Shown in pieces: positions 1-64,000 of a stretch of DNA of 64,000 bases. A program made the translations under genes and the position numbers. Each line of letters opens with the position of its first letter. Within the stretch, counting starts at the first letter, position 1. The stretch is taken from the NCBI RefSeq assembly GCF_000006565.2, contig NC_031479.1:2878289-2942288 (forward strand), given 5' to 3'. Below the pieces are notes generated by a model that searched no databases, was not told where the DNA came from, and saw only the letters and a list, made by a program, of their open reading frames with translations. The DNA is from Toxoplasma gondii ME49. Taxonomy: Eukaryota > Apicomplexa > Conoidasida > Eucoccidiorida > Sarcocystidae.

Positions 1-1004
1 GGGGCCGCGTCGGCGCCAGCGGCAAAGGCGTCGACGTCCGAATCGCTCTCGACACGAAGATGCTGAAAAAAGTCAGGTAGGGGGGGGGACACGAGCGAAA
101 AAGAGGATGTCCGTCTCCAGATGGTCCATTTGTTTACAAAGGAGATTTGGAAAGACGGAAACGCATCCTTCCCAGGACGCAGAGACCCTCTCCAATGCTT
201 CCCTGTGTGCACTTGTGCGCTCTAGGAGGTGAGTCTCCACCGAAGAGGACGAGACAACAGAGGGACGCCAGGAAGAGCAGAGAGAAAGAGGAAGCCAAGC
301 AGCGACCCAGGATAGCAGCATAAAGTCGCAGTGTCTGAGAAGCGTTTGAGCTCACGTCTTCGGGGGCCCAGAGCAAGCCGCTTGCCTTGTGATGTCAAAA
401 CGGGCGCCACTCCCTTCCTACAGCCTTCCCTCTCCGCCTCTCCTCGCCTCACGTAGAAATCAAAGCAGTGCCTACCTGATGCTCTTCCTCCCCCTCTTCC
501 TCTTCCACTTCTTCTTCCTCTTCCTCCCCCTCTTCCTCCACTTCTTCTTCTGCTTCTTCGGCGCCGCCTTCTTCTTCCTCGTCGTCGTAGAACTGCCAGG
601 CGTCTCGCGGCAGCGCTTCTTCGCCGGGTGTAGGGACACCGCGGTTCGCTTCTTCTCTGCGGCGGCGCTTCGCCTCCTTCCGATCCTCCCACCAGCGATG
701 GGTCAACTCGTAGGCGCAGAGGACGCAGAGCATGACCAGCAGGTTCACGTACTTCAGATATCGCGGCCCGACACTCGCTGCATGCGCGAAAGACTCTGGC
801 GCCACAGACGACCGGCCCCGCGAGTCGAGCTCGTCGGTCGCTTCGCACGTCTCGCCAGCTGTCTCCGAAAGAAGAGACAGCGACGCGTCCGCCGACGCAG
901 CGCCCGCCTCCAGAGACACTTGCGCGTTTACGAAATCTTCCAACAAGCTGTCGATCAACGCCGTCTCGCGCAGGGCCTCCAACGGGGGCGCCGCAGGCGA
1001 TTTG
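1..1004 (-). CDS. 3'-truncated acidic single-pass membrane protein (two exons visible)
   Basis: Two coding exons are visible on the minus strand: 476-1004 (acceptor ttttttcag before 1004, donor CAG|gtagg at 476) and 1-62 (acceptor ttttttcag), joined in phase 0. The downstream end lies outside the window and the upstream exon with the start codon was not found. The larger exon holds a leucine-rich helix, a hydrophobic segment around KYVNLLVMLCVLCAYEL flanked by basic RKEAKRRRR, and then a long Glu tract. This suggests a single-pass membrane protein with an acidic face. A GGTGT-N4-ACACC palindrome (627-640) is translated as GVPTP. I do not recognise the family. It lies head-to-tail behind the TH1-like gene. 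Confidence 0.5.
627..640. repeat. GGTGTAGGGACACC coding copy
   Basis: Intact GGTGT/ACACC arms with centre AGGG, inside the coding exon 476-1004; read on the minus strand as GVPTP. Confidence 0.85.
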
Positions 1005-1432
1005 CTGAAAAAACCATGACCTCCCCAAATGAATAAGTGAGTCGAGCTTCATACAGAAACCGCGATTTCTAATACTTGAGAAAAGCTTTTCAAGTCCACC
1101 TTTCCAAGGAAGTCTCGATAACTTGAGCGTGACATGAAAACGCGCCCTTCCTCTCACAGGTTCCCGAGGACTTTGCGTCAAGGCCGATCCACTTCTTCCT
1201 CACTCGTGGTGTCTGGGTTCCCCACGAAAACGTTCCACAAGATATGCACGTCCTGAGGACTAAATATACACAAACATACTGCGGAAAGTTCAATTATCTA
1301 TCTACCTCTATCTATATCATCATCTCTCCATATCTCTCTTCTCTCTTCGTTTGTGTGTGTGTGTACGTGGAGAGCTCGTGAATAGGTCCCCAGAGAGATG
1401 CGAACTACATCTGCATCTGTACAACTCTGTGT

Positions 1433-1562
1433 TCACAGCGAATCGCCCCAAGGGGCCCCCCCACTTTCGACCTGCGCACCGCAGGAACCGCTTCGACACA
1501 AGTCCACTTCATTTTCAGGAGGCCGTCGCAGCTGCCGCGGCTTCTCCACCGCCGCCGACTGT
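1433..1562 (-). other. Possible alternative 3' exon of the TH1-like gene
   Basis: The TH1-like reading frame meets TAA at 1578-1580, immediately inside a perfect donor (CTCCG|GTAAG). An acceptor (ctctgcag) lies only 19 nt downstream, and the sequence after it stays open for 42 codons to TGA at 1433 in matching phase. A 19-nt intron would be exceptionally short, so I take 1578 as the stop and flag this as an alternative C-terminus. Confidence 0.25.
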
Positions 1563-1577
1563 CTGCAGAGCCGATTC

Positions 1578-4500
1578 TTACCGGAGGCGCTGGTATTCGA
1601 AGTCTCGGGCGCGACAAGTTCCGTACTGAGAGGCAGAGGGCAAGTCGAGGACGTCGGCGCGTCGAGCTGCACGTTCGTCTTCGAGTCTCGCTACGCCAAG
1701 CTCCACGTACCTCCGCGGGGCCAGCTGCTTTCCACGTCCGCTGCAAAGTCGACTCTCCCCTCGACTCTGACCGTCCTCACAAAACGTCTTGCCGCTTCCC
1801 CTCCCGTATCCTTGGTCCGCCGCCAAGACGCTTCCCTCCGCGTCGCCGAAGCCTTCGCTGTCGACGTGCGACCCGTCCGCCTCGGACTCCGCCGTCATCC
1901 TCGGGTGTATGTACACTTCGTTCGTGTCGACCACCGCAGCTTCGCCCGCCGGGTGTACGTACACGTCAACAGACGCGCCCGGTTCTTGTTCGCGCGCGCC
2001 CCACGCCGGCGCCGGACGCACTTCGCCTTCGACTTCGACGCGTTCGCCCTCCAAGTGTCTCCGGTCTCCGGACGCGAGGCCTGGCGGCACGGCGCCGAAG
2101 ACTTTCCCTTTGCCCAGGCCGGCTGGCGAGAAGGCGGGATGCAGACTTCTGGGGGTTGCGGCGGAGAGAGAGGACGAAGCGAGAGAAGAAGAGAGGAAAC
2201 TCGAGACGTCGCTCGCCGCCTCACCAAAGGCCGACGCAGTTCCAGAAGACTTCTCGCTCGCACTGCTGACTTCGCTCTCGCCGCGGTCCCCGCCGGCGCC
2301 TCGCGGCGGGAACGCCTCTCTCAGCTGTACAGACGCCCCGGTGCTACGCTCGCCGAAGCTCTGCCGAGACAGTGGCGCGGAACATTTCCCCAGTCCGCCG
2401 GCGGAGACGGCTGCAGAGGAGGAAGGCAGCCGCGGAAGAGAAGAAGGGTGCTGGAGTCTCTGTCTCTCCCCTTGTTCGCCTCCGAACGCGAAGGGTGCCG
2501 GCGAAGAGAGCGAAGAAGAAAGAGAAGAAGACAGGGAAGAAGAAACAGAAGAAGAAACAGAAGAAGAGAGGAAAGAAGAGAGAGAAGAAGAGGGGGAAGA
2601 GGAGACCGCTGAAGAGACTTCGCTGGCATTCGAGTCCGAGTGGAGAGACGTCCCCGAAGGAGAACTCACAGAAGAACGCGAAAGCGAGGACGTAAGCGAC
2701 TGCACTTCTGCTTCAAGGTCCGCCTCTCTCTGCTCTGTCTCCGACTGGTGCTGAGGAAAAAACGCTTTTCCTCTCCCTTCGCCGACGCCTGGTCCCTCAA
2801 GCGCTCTCAAGCGCCCTTCACCCCTACATTCGCCCTCTCCCTCTTTACTCAAGTCGAATTCTGAGCCGTGCAGACTCCCCATCATACCACGCCCCGTCTC
2901 CCCGCGTCCTTCTCCGTCTCCTTCGCCTTTTTGTTGGCCTCGGCGCCGCTTCTGCCGGGCCTTGAGTTCTTCCTCCCATGACAGAGCGGCAGCTTCACTG
3001 GGGACGTTGAGCGTCTGTGCCTCGGCGCGGCCGGAGTGCCCTCTGTGGTCTTCAAAGGCTCCCTCTCTCTCCAAGTTGTCTGTGAAGAATTCAGAGAGGG
3101 CCGTCTCGTCTCGGCGCTCGTACAGCAGTGTCTTCATCGACTCAAAGGGGCGCATGCATCGATGCAACAAGTCGCAGAGTTCGCATGCGTCGTATGGAGA
3201 CAGCCGCACGTCAGCGCCCACGAAAATCGAACGCGTCACGCTACGGAACAACTCGTCCAGCTGCGGGTATCTGCGCGAGGAAGCGAGAAACACAAAAGGA
3301 AAGACACACGGAAAAGAACAAAGACGAACGAACTTAGTCGAAAACGTGAGAAGAAAAAGACGGCGGGAAAAGAGACGAGCCTGTCTCTCCCAAGTTGTTC
3401 TCCTTGCCCATTTTGTCTCCACCTCTTCTTCTTTTTCTTCTGTTCGGTCTCTCTGCCACTCTCTCCCCTTCTCGCAGGTTCTCTTTTCCCCTCCCAGATC
3501 CCCTTATTTCTCTCTCCCGCCCCTCTCATGTCCCCCCTTTTCCTCAGTCTCTATCTTACTGATTTAAGTTCGTCATGAGAAGATACAGCTGAGCTGCAGA
3601 GACTTCGCGTTGTCTGTGAACGCTGGACGCCGCTGCACATGCAGCGCTTGCTGGCGACTCTGAAAAATCGAGTGTCGCGTCCTCGACGAGAGTCTTCGTC
3701 TCGAGGTCCTCCGTCTCCTTCACGACCTTGAGCAGCTTTTGCTCTGCCTCTTCTTGCTCTTTCAACAGCTGCTCCATTTTCCTCGAACGCTCTGCATTCT
3801 TCTCTTCTCCCTCTCCGCTCTCTCCTCTCTCTCCGCTCTCTCCTCTCTCTGCTTCCATCTCCTCGTCTCTCTCCCCCCGCAGCCCCTCCGTCTCCGCAGC
3901 GCCAGGCGAAGAACAGCCAGGCGACAGAGAAGCAAACGGAGAAGCGGAGGACGAGGCGAGCTGTTGCGTGCGTTGCTGCAGTTGTTGAAGACGGATTTGC
4001 AGACCTTGTTTCTCTTCCTTGAGCTCCTGCAGTCGTTCCAGGCGCTGCCTCTGAGAGCGGCGAACACGCTTCTCGCGCTCCACTTCTTCTTCGCTCGACT
4101 CTCCGACGTTCTCTCCTCTCAGATGAGAAGGCGACGGAGGCAGCCGCGGTTCGGCCATCACGGCCCGCGTCAGAAACTGTGCAAGACGTCGACAGCCCCG
4201 CAGATCCGGACGCCAAGACGCAATAAACACCAGCAAAGCCAGTGCGTAGAAGAAAGCGTTCTCTGAAAAAACATGTACCTCCGCAAAAACGGCAACGCAC
4301 CCATGCCAGCTCACCTTCGTAACGGATGGTCCACAGACATTCACATCACCTACATGTAATATATATATATATATATATAAACAGTATACACATATGTATG
4401 TTCATAAATATATATATATGCATGTATATATATATATATATATGCAAGTATGTATAGAACGAATGCATACACAAAAACACATGCATTTTCGTCTATGTGC

Positions 4501-7500
4501 AGCTCGTTTGATCATGTGAATCACAAAACCAGGGACACGAGTGGAACGAATGCCCATACAAGGTTGAACAGTGAGGTCCTTCTTCTTGAATCACTTCAAC
4601 ACTGTCTACAGGGTTCCGCAAGTCTCCCTAGGCAACTTTACACATGCGTACTCAGATGTCCGTGCAGACATATACATATATCCATATTCATATTTCCATA
4701 TACATGGACATACATTTACATACATATAAACATGTAGTATACATGGGGATCTATGTATATGTATATGTCACTGAAGCGTCCGTCCATGTGAATGACCAGC
4801 AGTTGTGTATGTAGGTGTAAAGATTTCGATGAGGCATTTGTGGCGTCTGGGCGGCCCTGCACACTCGAGTTCCCTGAAGTCTCCTGAATGGACGAGCCAG
4901 CCTCTCGAGACGCCCTCTGACGAAGTCGCTCGCTCGGCGATCCCTCAAGAAACAACGTCTTCCGAATATTAGTCGACGTCCTGGCTCACCGGCATGAAGG
5001 AAGAGCGCGAAGGTCTGAGAGAGACTAGCTGAGCAGAGTTCCTCGCTTTCGTCCTGCACAGGTACCGGTAGACAAATCGTGTTGGAAAGCTCAGAGAGCA
5101 GAGACGGGGAAGCAGGAATTTAGGAATGTTCACAAAGACACAAAAGATGAACTCGAGACCTCTCGATGTCCGGAGAGCCCTGAGACGAAACAGGCGCGGC
5201 AGGGGAACGAAGGTCTCAGCGTCCAGCAAGAAAAGACGAGGAAAGAAGAGCACTGAATTTTCTCTGTACACGGCAACAGCGGCCCACCAGAGCTGGGTGA
5301 ATGAAAGCGAACAGCCAGACAGTGCAGTGTCTGGGACATTGAATATGCTTCCAGTTTCGAGTCACAGAAAAAAAAATCCGCGTTCGCATCCATCCCTGTG
5401 CACAGTGTATCTGCCTCGCCGCTTGAGAGCAAAACGCCAGCACCAGTCGTTCTCGATGAGGGCGGCAACTCTGCCCGGCCTCCCGCAGACTCACCCAGAG
5501 AAGAAAGCGGCGAATTTCTTCGCTCATGCGGAGTGTGTAGACACTGAAGTTGCTGGTCAGTTTGGACAGTTGCTGAGGGAAACAGAGTCGCCAGAAGGTT
5601 ATTTTTCCAGTTCACAAGAAGACACCGTGGGGTTCGCGAAAACAGCGGACAGACGAGATCCACAGTCCCCTAAAGGACGCTGAGACACAAGCTGCAAGAC
5701 AATGTTGGTGAGCCGCACGAAGATTTCCTCGCAACATGATAAAAACGAGGAACCGAGCGAGAAACTAAGGATTTTAAAACCACAAGGAAACAGAGATACA
5801 CACAAATATGCTGATCTGATCACATCCAAGTTTATTCTGGCCGACACAATCAAACGTAGAGAGAGAGACCCACACACATCTACCTATACATATATATACA
5901 TAAAGTATACATAATATATACATATATATATATATATATATATTAAGCGATTCGATTCCTTGTGCGGCGTTTATGTACAGCGAAGAGGAGCACCGGCCGT
6001 CCCTTGTCGGCGGTCTGTCGGCGAAGACTTGCCTGCTGGGTGTGGAGATGTTCGTCGAGGAGGGAGAGCGAAGAAGGATCCGCGTCTGGCAGGAAGAGCC
6101 GCGCTTCGCAGGCACTTTGCTTTTTTTCCTCCGCAGAGAGAACAGAGAAGAAGAGCCCTGTCCGCGTCGACGACACCCGCCGGTAGTGCTGTGTGTAGTC
6201 TTGGAACCAGCAGGCGAGGAACTCGTCTTGCGGCCTCTCTTGGTACAACTTTAGCAGACAAGAAATGATCGACGGATGCTGAAGACGCAGAACATGCAAG
6301 GCTCTCCCAAAAGATAAACCCACAGAACTCTTCCACGCTCGTGCACACAAAACGCATTCCGTACACCAACACATACACACACATGCATATATTTACATAT
6401 ATTTACATATATTTACATATATATACATATATATACATACATATACATATATATACATATATATATATATATACATATGTATATATATATATATATATAC
6501 ATGCACCCTCCTGTCTGCACGGTGACAAGACAACAGTGTATCTATAGCAGTATCTTTTTATATCTGTCTTTTGGAGTCTATCTACTGATCAATCTACGTC
6601 TACCTTCAGGACCTGTATGCAGACACACGCATATGTGTGGATGCGTAGTGGAATCGAGGATATCTGCCGACTAGAGTTTCCGTCATGCGGCGAGTCGCTC
6701 AGGCGTCGTTTCCGTGGAGTGTTGCGTCTCTCTGCTTGTCTGCCTCGCAACGACAGGTCTCTCTGTACTCCTCTCTCGGAGGAGCAGGCTTTCGAAAAAG
6801 ACACGAGTGTACGCAAGCGGCTCTCTGCGCACCTTGAAGAGTTGCCAGTAGAAGGCGGGTGGGTTCCAGCTGCCGTGCGTGGACCTGTCGTCGAGGAGGT
6901 TCTTTCTCGTGACTGTGGAGTCGTACTTCATCGTCAGAAAGTCGCACAGTGCATGCAAGAGAACAGAGACGCCGGCGCCGTCTCCGGCGGACTGGGACGC
7001 AGTGTGGGAAGCCTCGTCGTTGTCTGGCCAGTCCCCCTTGCCTTCTCCAGAAAAGAGAGAAGAAGAAAGAGTCGAGAGCGCCCCCGAGGCGGAAGCGCCT
7101 TTCGCCTGAGTGCCGTGGCCGGGCTTCGGGTGTGCAGAGACCTCAAGAGTTTCCGCGAGCTCCGCCGCCACCTGGCACATCCACGCGTAGCCTTCGTAGC
7201 TGTTCGCGAGGAGATTGCAGGCTTCCTGAGTGTTGAGACAAATGCAGAAAAGAAGGAAGCAACGCGTCCTGTGTTTTCTGTTTGCGCCTCATTGTCTTTC
7301 CAAGAAACAGATGGCATATCCATGAAAAACAAGACTTCGCTCCCATAATCTGTCGTGAAAAGGGTGCAGTGCAAGAGCCCAGAGTGTACGCCCTCTCACT
7401 TCTCTCTTTTCTTCCCCTATCTCCCTGTTCCTGCCTTCTTCAGTTCTCTTCTTCCTCGTCCTCTCTTTCTTCCTGTCGCTTTCTCTCTTCCTCTGCCTTC

Positions 7501-8521
7501 TTTCTTCTCTCCCGCGCTCTCCCGCCTACATGGTTGATTTTCCTGATGCATCCAACGTCTTCGGGGGTCGAGATGTCCAGAACGACGCTGGGGCGCTGGG
7601 GGGTGTGCCGCGCCTGTGTCCCCTCGGCCCTCACCCCCGACAGACACTGTCCCCTCTGTCCCCTGTCTCCACTGGGCTGTGGGGTTCCGACGCCGTTGCT
7701 CTCCCCAGCTGCGGAAGGTCCTTCTGCACAGGGCGACAAAGCGGCGGCGGCGGAGGCGGAGGAGGAGGCGGAGGCGGCGCCGGAAAGAGCCCTCTGGAGA
7801 CTCTGTACTTGCTGCCTCTTGTGGCAAAGATATTTGTATGCGCTGTACCGTTTCAGTTGCTCGAAGATCCCTTCGTCCATGATCGCGTCGGTCGTCTTGA
7901 TTGCTGCAAGAGCCTCTGTACGCAAAACGCAAATGCATGTGTGAGCCTCTCCTTCAGCCTTTCTCGACGCCACTGCCAAGCTCTCCAGTCCAGCCATCCT
8001 GCCCCATGAAGATAGTTAGACATGCGCGTCTGCATGAGTTCGTCCACATGCACGCACGCTCGTTGTGCGCAGAGAAACGAAAAAGTCAGAGTATGCTGGT
8101 ATTTGCATGGTCCTCCTGGACTGGCACTCGCACTCCTTCCTGAAACCTCTCTGAGACGGACAGAAATCCGCTCCTGGGCTCGCGGAGGAACATGCAGAGT
8201 GTAGTCAGGAAGTGCCGTTCGCACAGCCGTTTCATCCTCTTCCCAGAACTTCACAAGGCTCTGCGTTACAGCTGATCTCGTTTCAGGGCGACTGCGAAAG
8301 GCACATCTTTCTGCGTTTTCCGACTCCAGACTTGCACATGGTCTCTGTCAGATCGTTCTCAAAGGCGAGAGAAACAGAGCCGCAGAATTTCGCGGACCAC
8401 TGAGTAGACCACAAGAAGCAAACAAGGAACAAGACGAGAGATGAGAGTCCGCACCTTGGAAGTCCTGCTCCGTACAGCTCGGCAGCTGGAGCTGATCCAC
8501 CGGACTCAAAGCCCCCGCCAT
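1578..8521 (-). CDS. TH1 / NELF-C/D-like transcription elongation factor
   Basis: Exons, 5' to 3': 8455-8521, 8147-8271, 7530-7913, 6833-7225, 5979-6329, 5626-5691, 5495-5572, 4990-5053, 3560-4262, 1578-3270. All junction phases agree and give about 1307 aa. The ATG at 8521 has a strong AAGATGG context. Similarity to NELF-C/D (TH1 family) is seen at residues about 69-87 (KTTDAIMDEGIFEQLKRY against the human IMEPSIFNTLKRY region), in the following PEDV...NLLANSYEGYA segment, at LRLQHPSIISCLLKLY, and in the C-terminal helices QYPQLDELF...ACELCDLL. Human TH1 acts in the NELF pausing complex. Here the helical core is interrupted by a Glu/Gln coiled coil (exon 3560-4262) and followed by a roughly 480-aa Ser/Glu-rich tail. 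Conserved parts read as nuclear; the hydrophobic run FFYALALLVFIAS is probably a buried helix. Divergence is large, so the identification is moderate. Confidence 0.62.
2505..2615. repeat. GAA/GGAA trinucleotide tract in TH1 tail exon
   Basis: About 110 bp of GAAGA-type repeats; on the coding minus strand it gives a long serine-rich run in the disordered tail. Confidence 0.75.
4356..4446. repeat. TA/ATGTA microsatellite in TH1 intron
   Basis: (TA)n runs with ATGTATG spacers just upstream (on the gene's strand) of the coiled-coil exon 3560-4262. Confidence 0.75.
5890..5944. repeat. TA microsatellite abutting a TH1 exon
   Basis: (TA)n run ending about 35 bp from the exon boundary at 5979, inside the following intron. 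Confidence 0.75.
6376..6502. repeat. TTACATATA/TA microsatellite in TH1 intron
   Basis: ATTTACAT and ATACATAT units grading into pure (TA)n, just upstream of the exon starting at 6329 on the minus strand. Confidence 0.75.
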
Positions 8522-8540
8522 CTTGAGCCTATCTCGCCGG

Positions 8541-8554
8541 GGTGTACGTACACC
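8541..8554. repeat. Perfect GGTGTACGTACACC palindrome next to TH1 start
   Basis: A perfect 14-bp palindrome ending 20 bp upstream of the TH1-like ATG (on the minus strand) and therefore in its 5' UTR or promoter. It is the archetype of the dispersed element described in the findings. Confidence 0.9.
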
Positions 8555-9099
8555 CGAAGGCGAAAACGAAAAGGGAAGAGGCGTCGCGACAGAGAGAGAG
8601 GGACAGATACATAGTTTCGACTCCCTACGCGTCCTTGTCACTTCTGCATCCCGCGGACGCCAGACACGCGCAGGCTGAGAGACACAACGAGGACTGCCGC
8701 CGCAGAGAACGGACGCAGAAGCCGGAAGAGCGGCGGCGAGACGTAAGACCAAAAGCTGCAGGCCCTGCGCAAGGAGAGGAAAAAGGCGCAGGCGACAGAA
8801 GAGGAGACGGAGACAGGCGAGGCGAAAGAGACAAATCGCGCGAACGCACTCTGGGAGGGTTAACAGAATAGCAAAAGGAGAGACGGCTGAACAAAGACCG
8901 ACAGGCAGAAAGGATACCAGTGGAGAGCTGGCCTCGACGTCGGCTTCCTCGTCCGAGAAACAAGCGAGAGGCATCTGCTGAACTCGGTAGTTCTTCCCAG
9001 TGCATGTCGAGAAGAGAAGTCCAGACAAGAAGGCGGAAGAGGACGTCTCTTTCGCCGCCTTCTGGAGGCAGCCGTGGCGCCGCTGGCGCTCGACCGTGA

Positions 9100-9113
9100 G
9101 GTGTACGTACACC
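9100..9113. repeat. Perfect GGTGTACGTACACC palindrome
   Basis: Second exact copy of the 14-bp palindrome, about 560 bp upstream of the first, in the same divergent 5' region. Confidence 0.9.
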
Positions 9114-10776
9114 TCACTCGAGTGGCGACCGTCGAGGAGAGGTGAAAAATCCAGCAGGCAACGGCGGCTGGGGAACCCAAGCTGGGAACGTTCGTTTTTT
9201 GAGATCTGCTCTTCCGTATTTTGCGCCGCCAAGGGGGGGAGAGATCACACGCACGCGAGAGAAGGCGACCCCCCGGAGAGTCTTGCTTTCAAGAGAGAAG
9301 CGAAACCGAGAGGAGACGACAGTGAGGACGGAAACAATGAGAAACGAGGAAACTGCTGGCGACAAGTGAGAGTCAGCGAGAGAAGTCGGACGAGTGCCTT
9401 TTGTGTTTCTGTGTGTCGCTACGGACGTTGGAAATGGCGAAGCAAGATATCCGCGGCTTTTCACATCTTTATCGTCACGAGGAAGGAGAAGGGAGAAGCC
9501 TCTTTCGAGTTTTTTTCGTCTCGTGCCTGAAAAGCTGCTGACGCCGTTTTCTGTCCTGCAAAGTGCATGCACTCTCCTCGGCTAATCTGAGATTTGCAGC
9601 AAATCGGGCGCGACTAGCCAGACAGCAGCACGCAGCACACCCCCCTCTGTCTGCCATCCCTGCGCGAGAGGTCGAAGCCGATTTTCAGGCTGCAGTAAAT
9701 CGGTTCTTTTCTTTCGTCTTCCTCGTTGAGTGGTTTTTCTTCTCGGAACTCTCCAGCTGTCTTCGCTGCGCTGGCTTGGGAGGAACGAGAAAGGACGCTG
9801 GCGCCGTCTCGCGCTTCACGAGCCTGTCGCTGCTGTCTTTCCTGCACTTCCATTCTCTTTTTCTCCATTTCTGTCGCCTTCTTCACTCCAGCACGCTCCG
9901 AGTTCCTGCGTTCTCACGCCTCGTTACGTCTCCGCCTTTGCGCGAAAAAGAGCGACCTTCTCCTGCACATCGGAGCGGCGGACTCCTATAATAACGCCTT
10001 CTGGACGCCGGCTCCTGTCGCCACCCGGCGGACGCAAGGCCAGCTCACCAGCTCTCTTCTTGGCTTCTCGGATTTTTTAGAGGTCCTCGGAAGAAGGAAA
10101 GGACGGAGAGAGTGCGAAGAAAAAAGAAACGGTTCCACGCTTGCGTCTTGTCCGTTTTCTTCTCGGGTCGTTGCTCGTTCGTATCTACCGTCGCTGCCCT
10201 CTCACTCTCGCTGCCAAGAAGACAAGAAAAGAGACCCTGGCAACGAAAACAACGCGAGGCCGAGGAGTCTTCTTCTGCCTTTTCGCCTTCCATGTGGTGA
10301 AACAAAAGAGAGGACAGAGAAGGACGAGTCGGTGCACACGACTTTGGTTTTTTTTCTCTTCGTTTTCCACCCTCAAGGGTCTTCCGTGCCCGCTTTCCAG
10401 GTGGACATACACCCCGTCGTCGTGAAGGGGGGACGTCGAGACCAGAGGGCAGAGACCGAGACACCGTCTTCGCAAACCCAGATGCACGCAAGAATCTGCG
10501 TTTTCGGAGTGACTGAATCTTTCTCTCCGCTAGGGCGAGCCTTCACACTCCGTACGAAAGGAACAAGGGATCGTCTGCATCTCCAGCTGTCTGAGGGGAC
10601 ATACGTGGAAGCCAGTGAGCATGTCTTTCGCCTTCCCTAAGTACTGGACAGCGAAACTTCCTCGCTCTCCGTTATCTGGTGCTCATCTTGAGGTTCGCCT
10701 TCGCCTTCTCTGAAAACAGAATCCAAAGCGTCCAACAGGCATCTCCGCTTCTGCGCCTCTCAGTGTGTGTTCCTGG

Positions 10777-10790
10777 GGTGTATGTACACC
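10777..10790. repeat. GGTGTATGTACACC dispersed palindrome
   Basis: Arms GGTGT/ACACC intact, with the 4-bp centre changed to ATGT. A related copy (ATGTACGTACACC) follows 40 bp away at about 10830-10843. Confidence 0.85.
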
Positions 10791-11103
10791 CGACCTGTCT
10801 GGAGGCGCACACCCCGTACTCGATCTGAGATGTACGTACACCCGAGTGTGTCCCTGCGCATGCAACATGTAGCAGTGGCACCCCCGAAAACGCAGCTTCC
10901 CGGTTTGCAAGGTTCTCTCCTTTTTTCGGTTCGTCTCTTTCCTGCCGTCCCCCTTTCTCTCAGTTTCGCCTCGTTTCCGTTTCCTCTTGTCTTTCTCGCT
11001 GCATCCTTCGCCTGAGACCGCCTCACGCTCCTCGTCTGTGTGCGTCCGTCGCGACTGTCTCTGCTTGTTTGGGTCCGCATCAGGCGAGGACTGAAGAGAA
11101 AAC

Positions 11104-14100
11104 ATGACAAACGCGTACTTCTCGAGGGGCGGCGAGGAACGCCGACAGAGGAGTGGAGAGAGAGACAGAAAAGAAGGGAGTGCAAGCAGGCTAGGGGACT
11201 CTGAACAAGGCGAATGCTATCTCGACAGTGTCTCCCTCCAAGCCGCTTTCCGAGACTTCCAGAGCCGTGTCCCTCTCAAGAAACTCGTCAGCACGTACGT
11301 TACGCGCATGCAGCTATGCGGAGACAGGTAGAGGTGCATGCATGGTTGTATATCTATAGTTCACGTCTTTTTGCAGGACTCCGCAGATATGTACGTAGGT
11401 ATATACAGAAATTCATACCTACGTGAATGCATGCATACATACATGAAGACATAAGTGACCATAGTTAAGACTGCAGGTGTAACTGTTCCATTTTGTTTTC
11501 GTAGCGCATACAAGAGTAGTCTCGATGCCATATATGTATATATTATATAGAGATATTTATACATTTACATATATATATATATATACAAGTAAATAAGTGC
11601 GGATGGATGAACTTGTGTTTCGAGCGCTTCATTTTTTATCGTGTTTTGCAGGCAAAACGCACATCACATCTGGCAGTGGTATGAGCTGTGCGGAACGGAT
11701 CTTGACTGTGAGGCCTCGCCGTTGATTTCTTCTTCTCCCATCATTTTCCTCCATGGCGTGAACGGGACTGCCGCGATTTACTTTCAGCAGCTGGAGGCAC
11801 TGGCAGAGAAGGTGAGAGGCGCGTAACCAGAAGTTTTTCGCCAGCACGCAGTCCAAGGAGTTCGTCGATCGCAGCTTCGCTCGACTGTCCGTTGTCCTTT
11901 GTAGATTCCACGAGTTCTTGTTTTTTTTGGCCTCAAATCGGCGAAGCGAAGTTCCGTAGAATCTGGAAGTTTACTGTCGTTTTCGAAACCTCGTGCTCAG
12001 GAGAACACTCCAGACACGAGGCGGACCTCCGAATCGTTACAGTGCCTTGGACGTACACCTCCTGAGGAAGTCGCTGTTCCCTTCTCTCTTCTGGGTGGTG
12101 ACGCACACATCGACGTCTGTCCACTTGACGTCTTTCTCTGTCTCTCCCTGTAGTGAAGAGAGAGCGGCTCGAGGCTGAGAAGGCAGTTTCTCCACAGTGG
12201 CAGCGAAGGAGGAAAAACGCGCAAGGGCACAAGAGTCACTTTCTGCCAAGTCCTCCTTTGTCTGCGTTTGTCTTCCGCGTTGTTTCCTCTGCGCCCATTC
12301 CGGTGTTTTAGTCTGTAAACGAAGAAGCAACGTCCCGGTGTCTGAGGAGCTCGGAGTCGGCGCTCAGGATGTAAATCTTCGTCGACATACAGTGACTCCA
12401 GTTCCGCGGTGTACAGACACCCAAGTTCCTTTCTTCTGCTGTGCACGACTGTTTCTCTGCATTTCAGGGGTACAGAGTCTTGTCGGTGCAGTGGCCCGCA
12501 CTGTCTTCTCTCGCATCTTTCCTGTCTTCCTTCGACGAATTTCTGACTCACGTCCTGGCGACTCCGGCTGCCTCGCGGGTGCCGCGCTCTCGCCGCCGGC
12601 TTGTCTCCTCAGCCGCGGCGCGCGGAGACGGCGACGCAGGCGAGGGGCGCGTACGCCGCGGCGCGCACTTGTTCGGCGCAGGCCTCGGCGGCGTTCTGTG
12701 TCTGTACTTTGCTCAGAGGCGTCCAGAAGCCGTCGCAAGCGTCGTGCTCTGCAACGCCTTCCTGAATTCTGCGTTCCTCCTGGGGGCGCTCGCGCCTCTC
12801 CAAGGCGTCCTAGCTCCCATGTACCACCTGCTGCCGCATGCAGCGCTCAGAAAAATCATCATCGACACCTACCTCACCCCCAAGGCTGCCGCCGAGGCCG
12901 TCTTCGTCCCGCCGTCGGGTGTCTGTACAGGCGCACGCGGCAGGCGCGACGAGTCCCCAGAGAACGTCTGGGCGCCGTCGCAGGGAGAGGCAGACAGCCA
13001 CTCACAGGGCGTTTGGGTCGTTCCGCAAGAAGATCTGCAAATTCGAAACAGCAAAGAGTTCCTCGTTTCTCACCTCGACGAACTCAGCGCGAAGGAGCTC
13101 GCGGCGAGGCTCGCGTAAGGCAGAGAAGGCTTGCGCGCGTGTGGCCGCGTATTGAACTGCTGCGCTGGCGAAAAAAAGCGAGAAAGAGGGGAAAAGGGGT
13201 CGTGAAAGACTTCTGTTCCGCCCTGGACGTTCCGTCGTTCATGTCAATGCCTCTACGAGCATCTGTATATACAAATCTAGTTATATTTTTTCTATACATA
13301 CACATATATGTAGACGTGCATACACATATGTATGTTAGTATGGATGGATGTATACTGTGGGCATTCAAGCGATTGCGTGTGTGAGTGAGTGTATGATCGT
13401 TATTCGTTTGTGTAACTGTGACAGGTGGGTGGTTTTACATGTGTCATGTCTCGAAGTTTTGCGGGGACCTCTTCTGGATGCGTCGGACTCTGCTTCACTG
13501 GCGGTGAGGTGAGCGTTGAGGACGTCTCTTGGTATCTGGAAGACTGTCTGAATTCTCCTTTCTGGAGTCTCTGATGCGCGCAGCTTGCAAGTGGCGATAA
13601 GCGCCGCGACACCGTTGCAGAAAACGCCCGAAAGAGTCCTCATTCTGCAATCCCTCGACGCCGACGTTCCTCCCGATGTCGCCGAGGATCTGCGGAACTT
13701 GTACGTGGAACTCAGGTGTACATACACTTCAAACGCTACACCTTCCCAGCTACACATATGTGGCGTATCTCTCTTGTACACATGGAGACTTAAAAATACA
13801 TCCAGATATCTACATATATTTATATTTATATGTGTATACTTGCATATGCCATTCATGCATGGATCTGCGCATATATACATACATATACATACACACATAC
13901 ATATATATATATATGTATATATATATAAGTATATGTATATTTGAATGCCACGATGCATGCAAATGTGTGTGTCTCTGACAGTCTCTGCGTTCGCGTGAGC
14001 AGCGAGGTGCGCAGTGTTTGTAATCGTTGACAAGAACTTGGCACTCGTCGGTCCTTTTCGCATCGTTTGCGCGTTCTCTGGCGCAGTGTTTGCGATTCTC

Positions 14101-14862
14101 TTTATGATCTGTATGCACTTTCCACGTTGTTGGTTTCCTCTCAGCTTCCCGCGCGCGAAAGTCGCGGAGCTGCGCGACGGCGGTCAATTCCCCTTTCTGT
14201 CGCGCCCCGAAGAAGTGACTCTGCACATGCAAGTTCACTTGCGGAACTGCGGTCTCTTTCCAGATTTGCATTTGATAGAGAGACAAGTTTCAGGTGAAGA
14301 AACCTCATGTTCACTCGCGAACACCTTCGCAGCTTCTGGCCGAAGCTCTTTTTCTCTCTCTGAAAGCCACACGGACCATCCTGTCTCGTTCCCGAGCTAC
14401 CCCCACAGTTGCTCGCGCTCTCCCGGCTCTCCCGCCTCTCGCTCTCACTCTTCTGCGCACGGTCACTCTTCTTTTTCCTCAGACAGCAGCTGCTTCTCCA
14501 GCGAAAGAGCCTTGTCTTCCTCGTATAGCAGATCTGCTTCCTCATGTTACAACTCGGCCCGCAACCACTCTTCGTTGGCTGGCGGCTCTTCTGCAGACAA
14601 CGCTTTCTACAACTCTTCGTCTTTCGACCGCGGGAGTCACCGAGGCGCTGCAGGCTGTTTCGTGCCTGCGTCTTCGCCCGCGACTTCGCAGGCAACCGCG
14701 AGCGACGGAGCTGCATCCAGTCGAGGGATCTCGACGAACAGCGGCGAACGGTGGGAGGAGCGCGAGAGAGAAAAAACAAGCAAATTTGCTGATGCAGACC
14801 TCGCAGCGCAGGAAAGGTGGAATCGCAAACACTGGAAAAATCCATTCAAAGAAGCCGACTAG
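11104..14862 (+). CDS. Maspardin (SPG21)-like alpha/beta-hydrolase-fold protein
   Basis: Exons 11104-11294, 11652-11811, 12468-13114, 13584-13700 and 14145-14862 join in consistent phase to about 610 aa. Maspardin is an endosome-associated alpha/beta-hydrolase-fold protein of roughly 310 aa. The family landmarks are all present in order: SRVPLKKLVS near the N-terminus, PIIFLHGVNGTA (oxyanion region), GYRVLSVQWP, HLFGAGLGG, VVLCNAF, ELAARLA, and GGQFPFLSRPEEV in exon 5. At the GxSxG elbow the Ser is replaced by Gly (residue about 189: GAGLG), so classical serine-hydrolase activity is not expected. A Ser-rich tail of about 200 aa ends in a basic NRKHWKNPFKEAD. Insertions also enlarge exon 3. 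Palindromes lie in introns 2 and 4. The maspardin match is strong; the function in this parasite is inferred. Confidence 0.8.
11524..11590. repeat. TA-rich microsatellite in maspardin intron 1
   Basis: A (TA)n/ATATTT tract within the first intron, just upstream of the branch/acceptor region of exon 2. Confidence 0.7.
12408..12421. repeat. GGTGTACAGACACC element in maspardin intron 2
   Basis: Intact GGTGT/ACACC arms around ACAG. It lies 46 bp before the exon 3 acceptor at 12468. Confidence 0.85.
13798..13948. repeat. ATAC/TA microsatellite in maspardin intron 4
   Basis: Alternating ATAC, ATAT and GTAT units. Another palindrome copy (GGTGTACATACAC, 13715-13727) sits just inside the intron donor. 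Confidence 0.7.
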
Positions 14863-16594
14863 AGACCAGGTGCAACCAGACACAAATGCGGCTTGAACGA
14901 CACGGAGGTCCACATCTCAGCCATACAAAGATATATATATATATATACATACAGAATGTGTATATATGTGTATCTGTGGAGGCGGATGCGAACAAGTTTC
15001 TTTCCGATGAGGATTGTTGTCTTGAAGGCTTGTCGTCTGTCAATGAAAGGGGGAACGGGAGCGAGGTGGATTGCATGTGGAGGCAGTGGGGCGTGGAAAC
15101 CACACGCTCATCGGGGAACAGCGAACAGTCGAGAACTGACACGCAGGAAGAAAGATTTTCGGAGATGCGCAAAGATAGGCTATTCTCAGTTCGTTTCCGT
15201 GCTCGAGAACGCGTGGTGTCTTTGCGTCCCCGCGCTCGCGGCGCGACCATATCCAATTTAGGGTGTACGCACACACCGGAGACTGGAAGCCGGACGCTTT
15301 GTCGCCTCCGACTTTCGCGTTTCGTTCCTCTCTAACTCGCGCGCCGCCTTCAGCGAGGCGGCGGGTGCATCTTGGAAATATCTGTTTTTCTTGCAAAGTG
15401 GCTTTCTTGCCATAGAAGATGTGCAGCTCCGTCTCAAAGAAGCAAGAGAACCAGCCGCAGTCAATAGGACGCCACAGCTTGAGAGCGGACGCTCAGATAT
15501 ATCTTCAAGTACGCAAGCATTCACCAGTGTATAGGTACACAAAAATATATACATATATCTATACATATATATATATATATATATATATGTCTGTATGTAT
15601 ATGTATATGGGATGAGCAGATGTGTTCAGCAATATATTCACCTGTGCAGAAAGAGGTTTACGAATCTCGATCCCTTCTTCCGTAGAGATGCCCAGAAAAT
15701 ATGTCTGAATGCGTAATTCTCAGCGAATTGAGTTTCTGGTCATCTCCCTCTTGCGAGTACGTGAAGACCGTGTGCGAGCCGAGATTCGAGCTCTGAATCT
15801 CGCTGTGCAGAGCAATTTCACAGAAACAGGAGTGTCTGTTCGCGGATTGGAGTTCTACTGTGTTGCTCACGAAGGATTAACTGCGTAGATTTACTGCGTT
15901 CGCGGGTGTAGAGACACCGACCGACAGATCCCAAAACCACGCAAACCTCGCTCTTCAGGTTTCTCGAGCATTTCGACACCTATGGGAGACCTCGGTCAGC
16001 CTCCGCGTCTCAAAAAAACGGTTTTGAATTCATGGCATCCCTTGCTAATATAAAGGCTCTGAATTGTTGCTCTATCCGTTTCGCTGCTACTTCTGCCGTC
16101 GCGTTATGGTTTAGGCACCTTTCGTTTGCAGAAAAAGGAGTCCTCTGACGCTTGAAAAACGACGGAGTTACACAGCTGTTCGCCTCTCTTATCCGAGAGC
16201 AGAGTCTGGAATAACTCGAGAAACGCAGAAAACACGGACTCGAAAAGAAAAAGAATCTGAAACCTGCCTCAAGACCCTTTCACGGGTGCTGAGAAAAAGG
16301 CGACAGACACCTCGCATTCTTCCCAACGGCGGAAGCCGAAATAAAAAAAGAGAACAGTCGAAATCCCTCGCCCCCAACGCAATTCTATGCACATAAACAT
16401 GCACAGCTACACACATATATATATGCATATATTCATATACATGCATAGGAATGTATACACACACTGATATATATACATATATATATTTATATACATATTT
16501 ATATTGTGAAGTGTGAATTCCTTCGCGTCCTCTTTTGGATTTTCTCTGTGAGTCTCGGCTTCGGCGTCTTTTTGTTCTTTTTCGCGTGTCTGCT
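14863..16594. other. Tail-to-tail intergenic region
   Basis: Probable 3' UTRs of the maspardin-like (+) and CID-domain (-) genes. It contains TA microsatellites (about 14930-14968, 15544-15612, 16405-16505) and palindrome elements (about 15260 and 15905-15918). I see no gene. Confidence 0.5.
15905..15918. repeat. GGTGTAGAGACACC dispersed palindrome
   Basis: Intact GGTGT/ACACC arms with centre AGAG, in the intergenic stretch between two convergent genes. Confidence 0.85.
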
Positions 16595-17185
16595 TTATAT
16601 GCGTTTGAGTTCTGTTCCCTCGCCTGCAGGCTCGCGCTGCTCCTCGAACTTTTTTGTGCCTTCTCGTTCTCCGCTGGAATTTCCGCTGGCCGCTTTTCTG
16701 CCGCGTTTCGTTTTCTCGCGCTCTTCCCTGGATCGTGCCATCTCCCCAGAAGCCGCCTGCCTGTGGCGCGGACGCTTAGGCAGAGCGACAGATGAGGCAG
16801 AGGCAGGCGTTTCCTCTGCAAGGGCAGAAAGAGATGCGCGGAGTCGAACAAAGTCTTCGTGCATGCACTGGAGGAGGGCGGAGAGGTCGAACAGCGAGGA
16901 CTGCAGAAGAAGATACTCCTGACCTACAGGCAGAAATCCGCAAAAGAGAAGGACGTTTCTCTCTCGCCTCGGCTTCGAACCAAAAGCAAACAACAACCTG
17001 CCCGGACAGCCCAGGCCACACACTCTGAAAATCTCCTTCTAACCCCACAAAAACGAGTCTCTCCACATACATGTGCACCAGCGGAAGTTTCCCAATCAAA
17101 TAAATACATATCTCTAAATAATCCAAATATACATATATCGATACAAGTAATACATACATGTATGAATCTGCTTGAGGAGCTGAAG

Positions 17186-17222
<37 letters not shown>

Positions 17223-20102
17223 TTGTTAGCATGTGGAGAGAAGGGGACTTTGGCGGTGAGAGCGAACTCTGAGATTCCCTGCCGAAACGAGAACTGAGAT
17301 GGTTTCGAAAGTACCTGTGAGACGCGTTGCTCTGTCGAGCACAGCGCTGCACTCTGTCAGCTGGTTTACAGGCATGCCCGCGAACAGAGAGACGGAGAGA
17401 AGCGCAGGAGGAGGCGCCAGTGAAAGCGCAGAAACGCCGACAGAAGAGGCAGAAGCGGAGGAAGGCGAGGAAGAAGAAGAGGAGGAAGCCGGATCAGATA
17501 CGAGAGGGAGGAGAATCGAGGAGACATCGGAGGGAGACAGAGAAGAGTCAAACGGGAGTTCTTGCAGTTTGCTGCGCGCATAGGCGACACCCTGAAGAAC
17601 GGAGAAGGAGGAAAGGCAGAACTCGATTAAGGAGGGGAACTGGAGAAACGAACTCCTCTCCCTTCATATCGTTCGATTTCTCGGCACCTACCTTGGTGAC
17701 GCTGGGCATTCTGAGGATACTTTTGAGCGCAGCGAGGGGAAGAGCGCGACAGGCGAAGAGAGCGCTTCTCGAGGCTTCCGACGCATGCAGCGACCGTGGA
17801 CTCGCAGGCGTCGCCTCCCTGTTCGTACACCGCGAAGGATGAAGGAAACTGGAGAGAAGAGGATGGATTTCCTGGAGAGAAGAGGAAAGCGAGAGACTCC
17901 CCGGAGGCACGAAGCCGAACAAATGCCGCAGCGCCTCGTGCGTGTAAAATCCGCGTTCCGCAAAAATGCAACAACACCGTAAAACCTTCTCCGTCAGATG
18001 CGGCGGAAACTGAGGGAGCTGAAAACCAGAAGCGAAAACAACAAATCATGAGAAAGGTCGGAAAGAGAGGCGCAGGAAGAGCAGAGTGAGTTCGGGAACA
18101 GTGTGGAGATTTACGGAGACAGAGACAGGCCGAGGACACAAACGAGTCTCTGAAAAAAAGCCGAGGAAAAAGAGGTAAAGGAACGAGAGATAAGCAAGAG
18201 ACAGAGGGAGAGAAGGAGATACAGAGAAGGCGGAAGAAGCTGAGATTTGAGGCTCCGACTAGCTCGAGAGAGAGGCATCCCAGAGAGAGACATGAAGTTG
18301 ACAGGCAGTCGCGCCCGTGCATGCGCTTTGAAACAGATCGAGGCGTATGAACACCGTGAACTTTTTTGGGCGAGAAAGCTGAGGCACGAGACTCAACTGC
18401 GAGTTACAGAAACAAGGAAGTGTTGTTTCGGAGCAGAACTCTGCGCGGAGAGCCTTCGACCCTTCCCAAACGCGGAGACTTTGTAAACTCAGTAGACGAA
18501 CTCAGTGAAGTTTGCCCATCCTTGAAACAGGGAAGAAAGCCTCCCTGCAACTGGCTTGACGCCTCGTTTTTTTTTTCTTCTCTCAGAGTCGCGCCGTCAG
18601 TTCGCTGGCTTCGTTCCTCTGCAACGCGGAGAAGCGCGGAGGACTTTGACTTCCTCGACTCACCATCTTGACGAAGGAGACGAGGAAGACGTAGAAGCCC
18701 AAGTCGCCGAAGCGTTGACTCGCATGCGGCGGGAGGTGACCGGACGCGCAGCCTTCTTCTGCAGGGGCAGAAGGCGCAGCAGCCGGCTGGTGAAGAAGAT
18801 GGTGAAACAGATAGAAAATCGAGAGGCGAGTTACTGCAGAAACATTCGGTTTCTGCAGCTCCTCTGCGAAGATGTGCACCAGCCGCGCGGAGTCCGCCGC
18901 CAGAAAGGGCATCAGGAAATTCGCCAGCATCTCAATCGCTGCCTGAGCACCCAGCATGGCGAAGATGGAAAGAATGAAGCGGCAGAGACATGCGCAGTCT
19001 CGACATCGACAGAGAAACAACATCGTGAAGATCGCTCATCAAAAGAACTCCCCATCTGAAACCTCCGAAGAAAGACGCGTATACACGAAACCATGCTTGC
19101 CTCTACTTACGCACATATGTCTACATCCATACCTATATGCATGCACATATATATATGTATACATATACACATATATGTATATATATATATATATGAAAAT
19201 ATATACATATGCATGTTTACATGAGAAGGTGGACATCCTGAATACATAGATTCATGCATATACTTGTATATATATATATATATGGAGGTGACGAGATGCA
19301 ATTCCTGGCACATATTCATCTTCAAATGCATGTGCATCGATGAACGTAGGCAAGTGAGTACGACTGGAAGCCCAGTTGCAGGGGTGTTTCTTGGGGAGCG
19401 TACCTGTCGGTTGTCGAGGCGTCTGAGTTGCTGACGAATGGATTTTTCTGGAAAAGCTTCTTCTGCCTCGAGCCGCGACGCGCTTTCCTGCCCTCTTTCT
19501 TCGGCGCCCCGCTGCTCTGCGCTTCCCTTCAGGCTGCCGTGAAACGGCTCTCGCAGCGAAGCCATGCGAGCCCCCATGCTTGCCGCGTCAAGTGGAGCAG
19601 CAAAAGGCGCTGAGGTCGAAGAAGAAAGAGAAGAAGGAAGCGAAGAAGGCACACGCGAAGACAGAGACGAGAGCGAAGAGAGCGAAGAGAGCGACGCAGG
19701 GTGATACGAAAGAGAGGAGAAGGATACTGCAGAAGCAGCTGGCGGGCCGTCACCCTGAAAAATTGCAGGCCGCTTTAGAGAAGCAGCAGGCGCCGCTTGC
19801 CAAGGAGGAGTAGGGAGAGAGGTTGAGAAAGAGAGAGCTTCGGGCGTCGCACTGCATGCCGGCTGTTGGGGTGTATGGACACTGGAAAAAGAAGCTGCAG
19901 GGTCCACAACGGGGGGAGGCGGACCGGGTGTAGGGAAAACCGATTCAGCAGGAAACGAAAACGCGTTTCCTGACGGAACCGCAGAGGCTGAAAAGGAAGG
20001 CGAAGAAGCACCGGGATCGCCATCGTCAGAAATTGGGCTAAAGTCCGCATACGCTTCCCCACCTCCAGGTGGAGGGACACCCAAACCGAGACCCGCGGAC
20101 AT
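16595..20102 (-). CDS. CID-domain protein, RPRD1/Rtt103-like
   Basis: Exons 19404-20102, 18664-18942, 17692-18018, 17315-17591 and 16595-16923 are phase-consistent and encode 636 aa from an ATG at 20102. The first about 210 residues are Pro/Ser-rich disordered sequence. A CTD-interacting domain follows across exons 1-3: FPEKSIRQQLRRLDNRQ, then AAIEMLANFL, RLVHIFAEEL, and RLSIFYLFHHLLHQ in place of the usual LxxLYLxNDxxxx helix. The last exon is a charged coiled coil (SALAEE...REEREKTKRGRK), as in RPRD proteins that dimerise through a C-terminal coiled coil. CID proteins bind the phosphorylated RNA polymerase II C-terminal repeat and act in termination and 3' processing. A palindrome variant (20068-20081) is translated GVPPP near the N-terminus. 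Exact subfamily is uncertain. Confidence 0.68.
17140..17222. repeat. TA microsatellite in last intron of the CID gene
   Basis: ATACAT units followed by a long uninterrupted (TA)n run between exons 4 and 5. Confidence 0.75.
19135..19285. repeat. TA/ATAC microsatellites in first CID intron
   Basis: Two (TA)n blocks separated by about 50 bp of ordinary sequence in the intron between exons 1 and 2. Confidence 0.7.
20068..20081. repeat. GGTGGAGGGACACC coding copy of the palindrome
   Basis: One-mismatch copy inside exon 1 of the CID gene; on the minus strand it encodes GVPPP. Confidence 0.65.
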
Positions 20103-20194
20103 CGTTAAAACAGGACAAAAAAATATTCACCTACACGTGGTATACATCGACGACATACCTAGATATATGTATACGCATATGCGCTGTACGTACA

Positions 20195-20207
20195 CTACAT
20201 ATATATA

Positions 20208-20245
<38 letters not shown>

Positions 20246-20262
20246 AATAGATAGATATGCAT
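20195..20262. repeat. (TA)n plus AGAT/AAAT tetranucleotide microsatellite
   Basis: A TA run leads directly into about ten 4-bp units of AGAT and AAAT type, roughly 100 bp upstream of the CID-gene start codon on its strand. Confidence 0.85.
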
Positions 20263-21420
20263 GCTCTATCTGCGGGAGGATAGGGGGTAGCGCACCGTCC
20301 GGTGGACGCTCTGGGCAGGTTGGAAGAAGAGATGGAATGGGAGAACAGTCGGGCAAGTGCGGCGAACGCAGAAGAGAGGGAGGAAACTCTGAGTCCCTGT
20401 CTGCTGCAAGAGAAGAGAGATGTTTGAAGAGCGAGGCGAGGAGGTAGGGGGCTCCTTTGCTCTCGAAGACGGACGCTTTTCTCTCTCTCTCGGGTGTTAA
20501 ACTCTGCCAGGCGAAACGAAGAAGAGTGTCTCCAGCGGATCACGATATTCGCATGAGGTCTGAGTTTTCAACAGCGTTCGTTTCCAGTATTTGTTACACG
20601 ACCTAAGCGTGTTTCCAGATCGAAACCTCACTATGTTGCGAGACCACCTAAGAGAAAAACGAAGAAAGAACCGGTCTCTTCAGCTGTCGAACGCAGACTT
20701 CAACTTGCGTAATGCAAAAGGACTCCCGAGTCTACAGAGGCGAGACGCTGAGGACTTTGCTGCAAAGAACTTTGAGAAGAAGACAAGACGGTGAGACAGA
20801 CGCGCCAGCCTCGAGTCGCGCAGCAGAGCAGCCTTATAAGCAAGAGGAGGAAAGGGAAGAAAGAGAGGAGAAGGGAGACGTAATGAAGAGGAGCACGCAT
20901 GCGACAGAGAAAGGTAGCGAACAACAAGAGCAGACAGAGAGAGGATCAAAGAAAACGAGCAAATGGCGGAGCAAGGAGAGAGACAAAGAGAAAGAAGTAG
21001 GTAGAGTAGAGAGTGCGAGAGGGGGGAGAAGAAGACTGATGAAAGCGAGATGGCAGAGTTGGAGGGTCTGAGCGTATCCCAGAGAGTGTCGAGGAACAAA
21101 TGGATATTCCTATTGGAAAACGAAACGCTCGAGTCACGCGCCACAGAGAGACCGTTTGGAGGGACTCACTCCGGTCCACCAGGTCTCCCTGTGGCTAGAG
21201 GAGACGCGGACTCTTCCTCTCACGTCGGTGTCAAGGAAACGAGAAAATGCTGACGCAAAGATTCGATGCGCGATCCTTGTCTCGGACAAAGAAGCGCAGA
21301 TTCTCTCTCTCCTCCCTGCAGCCAGTCTTCGCTTTTCTCTCTCCCCAAATATGCGAATTGCCTTCTAGGCGAGGCGCACCTCGCGCGCGTCCAGGCGTCC
21401 TCTCAGCAGCTGCACAACGC

Positions 21421-21434
21421 GGTGTATGTACACC
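21421..21434. repeat. GGTGTATGTACACC dispersed palindrome
   Basis: Intact arms with centre ATGT, in the divergent 5' region. Confidence 0.85.
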
Positions 21435-22708
21435 CGGCACTTCCAGAGAAACAGCAAAGCAAGAAATGCCGAACGTTTTTCTGCTGTGCTTTGAAGAGGA
21501 CGAAAGTGCGAGTTTTTCGAAGAAAAGAAGCAACGCGGGGGAGGACCCGAGAGCATGTTGTTCGTTCGCGTATCGACTGCATGCATGCGAGAGCTTGTCT
21601 CTGTCGGCGGTGCCGCAGGTTTCTTCCTCACTTTTTCTTCTCTCCGAGGCTCTGTTTTTCTGTGAAGAGTCCTGAGCGAGAGCGGCACACCGACTTTGTT
21701 CGGAAATACAAGAGTTCTGTGATGTCGCAGCACACGCACGGCCGCGACGCGCGGTTTTTCTCGGTTGTTGTGTTCGTCGAAAGGCGCTTGGTTTCTCTTT
21801 CTGTATTGTCTGTGAAAGGTTTTCTGTTTCTTTTCCCTCGTAATCTCCTCGGCGCCTTTCGCTTTTCCGCCCTCCGTCTTCTCTCCTTCCCCGCGTTCTA
21901 TGCGCCCTCTCCGCTCTGCCAGCAAGAGTCCGCTTCTTCGTTCTCGAGAGAGACTGTGCGGCTCTTCACACCCGAGTTCTCTGTCTCTGCGTCGTTGTCT
22001 TCCGCTTTGCGTTCCGCTCTCTCCTTGAAACGCGCTGCCCTGCGTCTCCCCGCGCTTCTGCTTTGGTTCTCTGCTTGACTGCGCTCGAGGCCTCGCGGTC
22101 CTCCGCAGCCTCCCTCCTCACGTCCACGGTGAGCCGTGTATCGATCCCCGCGTCCCCTCGTTTTCAACCGCGAAGGGTTGCCTGCCTTCCAGTCTCCCCT
22201 GCGCCGGTCTGGCTCTCGAAGCTCACGTCGAGGCCGACCGTCTCTGAGCAGAGACGGTCGCTTGATCTCCACTTCCCTTCGCGCATCTCCGTTTGGCGGC
22301 TGTCTGCGGACCGGCGTGGATTCGGCTGTACGCACATGTATTCATTTCTTCAGTGTACGTCCAGCTGGCCGCGACGGCGTACTAGATGGGTGCTTGTCGC
22401 TCGGCGAAGGAGTCTCCCATAATCGGGGCCTCTCAGCACAGGCGTTTTCCCCGCGCTCTCTTGTCCTCTCCCTGTCTCCCTTCCTGTCTCCTTCTTCTCT
22501 GAGCTGTGTGCTTCGCGTCGTCTCTCCCTTCGGGAGTGGAACGCGGGATCTCGCTGGTTTCCTCCTCTTCGAAAAACGTCTCTCTCCAGCTTCGGCGTCT
22601 GCATCGCGAGGTCAGGCGCGCGTCTCCCGCCCAGCAACCGACGAGGAGGAGAACGCGGCAGCCGAGAGCCAGAAAGACAATATCGCGCGAGCAGTCGCGG
22701 CGTCCGCC

Positions 22709-24569
22709 ATGTCTCTGCTCTCTCTCTCGGTGCCGCGGCTGGCGAAGGTGAGGCGAGAAGACACTTGGAGAACCCACAGAACGAAAAAGGTGGAGACGCG
22801 GAAACGCTCGTTCCAGACAGAAAGGAAACGGATTCTTGTGATCCAGCAGAGAAACAAACGTCCTTCACAGAGAAGGCGTTCAAACAAGACGACTGCTGGC
22901 ATAGTGTTCTTCCGAGTTGAGACACAGAAGTTGTAATCCTTGCCGTGAGAGAGCCTCTCTCTTCGCATTCATTAATGTCTCCAGACGCTTACGACGCAAA
23001 AGTCCTTCGCCGATTTTCTGAGTGTTTTCGGTGAAAATGAGACACGGATACATCTTCTCAACGCGCTCAGACAGAAGGGAGACACGGACGTTTAGCCCCG
23101 CTCTTGTGTGCTTCCCAGACATGCACATCGTACACAGTTGTGTATCCGGATTACATATTTGTGTATGCATGTGCGTACTTGCCTCGATGTGCATTTGCGC
23201 CAATTCGAGTTGAACGTCCAATTTTCGGTGTCCACGTGTATATACAGTTGTGCACATCACACACATCCGCAGTGACGTTATACATACGTACATATGCATA
23301 TATATATATATACATATATACATATATATACATATATATACATATATACATATATATATATATATACATATATATATGTCTGTCTGTATAGATGTAGATG
23401 TGCACATGTGGTTGTGTGTACGGTTGACCTAAATGTGTTTGTTTTTGAGTTTTGGTGCGAGTTTCAGGTGGGGCCGTCGAAGGGCCGAGGCCCTTTGCTG
23501 GCGAAGTTTGCGCCGGTCGGCTTTAAGAAAGGTTTCGGCGCCATTGGCCTCGGTCGCCACACGAAGAAAGGTACTTTTTCACGAGTGCGTTGCGCATGTC
23601 TCGTTTGCTGACGCGTTTGCCTGAAGCGAATCGTCTTCCTCCAGAGGAGTTCCGAGGTGCTTTCACTTTCCTGTCGTGTCGTTTGCTGTCTTCTCCGAGC
23701 GCTCTGCCTTCGGTGGCTGTGTGGAGGGCTGGTCGTCTTTTAACTTCTGTGCTCGCGGGGAAGAAGCGCCGCGTTTCCGATGTCACACAAAGAGGGGTTT
23801 CCTCCGGCTGGACGAAAATTCCGAATGCGCGCGTATCGTTGTGTTGGTTTTGGGGTGCCTTCTCGAGTTCTTCTCTGGGCGCAATGCGGCTTCCTGCCAA
23901 GCGTGCATGTGTTTCCGTCCTCAGGATTCTTCATCATCAACACCATGCTCGTTCCGATGTTCAAAGTCCCTGACCTCTCGAACTGCAAGGTAAATGTTTC
24001 GGAGCTGCTTGTTCAGAGTCGCGTTGCGTGCTCGCGAGGTGTCGATACAGCTCAGCGTGCGAGACACGCTGACTCAAGGGGGGCTGAAATTTGCGGCGAC
24101 TCGCTGCCAGCGAAACGACAGAAGACCCTGCGCCTGTGTCGCCCACATGTCTTAAAACCAGAGTTCGTGAACGCGAGAGATGTCGCTCGACAGCTCTGAG
24201 GGCCTGGAGCGCGTGCATTTGAGTTCGTGACTCCGTTGCCCCTGTACACGATAGTTAAATTAGTCCAGTGCGTATCCTGCCCTGAACGTTAGAGCCCCGA
24301 AAGCACAGCAGAACTTGGATTCAGTGAACAAAAACCGTCAAGATATAAGCTAACTGTCCACCTCGTAGGTGAAAAAACAGAAGACACGCAGACGCACTTG
24401 CGTGGCCTGAAACGAACCGGTGCGGTGGGAAGGCGAGAAGGGGACATGCGTTCAGCGAATCTCTGTGGTTTCCATGTCGCAGCTCAAGTGCTACGTCGCT
24501 CCTGACACGTATCGGATCGTGCAGCAAAGCTTTAACAAGCGGGAGTTGGATGATGGAGAAGACTTCTGA
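22709..24569 (+). CDS. Mitochondrial ribosomal protein mL41 (MRPL41/Mrpl27 family)
   Basis: Four small exons (22709-22747, 23468-23570, 23925-23989, 24483-24569) splice in phase to a 97-aa protein. The family signature is clear: GLGRHTKKGFF matches the G.GRHTK.GG motif, and VPDLSNCKLKCYVAPDT matches the yeast/human VPDL..FKLKPYV core, with Cys replacing the usual Pro (KLKCYV). mL41 is a mitochondrial large-subunit protein. The short N-terminus MSLLSLSVPRLAKVG is hydrophobic/basic and could serve as the mitochondrial targeting signal. The open frame continues upstream of 22709 without a stop for a while, so the start is chosen for normal family length. Over 1.5 kb of intron for 291 coding bases. 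Confidence 0.85.
23278..23395. repeat. TA/ATAC microsatellite in mL41 intron 1
   Basis: ATATAC-type units over about 118 bp, directly upstream of exon 2. Confidence 0.75.
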
Positions 24570-27500
24570 ATTCGCTGTTTTCTTTCGTCCCGCGAGACGG
24601 CCAAAAAACCGTGCTCTCGGCCACTAGGCACTTCTGCACAGGGTCCAGGGAACGGACGGAAGGCCGCAAGGCGCGACTCTCTGAATAGAAGCCGATGTGG
24701 CGCGTCCGACGTTCCTCGGGCTTCTTGCAGACGCGAGTTCTGCGGACGACTGGAGTTCTGTGCTAGACGCACAGAAAGGAGCGCGTTTTGCGGATGGCAG
24801 CTCCTCGAGACAGAAGTATTGTTCAGCAGGCGAGAAACGAGGATTCGAGGCACAGGTTGCTGCGGATTCTGCGGACCGCGATACGGCCGGTGCATGCGTC
24901 CGGTGGCATGAAACTCGCATCTACTTGTCCGCAGTATCCCAGACTTTCTGGTGCGACATTGCTACTTCTAAAAACGAACTGGATAAATGTTCATTCAAGG
25001 CGGATGGTAGCGATCGTCAGACGATGTTTCCACCGTCTACGGTCGAAGCAACCTCCGGTCTGCAGTGACTGCCAGACGAATCTGCAATCGACCCGGTGAC
25101 AACTTGGAAGACCTGCGCGCTCTGAACTCGACTCCTTGTTCGTTGAAGCAGGCGGTGCAGGAGAAAAAATTCGATCTGCAATCGATATATCCATCTATAT
25201 TATCGATCTACAGTTGGTGTGTATGTATATATATATATATATGTCTACAATGAATAAACATCAGTAACGTGAACGAGATTCGAAGCGTAGCCGCAAAAGG
25301 CACGGATAGTGTGGAAGGGAAGGCTTGTGCGCACTCTCGTGGGACAGGGACGGGGTGTCGAAATCTTTTGCAGCAAACCACAATGTAAACGCTGCGCTTG
25401 AGACAGACGCCAGATAATCTTGAGAGTGGAAGAGAGAAAAGAGAGCTGGCACATGTTCTGTGGGCTCTGGTAAAGCGTGGAAGCATCTGTAGGAAGACAT
25501 GGGTGTGTGATTGCGTGCGTTGAGTCTGGACCTGCTCTCGTGGAGAGCGGCGTCGATTTCGGTAGTCACGAGGTTTGCCTAAGTTCTATCGATGTCAGCG
25601 ATTTTTTTGCATTTCGCTTCGAATTCGAGGGCGAAGGCCGACTCAGATCGAACACCGTTCATAGCCTGAACAGCTCGCACGAAACAGGAACTCTTGCGGG
25701 ACGTCAGTCCCGGCGACATGAAGCCACAAATTCCCGACAGGTATAGGCGAAAATGTGCTGTTGAACAGAATGGTGACGCATCTGTAGGTGCGTCCGGAAC
25801 GCAGAAGAACTGAGTGTTTCCTGTTCACCGTTTGCCCGTCTGTCTAGGAGTTGACAAGAGGGCTGTCAAACGCCTGTTTCATATTCTATCCTGCATCCTG
25901 TCCGGGTCACTACCGTTGTTTTCTGCTTCGCATTTCTGCACCCCAAGATGACACAGATGTGTGAAGATCCAGAGAGCCCTTTTACGTAGTGCGAGCAGTA
26001 CCCGAGTCAAGGAGTAGTGATTTGACGTGCCTCGTTTGATGGTCAGACGGTGCTGAAAGCAGTGAATCCCTATGTTGAAAATCCCCCTTCGGGATGTGGA
26101 AGGACGGTCCTAAGCCTCCGAGTCCACTAATCAGCCTCCAGCCAGAAGCAAAACTGCGCACAGCCAAGTCGCAACAGCTGCAGTTATCTACAACCGTCGT
26201 TTGGCGTTCTTACGACTGTTGCATACCTCGCGCCTTCACTTCCTGCCAGCGCGCCACCTGCGCCGTCGACAGGTCCTGCAAGCGTCTGCGCTGCACCTGA
26301 TACTAGATTGGCAAAGGAGCGCTGTGTCGGCTGAGGCTCAGGCTCGCTTGTTGAGCCCCGGAAACAAGAACCAGCTCTCTCCAGACAACTCAAGCGAGGC
26401 CACCTGTAAGGCCGAACACACCGGCAGTCTTTGCCAACTCGCACACCGTACTTTTTCCGGGTCTTCGTTGGCATATATCTTTATTCCATCTCTGTGGATT
26501 CTTCCGCAGAACTCCCCGCGGAAAGCCTTTGACTGCTGAAGGATGCTCTTGTTGTCCGATGTGACAGCTATTCGCGGATTGCTCTCGGCGGAGAGTCCCT
26601 TCGACCGAAGAGTGCAGAGGATCCCGGCAGTTCGCAACCGGATTCTCGACCCGGACCGGCGAGCTGCGATTGAGTGCCTCTCACTGGATTTCTCGCCACC
26701 GGCTGGAAGGCATGTGCGGCGGCGTGGAAAACGAAAAGGCTAAGGAAACAGTGCCCAGAAAGAAGCGCGTGGCCGCGCACCCTCATGGTCCTCGCTTTGC
26801 CGTATATTTGCCAGGTTGCCCAGGCAGTTCTAGGACACCCCAGACAGCAAAGGACTGCCACAGAACGGTGTCAGGGGAACCCGAGCAGATTCGAAGCGTC
26901 CCTCAAGACGCGAAACTTCACCACCAAATGCCTACTCAACCACGGCGGAGACATGTCCGCCGCATCTAGCGCACCTGCTCAAGCATGCAGACGTAACCAT
27001 GCGAGTGCGTTTCCGAGGCAGAAACGACCGATTCCACGTGTATTGATTGATAAGAAACTATATTTTTGTGACTCAAGGTCAACCGTCGGTCGATAGCCCC
27101 ATCCTCTCTTCGAGTTATCTGGCGACGAACATGTCGCATCGACTGCGAATTGAAGCGATTGAGTGTATCTGTGCCTGCGATGAAAAAGCCTGGCGGTACC
27201 ACTAGTGGGAGCGACGTGTCCTTGACAGTGAGTGCTAAATTGTTTCCTCGTACAGCGAAAATGTTCTTCTCGACGGGAACGAATTCCCTTGCATCAATCG
27301 AGTGGCTTCCCCTTGACAACGGAATGGTCGCTGCCGCCTAAACCATGACGTTCTCTCCTCCCATAACTGAAGCGTGCAGGCTACTTGCTAGAAGAAAAGG
27401 GACGGGCAAGTGCAAGTGGCGATTCCGCAGTCTGTGTCGCGGGGGTCCCTTAAACTTGAGGAATTGTCGGCAACTTTCCGTCACCCTGTCCGGCGCATTT

Positions 27501-28681
27501 AGAGAAGCAGTAACACCCGACTCGTGACTGTTCAGGGCAAATGTTGACCGCGATTTAATATGCGCACTCTACACCAAATTGCGTGTCAGTTGTAAAAATA
27601 AGGGCTGTTGTCCTGTGAGTCTGCAGGAACCTGTAATCAGGTAAATGGGGCACTACAGCGCCGAATTGAGGCTTACAACTGTGCGCAACTCATTGTGCAT
27701 ATCGCCCCCAACATCCAAGTGCAAGGTGGCTGACAGCCGGTCTGCAGTCCACTCAATTCTTGAGTGACCTAGAGCAAGGAAAACCCTTGTCGAACTGCGA
27801 GAGCTCCAGGCCAGAAAAAGTGTACTTCTGGCATGCAGTACGTCTCCCTGTTTTTCTTTGCAGAAATGGAGTGGGCAGCTCATCATTTGCGGTAGCCGGG
27901 TTTCTCTTGTTTTACTTAAAAAAGCATGTTACACAGGTATGGACAGCTGCCTTCATACGGTGTCGATAAGCTGTGAACATCAAACCATATGGATCAAGGA
28001 ACCAGATGCACGCAGAACGTTCAGTGTGTAGGAACGCAGAATTCGTCAAACTGAACATTCGAGATACCTCCCAAAGCACATGCGTCGGCTATATACTGAC
28101 ACTTGGCATTTCTCTTTGAAGAAGAAAACTGTGGCACAGAAAGTCGGTCTGAAAGTTCAGGCGCATCAACTGCACCTTGAAGGTTGGAGAATCGACGCGC
28201 TGGACGGGACACAGATTGACTCTTTTAGCGCCACGACTGCCCGAATTAGCAGGAATCTCATCACTCAAAAAGACTGTCAAGAGACCGACGCCCCCGGGCT
28301 GAGTCAACACACCGCCCGCTGTACGCCGAATCAACGCACTCTCCGCTCAAACACCGCAGGCGGTGTGTTCTTTACTTGCCGGAGATATATCTCTGGGGCT
28401 TTTTTCCCCACAAATCCGAACACCGGATGCAACCACACGAGTTGGCGTTTGATACCCGCCACACTGGAAGCAATCCGTGCACCTTTGCGTGATTTAGGGC
28501 TACGCCATCCCGCCACAGCTTGCACAGACTACGGCGCCACACGACGAGTACCGAGGCGCCATGTTGGGTTAATCTTCGCCAGGGTGACATCAGCCTAGGG
28601 CGTCACAAAACACGTTCTCCTTTGCCCGGAACAACTGTATATACAAGAGACCGAACGCAGTTTTTTTGCGTATCGCGTTCA
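24570..28681. other. Gene-poor block, left part
   Basis: About 4.1 kb with only short ORFs in all frames, no plausible splice chain and no family match. It lacks the pyrimidine tracts and GGTGT-N4-ACACC elements of the gene-dense parts. One small TA run lies at about 25185-25250. A loosely similar 35-bp stretch (around 26371 and 30521, CTCTCCAGA...ACTCAAG) hints at old duplicated sequence. Confidence 0.5.
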
Positions 28682-29194
28682 CTACGAAGACGAGTCCGCG
28701 ACGATGCTCCAGAGCTTCTCCGGAGCTCCTAAGTAGTAGGAGACGGCGGCAGCTGCAGCGGCGCTGAGGACGGCGGCACCTGCCACGGTCTTGGAGTTGA
28801 GACCTGCGATCCGGGAGCCCTGCGCCTTCTCCGGGGAGGCGAGGACGCCGTTGCCTCCGGAGCTGAGCAACACTGCTGTGAGAAAGACGAGGAGCAAAGC
28901 AGTTAAGGCTGACGCACCAATGACCGCGCTCTTGTTCTTCAGCGCGGGCGAGAACTGCTTGGCAAGGCGCCCGGTGCGGCTCGATCTCCTGGAAAGGACT
29001 TTGTCTCCGTCTTTGTCACCCGCCAACTCCTCTGCGCTACCGTCATTCGTTTTGGTGTTCTCACCCCCTCCCTCTGCAGCCGAGAGAGATTCCGTCTCCA
29101 CGCCGGAAACAGCCTCGTGTGCGGCCACGAAACAAAGCGGGATGAGGAGACAGGCGAAGAAGAGAAAGAGGGTCCCGCGAGTAGGACGAGCCAT
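28682..29194 (-). CDS. Small intronless secreted/membrane protein, unknown family
   Basis: A single-exon 170-aa frame starts at ATG 29194 (context AAGCACAATGG). An upstream in-frame extension exists but would put residues before an otherwise classic signal peptide (basic MARPTRG, core LFLFFACLLIPLCFVAA). The luminal part is short and acidic (GGGENTKTNDGSAEEL), then basic (RRSSRTGRLAKQ), followed by two hydrophobic segments: VIGASALTALLLVFLTAVLL and VAGAAVLSAAAAAAVSYYLG. The layout resembles coccidian dense-granule or parasitophorous-vacuole membrane proteins, but I recognise no named family. It is the only credible gene in about 7.8 kb, which suggests a lineage-specific gene. Confidence 0.65.
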   Translation of the reverse strand: MARPTRGTLFLFFACLLIPLCFVAAHEAVSGVETESLSAAEGGGENTKTNDGSAEELAGDKDGDKVLSRRSSRTGRLAKQFSPALKNKSAVIGASALTALLLVFLTAVLLSSGGNGVLASPEKAQGSRIAGLNSKTVAGAAVLSAAAAAAVSYYLGAPEKLWSIVADSSS

Positions 29195-32100
29195 TGTGCT
29201 TAGTTTTGGGAAGATGGGAAAGGCGAATTGCGAGAAGTGACCAAACGCAACTGGCTCACCAGCAGGGCTCCCGACCACGCTTGCAACAGCCTCGGGGGGA
29301 GCCGTGAGGGGATCTCGTTAAATCCTGGGGAACGGAATCGGCCAAGCTTCACGGGAGCTACACCCGGGTTGATCTGGAGCACGGCCGCACTTGGGAATAC
29401 AAGAACAGACGTTTGACAACAAGAAAAAGTGAGATATTGGAGACGTTTTCCCCCGACAACAGAGCGGCTCCTCACTTCGTGCCCTACCACCAGCGTCCCC
29501 CAGCGGTGGCGCACGAACAGTCGGGTGTCACAGATGTGACCCACGCGCTTCTGCTCGTCGTTCTCACGACCGATGCCAGCCGTTTCCTCTTCGCGTGGGT
29601 CGACAACTTCGGGGTTCGCGGACACCGGCAGACGCACTTCGCAGTTTCAGGTCGCAAGACAGCAAACGGCGATACCAGAAGACCGATATGAACCATTTCC
29701 CCACCCGACATCCGATGCCATGATCTCTACTTCCTGCCACCAGCGGATGTATTTTCGGACGAACCGGGGTGTCTGACGGCTATGTGGACGAACCCGCGCA
29801 ACCGCAAGGCTGTCCAGCCGCAGTAACGGACAGCGCGCCGTGCCCACAGCGGGGACTCGTTTTTCCGCCGGCGTGTGCAGAAAAAGTACGCCCAAAAAAG
29901 TGCGTCCACCGGAACATAACCGGAATTGTGGAGCGGTGAGGTCCTGCAGAAAAGCGTGGCCAGGGCTTCGTTTGCTGTCCCCCCTTGACGGAGGTTCCCT
30001 TCCCCGCTTGTTAGGGACGCACTCTCATCGCTCGGGAGAAACAGAATGATGCGGCAACCAGGCAAACGCGAGCCGACTGTTCCACTGCACGACACTCGTT
30101 GTGTACCATGGTTGTGGGGGATGAAGAACACACCTTTTGCACGAAAGGGGGGCTCGAAAGCTGTTGAGGATTGCCTACAGATCTGTGTGTGCTCTCGCGT
30201 TCTGTCTACTTTATTCCTGTGTGGGCGTCACCGCCATACAAATTTGCCCCGAAAGCAGAATGCGCGGGTGTGCGGTACCGTTCTAGGTGCATATCCTTGC
30301 GGAGCACTTTGCTGATTTGTTGCTTGGCAGAGTAAGTGGTAAAGCAACACAATCTGGTGAGGATGGTGGTCTGCCGGTCCCCGCTCAGCAGGGACAGCAG
30401 ATGCAGCCGGCACGGAAACAGCGAAGCTCGAACATACCGAGCAAGGATACGATTCCCACCAGCGAATCCGTTTCGGAAAGGAGATGTGTTGGCCTCGGGT
30501 TAGTGTGGTAAGACCGAGAGCAGCTGCTCTCCAGAACACTCAAGCCAGGTGAAGCCACGAGCGAATAATCCAGCTGGTTCCTGTAGAAACGCGAGGACCG
30601 TTTCAATCAAAACACGGGGTTCTTCAGTCACTGTAGGAAAAGCACTCAAAAAGCATTCTCCTTTGTAGCTAGAGTTGACAAAGGGAGGCTTCCGTCTGTG
30701 AGGTATGTATTCGGGGGTGAGCGTGTTCGGATATGCTGGCATTTTCACGCGCGAGCAGCTTCAGATGATGGCAGACACAAAAGAAGTCATAAGGTTAAAG
30801 AGCGAAGGGTGAACAGACACAAGGGATAGATTGGAGACTGGGCCACCTTCTCTCGCTCTTCGGCATTTCCGGCGATCTGCACAACTCGCGCTCTATGACA
30901 AGTCGCACCATGCGAAAAAACCAATAGCGCCCATCGTCCGTCCGCATTGGATGCCCCTCACGCTGATATCTGTCTCAAGAACTGCAGAACATTGCACGTA
31001 TAACACACGGCGCTAACGAGATTTTGCGCTGGAGGTGCCTGCCAAATGCAGCAGTTGGTTTGTGAGGACACCGTGTGACCCCGTCTGCACTGTAAGTTAC
31101 ATGTGCGTGGGGAAACTTCTGCTCCGAGGCAGCTGAGCCGTACTGAGGTCACGTTCCCAAACCAGCCCAGGCGAATATCGCGACTTGAGCCCCCCGTGAA
31201 CCCCGGTGCACACCACTGCTGGCAGGGATCCCTTGCGGCATTTTCGGTGAGCAATTCATTAATCCTCGGGTAACCGCACGCACCAGTCGGCCTTCATTGT
31301 TCTTCTATAACAACTTATGATGGGTGGCTCTTGGACAGCCGGGTGCGACGGCGCTCGTGACTGTTAGCCAACAGCTCTGGCTCACAGGGAAGTCTGGATC
31401 TGTGAGTCGGTGTTACGCTAGTGGCCAGCCAGCTGCTTGCATACAGTAATGTATCTGATCGCTTCTCTCTGTCTCGAACTCGCCAGTCTTTCGAGGAATT
31501 CTCAAGATCGAAGCGTTCAGCACAGATACAGCTGGACGAGAAACTTCCTGCCTTCTTCAGGCGGCCCCTCGAGGGTCCAATACTGGCATATGAGGAAAAT
31601 GGGGGAAACGTTTGAGGGCGAAGCAACGACTTACCACTTTGTAAATCACGCGCTGACGGGTGGCGACTTGGTAGCAGGAAAAAAGATGGCGATTCGTGTG
31701 GCCATCTCGTTCTTTGATCTGCTTAAAATACAGACGCGATCGCTCGACTCCTAACAATGAATCTACAAGCAGCAGAAACGAGAGGAGAACCAGTTGAGCG
31801 GCGGCATGCGTGACCTATCCGGAAGCCTTGTCCTTTCAGGGTGGAAACCGGTACAGAAAACTTATTCCTGAATGTGGAAATGGCCACCACCACTCACGCT
31901 GCGGTCCCGTGTTCCGCTGCTCCATTCTTAGTTCCCGGAGTAGACGGTCTCCGTGAGCTTCACGTCGGGTGGTAGGTCACCCGGTCCACCTTTGCGGGTC
32001 TGTGCTTTGCATGTCTTGTAGCGAGAGTGCGTACTGGAAAGAACCTTGGTTTATCAATTTCGGAAAGTTACTCTGTCCCTCTTTGCCTCGACAGTTTCTT

Positions 32101-32432
32101 GATTCATGTCGGCGTTCCTTCGATAACGACCGTTCACCACGAAAAATGCGCTCGTTCCCGCGGCCGGCGTGGCACTCGCGCCAACCCTCCAGCGTTTGTG
32201 TCTCTGTCTGCGCTGTTTGGATTTTCTCGCGTGTCGGCTTGCATTTCCTCTCCACTGATGACGGATGTTTCTGAAATTCGCTTGAGAGACAACTTCACAC
32301 TTTTCTCGGAGGGTCTTAGGTAGAGCGGAGGCTGCGGGTGTCGCGAGGAAGCGCTCCCGCATGCTCCGCCATCCTTTTTGCTAGCTCTCTTTGTTTCTCC
32401 TTTCGCCGCTGTTCCGAGGCATTGTCTACAAG
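29195..32432. other. Gene-poor block, right part (divergent flank)
   Basis: The upstream regions of the small secreted protein (-) and the large hydrolase (+) lie here. No ORF with protein character was seen and no palindrome elements. Composition resembles 24570-28681. From about 32.1 kb the sequence turns pyrimidine-rich again, consistent with the hydrolase 5' UTR. Confidence 0.45.
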
Positions 32433-35400
32433 ATGAGCGTGCGTTTCGGTCCCCTTTTTTTTGCCCGTCTTCGGGCGTGTTTTCTCTCCTGCAGCAAGTG
32501 GGTCCTCGCTCCAGTCTGCAGAGCGCTCAAGCCGGCAGTCGCGTCGAGCGTCCGGTTCGCCGCAGCGAACGCGTTTCCGCTCGTGCTCTGTTGCGGTTTC
32601 TTTGCGGTTTTTCTTTTGTTCCTGTTCCTCTTTTCTTTTTTCTGTTCTGTGCTCATCGGGGGCCTCTTCGCCTCCTTCTTCGCCCTCGCTGTGCTCTACA
32701 ACATTACAACCGCGATGCTCTTTCCCGGCAGCAGCGCCTTCTTCAGACGCCAGCTCGAGCTCCAGTTCTGCTCGGCAGCCATCAGCCCCTTCAAGACCCA
32801 TATCGGCGTCCTCGAGCGCCTTCTGTCCTTTCTGCTCTACCAAGCGTATCTGCGTGAGACGAGTGAGTGGGGCAGTGAGAGGCACGACGCCTGCGAGCGC
32901 ACAGCGACGCAGCGGCTTCGTCCCTCGGAGTTCCATGACGAAGCCTCCCCTCCCGCTTCTGCGCATCTCCCAGAAGTACCGAGAGCTCGGCCCTTTGTCT
33001 TTCCTCGCTGGCCCGCTGTCACATCTCTGCCGCCGTCTCCCGCTTCCTTCCTCTCGTCCTCTGCGCCCACCCGGCCTTCCTCCTCCCTGCCCCAGGACCC
33101 TCGCGGCGCATGTGAAGCCTCTGCGTCACGCTTACGCCTGCTCGCTCCCTTCCCTCCGCCGCTTCTCCTCGCGCCCGAGCGCTCGCCGTCTCTCTCTGCC
33201 GGAGGCTCGCGCGCGGTGCCGTGGCTCCCGACCTCTGCCGCCGCGCTGCCCGAGGAACTCGTGACGGATTTGACGGTGGCGGAGGTCCGAGAGAGTTGCC
33301 TGGCACTCTCCTCGCTGCTGCGTACCATGGAGTGTGCGAGGCGGAAGATCAGAGAGAACGACTCGGCTTCGTCGCCTGCCGCGGGCTCGCCGGGAAGGTC
33401 GTTGGCTGCGTCTGATGCGGAGAGAGCAGAGAGTGCGAGAGAACCTCTGTCGAAGAAGTCCCCAGGCGACTCCTTCGAGGACATCGAACTGAGTGTCGCG
33501 CCTGCGGACCTCTGGGACGGCGCGCCGCCGCCTTCCGCTGCCCTCGGCCCCCAGAGGCTTGGGGCTGATGCGGCGGAAGAGTCGCCTGCCCCGGAGGGGG
33601 CCGAGAGAGAAGACGCCGAAGCCGAGAAGCGCCCGGGGGTCCAGCTCGGCTGGGAGAGTGAAGACACGCCGCGGCTGGCGAGCCACCAGCGCGGAGAACT
33701 CACTTGGCAACAAGAGGACGTTTTCTATCACGGCTCTCAGCTTCTCTTCCACCTGATGCATCTGTCAGTCGTCGTGAAGCCTCGAGCTTCGTCGAGCTCT
33801 AGCGAGAAAAGTCGCATCAGCCTCTCACACTACTCAACTGAATCGATTGCCTGGCCTTTTCTCGCCCTCCTAGGCCTCATCAAAGCGTCTCCAGAGTGCT
33901 CTCGGCACCCCACGGAAACCTGGTCACCTCTGCGCGCGACTCCGAGTTCTCTTGACGGAGACAGCCTCCCCGGCGGCCTCTCTGATTCAACTCCTGATGC
34001 CGTCCTCCGCGACCCGTCTCTTTGCGCCTCCTCTCTCGCCCCCTCGCCTTCGCCTCTCCCGCCCCCTCCCCTGTCGGCCTCAGCGAGCCAGCTGGCCCTC
34101 GCGGGCGTTGCATGCGCCGGCGGAGACATCGAGTCGGGCCGGAGACCCTGGGGCGGAAGGGCGAGTCGAGTCGAGTGGCCGTTGTTTCACTGCGCCGCGG
34201 CTCTCTTCCACTTGCGCCAGCTGCTTTTGTTTCTCTCTCCGCATTTGCCAGCGAGGTCTGCGGACGCACGTGTACGCCGCAGGCGCTCGAGCGCCGACTG
34301 CGCGGCTTCAGACCTTGGCATTCTGGACGTTCCGCCCCTGGCGTCGCTCCCGCGTTCTCTGCTCCGCCTCTTGATCCCTCCGCCGCTCTCATCGTTTCTG
34401 CTTCTCGCAGGCGAGCTGGAGGAGACGCAGGGTGGCACAGAGCTCTGGATTCCTGTGTCCGAAGCCCAGGCGCTGCGACTTCTTCTCTCGGCTGTGCTCC
34501 TGCCCTTCGCCCTGGCGAAGGGCACCGTTTGCCGCTGGTTCACGCGGGGCCGAGGAGGAGCTCGCGCCAGGCACCTGCTCCCCGACGCGGGTCTCGAGGC
34601 CTCCAGGAGACTCGAGGCCCACGGAAAAACGGAGGAGGCGCGCGCCTTGGAGAGCCGGTGCGAACAGAAGGGAGGAACGCGCAGAGGGCGAGACGCTGCG
34701 CTGGCTGACTTGCTGAAGGCGGACGCGTCTATCGCGGCGCCAGGAACCATAGGCTATGGACGGCGTCGTCTCGAGTCGAGCGACGTTTTACAAGCATCTC
34801 TCTCTCTCTCTGCTGACGTGTCTTCCTCGCCTTCCTGTGCCTTCCCCGCCAAGTCCTCCCGCTGGGCGAGAAGACTTGGCGGGCGCCTCGGAGCCTGGCT
34901 CGACCCCGAGCGTCGGCTGTACCTCCACGCCGTCTTTTTTCCGGCGCCCAATACTCACTGGCTCCTTCCGTCCACTGCGTTCGCTTCTCCCCCCGCATTC
35001 CGGTCCTTCTCTCCCTGCACCCCCGCGGCGGCGCAGCCCTTCCGCGCCTGCGAGAACGCATGCAGCCGCCGTCTGTACACCGAAGCGAACTGTCTGTTGC
35101 CCTTTGTCCCCGTCGCCGCTTCAGCGGGGGCTTGCGCCTGCTGTCGTGCGCCCTTGGAACTCCCTCATGATGCGGATAAGCCAAAATCGCGGCTACCTAG
35201 CCTGTCGAACTCGCCGCGCGCGCGCCTGACCTACCGGCTGTTTCTGCTCTACACGCAGCTGCAGCGCCAGGAGCAAGTTGAGGTGTACGTACACTCAGGG
35301 TCGGACGAAGAGACGGGCGGGACGGCGGCGTCTCGCAACCTGCGCTCCGTCGGCCGCGGCGAGTCTCGGACGCTCCAAAGGCGCGAGAGGAGCGGTGACT

Positions 35401-37190
35401 CTGGCGATTTTGCGTGGACATGCAGCGAGGAGATGCCGGGGCAAGGTGTGGACCGCTTGGCCTTGGAAGAGCAACCGCCCAGGAGGCGTCTCAACAGCAG
35501 AATGGGTGTTTCCATTGCAGTCACTGGAGCTGTTTTCTGGGCACTCGGGGCTGGTGCGTGGGCTGGCCTCGCGCGTCTCCTCTCTCTCCGGCGCCTGGCC
35601 TCCGTCTTCTGCTGCGGCGCCTGCAGGCGCAGACAGACTTCTTCTTCAGAAGCGAGAGAGTTGCAAAGAAGACCCAAAGACGTTTGCGGAGAGGCGCGTT
35701 CAAAACGTAGTCTCTCGAGACGCGGAAACAAGCGCGCGGCGCGCTTCATCTTCCGATGCGCATGCACGGACGTCGACCACCAGGCCTCGTGTCTGGGGTT
35801 GGCCGAGCAGGGGGGCAACCTGGGCGTGGAGCTGGGCCTTGCTGGGGAGAACAGCTTGGACCGGAGAGTCAGGAAGGACCGTGCGTTTCTGCGCGACGAC
35901 GCAGCGGTACCAGACGTCGGCGGAAACGTCCTGATCTTCTTCAATCCGAATGCGGGCTACCTGGAGACCGCTGCAGTCATCGGCGATGGCGAACTGAACT
36001 TTTACCGGAGTCGAGGCGTGAGCGTTCTCCTCTTCAACTACAGAGGCTTCGGACGCTCCGCCGGAAAGTCCAGTCCCGCGTCTCTGCTCTCCGACGCAGC
36101 GGCTGTCTACCGCTTCGTCGCCTCGTGGCCGGGTGTACGTACAGTCGGCGTCCACGGCAGGTCGATCGGAGGCATGCCCGCGATCTTCCTCGCCCTCAGG
36201 CAGCGATACATTCGGCGCAGGCTCCTCGCCTCCGACTTGCCGCTGGCTCTCTCCCCTGATTCAGACTCTTCTCCGTGCTTGAGAGAAGCACTGGGCGTCC
36301 CCCGCATCTCCTTCCTCTGCGCGGATCGGACCTTTTCCTCTCTCCCGGACGCGGCGGGGGGCCTCCTTGGCTCCTGGGCCTACTGGGGTGTACGGGGAGC
36401 TGCGTTGACAGCACACGTCGGCTTTTCGCTCTCGCGCTTCTTCTTGGGCGCGCGGAGGAGACAGATGGCGGTTCGGGAGAAGGAGAGCCAGCGGCAAGGA
36501 GACGGCAACTCGCGCGGAGACCCCCTTGCGGAGCCCAGCCGCTTCGTCAAGGTGTCTAGACACGCTGGCGAGGCGCGAAGCGAGGAGACAGACGCGGAGC
36601 TGGAAGCCGGCTCTCTGGATGAAGACGCCCGAGAGGCCGCCCGGAGCTGCCGGCTCGGCGCGAGAAGTGTGCATGCGTTTCTCGCATGCACCAACGTCCA
36701 CAAAGTGCTCATCGCCGACCCCCAGGACGAGGTCGTCCGCGACGCAGCGTCGCTCAAGGCCGGCGTCGCTCGCGCGCTCCTCACGCGCCGCCGGGAGACC
36801 ACACGCCGGGCCTTGGTGCATGCGCTGATGGCGGAGCGCCTGAAGGTCCGGACAAGCTTCGCGGGTGGCTTCGAAGACCGGACAGACAGCGACCCTTCTC
36901 TGCCCTCGGCGCCGCTCCTCGGAGAGGCAGCCGAGAAGGAAGGCATGTGCGTACAATTGGCAGGAGGCGAGAAGCCCGGTGGGGCTCGGAGGCTCCAAAC
37001 TGCATGCAGCGACGCTCGCCGGCATGCCAGGGGGGCAGGCGTCAGCGGACCGAGGGGAGACAGCAGTTCGAGCAGCGAGGAAGAGACTCACGCTCTCTGC
37101 AGACGAAGAGCCACGCGTGTGAGGAGAAAGAGACAAGGGGGGAAGGTGGAGACAGCGCGGTGGAGGAAGCAAGAGAGGAAATCGAACTGA
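32433..37190 (+). CDS. Giant ABHD16/BAT5-like alpha/beta-hydrolase
   Basis: An unbroken frame from ATG 32433 gives 1585 aa; no intron is required, though short ones in the disordered parts cannot be excluded. Residues about 48-86 form long hydrophobic membrane helices, as in ABHD16 lipases. The hydrolase core lies near the C-terminus: VLIFFNPNAGYLE (oxyanion, like the NAGFYE of ABHD16A), LLFNYRGFGRSAG, and the nucleophile elbow VHGRSIGGM with Ser at about 1244. ADPQDEVV holds the likely acid at about 1432. The catalytic His is not obvious; one candidate is in RALVHALMAE. About 1100 aa of Ser/Arg/Glu-rich sequence separate membrane and catalytic parts. ABHD16A is a phosphatidylserine lipase; substrate here is inference. 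Palindrome copies are read as EVYVHS (35282) and GVRT (36132). Confidence 0.65.
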   Translation: MSVRFGPLFFARLRACFLSCSKWVLAPVCRALKPAVASSVRFAAANAFPLVLCCGFFAVFLLFLFLFSFFCSVLIGGLFASFFALAVLYNITTAMLFPGSSAFFRRQLELQFCSAAISPFKTHIGVLERLLSFLLYQAYLRETSEWGSERHDACERTATQRLRPSEFHDEASPPASAHLPEVPRARPFVFPRWPAVTSLPPSPASFLSSSAPTRPSSSLPQDPRGACEASASRLRLLAPFPPPLLLAPERSPSLSAGGSRAVPWLPTSAAALPEELVTDLTVAEVRESCLALSSLLRTMECARRKIRENDSASSPAAGSPGRSLAASDAERAESAREPLSKKSPGDSFEDIELSVAPADLWDGAPPPSAALGPQRLGADAAEESPAPEGAEREDAEAEKRPGVQLGWESEDTPRLASHQRGELTWQQEDVFYHGSQLLFHLMHLSVVVKPRASSSSSEKSRISLSHYSTESIAWPFLALLGLIKASPECSRHPTETWSPLRATPSSLDGDSLPGGLSDSTPDAVLRDPSLCASSLAPSPSPLPPPPLSASASQLALAGVACAGGDIESGRRPWGGRASRVEWPLFHCAAALFHLRQLLLFLSPHLPARSADARVRRRRSSADCAASDLGILDVPPLASLPRSLLRLLIPPPLSSFLLLAGELEETQGGTELWIPVSEAQALRLLLSAVLLPFALAKGTVCRWFTRGRGGARARHLLPDAGLEASRRLEAHGKTEEARALESRCEQKGGTRRGRDAALADLLKADASIAAPGTIGYGRRRLESSDVLQASLSLSADVSSSPSCAFPAKSSRWARRLGGRLGAWLDPERRLYLHAVFFPAPNTHWLLPSTAFASPPAFRSFSPCTPAAAQPFRACENACSRRLYTEANCLLPFVPVAASAGACACCRAPLELPHDADKPKSRLPSLSNSPRARLTYRLFLLYTQLQRQEQVEVYVHSGSDEETGGTAASRNLRSVGRGESRTLQRRERSGDSGDFAWTCSEEMPGQGVDRLALEEQPPRRRLNSRMGVSIAVTGAVFWALGAGAWAGLARLLSLRRLASVFCCGACRRRQTSSSEARELQRRPKDVCGEARSKRSLSRRGNKRAARFIFRCACTDVDHQASCLGLAEQGGNLGVELGLAGENSLDRRVRKDRAFLRDDAAVPDVGGNVLIFFNPNAGYLETAAVIGDGELNFYRSRGVSVLLFNYRGFGRSAGKSSPASLLSDAAAVYRFVASWPGVRTVGVHGRSIGGMPAIFLALRQRYIRRRLLASDLPLALSPDSDSSPCLREALGVPRISFLCADRTFSSLPDAAGGLLGSWAYWGVRGAALTAHVGFSLSRFFLGARRRQMAVREKESQRQGDGNSRGDPLAEPSRFVKVSRHAGEARSEETDAELEAGSLDEDAREAARSCRLGARSVHAFLACTNVHKVLIADPQDEVVRDAASLKAGVARALLTRRRETTRRALVHALMAERLKVRTSFAGGFEDRTDSDPSLPSAPLLGEAAEKEGMCVQLAGGEKPGGARRLQTACSDARRHARGAGVSGPRGDSSSSSEEETHALCRRRATRVRRKRQGGKVETARWRKQERKSN

Positions 37191-37245
37191 GGGAGAAGCC
37201 GATCTCACTGAGGGAGAAGCCGATCTCGCTGAGGGAGAAGAAGCA
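37183..37245. repeat. Three tandem 21-bp units
   Basis: The unit CTGAGGGAGAAGCCGATCTCA is present two and a half to three times around the hydrolase stop codon (37188-37190), so the copies are mostly 3' UTR. Confidence 0.8.
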
Positions 37246-37675
37246 GAGAGGGGAGGGAGAAGGAGACTTGTAGATCGTGCAAGCGATACGTTCGCTTCCT
37301 TTGAGAAGAAAAGCACTAGGAGACATGGCAGAGAAGTCGATTTGTTCTCAGTTGCGTCGTGGTTTCTGCGCATCCCAGAAAGACGTCGAGACATCTGCAT
37401 GAGGATTTCGTTCTTCGACTTCTTACTTCGTTGAGGATCGCCTTTCCGTTTCATACCCATCCGAGGAGGGCGTAGACACGGCTTTGCCGCAGAGGCTATT
37501 TGATATCACCTCGCGGCGTTTTTTTGTCTCTCTTTTCATCTCCTGTACACCAGGCAAGATCGCATCCTTATTGGGGCGAAGTGGCGGAAACCGTTTTTCG
37601 ATTGTGAAGAAGTTTTTGTGAACCTCTGCTGTCGCTTCTCAATTGTTTTTTGCGTTCATTTCTCTCCGCGACTCA

Positions 37676-37985
37676 GGCTGTTCGGTCTCTCCACCGCCTC
37701 CTGTCTTCCTCGTCGCTGCCGACGGCGATCACGGCACGGAGTCCACCGAGTTCGGTCGTGCGCGCTTCCGCGAGCTTCGCTGCTTCTCGAACAGCGCATG
37801 AAACATGGCCTCTTTCTTGGCGCGGCGAGCGAGAGTTTAGCCCGCGAAGAAGTCGAGCTGAAGACTGGGGAGTCGACATGCATGCAGGCCCCGCCGCAGA
37901 GACTCCAGAAAGCGAGAAGGTCCTTCGGAGTCGCTGCGAGGAAGACGCCGCGGCTCTTCTCCACGAACGAGAACGAAAACGAAAG
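37676..37985 (+). CDS. Candidate upstream exon of the GCP-like gene
   Basis: Open stretch with a good acceptor (ctccgcgactcag) and donor (CGAAAG|gtgagg). Its phases do not fit directly onto the next exon at 38835, so an exon is missing between them or this belongs to the 5' UTR. Product Ser/Arg-rich, unrecognised. Confidence 0.3.
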
Positions 37986-37999
37986 GTGAGGACGAGAGA

Positions 38000-38370
38000 C
38001 TGACAGGGGGACGAGAGGGAGGAGGGAGGAACACAGAGCAAGGAAGATAAAAAAGAAGAGGGATGAGAGAGAGAGGGATACGGAGCAGATAGAGATAGAG
38101 AAGGAAATAGAGATAGAGAAGGAAGGAGGAGAGAGGAAGCAAGAGAGAGGAAGAAAGAGCAGGAGGGAGAGGGAGGAGAGATTGAGAAAGGAGAGGGAGC
38201 AAGGGGAAACGAGGGGAAGGGGAAACGAGAGGAGAGGAAGCAGAAAGAGAGAGATGTGGCGAGAGAGAGAACGTAAGAGAACTAGACAGGAAGGGCAAGA
38301 GTAGAGGGGAGACAGAAACAGAGAACAAGAGAAAGAGCGAGACAAAGAAACACAGAGAAATATTCAGATT
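38000..38370. repeat. Purine-rich (GA)n low-complexity tract
   Basis: About 370 bp almost purely A/G on the plus strand (GAGA, GGAA mixtures) in a probable intron. Confidence 0.8.
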
Positions 38371-38834
38371 TTCAGCGTCTGGCTTCATCGAGTTTCACTC
38401 TCGAGTCGCAGCTTCGCTGTGGCGCCTTGTGGAGGAGAAAGTAGGCTTTTTCCAGTGGTAGTCGCTTCCATGTGGATGCCGACGACAAAGGCCACCGTGG
38501 TCGCTTGTGTCTGTTTCTGAGATTCCTTTCCCTTTCTTCTCCCCGCGTTCCTCTTATCGCGACGGCGTCTGGGTTCTGGGAGCCGGGCGAGTCTCTGAGA
38601 GCGAGCGCGTATCGCGTGTGAAGGAAGGCCGAGAGTCGAATTTGAAGAGGATTCCGACTTTTCGACTCCAGGCGGTGGACGTCTCATGAAGACGTTGAAG
38701 CTTGTGTGTGAATTGCCCAGCATTCGACAAAACAGAGGTTTCGCATGAACCCTTCAAAGTATCTGCTCTGGCTTCGGCAGCGGTCTGGGCCGGACAAGGT
38801 CTAAGACAAGCCCCAACGTTTCCTTCTTTCTCAG

Positions 38835-41800
38835 ACGTCTCCGAATTGTTTTTCTCTGCGTACTTGCAGCGGCTTCTGCGCAGAGTGCCGGGGGCGTGGC
38901 GGCTGCTGGACGAGGTCGTGAACTGCGTGCGACTGTTGTCTCTCTCTGCTTCTGAAGGCGGAAGCCATTCCCCGCGTCTCCCCTCTGAAGATGGAGACGC
39001 AGACGTCTTGCTTTCCTTCTCGGCCTCGGAGGCCTCCGACGCGGCGAGCTCTTGCGAAGACGAAGAGGGATCTACGTCGACGACAGAGTCCCGAGAGAAG
39101 GGGATGAGGAGAAGCCGCAGATCTCTGCACCTGCGACATGAAGGGCGCCGAACGCTGTCGCGAAGAAAAGCCTCGCGACTCGAACGACATGCAGAGCACT
39201 TCCCTGCGTTGCGCGAGGTATGCATGAGGAAAGAAAAGAGACACAAAAAAAGGGAGCGCGGAGTCGGCTGCTTGCGATGGAGAGAGAGAGAAAGCGGTGG
39301 AGACCGGAAGTCGAGATGCTCGAGAAACGGTCTTCTCGCCCATCATGAAACCACCCGTTCACAACGACTCCTGCCTCACCAAATAGATCTGCTTTCTATC
39401 TCTACACCAATGTAGATTTCAGTCGAGCATCGATATCTCATACAGATATCCATCGCTACATGCCTGTCTTGGATGTCGGGGGAGAGAAAGGGACATGGAG
39501 GCTCTGTAGAGAAGCCGTTTCCATTCAGCATGTGTGCGTCCATTCGCGTGCTCTATGGGGGGTTCCGAGTTGCTGGTGTCACTGCATTTCTCTCCTGCGC
39601 TTCTTCTGTTCCTCCTTGCCTCTCCTTCTAGGTTCGTCCCCTGTTCTTCCTGTCTGTCTCGTCCTGTTTGTCTCGTCCTCTCCCTCTCTTCCTCTCCCTC
39701 TCTTCCTCTTCCTCTCGTCCTCTCCCTCTCTTCCTCTCCCTCTCTTCCTCTTCCTCTCGTCCTCTCCCTCTCTTCCTCTTCCTCTCGTCCTCTCCCTCTC
39801 TTCCTCTTCCTCTCGTCCTCTCCCTCTCTTCCTGTTTGTCTCGTCCTCTGCCTCTCTTCCTCTCTCTTTCTTTCTCCGTCTGCCTTCCTCTGCTTCTCAC
39901 CAAGTTTTTCTGATCTGCGCATGCAAACTTGGTTCCCTTCTCCAGGCGCTCCGAACGTGTGTGCGTCGCGTGAACGCCCGCTTGAGAGAGTCCGATACGA
40001 GTCCGTTTTCCTCGAACTTCTCGAGCAAAGACGACCTCGCTGCTTGCTCGGCTTCCGTGGAGGCGACGCCTCGGGGCGCATGCGGAGGCGACGTGGCGCA
40101 CAAGCCGTCGGGTGTATGTACAGCCCGACCCTGCACCCGACGGTCGAACGCTACTGTGTACACCGCAGTGGGCGGTTGCAGCGACGAGGAGAGCGAAGAG
40201 GGACTCGAAGACGCTCAGGAGGAGGAGGACGAGGTGAGTGGCGTTCCGGAGAGAAGACCGTCGCTGCTCTGTTTTCCCCAGAGACAGGACTCCCGACAGG
40301 TACCGAGACTTCTGCAGCGACCCCTGCCGCGAGTCCAGCTTTCTCTCCATGTTCTTGGGCTTCAGCACGACGCTGACGGTCCCGCTGTCTCTCCAACGGT
40401 GCCCGGCAACCTCGCCCAGGCGCCGAGCGCCGAAATGGAGATGCCGCTTTCTTCTCCGTGTGCTTCTTTCCCCGCGACGCCTGGCGGAAACTCCTGCCCT
40501 TCCTCGGAAGTGACGCGACACCCGCTCCACCTCAGAGACGCCTCAGATCCTTCCTCTTTTTCAGAACTCTCCGTCCCCGTAAAAGCCGACGCCCCCCGAC
40601 GAGGATCGCACACAGAGGCTCCGACGGACAGAGTGTCTCCGAGAGAGCCTGCGAGGTTGAACTCGATTTCGAGGTCTGGAGCGTCGCTGAAACTGGTTTT
40701 TCTCTCGCAGCAGACGACTCAGGTTCCGCCGCAGACTCTGGGGAGAGAGCCGCTGGTGGAGGTCGTAACAGAGGCTCACCTCACTGCCTGTTTCTTTCCG
40801 CATGTCGCTGCCCTGCTGGCGGCTCTGGGGTCTGTGCTGGCGACGGGAGTGGACGCGGGGGGGATGTCCCTGGGAGCTGTGCTTTCTCAAGCTGCAGAAA
40901 AGACCGGCAAACGAGACCATCCTGGCCTCACTCAATTCGCCGACATCCTCCGCGTCTGGGGCGCACAGCGGCCCGCGCCGGTGTCCGAGAAGGAAGAGGA
41001 GACGCGAGTCCAGAAACTCTTCAGCACCCTTCGAGAGGAGCTACGCAAAGACGCTCGAAAAACCGAGCAATCGTGCGACGGCGGCTCAGGCGAAAGTCAG
41101 GGAGGGGAGGCGGGAGCGTGGAACAGATGCGTGAGCAGAGAGAGTCCAGGAGAACGGAGAGAGCGAGACGAAACGAACAGAACCTTTGCATCTCTTGCTC
41201 TCTCTTTCCGTCGAGAAATCGCTGTGCTGTCGGGTCTCGCCGCCAATCTTTCCACCTGCACGCATTCGCACACACCCGAGAAGTTGCATTCGTCGGTCGG
41301 AGATTCTTCGCGCTTCTTTGTTCCTCAAGCAGCGACTCTTCCGTCCTCTCGCTTCTCTTCTCGTTCCCACTCCTCTTCCCAGTTGTCTCCGCGACTGTCT
41401 CCGGTGTCTCCGCGAGTGTCTTTGTCTGTGGGAGACGGCGGTTCGGCGAGAGATCCGTTTCCTTCGGCTGTCGACTTGCATGGCGTCTTCGCTGCGGCTG
41501 AGGCAGAGGCAGAGTCCTGGGAGAGAGAGCGTTTGAGCGGGGTTCGACAGGAGAGAGGCGTTCTCTTTGCTCTGCTTGGCATTTTTGTCACTGAAGGCGA
41601 GGACCTTCTTCTCTGCCGGGAAGTCCAGGAAGACCTGCTCACTTTGCTGCACATGAAAGGGTCTCTGATCGAGCGCGAGTTGCGAGAGCAGGGGGGCGTC
41701 CTCTCTCCAGAGAAGAGCGGAACTCGAGAAGAAGCTTTCGTTTCCGAGGAGAGAGCAGCGGTTTCCAGAAGCGCGTCTGCATGCGTTGTCGCAGACTTGT

Positions 41801-43508
41801 CGAGGCAGCTCACGGAGTGCGTCCAGACACTCCGATCGTCGTCGCGTCGTTCCATCGAACTGACAGAGCGCAGGCGGGAAGGAGACACACAGACGGAGGC
41901 GGAGACCGCGCGGAAGCGAGGGGGGGACTGTGGGCTTGAAGTGGACGAAGCGCTCGACGAGAACAGAGAGCGAGGCGTCTCGCGAGCAGCCCAGCGCAAG
42001 ATCGTTCAACTCCTTCGAGATGTCTTGCAAGCCGAAGGAGACAAGCAAGAACTCTTCTCCGCGCTGTCTCAGCGAGAGGCAAGAGCCGCCAGGGGATCGC
42101 ACCGGAAGCGCGGGCAGAACCTGCCCCCCTCTTCCCTGCTGCTGCCTCTCGCCTGCGAACTGGGCTTCTCTTCGGTCCGACGCATGCTGCGTTGCATTCA
42201 ACAAACGGCAGAGCGACAGACAGCACGAGACGAGGCGGAGCTCCTCGAGGGCCGCAACGCTCGCAGGTGGGGACTTGAGCACAGTCACGGAGACGAGAGA
42301 GACACCTCGAGAGGCGCGCGAGACGCGGACCATGCAGGAGACGAGCGACTTCCGTCTCTCCCGTCCACGCGCGCTCTCTCAGAGCCTTTGGACGCAGAAA
42401 GAGAAGACAAAGGGGAAGAAGTTCACGAGAGACTCACACACATCGTCGGCATTTCGCACTGGGCAGACTGCCTCGCGGCCTTCATGCGGTAAGACGCTCT
42501 CGCATGCAAGGTCACTGTCAGGTCACTGTCTGGATCGCAGGTCTATTTGCGCCTGGAAGTTCGCAGGGGTTCTTTCTTAGGGAGTTCCCTGAGTCTTTGG
42601 ACGCGAACGAATCAAGCCAGTGGGTGGAGTGGCACAACTGTGCGTGTGAGAGGCGTTTGGGGTGTTGTATCTCTTGCCTAGTTTAGCTGAGAAACGACTC
42701 TTTTCTCCGGAGATTTTTTTTGCCATTCATGCGTGAGCTTCGTGGAGGATGTTCGCGAGAGAAGTTGCGTGATCCTCTCCGCCGCGTCGTTCTTCGTTTC
42801 TCGACAGCCTCCTCAATGGGTTCCTGATTTGCTTGTTCCCTTCTCCACAGCCTTCAGGCTCTTGTCAGTGTATATCGACTTCGCACTGCTCTTCGACGCT
42901 ACGCCGCTTTCTTCCTACTTCTCTACCGCAAGACCCTGTACCCACCGCCTTTTCTCTCTTCTCTGTCTCCTTCCCGATCCGCTTCCCTCTCTTCATCTGG
43001 CTGTTCTCCGCTCTCTTCTCCTCGCTCTTCTTCTTCTCCTCGCCATCGGTCCCCTTCGAGCAGTGTCTTTCTCGAAGAAGAGAACTTGTGCTCGCGCTTC
43101 GACTTGGGGGACAGAGGAAGCTGCAGAACTCTCCGGCGCGGAACCGAGGACGGTGCGATGGAAGAGCTCCCTCTAGCCGGCTCGGAGACAGACACCCAAG
43201 TGCCTGTGGTTCCTTCGCGCGCTTCTCCTCGCGAGTCTGCACACGAGGCACAGCGGAACAGACTCGAAAGAAGAGTGAAGAAGAGAGAGAGCAGAGAGAA
43301 GAGGAGAAAAAGCAGAGACAGAAGTGAGACTCTGGCGGAGGCGAAACTTCTCGAAGATATCGCGCGATCCAGAGCCCTCTGGATGCTTCAACAGGAGTTG
43401 CTCCTCTTCGTTGGGGAACGCATGTCAAGTCTCCTCGATTTTGCCGACTGTCTATGGAGGTGAGAGAGTCGAAGAGCAAGAATGCAATTACAACCTTCCA
43501 CTGATGTA

Positions 43509-43539
<31 letters not shown>

Positions 43540-45081
43540 GCCTATATATGTATATGTTTGTAGGTCTATATATGTGTACATGCCTACAGATACGTATTTA
43601 TACAAAAAGATATATATATATATATATCTGCACATATATTCAAATACACCTTCAAATGTATATGCATATATATATGCATATTTGTACATGTGTGTGTATA
43701 TGTATGGTGGTATCTGTGTATGTGGGGATGAGTGCTTCGTAGTGGTTTGTCTGTCCAAATTATCAGTCTTTTCTGAAGGACGCTGTAGCTTGTTGAATAT
43801 CGGAGAGTCCTTCTTTCCGGAGTTTTGCTAGAAGTCTCGGATTTCACTGTCCGACTGGTCTTTTCATGTTGCGAGGACGCTGCACTCATCAACGATGACG
43901 GTGTGGTGGAAGAGCAGAACCTCTCCTCGAATACACTTGGATTCGGCTAGAGATGAAAGAAGAGAAATCATACGAAAGGGGAGAGAGAGCAGCCCCCGTG
44001 TGCCTCAGGAATCGGAGAGGAGAGAGACGCGAGAAGCAGCGCGGAGAGAGAGAGAGAGCAGGGACGCTTCTCTCTGCGCAGAATAAAAGAAGAGAAAGGA
44101 AATGTACCTGCGCCCTGTGCTCTTGTCGACAACACCACTTGCTCTCCTCTGTGTGGGGTGGAGACCTCTGGAGTCGAGACGCAGTGAGCTTGTGATTTGT
44201 TTCGGAATTTCTCTGTGTGCATGCGAATCCGTTGAAGAAGTTGCGTCGGCGGATGAACGCTCTTGAACGCTCTTGTCTCACTTTTCTGCTTGCAGCGCCT
44301 ATTTAGAGTTCCCAGTTGTCGAGGGCCATTTCTCTCCGCTGTTGCCGATGGAGAGCGGAGAAGAGAGCAGAGATCCAAGTGGAGACAAAACGGCGGAAGC
44401 AAGTGGACTAAAGAGCGGAGAGAAAAACAAGCAGGCTCGTGAGATGTTCAGAACACACCAGCTGACAAGCGAGGGACGGCCGACCGAAGCTGTCGACAGT
44501 GGAGAGACCAAGGTCGCAAAACAACGGTGAGGAAAGACGCACGCGAGAAGACCGTGAAAGACGAGAGACGAAGAACGTCAAGGAGGGTGAAAAAGACAAG
44601 AGAAAAAATGAAACGGAGAAGCCGAGTGAGTGACAGGAGACTCAGGTGGATTACGTAGATGCATGCATGGGAATGCGCCCAGATAGAGAAGCACACGCAT
44701 ATACATATATATATATATATATATACATGTACATATATATATATATATATATGCATGTACATTTCTTTGCATCGGCATCACTGCAAGCATATATATATAT
44801 ATATATATATGTAACGCACGCCTGAGTTACGAGGAGATGAGTGTGTCTCCGTTTTCTCCTGTTGGTTGCTTGTGCATGCGTTCTGTGTCGATTTTTGTTC
44901 TTGCAGATGTCCCTTCTGCGTTTCGCCTCCATGTTCATCGACTTTTCGTTCGGCTGGGCACCTGCTCCCTTCGACTGCGGGGCACAACGGGCCTTTGAGC
45001 GACGCGGAGTTTCTTCTGCTTCACCTCCACCTTCTCGCCTCGAACTTCATCGATCCTGGGAAGTTCGCCTTGACGTTCTAG
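38835..45081 (+). CDS. Gamma-tubulin complex component (GCP/Spc97-98)-like protein, 5' end unresolved
   Basis: Phase-consistent exons: 38835-39217, 39946-40233, 40282-42488, 42851-43459, 44296-44526, 44907-45081 (stop TAG 45079). These code for about 1297 aa, with the start further upstream. The C-terminal half follows the GCP pattern: FALLGIFVTEGEDLLL resembles the IKDFYLLGRGELF segment of GCP4, VSVYRLRTALRRYAAF the KYLLSVRRVQAEL helix, and SRALWMLQQELLLFVGERM plus SAYLEFPVVEGHFSPLL the R..M.FLV..LQYYLQVDVLE..F..LL region spanning two exons. It ends LLLHLHLLASNFIDPGKF. GCPs assemble gamma-tubulin into microtubule-nucleating complexes. Long Ser/Glu-rich insertions separate conserved helices, and one C-terminal helix appears missing, perhaps an unrecognised exon. 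Which GCP paralogue it is remains open. Confidence 0.52.
39605..39900. repeat. CT-rich minisatellite in GCP intron
   Basis: Imperfect tandem units of CTCTTCCTCTTCCTCTCGTC and CTCTCCCTCTCTTC type repeat across nearly 300 bp between the exons ending at 39217 and starting at 39946. It is translated as monotonous leucine/serine repeats in every frame, so it is not coding. Confidence 0.85.
43505..43720. repeat. TA/ATAC microsatellite in GCP intron
   Basis: Several (TA)n runs with TGTATA and CATATA units between exons ending 43459 and starting 44296. Confidence 0.75.
44698..44815. repeat. TA microsatellites in last GCP intron
   Basis: Three (TA)n blocks joined by short CATGTAC spacers, 100-200 bp upstream of the final exon. 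Confidence 0.75.
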
Positions 45082-47742
45082 CGCATTCTGCCGTGGGGTA
45101 TGAAACACACACACACACAAGGAAATGCTCCTTCGTTGTTTCGTTTGCCAAGGAGCGTCGTTCTTTTCCGTGAGGTCACCTCTTCCGTGGACTGGTTAGG
45201 ACATCACCGAGCGTCGGATGTCATCGACGACGTTAACGCTAGTCCACACCGGTTGTGTTCAGTCACCGCAGTCATGTCGATCTGTTCGGCTGTTGCGAGC
45301 GAGAAGGCGAGGCGCGGCGCATCCGACGCGCGCGCAGGCAGTGGCATGCAGTGTCACACGCCGCAGTGTCTGTACACTTTGTCTTTTCTAGGGAACTCGA
45401 AGAAGCACAGTTCGCTCCTTCGCGGCAGTTTCCTTCTGTCGCTGCAGAGGGACAGCTGCAGAGAGGGTGAATCGCGCCGCGAGGTGTCAGGACAACGGAC
45501 ATGGCCATGTGGAGAGGCGAGGGTCTGCCTTTCTACCTGTTCGACGAAATGTCGGAGTCTCCGATTTTTTGTTTTCCAAGGGCGTCGAAGACAGCAGACG
45601 CACTGGAGAAGTCCTACAGAGCACTGTGACAAAAACAGAAAGTTCGTCGTTTCCGTCTTTTTGGCGAGATGCCGATGAGCTATAGCTACGCGTTAGAGTT
45701 GGGCGTCGAGCGCCTCTCCTGGGAGGACAGGAACGAATTCGTTGTCTCGCTCAACCAGATCGACGGAGAGAGTCTGTCGGCTTTTGTGGCATTTTCTGTT
45801 CTTTGACGTTCCGCGCTCTTGGCTTTTGCCGGCTAGTTCTTCCCTGATTGATCGCAGCTTCGAAAGTCGGGGACTTGGCATCTCTGCGAGTCGAACATGC
45901 CGCCTGCCTTTTCGGAAACGAACGCTTTCCAGAAGAAAATTCGCGAAAAATTCTCAAAACATGCACGCTCTCAGAGTGTTTTTCTCGTGCAGTACCAGAT
46001 CGGCCTTGATTCTAGCAAAGAATGCTCGGCTCTAGGTGGTGGAGTGCTCAGAGATGTTCGTTTGCTCGATAGAGAGAGATAGAGAAATCTGAATTCGCGG
46101 AGTTTGTCAAATTTTAGAAAAAGTATGGCGAAGCAAAACTGTCGTTCGTCTCGCACTGTGACTGGCCGTGTATTCGATCTGTCGTGTATACTCCCCTTAT
46201 GTTAGTGCTTCATTCAATTTGGAAATTGGCAGTTCGCTTGGCCGAGAACGACGCGTGCTCCGCGCGATCTCTTTGCCACTAGGAAACAGAGTGGATATTG
46301 AACTTCTGCGAATGAAAAACATAAACGTATGCTGAAAATCCTTTTAAATTTCTCAAGAGGCTTGCTGTTCGCCGTCGCCCTTAATAACGGCCTCTCTGAT
46401 TAAGGGAGAAAGGCGAAACTCTCCAGATCGTCACTTTCCGTTTCTCACAAATCCTGTTTTGCTTCGTGACACGCGAACGCCACCGCTCCGCCGCAAAGAG
46501 GAAAACTTCGCGTTCGTTTTCACTCGAACAACGGCCTCTTTGTCCTTGTTCATCATTCGCTTATTTCTCTTAGTCTGCATCTCCCTAGATCGATCACGAG
46601 AGTTATACGCCAGTATGTATCTGCTCTTTTTACCTGTCTTTCTGCATCTACCTCCTACAGCAATAGATGTCTGTCTCTCTTACCTAAGATCTCTTATTTT
46701 GCATAAACTATCTCGGTAGCACTTTCTCTGCAGAGGTGTCTAACCCATAGGTGTCTGAGACTCCATAGGATATCTAGTGATTTGTATCGAGTCTGCCTAC
46801 CTAGCGCTGTCTGCGTCTCTATCCGGGTCTGAGTCTCTTTCTCTCGTTATGTCTCTTTGTGGACCTAGAGGCCTCTGCATGCACACATGTATACCACCAC
46901 GCGCCTGGGACTGGGCAGGGCGTTGGGTTTGGCAGTGAGGCCCACAACACAAGTTTCGTTTATTTCGTTTGTTTTAATGCAAACGCTCTGATTTTGAGCA
47001 AGTCTGGCGGCTCTTTGTTGCCACTGGAGAACTTGGACGGGGCAAATTAGAACCGTCGAGATCTAAACCTGGCGTCGAACAAGAGCCGACGTTCCACTCT
47101 GGAGTGCGTTTCTGTTTTCCTCTCGGAAAGTGACACCGGATTAAAATAGATGAATCCGTCGTTAGCAGAATTTAACGGCTTGACAGGTGGACTATGGAGG
47201 TGCATGCCAGGTCGGCAGGCGGCCACCCTCAAAACAGATTCAGTGAAACGTCCGCCATTATCGAAGAGAACGAAAACGCTCCCACCGCTCCCGTTACAAA
47301 CTTCCCAGGAAATTGTGCAGCTTTGAGGAAATGCAACAATGTATTTTTGTGAGAAAACTTTCAACCTCTGAATCGCGATGACACAGCCCAGATACTTCGT
47401 GCCAAGGGTAAAACGGTGCACGGACCAGCTGTCCGCCTCTGCACGCAAGAAGCTGAAAACGCAAGCCCTCCCTCTGCAGGAGAACTGGAAATTCTCGAGA
47501 CAAAGCGCAAGCGAAACACTCGTCTTCTTCAGAGAAATACCAGAAATGACTTCTTGTGCTCGAGCAGACTTCCGTGATGCCCGCGTCTTCGGCTGCTTAA
47601 GCTTCTTCACGCTGTGCTACTTCTTTTGGAAGAACGCCCTGAACACAAGAATGAAAAAGAGTACATCTATACAGAGAGGACCTATACTTTCATATGCGTA
47701 CAACTACGCGGAGACATGAAAGAAATGCTCACAGACAGATGC

Positions 47743-47872
<130 letters not shown>

Positions 47873-48116
47873 AAATGGCAGGAGAGGAAAGAGGAAAAGG
47901 GGAGACAAGGGAAGTCTGAGGTTTTTTTCATTTGGTGCTTACTGTGCCCCATCACGACCCAGATCCTGTCGTCTGCACCTGTCCCCGAATCGCCAGCGAA
48001 GTGTGTCTTCGCCTGCTTTGTTTCTCTTCTCTGCGTCTTCGTTCCTCTCCTGTCTCTGCAGCAGACAGCGCCTCCTGTGTTCCACTTGCTCGGCGCCTGC
48101 CGCAGCCTCCCACTGG

Positions 48117-48130
48117 GGTGTCGAGACACC
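48117..48130. repeat. GGTGTCGAGACACC palindrome 3' of POLD3
   Basis: Perfect 14-bp palindrome with centre CGAG, 15 bp past the POLD3-like stop codon on the minus strand, therefore in its 3' UTR. Confidence 0.85.
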
Positions 48131-48144
48131 CCGGCTGGCGCCAC

Positions 48145-51100
48145 TTACATGAGGTTTCCTTGTTTCTTCTTCGGGGCAGCTGCCCCGAAGCGGCGTTTTG
48201 CCTTGGCAGACGCGTCGCTCGCCTCGCTTCCAGAGGCTCGACTATTTGCGTTGCTTGGCCGCAGTGTACGTACAGTGACTTCCTTGTCCTTGACAACGTC
48301 TTCGTCCTGGAGAACGAGGTAGTCGCCGTCGCGATACGTTCGCGTCTCCACCGTCTGATGCACACGAAGGCGAGAAGCAGCCGGCGACGCGTTTGTTGAA
48401 CAGGAGCGACGCATGGACGAGAGGAAAGCCACCCACGCGAGGCATACACGAAGAGAAAGAAAATGCGAGAAGAAGGGATCCAGCCGTAAGATAAAAACAC
48501 AAAGAGAACGAAAAAGCGGGAAGAGGGCCCCAGCCGTAAGATAAACAGACGAAGTGAAAGAGCACGAGGGAAAGAGCAGAGACACTCGGACGACTCTCAC
48601 AAGAAAGGCGGCGACAGAACCTTTTGACAACGAACGAAGGGAAGACGAAACATCTCCACGCGACGCGCTGTTCTCTGAGTCGGCTAGAGTTGAGGTGTAT
48701 ACGACCTATCGACAACTTGAAATCGCTCAGGAAGTCACCCGAGAAAGAACGTCAGATTCGGTCGTAAACCCAAAATCCTTCTGTGTTTCCTTCGTTCGCC
48801 GAGCTTTCGTCTTGACCCAACACGGTCTTCGAACCTTTTCTTTGAGGACGATTGTCTTTTCCTCGCACTCCATTTGCTCGACGTCACGCGTCGGAGCGAC
48901 CCCCTTCTTGTTGCCTCGGCCTCGCGCTTTTTCGCTGTCTTCTTCTGCCTGCCCTTCGCACGACTGTTCCCCGCTGACTTCTCCCGCGTTCGAGCTGCCT
49001 TCTTCCTCGAGTCGCAGATTCGCGGACGCCACACTGTCGCCTTCTCTCTCCTTGTCTTCTTCCCCTTCTCCTTCGTCAAACAAGTCGCCGGCCGAGGCGC
49101 CGCCTGTCTTCTCTCCGCCCGCTTCCTCCCACTGCATGCGTGTCTCCTCTGCCTTCGACACTTGCTTGGTCTTCTTCACCGGTCGACCTGCGAGGGCTCC
49201 GTCCTCTCCTGCCTCGTCGCGGGTGTCCGATCCCTCCTCCAGAGGTCGCTTTCTTCGATGGTGCGTCGACAGACTGTCGTCCATCTCCCCCATTCCGGCC
49301 TCCTCTCTCTCTCCTGTTCCTCGCCTCTCCCCCCCGGACGTCGTTTCCACCGTTTCGCGAGGAGAGACAGTCTCCTTCAGCGTCTGGGTCGTCCCGAAGC
49401 CGAACCGCGCAAGCAGACTCTTCGTCGACTGCGTCTGCCCTCCTCTCTTGTTCTCTGCGCCTGTCGTGTTTTCTCCTTCGAACTTCTGCTCTCTTCCGAT
49501 TTTGGTCTCTCCCCTCTTTTGCTCGCTCTCTGAGGCTCGTCCGGGAGAGCTCTTCGCCGCGGGAGACGCCTGAACAAGACTCTCGCGACTCTTGGCGAGG
49601 CCAGCTGTCTTGACAGCTGCTGGCACGGCAACGTCCCGCTGGGTCTGCGGAGAACCTCGCGCAGGCAGCAGAGACGCAGCGGGGCTCGGCGCGGCGCCTG
49701 AGCAGCGGTGTACGCGCCCGACGAGACGAGGCTGGCGAATGGCAGCGAACGGCGGGATGTACAACAGAGGCTTTGTTGGGGACTCCGGCGAAGGCGCTGG
49801 CTTGGAAGCACTGAGAGAACTCGAGTTCGACGCAGCGGCCGCGGCAGACGCGAAATGCGGCAAAAGACTGCGAACTTCTTCTTGCCATTGCGCGTGCTGC
49901 GACGAAGGTGGAAGCGACCCGTCCGCCGACGCCGGTGGAAGCCGCACGACGCTGTACAGACACCACGGCTCCGCGGGACACCTCGCCGAGAAAGGCTCTG
50001 AACCGACAGAGACGGGGAAAGAAGAACGTACACGAATTGGCTCCACCTTCAGGCTCTTTGAAGACAAGACTCTCTATGCGGAGCTGCCTCAGACTTGCGC
50101 CTTCTTCATTCGTTTGAATTTGGAAAGCACGAGCAGCAGCCCTTTGCCGGGAACAGCGCAGTCGCCACACCGCATGCACGTTCGTCACTGCTCTGTCGCA
50201 AATGTGAACCTGGAAAGGTGGAGAAAGGTGGACGGCTTGGTGCCTCCCGGAAAGCCTGGATAGATGAGCCCTCGGCATGGACATGCATCAGGTCCTGTGT
50301 ATTCGTAGACATCTGGCATCCCTCATGAACAATTAAGGACACAGGGCGACTAAAAAAACGAGAAGACGAGAAACGCGTTCAGCTCTCTCCACATGCCAAC
50401 GGCGTTTTTACCTTCAGAGAAGTCGCAAAGCACCGCAGACACCGAACGCCCCGCCTCCGCGGCACAGTCGCCGAGAGCAGCGGCGAATTTCAGCAGAAGT
50501 CGGACGCGTTGCTCCGACGCAGCTTTCCGCTGCTTCAGCTTGTCGTAGATGTACAGCCGAAGAAGCCTGACAGACAGAGGTGACAGAGGCGAGTCAGCTC
50601 AGCACTCTGGTACGAAGAGACGGCAGGTCGCGTTCGTTCTTGGAAAGCGAGTTTCGACCATCACTACCGACTCGCACACACAGACGCGACCGTATCCTCC
50701 GTACGCAGCAAATGCGCTTTTCTCTTTACTCTGGCAGGTACAGCAAGTGTAGGCCTGGCGAGAAGAGTCAGGACGGACATCAAGTCTTTCACAGCAGGAC
50801 GCATGCGACACTGCGGCACAGTGGCATACGCCGAACCTCGAAGCCGACCAGGTCGCACCTCAGTCAAAGGACCTATTTGGTCAGCGCCTCACCCACGCAG
50901 GGAGAAATTCCCTCTATCACGGAGTTTATACGTGTTGTCTGCCGGCTTGAAATGCGCATGCAGCTGCGGGATTCGATGCATTCACCCACAGCGCTCGTGT
51001 GCACTGGTCTAGGTCACTCCGAAAACGCAGGAAACCGAAGAATCCGGCGGCCCGCTGGACTTCGACATTCCTGTTTCTGCGTTCCCCGTCCTCTTCCCCT

Positions 51101-51823
51101 TCCCTCTCTCACTTGGAAGCCAGAGCGGCGCCGATGTTGAACTCGAGACTCAGCCTCGGCGCTGTGAGCTGTAGGCAGCAGAGCAGAAGCAGGGAGACAA
51201 AGTTCCAGTTCCCGCGGTAGAGACAGTTAACGGATGGCCGAAGGAGCTCTTTGTTTTTCACTCGGTCTTTCGACCTCACTCTCGGGGGCGAAACTCGAGC
51301 GCCTCTTCCAGCGGAAGCTCCGCGCTGTCGCTAGGCAGAGAACACTGATCTTCGACGTCGTCTGGGTTCGAAGATTCCGGTCGGCATCTTGTTGAAAATT
51401 CAGAAATATGTCATATGCTAAGTCTGGAGCTCCACAGTTGAATGCGTTGTTGTCTTCGTACTTCCATGGAAAGTTCGAGGGTATTCAGCGAAGGATCGCG
51501 CCAAAAAGTGCAAACCTGCATGTTCCGTCTCTGTTTCGGAGGTCGTCTCCACCTTGACTGCGTAGGTTGAGGTGGAGAGTCGTGTACGTACAGCTCCTTG
51601 GAGCTCCTACTCAATACGACGGGAATGAACGCACTTCTCAGAGAAAAGAAATGTTTTGCCCGGGAGGTTTCGGATAAGCGCCCCAGTTGAGTTGTGCTAT
51701 GCTCGCTGCATTTGCCATTTTCTCTGCAGACTCGCGCAGGCAGCGAACTCGACGTACCTCTGCGCCGTAGTCGAGGAGCATGGTATCCATGACACCGAAG
51801 AAGTCGTTGAGATCCGCTCCCAT
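48145..51823 (-). CDS. DNA polymerase delta third subunit, POLD3/Cdc27-like
   Basis: Exons 51758-51823, 51113-51168, 50412-50566, 48835-49997 and 48145-48354 are phase-consistent (549 aa); ATG at 51823 in an ACCATGG context. The N-terminal winged-helix region parallels human POLD3: [28 protein letters not shown] against LSYTLGVHVNQAKQMLYDYVERKRK (compared in parts), then [13 protein letters not shown], and CLYSVVRL against the HVYSIQKA strand. A long Ser/Glu linker follows. The last two exons splice KTIVLKEK to [18 protein letters not shown], matching the conserved VLKSKTYLDGEGCIVTE block of POLD3. POLD3 bridges the polymerase delta B-subunit and PCNA in lagging-strand synthesis. The usual C-terminal PCNA box (QxxIxxFF) is absent; the protein ends KKKQGNLM. 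An internal KSLLARFGF (about 285-293) may stand in. Confidence 0.68.
48441..48560. repeat. Two to three imperfect direct repeats of about 55 bp
   Basis: CCAGCCGTAAGATAAA followed by CACAAAGAGAACGAAAA-type sequence occurs twice (around 48480 and 48530), with a degenerate third copy before it. Located in the last POLD3 intron. Confidence 0.65.
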
Positions 51824-54800
51824 GGTGGCTAGGTTCTGCGGAATTCCAAAGAGCAACATTCATAAGAGAAGCAACTCGTGGCACGATGTAATCTAAAAAT
51901 TGAGGGGAAAGCTCGCGCTCGGGGGCGGCCGCTGCTCGAAGCCGCGCCGTACATTCACCTGAAGACTTTCAGAGTGCACGCCGTCTGTGGACTACGTAAA
52001 AACGGGCGAAAACTTCCTCGAACAGACCAACAGCTTCCGCGGTTAGGAAACGCTTGTCTCAGGACACGATTTTCAGCAAGAGACGGAGTTCGGCGACCGG
52101 CAAAAACATCAAAGCGTGGTTTCCACCCTTTGCGACCCGCGAGTGTCTTGTCGCACACATGCGTTGGGTGGAAAACAGACTCTGTGAGACTGTAGAGAAA
52201 AAAACGCGCCCATCTCCCAGGGATGAAATGGGCATCGCGTGGAAGAGGTCACCGACAACAGGCAATAATTAAGGGTGGGACCATGGTGTGCAATGCGAAA
52301 CTGTCGAATGACGGTTTTCCGACAAAAACGGCAGGTGGAGCAAGGGAATTCCGCAGTTGCAGGGATACTGACATGTCACTCAACAATACTCGAGCAGTTC
52401 TCGAATCTGAAACAACCTTGGGCCTTCGCTCAGAAAAGCATTGTTCAGGCAATTTCCGGACACAAGAAAGAGGCTGAAAGCCACCACAGTCGTTCCACAC
52501 ATGGCTGCTAGCTACTCGAGTGTGCATGCATGCACCGCAGACGTCTCGGACTGGGTACGACCATATCTCGCAGCCTGCATGTACACACCGGGACTTCGAT
52601 AAATTACATTCTTATAAGATTTGTTTGAGTCACCCGGAAGCAAAAGATGTCCTGCTCATCCAACTCTGTGTTTTTGGGGTCGCTCTAAACCCTTCCGTCA
52701 GAGGACATCCAGTGAATTGCGGCAGCAACTAAATCTAACTTTTTCGAAGGCGTTGAGGCTTCAAGTCAGACTTGCCACGACGCGTGTATGTCGGCTGCGA
52801 TAGAAGACTTTGATATCCCGCCTGTCACCTAAGACATACCCTTTTTTCTGGTCTTCTGCATGCACATACACTGGATAAACGCAGGCCGGGATCCTGTACC
52901 TGGAACGTGAGGTTCACAGAAACCGATCTGAAGCTTCATGTGGAAGTAACGGTCGTTGTTTAGACAAGTAGCACTTCATAGAAACCTCTTCGGTATTAAA
53001 ATAAAGGCATGGGCGACGGCTGCATGCCGAACAGTTTTCAGCACCCGAAACCTCGGACCAAACCACGCACACTTGACACCACTGCACATTTGCCACTCAA
53101 TTGCGCCCCGACTCGCGGTTCGTCCTCGTATTTTTTGCGTCTTTTTCTGTTACCTCTCCCTGTCTTGCTACTCATACCCAGCGGAAAAAATGGCTACACA
53201 ACACTGACGTGCGAAAAGGAATCGTACCGGCGACGGAGGATGCCCACGTCGTGACTGTGCAAGCATACAGCCAGGCTTCAGGAGGGGGTGTCTGAGTCAT
53301 CTCCTGATCCATTACCACGAAGAGACCAGCACTTCCTTTGTTTTAATTTTAGTCCTTCGAGATCGAGACCACTACTCCCCTTCGCAGTACACACTCTCAG
53401 AAAGGTACTTTATATAAACCTAGGAAGTGCTTCTAATGTTCCGCTGGAAAGTTAGTTGCGAAAATCACGGAAACTGCACGAGAAGTTGTGTTTCAAAATG
53501 CCTCTTTGTCCAGTAAACATCCACAGCTGCCGCCGCATCATACGGTGGAATATTTCCTCTAACTCTCTTTACAGAACCCTGCTTCGCTTGCGCCTCTGCT
53601 TCTTGCACCGAAAAACCCCCTGGATCATAGAGGTCTGATTCGTCCTCAAAATCTGTTTTTCGCAACAAGAAAGACTCCTACAAAATGATCTAGGTTGGAA
53701 AAGGTAGGTGTAAAATCAATGGTACGTTTACTTCCAGAATGGAGACCGTTTTTGTGGCAAAACCGAAACACCGTGGAAAGGAATCATGGCACGACGTGGA
53801 CGAGGACTGGTGAGCTTGTATCGGAAAGAAGAGAATCGAAGACGGTCTGTTTATGGCCTAGCGCGTGTGCACCATAAAGGTAACACTTGAGTTCCTTCGT
53901 AGAGTCAGACTAAAGGAGAAGAAGGTATCATCACACTCTCAGTACTCTCATTGATGAGAAGCGTAAAAGCTACAACGGTCTCGATTCTTCAAGCAACTGA
54001 ATACAGATGGGCTGTGACTGATACGCACGACATGGATAAGATGGCTCCATGTCACCGTGACAAGAGTGGATCTCCGATTACCTTGATTTTTTCCACGAGT
54101 TCATCACTACTCCGCTGTGCGAACAAGCCGTGGAATGTTGAATTACAAGGCTGTTAGTGGACTTCAGCGGGTTCAGTGGGGTAGCAGGGTACACGGCAGT
54201 CAGAATCTACTCTGTTGCCTCTTCAAGGAAGCAAGCAGTTGACGGCGTGGGACAACTCATTGCGCACGATCGCAGACAAGACGTAACTTCCAGGAAGAGG
54301 GAATTTCCTTATTTTGAAAACACAAACTCTCTGCGTTTGAGGTAGTCTGGACTAAGTGACAGCATTCGAGCAAATAGTGACGGCGGTGAAAAGTGGGGAA
54401 ACATATAAAGGCTGCAAGGTATTCCGATTACCGCTCGCTTTCACAGAGGACTCAGGAGACTGATGCGTCTTTTTGTTCCACTGTTTGCAAGGAAATTGAC
54501 AAACTGTTTTCCATCCTGTGTGCTTAGTCAGCGGTTTTCCGACGCTCATATTCCCGGGTCCAGGCGCTGACGCTCCCAAAGTTTATCTCACGATTCACTC
54601 GATTGTGACCAGTCCAATAGTTACGTATTGGATCGTAGCGAGGCGTTTCTAGCCCATGCAAATCTCTTCTATGAAGGACAAAGCACTTGTCGCCACACAC
54701 TTCCAAGATGCTGTGTCTCGGGCGTTTCGTTATGCATCCACACGGATTGTATGGCCGTCGCAGCCTCGAGCGTTCGCAGACCTACGGTTCCGTTGAGCTT

Positions 54801-56119
54801 CTTCAAATGCGTGGGTGTCCCTCGATAGTCAACGACGACACTTCTTACTTTCACAGTCGTCACCCCACTGCACAGCTGGCACGCTTGCGAGTTTCCTCCT
54901 TTCTCTTAGATTGAAACGAGTCAAGAAAGTGCACGATCTACAAACGAATTCCCCAGAACTCGAGTCTGCGTTTCCCGATTCCCCACTACAGTCGGACTTT
55001 CTGACGCTCTTCTAGGAGGTTTTCGCCACACATTACCGCCCCGCCTTTTCCGCTCGCAGGCACACATTTCCTGTTTTGGATCAAGTGCTTTCTACACCGC
55101 ACAAACCAGAAGCCGTCTCTTGTAAGAAGATTAATCCAATTAAATATGATAGCTGTGATGTAAAGAAGCATAGGAAATGCTGCACACCTTAATTGGGCGG
55201 TAGGAAACTCCACTAAGACGATGCGGATTAGTGCCACGAGCCGGTCGGCCGGTATTGAGTTTCTGCCATGAGAGACAGACGACCAAGTCCTTTGCGAGTG
55301 CTGGACACCATCGCACCCCTGGACTGCTAAATACAGCTATGAATTCTGAAAACCACGACGCTACGACATTTAGGTTGTTGCTCATCAGTTACGTTTTTTG
55401 CCTTCCTAAGATGCCGCCAGTGCCGTTTCGGAAGAGAATGTTGGATCGTGCAACATCGCAACCATGCCGGTGGTTCTTCTCTATCTAGATGTTGGCTGCT
55501 AGCAAATGCCCAAGATGTCCCTGAAGTAATCAGGAAGCTCGCGTCTAACAAATTCAACTGAGTGTCAATTTAGATGCGCTCAGACGCACATTAATCCTTG
55601 CACTCTTGGCCGCAAGCCGATTTCCAACACAGATTCCCGTCGCTGCATTTCTTCTTTGCGACCAGAGTGGCGTAGACAGAAGCGAACAGTGTCCGTGAGG
55701 ATGGTAACAGAAGCCGCGTGATCTGTAGGGGATAACCGCACTTTATCCCGAACTTGTGAAAGGTCAGTAGATCTTGGCTAGGGCCGTGCTCGCCACAAAC
55801 GCTCGTTGCATGCAACTGAATACGCTGCCTTCTTCCGGGACTTGTCCGGCGTCGACTCAAGAATTGAAAATTTCTTTTTCTCACCTATCCTTCTCCTTGG
55901 TGTGTCTGCCTGCCTATAGGCGTCATGTTTTTGCTGAATGCGAGTCACAAAGGCACGTTTTTAGGAAAGAGTTCCCTCAAAAGTCTCATGTGCATGCGCA
56001 AACCGCCGTCGATTGAGTAGCTGTCGCGGCAGCCAGGTGTCGTGGCAGCTTTACCAGCTGCTTTTTTTCGCCCGCGTTTCTTCCCCATTAATTTTCCTCT
56101 CAACTCCAGAAACGTCCTC
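51824..56119. other. Second gene-poor block
   Basis: About 4.3 kb upstream of both POLD3 (-) and the XRCC4-like gene (+), with only short ORFs. No palindrome elements until about 56033, few pyrimidine tracts, and composition like 24.6-32 kb. TGCATGCATGCA occurs near 52522 and TTGCATGCAA near 55807. Both promoters must lie near the edges. A clean acceptor (ttcctctcaactccag) just before 56111 suggests a 5' UTR intron for the XRCC4-like gene. Confidence 0.45.
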
Positions 56120-59095
56120 ATGGAGCAAACCGCGCGGGTTCCTCTTCCGACGGAAGGGAATGCGAGCGTTGACCCGCCTGCTGAGGCTCCTGGAATTTTC
56201 GCGCTGGCTCCCTTTCCGCTGTTTTTCTCTCGCCTCGAAGCGACGCTGTGCAACTGCCAAGACTCTCTGAGGTGCACAGGAACGAACAGAGGAAACCTTC
56301 AATTCGAGCAATCTACTCCTCGCGCGTCGAAGAAAACGCGACAGAATGAAGCCTGCTCTGCCGCCTCGCCGTCGGCCGCTTCGCCTTCGGTAACTTCCTC
56401 ATGGCGCCGAGGAGAGTTTCAAGCAGGTTCCACGACTGCCTTGCCCTCAGAGAGCGCAGCGAGCAGCACAGACGGACAAGCGTCTCCCCTGCAAGCTCGC
56501 GGATCCCGGAACATACCTCAAGAGACAGGGCGAGCGACAGAAGTTGCGGAGTCCGGCTCCCTCGTGTCGCTCTTCTGTTGCACTCGGTGGAAGCACTTCA
56601 GCCACAGAAAGCGGACAGAAGACGGCAGAGGGCAGCGGCCAGACGGAAGTCTTTCGGAGACTGTGGTGTCTGGAGAAAACAGAAGAGAGCCGCGGAGAAG
56701 CGCCGCGACGGGAAGCGGCGTGGTGTGTGGCCTGTTGGCTTTCGATGGCTGCGAGTTCCTCGAGGGCCGTCTGCTGTACAGACACCTGAATCCACATCTG
56801 TCTTGGAACGCTGAAACATGGGAGAGGCTCTTTTATGCTCTCACGAATCCAACATGGTCCGTCGGCGACAGCGGCGTCCCCACATCGGCAGGTCCTTTGT
56901 CTCCTGTCTCGGTCTCTCGACCCCGCACATCGACGCCCGTTGCTTCGCCTTCAGTCCACTCTGACGTGACTCTCTCAAGCTCGCCTTCGGATCGAGCGTC
57001 GAGCGTTCGGCTGCTGCTGCACCCGGTGGAACCTGGGGCGTCTGACGAGGATGTCTCTGAAAGGTTGTCTGCCGAGAGGCGAAGATCGCGGAGACCCACA
57101 GCAGGCGGCGGAGACTGGCGAAACAGGGGAGAGCAGAACGAGCTGGACTCCGCAACATCCCTGAGTGTCTCTTCTCTCCGTCATCCTCAGTCGTGCACCC
57201 CCGGCAATGCGCTGTCACCTGTCAGGACTCCCAACCGTCTTCCCTCAGCCTCTTCTTCCGTTTTCACAACTTCCTCTCCGACTGGGTTCTCCGTGTCTTC
57301 CCTCGCTGCACTTTCACGCGAACGTGAGTTTACAACCGCGCCTGCAGATCCGGCTTCTGAAGCTGTTTCGCAGGCGGACTCGCGGCGACCCGCTCGGGGT
57401 GTACGTACACCGCAGACGTACGCCTTGTCGCTAGTCATGGGCCTCAGCGACGCGTCTGAGGTGTACGTGCACCTGACCGCCCCGATCCGCCTGCATGCGC
57501 TGCCTGCCGCGACAGGAACGACGAAGCTTTTCACTGCGTCGCTGCTGCTCCAGCAGCTTCAGCTCCAAGAGCAAAAGCGGCTCTTCGATTCTTCGCACAA
57601 GTGCGCCGCTGCACTCGACGCATGCACGGCCGAGCTCGCCGAAGCTGCTGCGACTCGCGAGCGCCAGCAGCGCCGGCTTCTGCGCGGCATGTGCCTGCTT
57701 CTGAATTCGAAGAAAAAGCGACTTCGCGAGCTAGAGCGCGAACTCGAGGACCAGATGAAAATGCATGCATCCTCGGGACACCCTGCGGCCTCTGCGGCGT
57801 CCTCGGGGCTGAACAAGGATGCAAAAGAAACTCCGCTACATCGAGAAGCGAGCTCGAAAGAAGGATGTGATGACGAGACAGACCGTGAGGAAGGCGCAGA
57901 GGTGGCGTCGTCCAAGAACGGACGAATCAGGGGAGAGGCGGGGTTCCACCTTGCGTCTTCGCAGGTGGAACCATCAGGACTCAAACTCTCCGGTCGGGCC
58001 GACGGACGGCAGGAACGGTGGGGAGGGCCTGAACGACGACCCCCTTCGCTTTCCGGGGAAACAACGTCTCGCCAGGTGCTCCCTGAGAGGAGCGAGGAGA
58101 ATCCGACAACAGACGCAGGACCGCCAGGAGCAGAGTCGCATGGAGAGGACAGCGAGCGCGAGACTGTCGCAGAAGAGGACGAAGTGGACGAGTGCCTCCG
58201 ATGGGTGGCGCGGGAGGTGGGCTGGCGACCAAAGAAGCGGAAGCTCGTGAACATGAAGAAACACGAGGACAGAGAGGAACAGGGAAGCGCGGAGGGGCGA
58301 GAAGAGAACGCGACAAGAGTGGCTGAGGAGACACATGGGCAACCCGTTCCAAACGGGGACAGCGAAAGCGGAAGTAGTCAACAGTCAACGGAGACAGGCC
58401 CCGGCTTGGAGGGACGCCGGGACGCTCCCTCTAGGTCCGGCGTACGCGCTCTGGATGTCTCCACGTCGAGTCCGATTTCCGTCCTTTCCTCCGAGGCGAG
58501 CTCCTCGCCTTCTCGCGCCGCGCCGCCTGCTCGGAGTCTGCAGTCGGAGGGTATGTTGGAGGTGAGAGACAAGGACAAGTTTGCGGCTGCCTTTGCGTTA
58601 ATTGACGTGAAGAAGGAACCCGCGAGTGAGAGCGAGGACGTGCAGCTAGCCGAAGCTGGAGAGGAGGAAGACCCCCCTGGGGTCCGGGCATCGAGAGCTC
58701 CAACGCGTCAGCTGCGCTCGCGGAGAAGGGAGCGACGGCGCGTGGAGGAGAGTGAAGGAGAAGCGTCTGGTGGCGAGAAGGAGGATCAGCCCCGGGAGGC
58801 AGGTCTGCCGCCACAGAGCGGAGCAAGGAAGAGGTTGAGGTTGAGGCGGAGGCACTCAGCGAACGCGTGGAGAGAAGCGCGTTTGCCGAGTTTCGCTTCC
58901 CCGGGTGGGTTGGATGGTTCGCGGAGGAACAGCCGAGAGAGCGAGAACGCGACCGCGGGGCCACCAGAAGAAAGCGACAGTTTAGAGGAAACGCAGTGTC
59001 TGGGAGAGACACTCGAGGGGAACTTGACAGATGGAAACAGCCACGACTCTGAAACGAAGAAAGGTGGAAGAAGGCCGCGCAGACGCAGGGGCTAG
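56120..59095 (+). CDS. XRCC4-like non-homologous end-joining factor
   Basis: Single open frame of 991 aa from ATG 56120, just after a splice acceptor, so a 5' UTR or further coding exon may precede it. Head-domain strands resemble XRCC4: VVCGLLAFDGCEFLEGRLLY at about 203-222 (compare TLTDGHSAWTGTV), then NAETWERLFYALTN at about 231-244 (compare YVGELRKALLSG). After a disordered insertion of about 190 aa the head resumes with TYALSLVMG...EVYVHLTAPIRLHAL at about 433-461. A coiled coil (about 473-549) contains GMCLLLNSKKKRLREL, matching the diagnostic RFILVLNEKKTKIRSL stalk of XRCC4. XRCC4 dimers scaffold DNA ligase IV in end joining. The tail is Ser/Glu/Arg-rich with basic clusters (RPKKRKL, RRPRRRRG) suitable for nuclear import. 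EVYVHL is encoded by a palindrome copy (57460), GVRTPQ by another (57398). Confidence 0.58.
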   Translation: MEQTARVPLPTEGNASVDPPAEAPGIFALAPFPLFFSRLEATLCNCQDSLRCTGTNRGNLQFEQSTPRASKKTRQNEACSAASPSAASPSVTSSWRRGEFQAGSTTALPSESAASSTDGQASPLQARGSRNIPQETGRATEVAESGSLVSLFCCTRWKHFSHRKRTEDGRGQRPDGSLSETVVSGENRREPRRSAATGSGVVCGLLAFDGCEFLEGRLLYRHLNPHLSWNAETWERLFYALTNPTWSVGDSGVPTSAGPLSPVSVSRPRTSTPVASPSVHSDVTLSSSPSDRASSVRLLLHPVEPGASDEDVSERLSAERRRSRRPTAGGGDWRNRGEQNELDSATSLSVSSLRHPQSCTPGNALSPVRTPNRLPSASSSVFTTSSPTGFSVSSLAALSREREFTTAPADPASEAVSQADSRRPARGVRTPQTYALSLVMGLSDASEVYVHLTAPIRLHALPAATGTTKLFTASLLLQQLQLQEQKRLFDSSHKCAAALDACTAELAEAAATRERQQRRLLRGMCLLLNSKKKRLRELERELEDQMKMHASSGHPAASAASSGLNKDAKETPLHREASSKEGCDDETDREEGAEVASSKNGRIRGEAGFHLASSQVEPSGLKLSGRADGRQERWGGPERRPPSLSGETTSRQVLPERSEENPTTDAGPPGAESHGEDSERETVAEEDEVDECLRWVAREVGWRPKKRKLVNMKKHEDREEQGSAEGREENATRVAEETHGQPVPNGDSESGSSQQSTETGPGLEGRRDAPSRSGVRALDVSTSSPISVLSSEASSSPSRAAPPARSLQSEGMLEVRDKDKFAAAFALIDVKKEPASESEDVQLAEAGEEEDPPGVRASRAPTRQLRSRRRERRRVEESEGEASGGEKEDQPREAGLPPQSGARKRLRLRRRHSANAWREARLPSFASPGGLDGSRRNSRESENATAGPPEESDSLEETQCLGETLEGNLTDGNSHDSETKKGGRRPRRRRG
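57398..57411. repeat. Perfect GGTGTACGTACACC inside XRCC4-like exon
   Basis: Exact copy within coding sequence, read as GVRTP, at the junction where the disordered insertion meets the last head-domain strands. Confidence 0.9.
57460..57473. repeat. GGTGTACGTGCACC inside XRCC4-like exon
   Basis: One-mismatch copy 62 bp after the previous one, read as VYVHL within a predicted beta-strand. Confidence 0.85.
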
Positions 59096-62000
59096 CGCGA
59101 GAGAGAGAGAGAACCGAAGACACTTTTGTCGAATCGAGGAAGGAAGGGTCGAAGGAGAGGAAGCGAGTGAACAAGTTGGCAACAGGCAAAGATCTGGCTC
59201 TTCCGCACAAATGCTTCTCGGAAAAAAGCAGTCAAGGAAGGACGGGAGGAGCACCTGCAAGTCACTCGGTGGCACAGGAGATCACTCGTAGAGGTTTTCG
59301 CGCGCAACTGCACCTCAGACGGAAAGAGACGGTTCGGTTCGCTGCTGATTCAATCGAGCAGCGTCGAACTACGCACTGAGGGGGGAACAAGGGGGGAGGG
59401 TTGTCAGGGGGAAAGCCTGAAGTTCCGAGGCGCGAACTGCGTGGCAGTGCAGATGCGCCGGAGACTCGTGTTTGCCTTATGTTTCAGCGCACAAAGAGAC
59501 TCGAAACAGAAGAGGGAAGAAACGACGGAAGTACCGGAATGGGGGGAATGATAAAAGAGTGAAAGGACTGTTTGGGTTCATAAAAGAGAACGCAGACCAA
59601 GGCGCATCGGCGCCCGCCACGGACAGGAAAAACATTTGTGCCAGTTGCCATTGCCCGCCTTTGTGTGAAGAGAAACCGATATTTCGAACGACCCAGTCGC
59701 CGCGTATAACTTCGGGGGCGTGGAACACTGAAGAAATCGAGGGAGGTAACCGCGTAATTCTGCTTTTGCGACGTCGGCGTTTCTCGCTGGCCACAGCACT
59801 CCGTGGAAACCAAGTGGTGTTTCAACCTGCTTGTGTCGAAGTTGCCACAGTAGTGGTTTTTGTCGCGAGAAAATTCTTCTGTAACGCGGGGTGTCACCGG
59901 CGTTGCGCCGAAGAAGTGCCTCTCGAAGCCGTTTCACAGAACTGGAATTTAGAAGATTCTGGCAATCCTGCGGCTATCTATTCTTGTGAGTGAGCAGTCG
60001 AAAGAATGAGGTGGATTTAGATTTCGAACGGCCGTCTTGCTTCTGACGAGGAAGACCTTTTCCAGTCTCAAGTACACACCAACCCGACAACTGCCGCTGC
60101 TGAGACTGGATAGCCCTGCTCCACCTGCCTTTTCCACTTTTCCATCGCTTTCTTTCTATCCCTCGTTTTTACAATCTGGAATCTCACACACCACCAGTTT
60201 GTGTTCCTTCCATGCCGCATTTCAGACCTCGAAGGACGAGGCTGAAATTTGCGACTCTGCTGGCACAACGGGATCACCATATCCAACGCGCACAACCGAC
60301 TGTGGGAGCCGAGAGCTCACGCCAGACCCGAATTTGCCACGTTCAGAGAATTGCCTTTCTGTGGAAGTGGAAGCGACTCACAAAAGGGGGCGCTCCCTCG
60401 AGGTTGCACCCTTTTCAACTGGAAAGTGAGCCGAAACTAACGAAAAACAGCGTGTGGCTATTTGCTTCAAACCCTTTACTATACCATGCGCGGGTCCGAG
60501 TCGATGCCACACACCGGTTGTGTTGTGTACCTTTTTTAGCCGTCCTAACCCCCTTACTTTTCTTGCGTTGGTTGAGTCTTCTCAACAGTACCATTCAGAA
60601 GCACGTAACTGCATTCGTTGCTCCGTTGGGATAGGCTGGTGCCGAAACGCGCCGCCACAACCGTGCTCAACAGAAACGGGTTCCACCCAACCTTTCTCCG
60701 CCAGACAAATGTGGAAAGAGCGCGAGACGACCCTCGCTGTTGAACTCTTGATTTGACAGTCGCGGGGAAACGTCTGTAGTCTGTGTAGAGTGCACATGCT
60801 TGGCACATAGGCAGAAGACAAATCACGAGATTCCTAGCGAGCTGTGTACAAGCGCTGAGACGATATTTCCAGAGTCGGCAGTCTTTGTCGTTCACCTTCA
60901 GCTGCGATGACAAAAACGTTTTCGAGGTCGTCTACCTTCACTACCAATGTTGTCTTAGGATAAGCGTGGAATCCCTCCGGCAGTACGGTTTGGGAGGTAG
61001 CTCCTCGAAGCAAAAGATGCCTGTTCCTCGTAGAAGCAGCCGGAACCCTGACGACACTGCCAGCCTCGCCACGCGGCAGCTGCTGCCTGTTGCCCCCGCA
61101 AAGAGGTCTGAAAAGAAAACAGAACCTCTGGCGACGAAAAACACATAGACTGCACTGAACTTGACAGAAACGGGACTTGAACACAGCGGATGAGAAAGCG
61201 TCGTTCTTGCGAGATGAGAGTGTGCGCGAGCACGCATGCACGCGTATTTGTCGACTGTTCGCAAGGAAACCGAAACTTTCCTGAATTCAGCAGCTTCGGA
61301 CAATCCTTGTTGTTTCGAGTAGGAAACGAAAATTCGCGGGAGGGAGATTGCCCGGAAACGACTTGTTTTCTTCGCCACCAACACTCCTTTTTCCGTGTCT
61401 CGCGCACTGCCTCTCTGACGGCTTTCCCCGTTCCCAACAGAGGCGGTGGAGCGCAGGGAAGTTTGTGGCGAGTTTCTGAGGAAATCCAGGAGAACGTGGA
61501 CAAGATGCTTCACTGTTTTCAAAGACACTTTCGATCAAGTTCACTTCGCTTATGTTCGCCGTCTGTCTCTCTGCTGGAAACACCACAGCTGTTGGGGACG
61601 GCGCCAAGGGCAAGACAGGCTCAGGAGAGACCCCTGCTTGGCCGCGTTTCTTCCACTTTCGGAGTTCGCATGTTCTTCCTCCGGTTCTTCTTTCTTTCTG
61701 AACACGCTGTGTGGGTATCGGTATTTATAGAAAAAGATTCCTCGTCAAAAACGCAATTCGTAGAAGTCGCGTGACTGATGGGGCAAAGTTGTCTTTTCCA
61801 GTGTTCTTCCTTTGGGTGTTTGAACTTTTAACACGTTTGGGTGCCTCTCCGGTTCGCAGAAACCTCTTGACGACCACTGACCTTCCCGTATTGGTTCCTG
61901 CTTTCCTCTCTCACCAGCTCACTTGCTTCCGTCACTTCGCTGCTGTTCCTCTCGTTCCTCTCCTGTCTTTTCCTTCCCGGCTTCCTCGCGCTGCTTTCTC

Positions 62001-62400
62001 TCAAAGACACAACCTTCTCTGCATTTCAAGTTCTCCAGAAGTATGGAGTGACAAACGCACTTTGTTACCCACCAAGGTAAAGATGCCCCTGAGAATGCCT
62101 CCCCAGGTGTCGAGACACCTGCGTGCTTGCTGAGCTCGAGGAAAGTCAATTTCCCTCCCGCCTCCGAAAGGGGAGAGACAGGCCGAGCCCATCCGAGGTC
62201 TCTCGGGTTCCTCCCGTCTCTCCCCCCTCTCTTTCTCTCTTCTTTCTGCTGTCTCCTGGTTCCCTTCGCTTCGCTTTTAGACTCGCCTTGGCTCTTCTCC
62301 TCCTCCCCTCTCGGTTCTTCGTCGTTTTCGATCTCCTTCTCTCTGAATCGCCTCTCTCTTGGAGGGTGTCGGTGTCCTTCTCGTCCTCTGCCCTCCCCAA
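59096..62400. other. Unresolved region
   Basis: Downstream of the XRCC4-like gene I see no confident gene. Short open stretches with protein-like composition occur on both strands around 60249-60440 (+), 60834-61241 (- and + overlapping) and 61446-61730 (+), and a possible 39-nt exon follows a good acceptor at about 62040. They could be exons of the gene that continues to the window end or of an unknown gene, but no chain could be phased. A perfect-armed palindrome lies at 62106-62119. Confidence 0.35.
62106..62119. repeat. GGTGTCGAGACACC dispersed palindrome
   Basis: Perfect palindrome with centre CGAG, identical to the copy at 48117-48130. Confidence 0.85.
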
Positions 62401-62721
62401 CTGGTTCCGCATGGCTACCAGGGTGAGTATCACGATACGGAGGCCACCGATGAGTCCCTTGAACATTTCAGTACACCCTTCTGGTCTGCTTCTAAGACCG
62501 TCCCGATCTCTTCTGTCGCAAAGTCCACGACAACGATCGACCAAGAAGACTCCACGCTGGAGAGAGAAGAACAGTCCACTCCCTTCTGCACCGCCTTCTC
62601 CTTCTCCTTTTCTTCTGCGGAGACACGCGACAGGCTGCTGGACGGCGTTTGCCTTCGAGCTGGTGTGTTGACTCCCGCGTCGCCTGCCTGAACTTTTTTG
62701 AGAGGAAGAACTTTGCCGCTT

Positions 62722-64000
62722 ATGGAGACAGAGCCGCCGGCTCTTCCCTCAGGACGCCTTCGGGAACTGTCCGTCTTTCTCGACGGAGACGCGAGGGGAG
62801 AGGCTGCGTTGCTGAGAGAGAAGAAACGCCTTGCAGCGACCAGCTTTGAGCCTGAGCCAGGTGTCTGTACACCTGACGCAGCTGTCACCTCGCCTCCGAT
62901 TCGCTACGAAACGACACTGTTTTCTTCGCTGCCTGGAAGCCCCAGCGTAGCTGCAGAGCCGCTCGACTCTACCTCTCCTGACACAGCTCTTGAGACGAAG
63001 GTCTTTCTGGAGGCGCAGTCTCGACGCCTCTCGCTTGCTTCCTTCGACCCCACTTCTCTCTTCCTCAGGTCTCCCCCTCTTTCTTCTCTCTCCTCGAGTT
63101 CTTCTCGCTGTTCATCTTCTTCCTGTTCGTCTTCTTCCCCTTCTTCGTCTTCTTCGTCTGCTTCGTCCGCTTCGTCTTCTGTCCACTCGCCTCGCAAGTC
63201 GATAGAGACTCTCTCTTCTCCCTCTGGGGCTTCTTCAGTGTACAGACAACCGCGAGCGAACGAGAGGCCCAGCATGAAGCGGCAGCGGCCGCCTGCGCTT
63301 GTCGTGCCTTCGGTGGTTCGCCATGGGGGCGCGGATCCTCGAGAGAAAACGGGGGGAGAGCCTTCTCCGCAGCGCGTCTCCCCGCAGCGCGTCTCTCCGC
63401 AGCGCGTCTCTCCGCAGCGCGGCCAGCACTCACGTTCTCTCCCGCCGCTGCCTCCATCGACAAGCCAGCGGATGCCCGACAGATCCGCACCCTCGGTCGC
63501 CTCACCGCGTTCTCTTGTCTCGACGAAAGGCGCCGCGAAGGGGGCACCGAAGGAACGCACTCCTGTTCGCGACGAACTCTCGAAGAGAAAAGAGAGAAAC
63601 GCAGATCTGCGAGCTAACTCAGCTGCCAAGGCAGCCTTGAGCTTCGCTTCGAACTTAGTGTCGAGTTCTCCTGGTGAGTCGTCGTCGGATGCGGGGTCGG
63701 AAGAGAATGTGAAGGTCTCCCCGAGGAAGAAGAAGGGCGGTTCCGCCGATGCGCTGGCGCCTTCGAGTTTGGGAGAGACGTCCACTTCTCTCCTGGAGAA
63801 GGAGAGCTGCGGCGCGAAGGAGGAGAGATGCGGTGTGAAGAAGCCTGGAGAGTCGCGAGGCAGAGGCGCAACTCGCACCTGCATGCGTTTGACGGTCTGT
63901 CAGCAGACCGCGCCGGCGCCGCGGTCGCCTCCTCCACCACGTCCGCATTTGATTCTTCCAGCTGTCTTGGGCGACCCGATTTTCAGTGTGGATTTGGATG
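62722..64000 (+). CDS. Ser-rich protein, 3'-truncated by window end
   Basis: An open frame runs from ATG 62722 to the last base (426 codons visible). It can be extended upstream by phase-matched exons of about 62475-62660 and about 62365-62422, so the true start is probably earlier. The product is rich in Ser, Arg and Pro, with a short Lys/Arg cluster (SPRKKKGG), four tandem RVSPQ pentapeptides (63367-63421) and a run of Ser/Ala repeats. No domain is recognised. The minus strand is also open over much of this interval (62904-63884), giving a Glu-rich translation; I prefer plus because it stays open to the window edge and has matching splice sites. Palindrome 62860-62873 is read as GVCTP. Confidence 0.42.
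   Translation, partial: METEPPALPSGRLRELSVFLDGDARGEAALLREKKRLAATSFEPEPGVCTPDAAVTSPPIRYETTLFSSLPGSPSVAAEPLDSTSPDTALETKVFLEAQSRRLSLASFDPTSLFLRSPPLSSLSSSSSRCSSSSCSSSSPSSSSSSASSASSSVHSPRKSIETLSSPSGASSVYRQPRANERPSMKRQRPPALVVPSVVRHGGADPREKTGGEPSPQRVSPQRVSPQRVSPQRGQHSRSLPPLPPSTSQRMPDRSAPSVASPRSLVSTKGAAKGAPKERTPVRDELSKRKERNADLRANSAAKAALSFASNLVSSSPGESSSDAGSEENVKVSPRKKKGGSADALAPSSLGETSTSLLEKESCGAKEERCGVKKPGESRGRGATRTCMRLTVCQQTAPAPRSPPPPRPHLILPAVLGDPIFSVDLD
62860..62873. repeat. GGTGTCTGTACACC element in last gene
   Basis: Intact GGTGT/ACACC arms with centre CTGT; coding on the plus strand as GVCTP. Confidence 0.85.
63367..63421. repeat. Four tandem 15-bp units encoding RVSPQ
   Basis: The unit CCGCAGCGCGTCTCC repeats nearly perfectly in frame; the other strand reads CGETR repeats. 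Confidence 0.85.

Follow-up and report, generated by a model that had tools for sequence, protein, structure and literature searches.

A 20-bp palindrome of the Toxoplasma gondii genome that looks like a docking site for a putative protein dimer

HIP1 of cyanobacteria is a highly iterated palindrome, an ungapped octamer. Insulator sites of the CTCF type in animals are non-palindromic, and the Toxoplasma lineage is not known to possess CTCF. The SPE2 element of Plasmodium comprises two half-sites. Its motif, that of SIP2, is given as GGTGCAC in the available part of a review (PMC6631176), and the AP2-G site of Plasmodium and Theileria as GnGTAC, with GTGTACAC as probe, in the available parts of PMC12190761 and PMC4537280. 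For Toxoplasma, the accessible portions of PMC12482157, PMC2928733 and PMC6631176 give motifs of the GCATGC type (AP2X-7, TRP2), GCTAGC (AP2XI-5), CACACAC (AP2XI-4) and CAGTGT (AP2IX-9). The organism has 67 predicted ApiAP2 proteins (PMC12482157, accessible portion), and few of these have defined binding sites.

Here we describe a word of another kind. Thousands of copies of a palindrome, often in close pairs and situated both in and outside genes, are present in the Toxoplasma genome, and its sequence suggests a docking site for a putative dimer. The full element is the 20-bp palindrome TSRGGTGTAY-RTACACCYSA, made of two 10-bp half-sites (TSRGGTGTAY) with the core GGTGT-N4-ACACC. Like HIP1, it is a short palindrome repeated thousands of times in genes and in intergenic DNA, but it is 20 bp long, has degenerate positions and forms pairs at 24–60 bp. 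The likeness to AP2-G sites is that both are apicomplexan and that the commonest Toxoplasma half-site, GGTGTAC, includes GTGTAC; however, GTAC is not fixed in the Toxoplasma element, in which GGTGT is fixed and a strictly spaced second half-site is required. A strict AP2-G-type site with a GnGTAC core was therefore rejected, AC being found at positions 6–7 in 48 of 100 half-sites (50 exact sites, among the matches listed). The SIP2 motif starts with GGTG, similar to the Toxoplasma half-site, but its palindromic gap-4 arrangement, GGTGC-N4-GCACC, is barely enriched in Toxoplasma (80 copies versus 57), and a SIP2-type site was likewise rejected. GCATGC and GCTAGC come from the same organism and are palindromic, yet all the published Toxoplasma ApiAP2 motifs are shorter than the 20-bp palindrome and of other sequence. 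With CTCF sites the element shares thousands of long sites inside and outside genes. The GGTGT-N4-ACACC site was not found among the open-access papers listed, in so far as their text was available, and a report in another paper, in a closed journal or as a logo only would escape: it is absent from the available parts of PMC12482157, PMC4537280, PMC12190761, PMC2688925, PMC2928733, PMC6631176, PMC8313237, PMC10781626, PMC10653792 and PMC12421964, and no ApiAP2 motif in those parts equals it, GnGTAC of AP2-G coming nearest.

The element was noticed in a stretch of 64,000 nucleotides (hereafter, the window). The original prediction placed eleven exact cores there, all of which are present at the given coordinates, and ten near-perfect ones, nine of which are one-mismatch sites (that given as 40112 lies at 40111), the tenth, 36132, having two mismatches. 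In 100 dinucleotide shuffles of the window the mean number of exact cores was 0.01 and the maximum 1; with one mismatch allowed, 31 sites were found versus 0.93 expected. The copies had been described as lying throughout the gene-dense parts; in the window their distribution is uneven, with zero exact copies between 21435 and 48116. It is true that the arms are kept and the centre varies, but the element extends over 20 bp rather than 14. A 20-bp matrix was built from 46 sites in 20 pair loci located outside a 314-kb set, which consists of the 64-kb window and 250 kb beside it, and was used with a cut of 12 bits. It placed 63 sites in the 314 kb, versus 2.1 in order-3 Markov sequence. Site 36132, in spite of its two mismatches, scores 17.7 bits by this matrix, trained on other loci, whereas site 36551, with one mismatch, falls under the cut. 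The copies in the window are as follows, with their matrix scores.

624..643, unstranded: 20-bp palindrome, exact core at 627, 20.7 bits; in a minus-strand segment scored as coding
1901..1920, unstranded: near copy (1904), one core mismatch, 23.0 bits; in a minus-strand segment scored as coding (EVYIHP)
1949..1968, unstranded: near copy (1952), one core mismatch, 22.5 bits; in the same coding-scored segment as 1901 (DVYVHP)
2321..2340, unstranded: weak copy, matrix only, 14.0 bits
7126..7145, unstranded: near copy, one core mismatch, 16.6 bits
8538..8557, unstranded: 20-bp palindrome, exact core at 8541, 29.0 bits
9097..9116, unstranded: 20-bp palindrome, exact core at 9100, 30.0 bits; inverted repeat perfect across 20 bp
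10397..10416, unstranded: near copy, one core mismatch, 20.5 bits
10774..10793, unstranded: 20-bp palindrome, exact core at 10777, 29.8 bits; partner 10826 at 52 bp
10826..10845, unstranded: near copy, one core mismatch, 25.0 bits; pairs with 10774
12405..12424, unstranded: 20-bp palindrome, exact core at 12408, 22.2 bits
12915..12934, unstranded: weak copy, matrix only, 12.6 bits
13712..13731, unstranded: near copy, one core mismatch, 24.4 bits
15259..15278, unstranded: near copy, one core mismatch, 15.6 bits
15902..15921, unstranded: 20-bp palindrome, exact core at 15905, poor flanks, 14.1 bits
19867..19886, unstranded: near copy, one core mismatch, 20.7 bits
20065..20084, unstranded: near copy, one core mismatch, 14.0 bits
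20180..20199, unstranded: weak copy, matrix only, 15.9 bits
21418..21437, unstranded: 20-bp palindrome, exact core at 21421, 26.4 bits
24035..24054, unstranded: near copy, one core mismatch, 17.1 bits
35279..35298, unstranded: near copy, one core mismatch, 20.9 bits; in a 1601-aa open frame (EVYVHS)
36129..36148, unstranded: copy with two core mismatches (36132), 17.7 bits
40108..40127, unstranded: near copy (40111), one core mismatch, 23.6 bits
48114..48133, unstranded: 20-bp palindrome, exact core at 48117, 19.0 bits
56770..56789, unstranded: near copy, one core mismatch, 19.3 bits
57395..57414, unstranded: 20-bp palindrome, exact core at 57398, 27.9 bits; within the coding frame of gene 312830 (GVRTP)
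57457..57476, unstranded: near copy, one core mismatch, 24.7 bits; gene 312830 (EVYVHL), pairs with 57395
62103..62122, unstranded: 20-bp palindrome, exact core at 62106, 16.4 bits; coding in one of two coding-segment listings
62857..62876, unstranded: 20-bp palindrome, exact core at 62860, 25.8 bits; in a segment scored as coding

Within the window, sites 1901 and 1949 lie 48 bp apart, and 57395 and 57457, both in gene 312830, form a pair at 62 bp.

The genome-wide count that the original prediction named as a possible refutation, run here with a reversed pattern as control, did not refute it: the 65.3-Mb Toxoplasma gondii genome contains 1721 exact cores versus 96 for the control. Its average is 1.69 exact cores per 64 kb, and the window has 6.5 times as many. 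When up to one mismatch is allowed, the counts are 6619 and 2198, so that roughly 2800 one-mismatch copies beyond control add to the 1721 exact cores. The enrichment is largely confined to one spacing and one orientation. The same arms with a gap of 3 occur 56 times genome-wide (control 79) and with a gap of 5, 95 times (control 63), while in 264 kb searched all gaps of 0–15 except 4 gave 0 or 1 copy each; arms in direct orientation at gap 4 number 220 on both strands genome-wide, versus 261 for the control. Among all palindromes with 5-bp arms and gaps of 0–20 in the 314 kb, GGTGT-N4-ACACC ranks first once TA-rich words are set aside, and in the same set the excess of GCATGCATGC, a 10-base form compared along with the published Toxoplasma ApiAP2 motifs, is far smaller (8 versus 0.82). 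The sites do lie in GC-richer DNA (0.59 versus 0.53), as would suit an origin by chance or base composition, but dinucleotide shuffles, Markov models and the reversed, re-spaced and direct-repeat controls all gave far lower counts; this origin was rejected and its probability is negligible.

The anatomy of the element points to a dimer. Two inverted half-sites stand at a fixed spacing, and the half-sites are base-specific, read independently and bordered by degenerate flanks. The GGTGT blocks are 9 bp apart from centre to centre, slightly less than one helical turn, and are thus presented on roughly the same face of the DNA. Genome-wide, the flank pair T...A accompanies 408 sites (control 8) and A...T 8 sites (control 2). 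Lone core half-sites outside palindromes are unenriched in the 314 kb (69 versus 78 expected), and lone extended half-sites show a mild excess (15 versus 8.2 in Markov sequence and 9 for the reversed pattern), so some single extended half-sites may be in use. Given the strict spacing, the restriction to the palindrome, the extended half-site, the unenriched lone cores and, as described below, the pairs at 24–60 bp and the regional clustering, we consider it likely, with a probability of about 0.7, that the element is a double-stranded DNA recognition site of a putative sequence-specific protein bound as a symmetric dimer. The dimeric protein site suggested in the original prediction thus gains support from the 4-bp gap, the palindrome-only enrichment, the independence of the halves, the unenriched lone core half-sites and the preferences at positions 6–7 and for the three bases that border each arm. 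Some protein would read the palindrome, each subunit contacting one 10-bp half-site, with the halves facing each other at a rigid spacing; paired sites would take two dimers cooperatively. The binder may be a nuclear regulator, either an ApiAP2 protein or another transcription or chromatin factor, acting on expression or chromatin across gene clusters and not on single promoters only. The 20-bp palindrome offers a ready bait to fish out such a putative binder, and its copies a defined list of sites that can be compared with available ChIP and accessibility maps.

The alternative of a structural element fared less well. As an RNA hairpin acting in transcripts, with a GGUGU stem and a four-base loop, it would agree with the folding of five out of five single copies (z −2.07 to −3.76); however, any palindrome folds. 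GGTGC-N4-GCACC, which would keep the stem by compensation, is the barely enriched arrangement mentioned above and the only such variant counted genome-wide, and 6 of 150 two-mismatch sites are compensated, which is about the chance level. Across the dyad, neither the flank bases nor positions 6/9 covary significantly in 60 sites. It is therefore the identity of the stem that is kept and not its pairing, which makes a hairpin very unlikely.

Recognition by a dimer has also to be weighed against the derivation of the copies from one dispersed repeat or mobile element, as fragments or footprints. At least two tandem arrays do contain the element, near 6655521 (33-bp step) and near 5865723 on contig C14. 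All-against-all comparison of the 63 sites and the 20 pair loci, extended by as much as 250 bp in either direction, gave 19 matches, but 83 random stretches gave 16 of the same kinds (neighbour overlaps, or short and weak). With no longer unit around the copies in the 83 stretches compared, and with the centre variable and the arms fixed, such a derivation is highly improbable, and this second check named in the original prediction did not refute it either.

Once repeats and one duplicate are excluded, exact copies form 25 pairs at 24–60 bp where about 1.7 are expected. Measured from start to start, 19 pairs fall at 20–50 bp, 7 at 51–81 bp and 1 at 82–112 bp, with about 1.4 expected per bin. 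These counts exclude, by eye, tandem arrays and 21-bp series (C3 near 645945, C6 983467, C14 5865723–5866600 and C14 6655521–6655798) as well as the duplicate (C12 5385965), whereby 12 of 31, 11 of 18 and 6 of 7 pair rows were dropped from the respective bins; the 20 pair loci analysed are drawn from the 26 remaining pairs up to 81 bp. On a larger scale, sites are clustered on contig C1 in bins of 5–100 kb (48 sites, among the matches listed, the last being taken as the contig end) and on C2 in bins of 10–100 kb (first 29 sites). On C3 clustering is not significant (p 0.09 to 0.49; 26 sites among the matches listed, 3 of 29, a 21-bp series, having been removed).

Regional clusters on C1 and C2, together with the 6.5-fold density of the window, are also compatible with a chromosome-maintenance signal spread independently of genes, be it for replication, recombination or cohesion, or a highly iterated palindrome that a repair or conversion process maintains. 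The same holds for the division of copies between coding and non-coding sequence, which is about what local GC predicts. On the other hand, the degenerate flanks and the broad one-mismatch tail are more like a graded affinity for protein than like the exact site of an enzyme, and the paired spacing suggests cooperative occupancy. Neither point is decisive; we regard a maintenance signal as unlikely, albeit worth keeping in mind. It is distinctly doubtful, in our estimate, that the palindrome marks, through dimer pairs in regional clusters, the address of a putative coccidian factor with an architectural or domain-setting role. Clusters, from tens of kb to about 150 kb long and with sparse stretches between them, would then mark chromosomal domains regardless of exons and introns, and the factor would do the job of animal insulator proteins.

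The position of the sites relative to genes was assessed on a crude, home-made coding map trained on 23 long open frames. As predicted, copies are found both inside and outside exons. Coding sequence holds 26 of the 63 sites, which is above its share before GC adjustment (p 0.0014) and slightly below the GC-matched expectation of 34.1; placement thus tracks local GC content. Seven of the 37 non-coding sites have a predicted coding segment that starts no more than 250 bp away, the site being on its 5' side, versus a fraction of 0.076 for random positions on this crude map. The position classes reveal no clear promoter bias on this map, and this counts against a classical transcription factor, for which such a bias would be expected. 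Many coding copies encode V-x-x-H or G-V-x-T, as they would if a recurrent peptide (VYVH, GVxTP) were selected at the protein level. Nevertheless, 29 coding-scored copies are split 16/11/2 over the three codon phases and occur on both strands, and 14 of 20 exact copies lie in sequence not scored as coding. The mixed phases and the non-coding copies refute a peptide motif for the bulk of the copies examined and leave it an exceedingly small probability overall. Since some copies are in exons, a DNA-binding site may constrain protein sequence.

At the protein level, gene 312830 could be compared with its relatives. The Hammondia protein keeps EVYVHL and has GVHTP, the latter fitting intact arms with a changed centre, whereas in the Neospora orthologue the peptides at both exonic sites are different, which we count against a dimer site. 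The near copy at 56770 may be a chance occurrence, because the peptide that it encodes, LLYRHL, is identical in Neospora. Two of three queries with protein frames of the window had no match at all, Toxoplasma included, probably owing to low complexity, and Pfam searches with nine window frames returned sub-cut-off matches alone (two hydrolase-type, one coiled coil). There are no Rfam matches at the gathering score in the window; an Rfam family and a tRNA were both rejected as identities of the element.

Co-occurrence with the promoter word GCATGC was rejected as well: it lies within 500 bp of 41 of the 63 sites versus 34.0 expected (p 0.052) and of 30 of 43 one-mismatch sites versus 23.2 expected (p 0.034), and there was nothing at 50–200 bp. 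The search for 6-mers around the sites yielded mainly GC-rich words. Site 8538..8557 is situated about 20 bp upstream of a minus-strand ATG (8521–8519), judged by eye. Finally, the 7-mer CAGGCCG is present at 8 of the 20 pair loci, versus 1.2 expected before correction for the number of words tested.

All 11 exact copies of GGTGT-N4-ACACC claimed in the original prediction are present at their positions in the window, against a shuffle mean of 0.01, and when one mismatch is permitted the window contains 31 sites where 0.93 are expected. The excess is borne out by the genome-wide count, in which 1721 exact sites were found in 65,284,747 bases, compared to 96 for the reversed control (the core pattern read backwards). 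Cores with at most one mismatch number 6619 in the genome versus 2198 in the same control and, therefore, ∼2800 one-mismatch sites stand above control. The 314 kb formed by the window and 250 kb beside it contain 20 exact, 43 one-mismatch and 150 two-mismatch sites, whereas the Markov sequence equivalent contains 0, 6.5 and 99, respectively. Among palindromes with 5-bp arms and gaps of 0–20 in this region (TA-rich words excluded), GGTGT-N4-ACACC ranks first; GCATGCATGC, the 10-base form of GCATGC, is among the palindromes ranking next and is far weaker (8 versus 0.82). The word GCATGC itself occurs 264 times in the 314 kb (0.84 per kb). With 11 exact sites versus a genome mean of 1.69 per 64 kb, the window, which occupies C13:2878289-2942288 of the genome, is a hot spot of the palindrome, though it was picked out because of that richness.

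Variants of the pattern were counted genome-wide. The gap-3 version is not enriched (56 versus 79 in the control), and neither is the direct repeat with a gap of 4 (220 on both strands versus 261). The gap-5 version gave 95 sites versus 63; of the 50 listed, 13 belong to a repeat carried by four small contigs. One gap-5 word, GGTGTGTGTGACACC, comes back on the small contigs C50, C225 and C227, among the matches listed mostly with a ∼940-base period, and this tandem repeat looks unrelated to the palindrome. GGTGC-N4-GCACC was found 80 times versus 57 in the control; GGTGT is constant in the palindrome both because the search pattern fixes it and because other arms are weak.

Flanking bases were analysed at 60 exact sites (120 half-sites), 20 from the 314 kb and 40 from the pair loci, which are 20 places outside the 314 kb with two close exact sites. 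Position −3 of the half-site is T in 73/120, position −2 is C or G in 110/120, position −1 is A or G in 93/120, position 6 is A in 100/120 and position 7 is C or T in 111/120. The full element is 20 bp long, TSRGGTGTAY-RTACACCYSA, with bases outside the arms also selected. In the genome as a whole, 408 cores have T...A flanks and 8 have A...T flanks. When a matrix was trained on 46 sites of the 20 pair loci (none inside the 314 kb), each with no more than one mismatch in the core, it found 63 places in the 314 kb at a cut of 12 bits versus 2.1 in Markov sequence, 29 of them inside the window. Core half-sites alone are not enriched in the 314 kb (69 versus 78 expected); the extended half-site alone is somewhat above expectation (15 versus 8.2 in Markov and 9 in reversed sequence).

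Exact sites also occur in close pairs. Excluding tandem arrays and one duplicate, start-to-start distances of 20–50, 51–81 and 82–112 bp are represented by 19, 7 and 1 pairs, respectively, versus a chance expectation of ∼1.4 per bin at the genome-wide density; 25 of the 27 pairs lie at 24–60 bp and 21 at 37–60 bp. Among the 53 strong sites of the 314 kb, 11 lie 20–65 bp from a partner scoring at least 8 bits, the partner rate per base being 0.0023 at this distance, 0.0005 at 66–400 bp and 0.0003 overall. Two palindromes at C6:983467-983501 and four in series at C3:645945-646021, the latter with differing spacers, are spaced by exactly 21 bp (about two helical turns). At C14:6655521-6655798, units repeat in tandem every 33 bp and several successive ones hold an intact palindrome, an apparent amplification of a palindrome site; another tandem array, at C14:5865723-5866600, consists of GGTGTCTGTACACCTGG-like units, the cores of some of which have decayed. 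On a larger scale, the 48 sites listed for contig C1 show overdispersion at bin sizes between 5 and 100 kb (observed value reached in 0/2000 simulations), as do the first 29 on C2 at bin sizes between 10 and 100 kb (p 0.0005 to 0.0115); clustering of the 26 sites on C3 is not significant (p 0.085 to 0.49).

The original prediction had offered either a dimeric protein site or a structural element. Since covariation across the dyad was not significant for either the flank bases or the centre, each half appears to be recognised through its sequence and not through base pairing, which speaks against a pairing-based structure. The best reading is that a putative protein would bind the palindrome as a symmetric dimer, with two such dimers often adjacent. 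AP2-G of Plasmodium and Theileria recognises GnGTAC (PMC12190761, PMC4537280). This motif resembles the commonest half-site of the Toxoplasma palindrome, but AC at positions 6–7 is found in 48 of 100 Toxoplasma half-sites (50 exact sites listed). The palindrome was not found among the open-access papers listed, most of the listings covering a part of the matching papers.

When the 314 kb were divided by a crude, home-made coding map (coding share 23% of bases), coding segments contained 6/20 exact and 20/43 one-mismatch sites, which is an excess for all 63 (p 0.0014) but not for the exact sites alone (p 0.43). GC-matched expectations are 34.1/63 and 9.5/20, respectively, so that coding copies are, if anything, slightly rarer than GC predicts. 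Six of the 20 pair loci score as coding. The 29 copies in coding-scored segments are read as V-x-x-H (16), G-V-x-T (11) or in the third phase (2). DNA surrounding non-coding sites is slightly GC-richer (0.537 versus 0.503), and on the crude map 7/37 such sites lie within 250 bp 5' of a coding segment versus 0.076 at random; copy 8541, read by eye, is ∼20 bp upstream of a minus-strand ATG. From the exonic copies and regional clustering we infer that a chromatin-level factor would suit no less well than one acting at promoters.

Sites 57398 and 57460 lie in a window open frame 98% identical to a T. gondii MAS protein (gene 312830), a match that identifies the organism as T. gondii. The protein has relatives in two further species, Hammondia hammondi at 84% and Neospora caninum at 51%. 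At the protein level, Hammondia has GVHTP at 57398 and EVYVHL at 57460 in this one gene; judged from the peptide, GVHTP is compatible with GGTGTACATACACC, in which the free centre would be changed and the arms kept. In Neospora, residues differ at both sites within an otherwise conserved block. Further frames in the window are:

12396-13118 and 32385-37190, plus strand, two hydrolase-type frames with weak Pfam matches (Abhydrolase_1, Hydrolase_4) below the cut-off

28682-29317, minus strand, 211-aa open frame with, by eye, an apparent signal peptide and more hydrophobic stretches

The 211-aa frame is without a Pfam match and, by its appearance, may resemble a small protein that is secreted or of dense-granule type.
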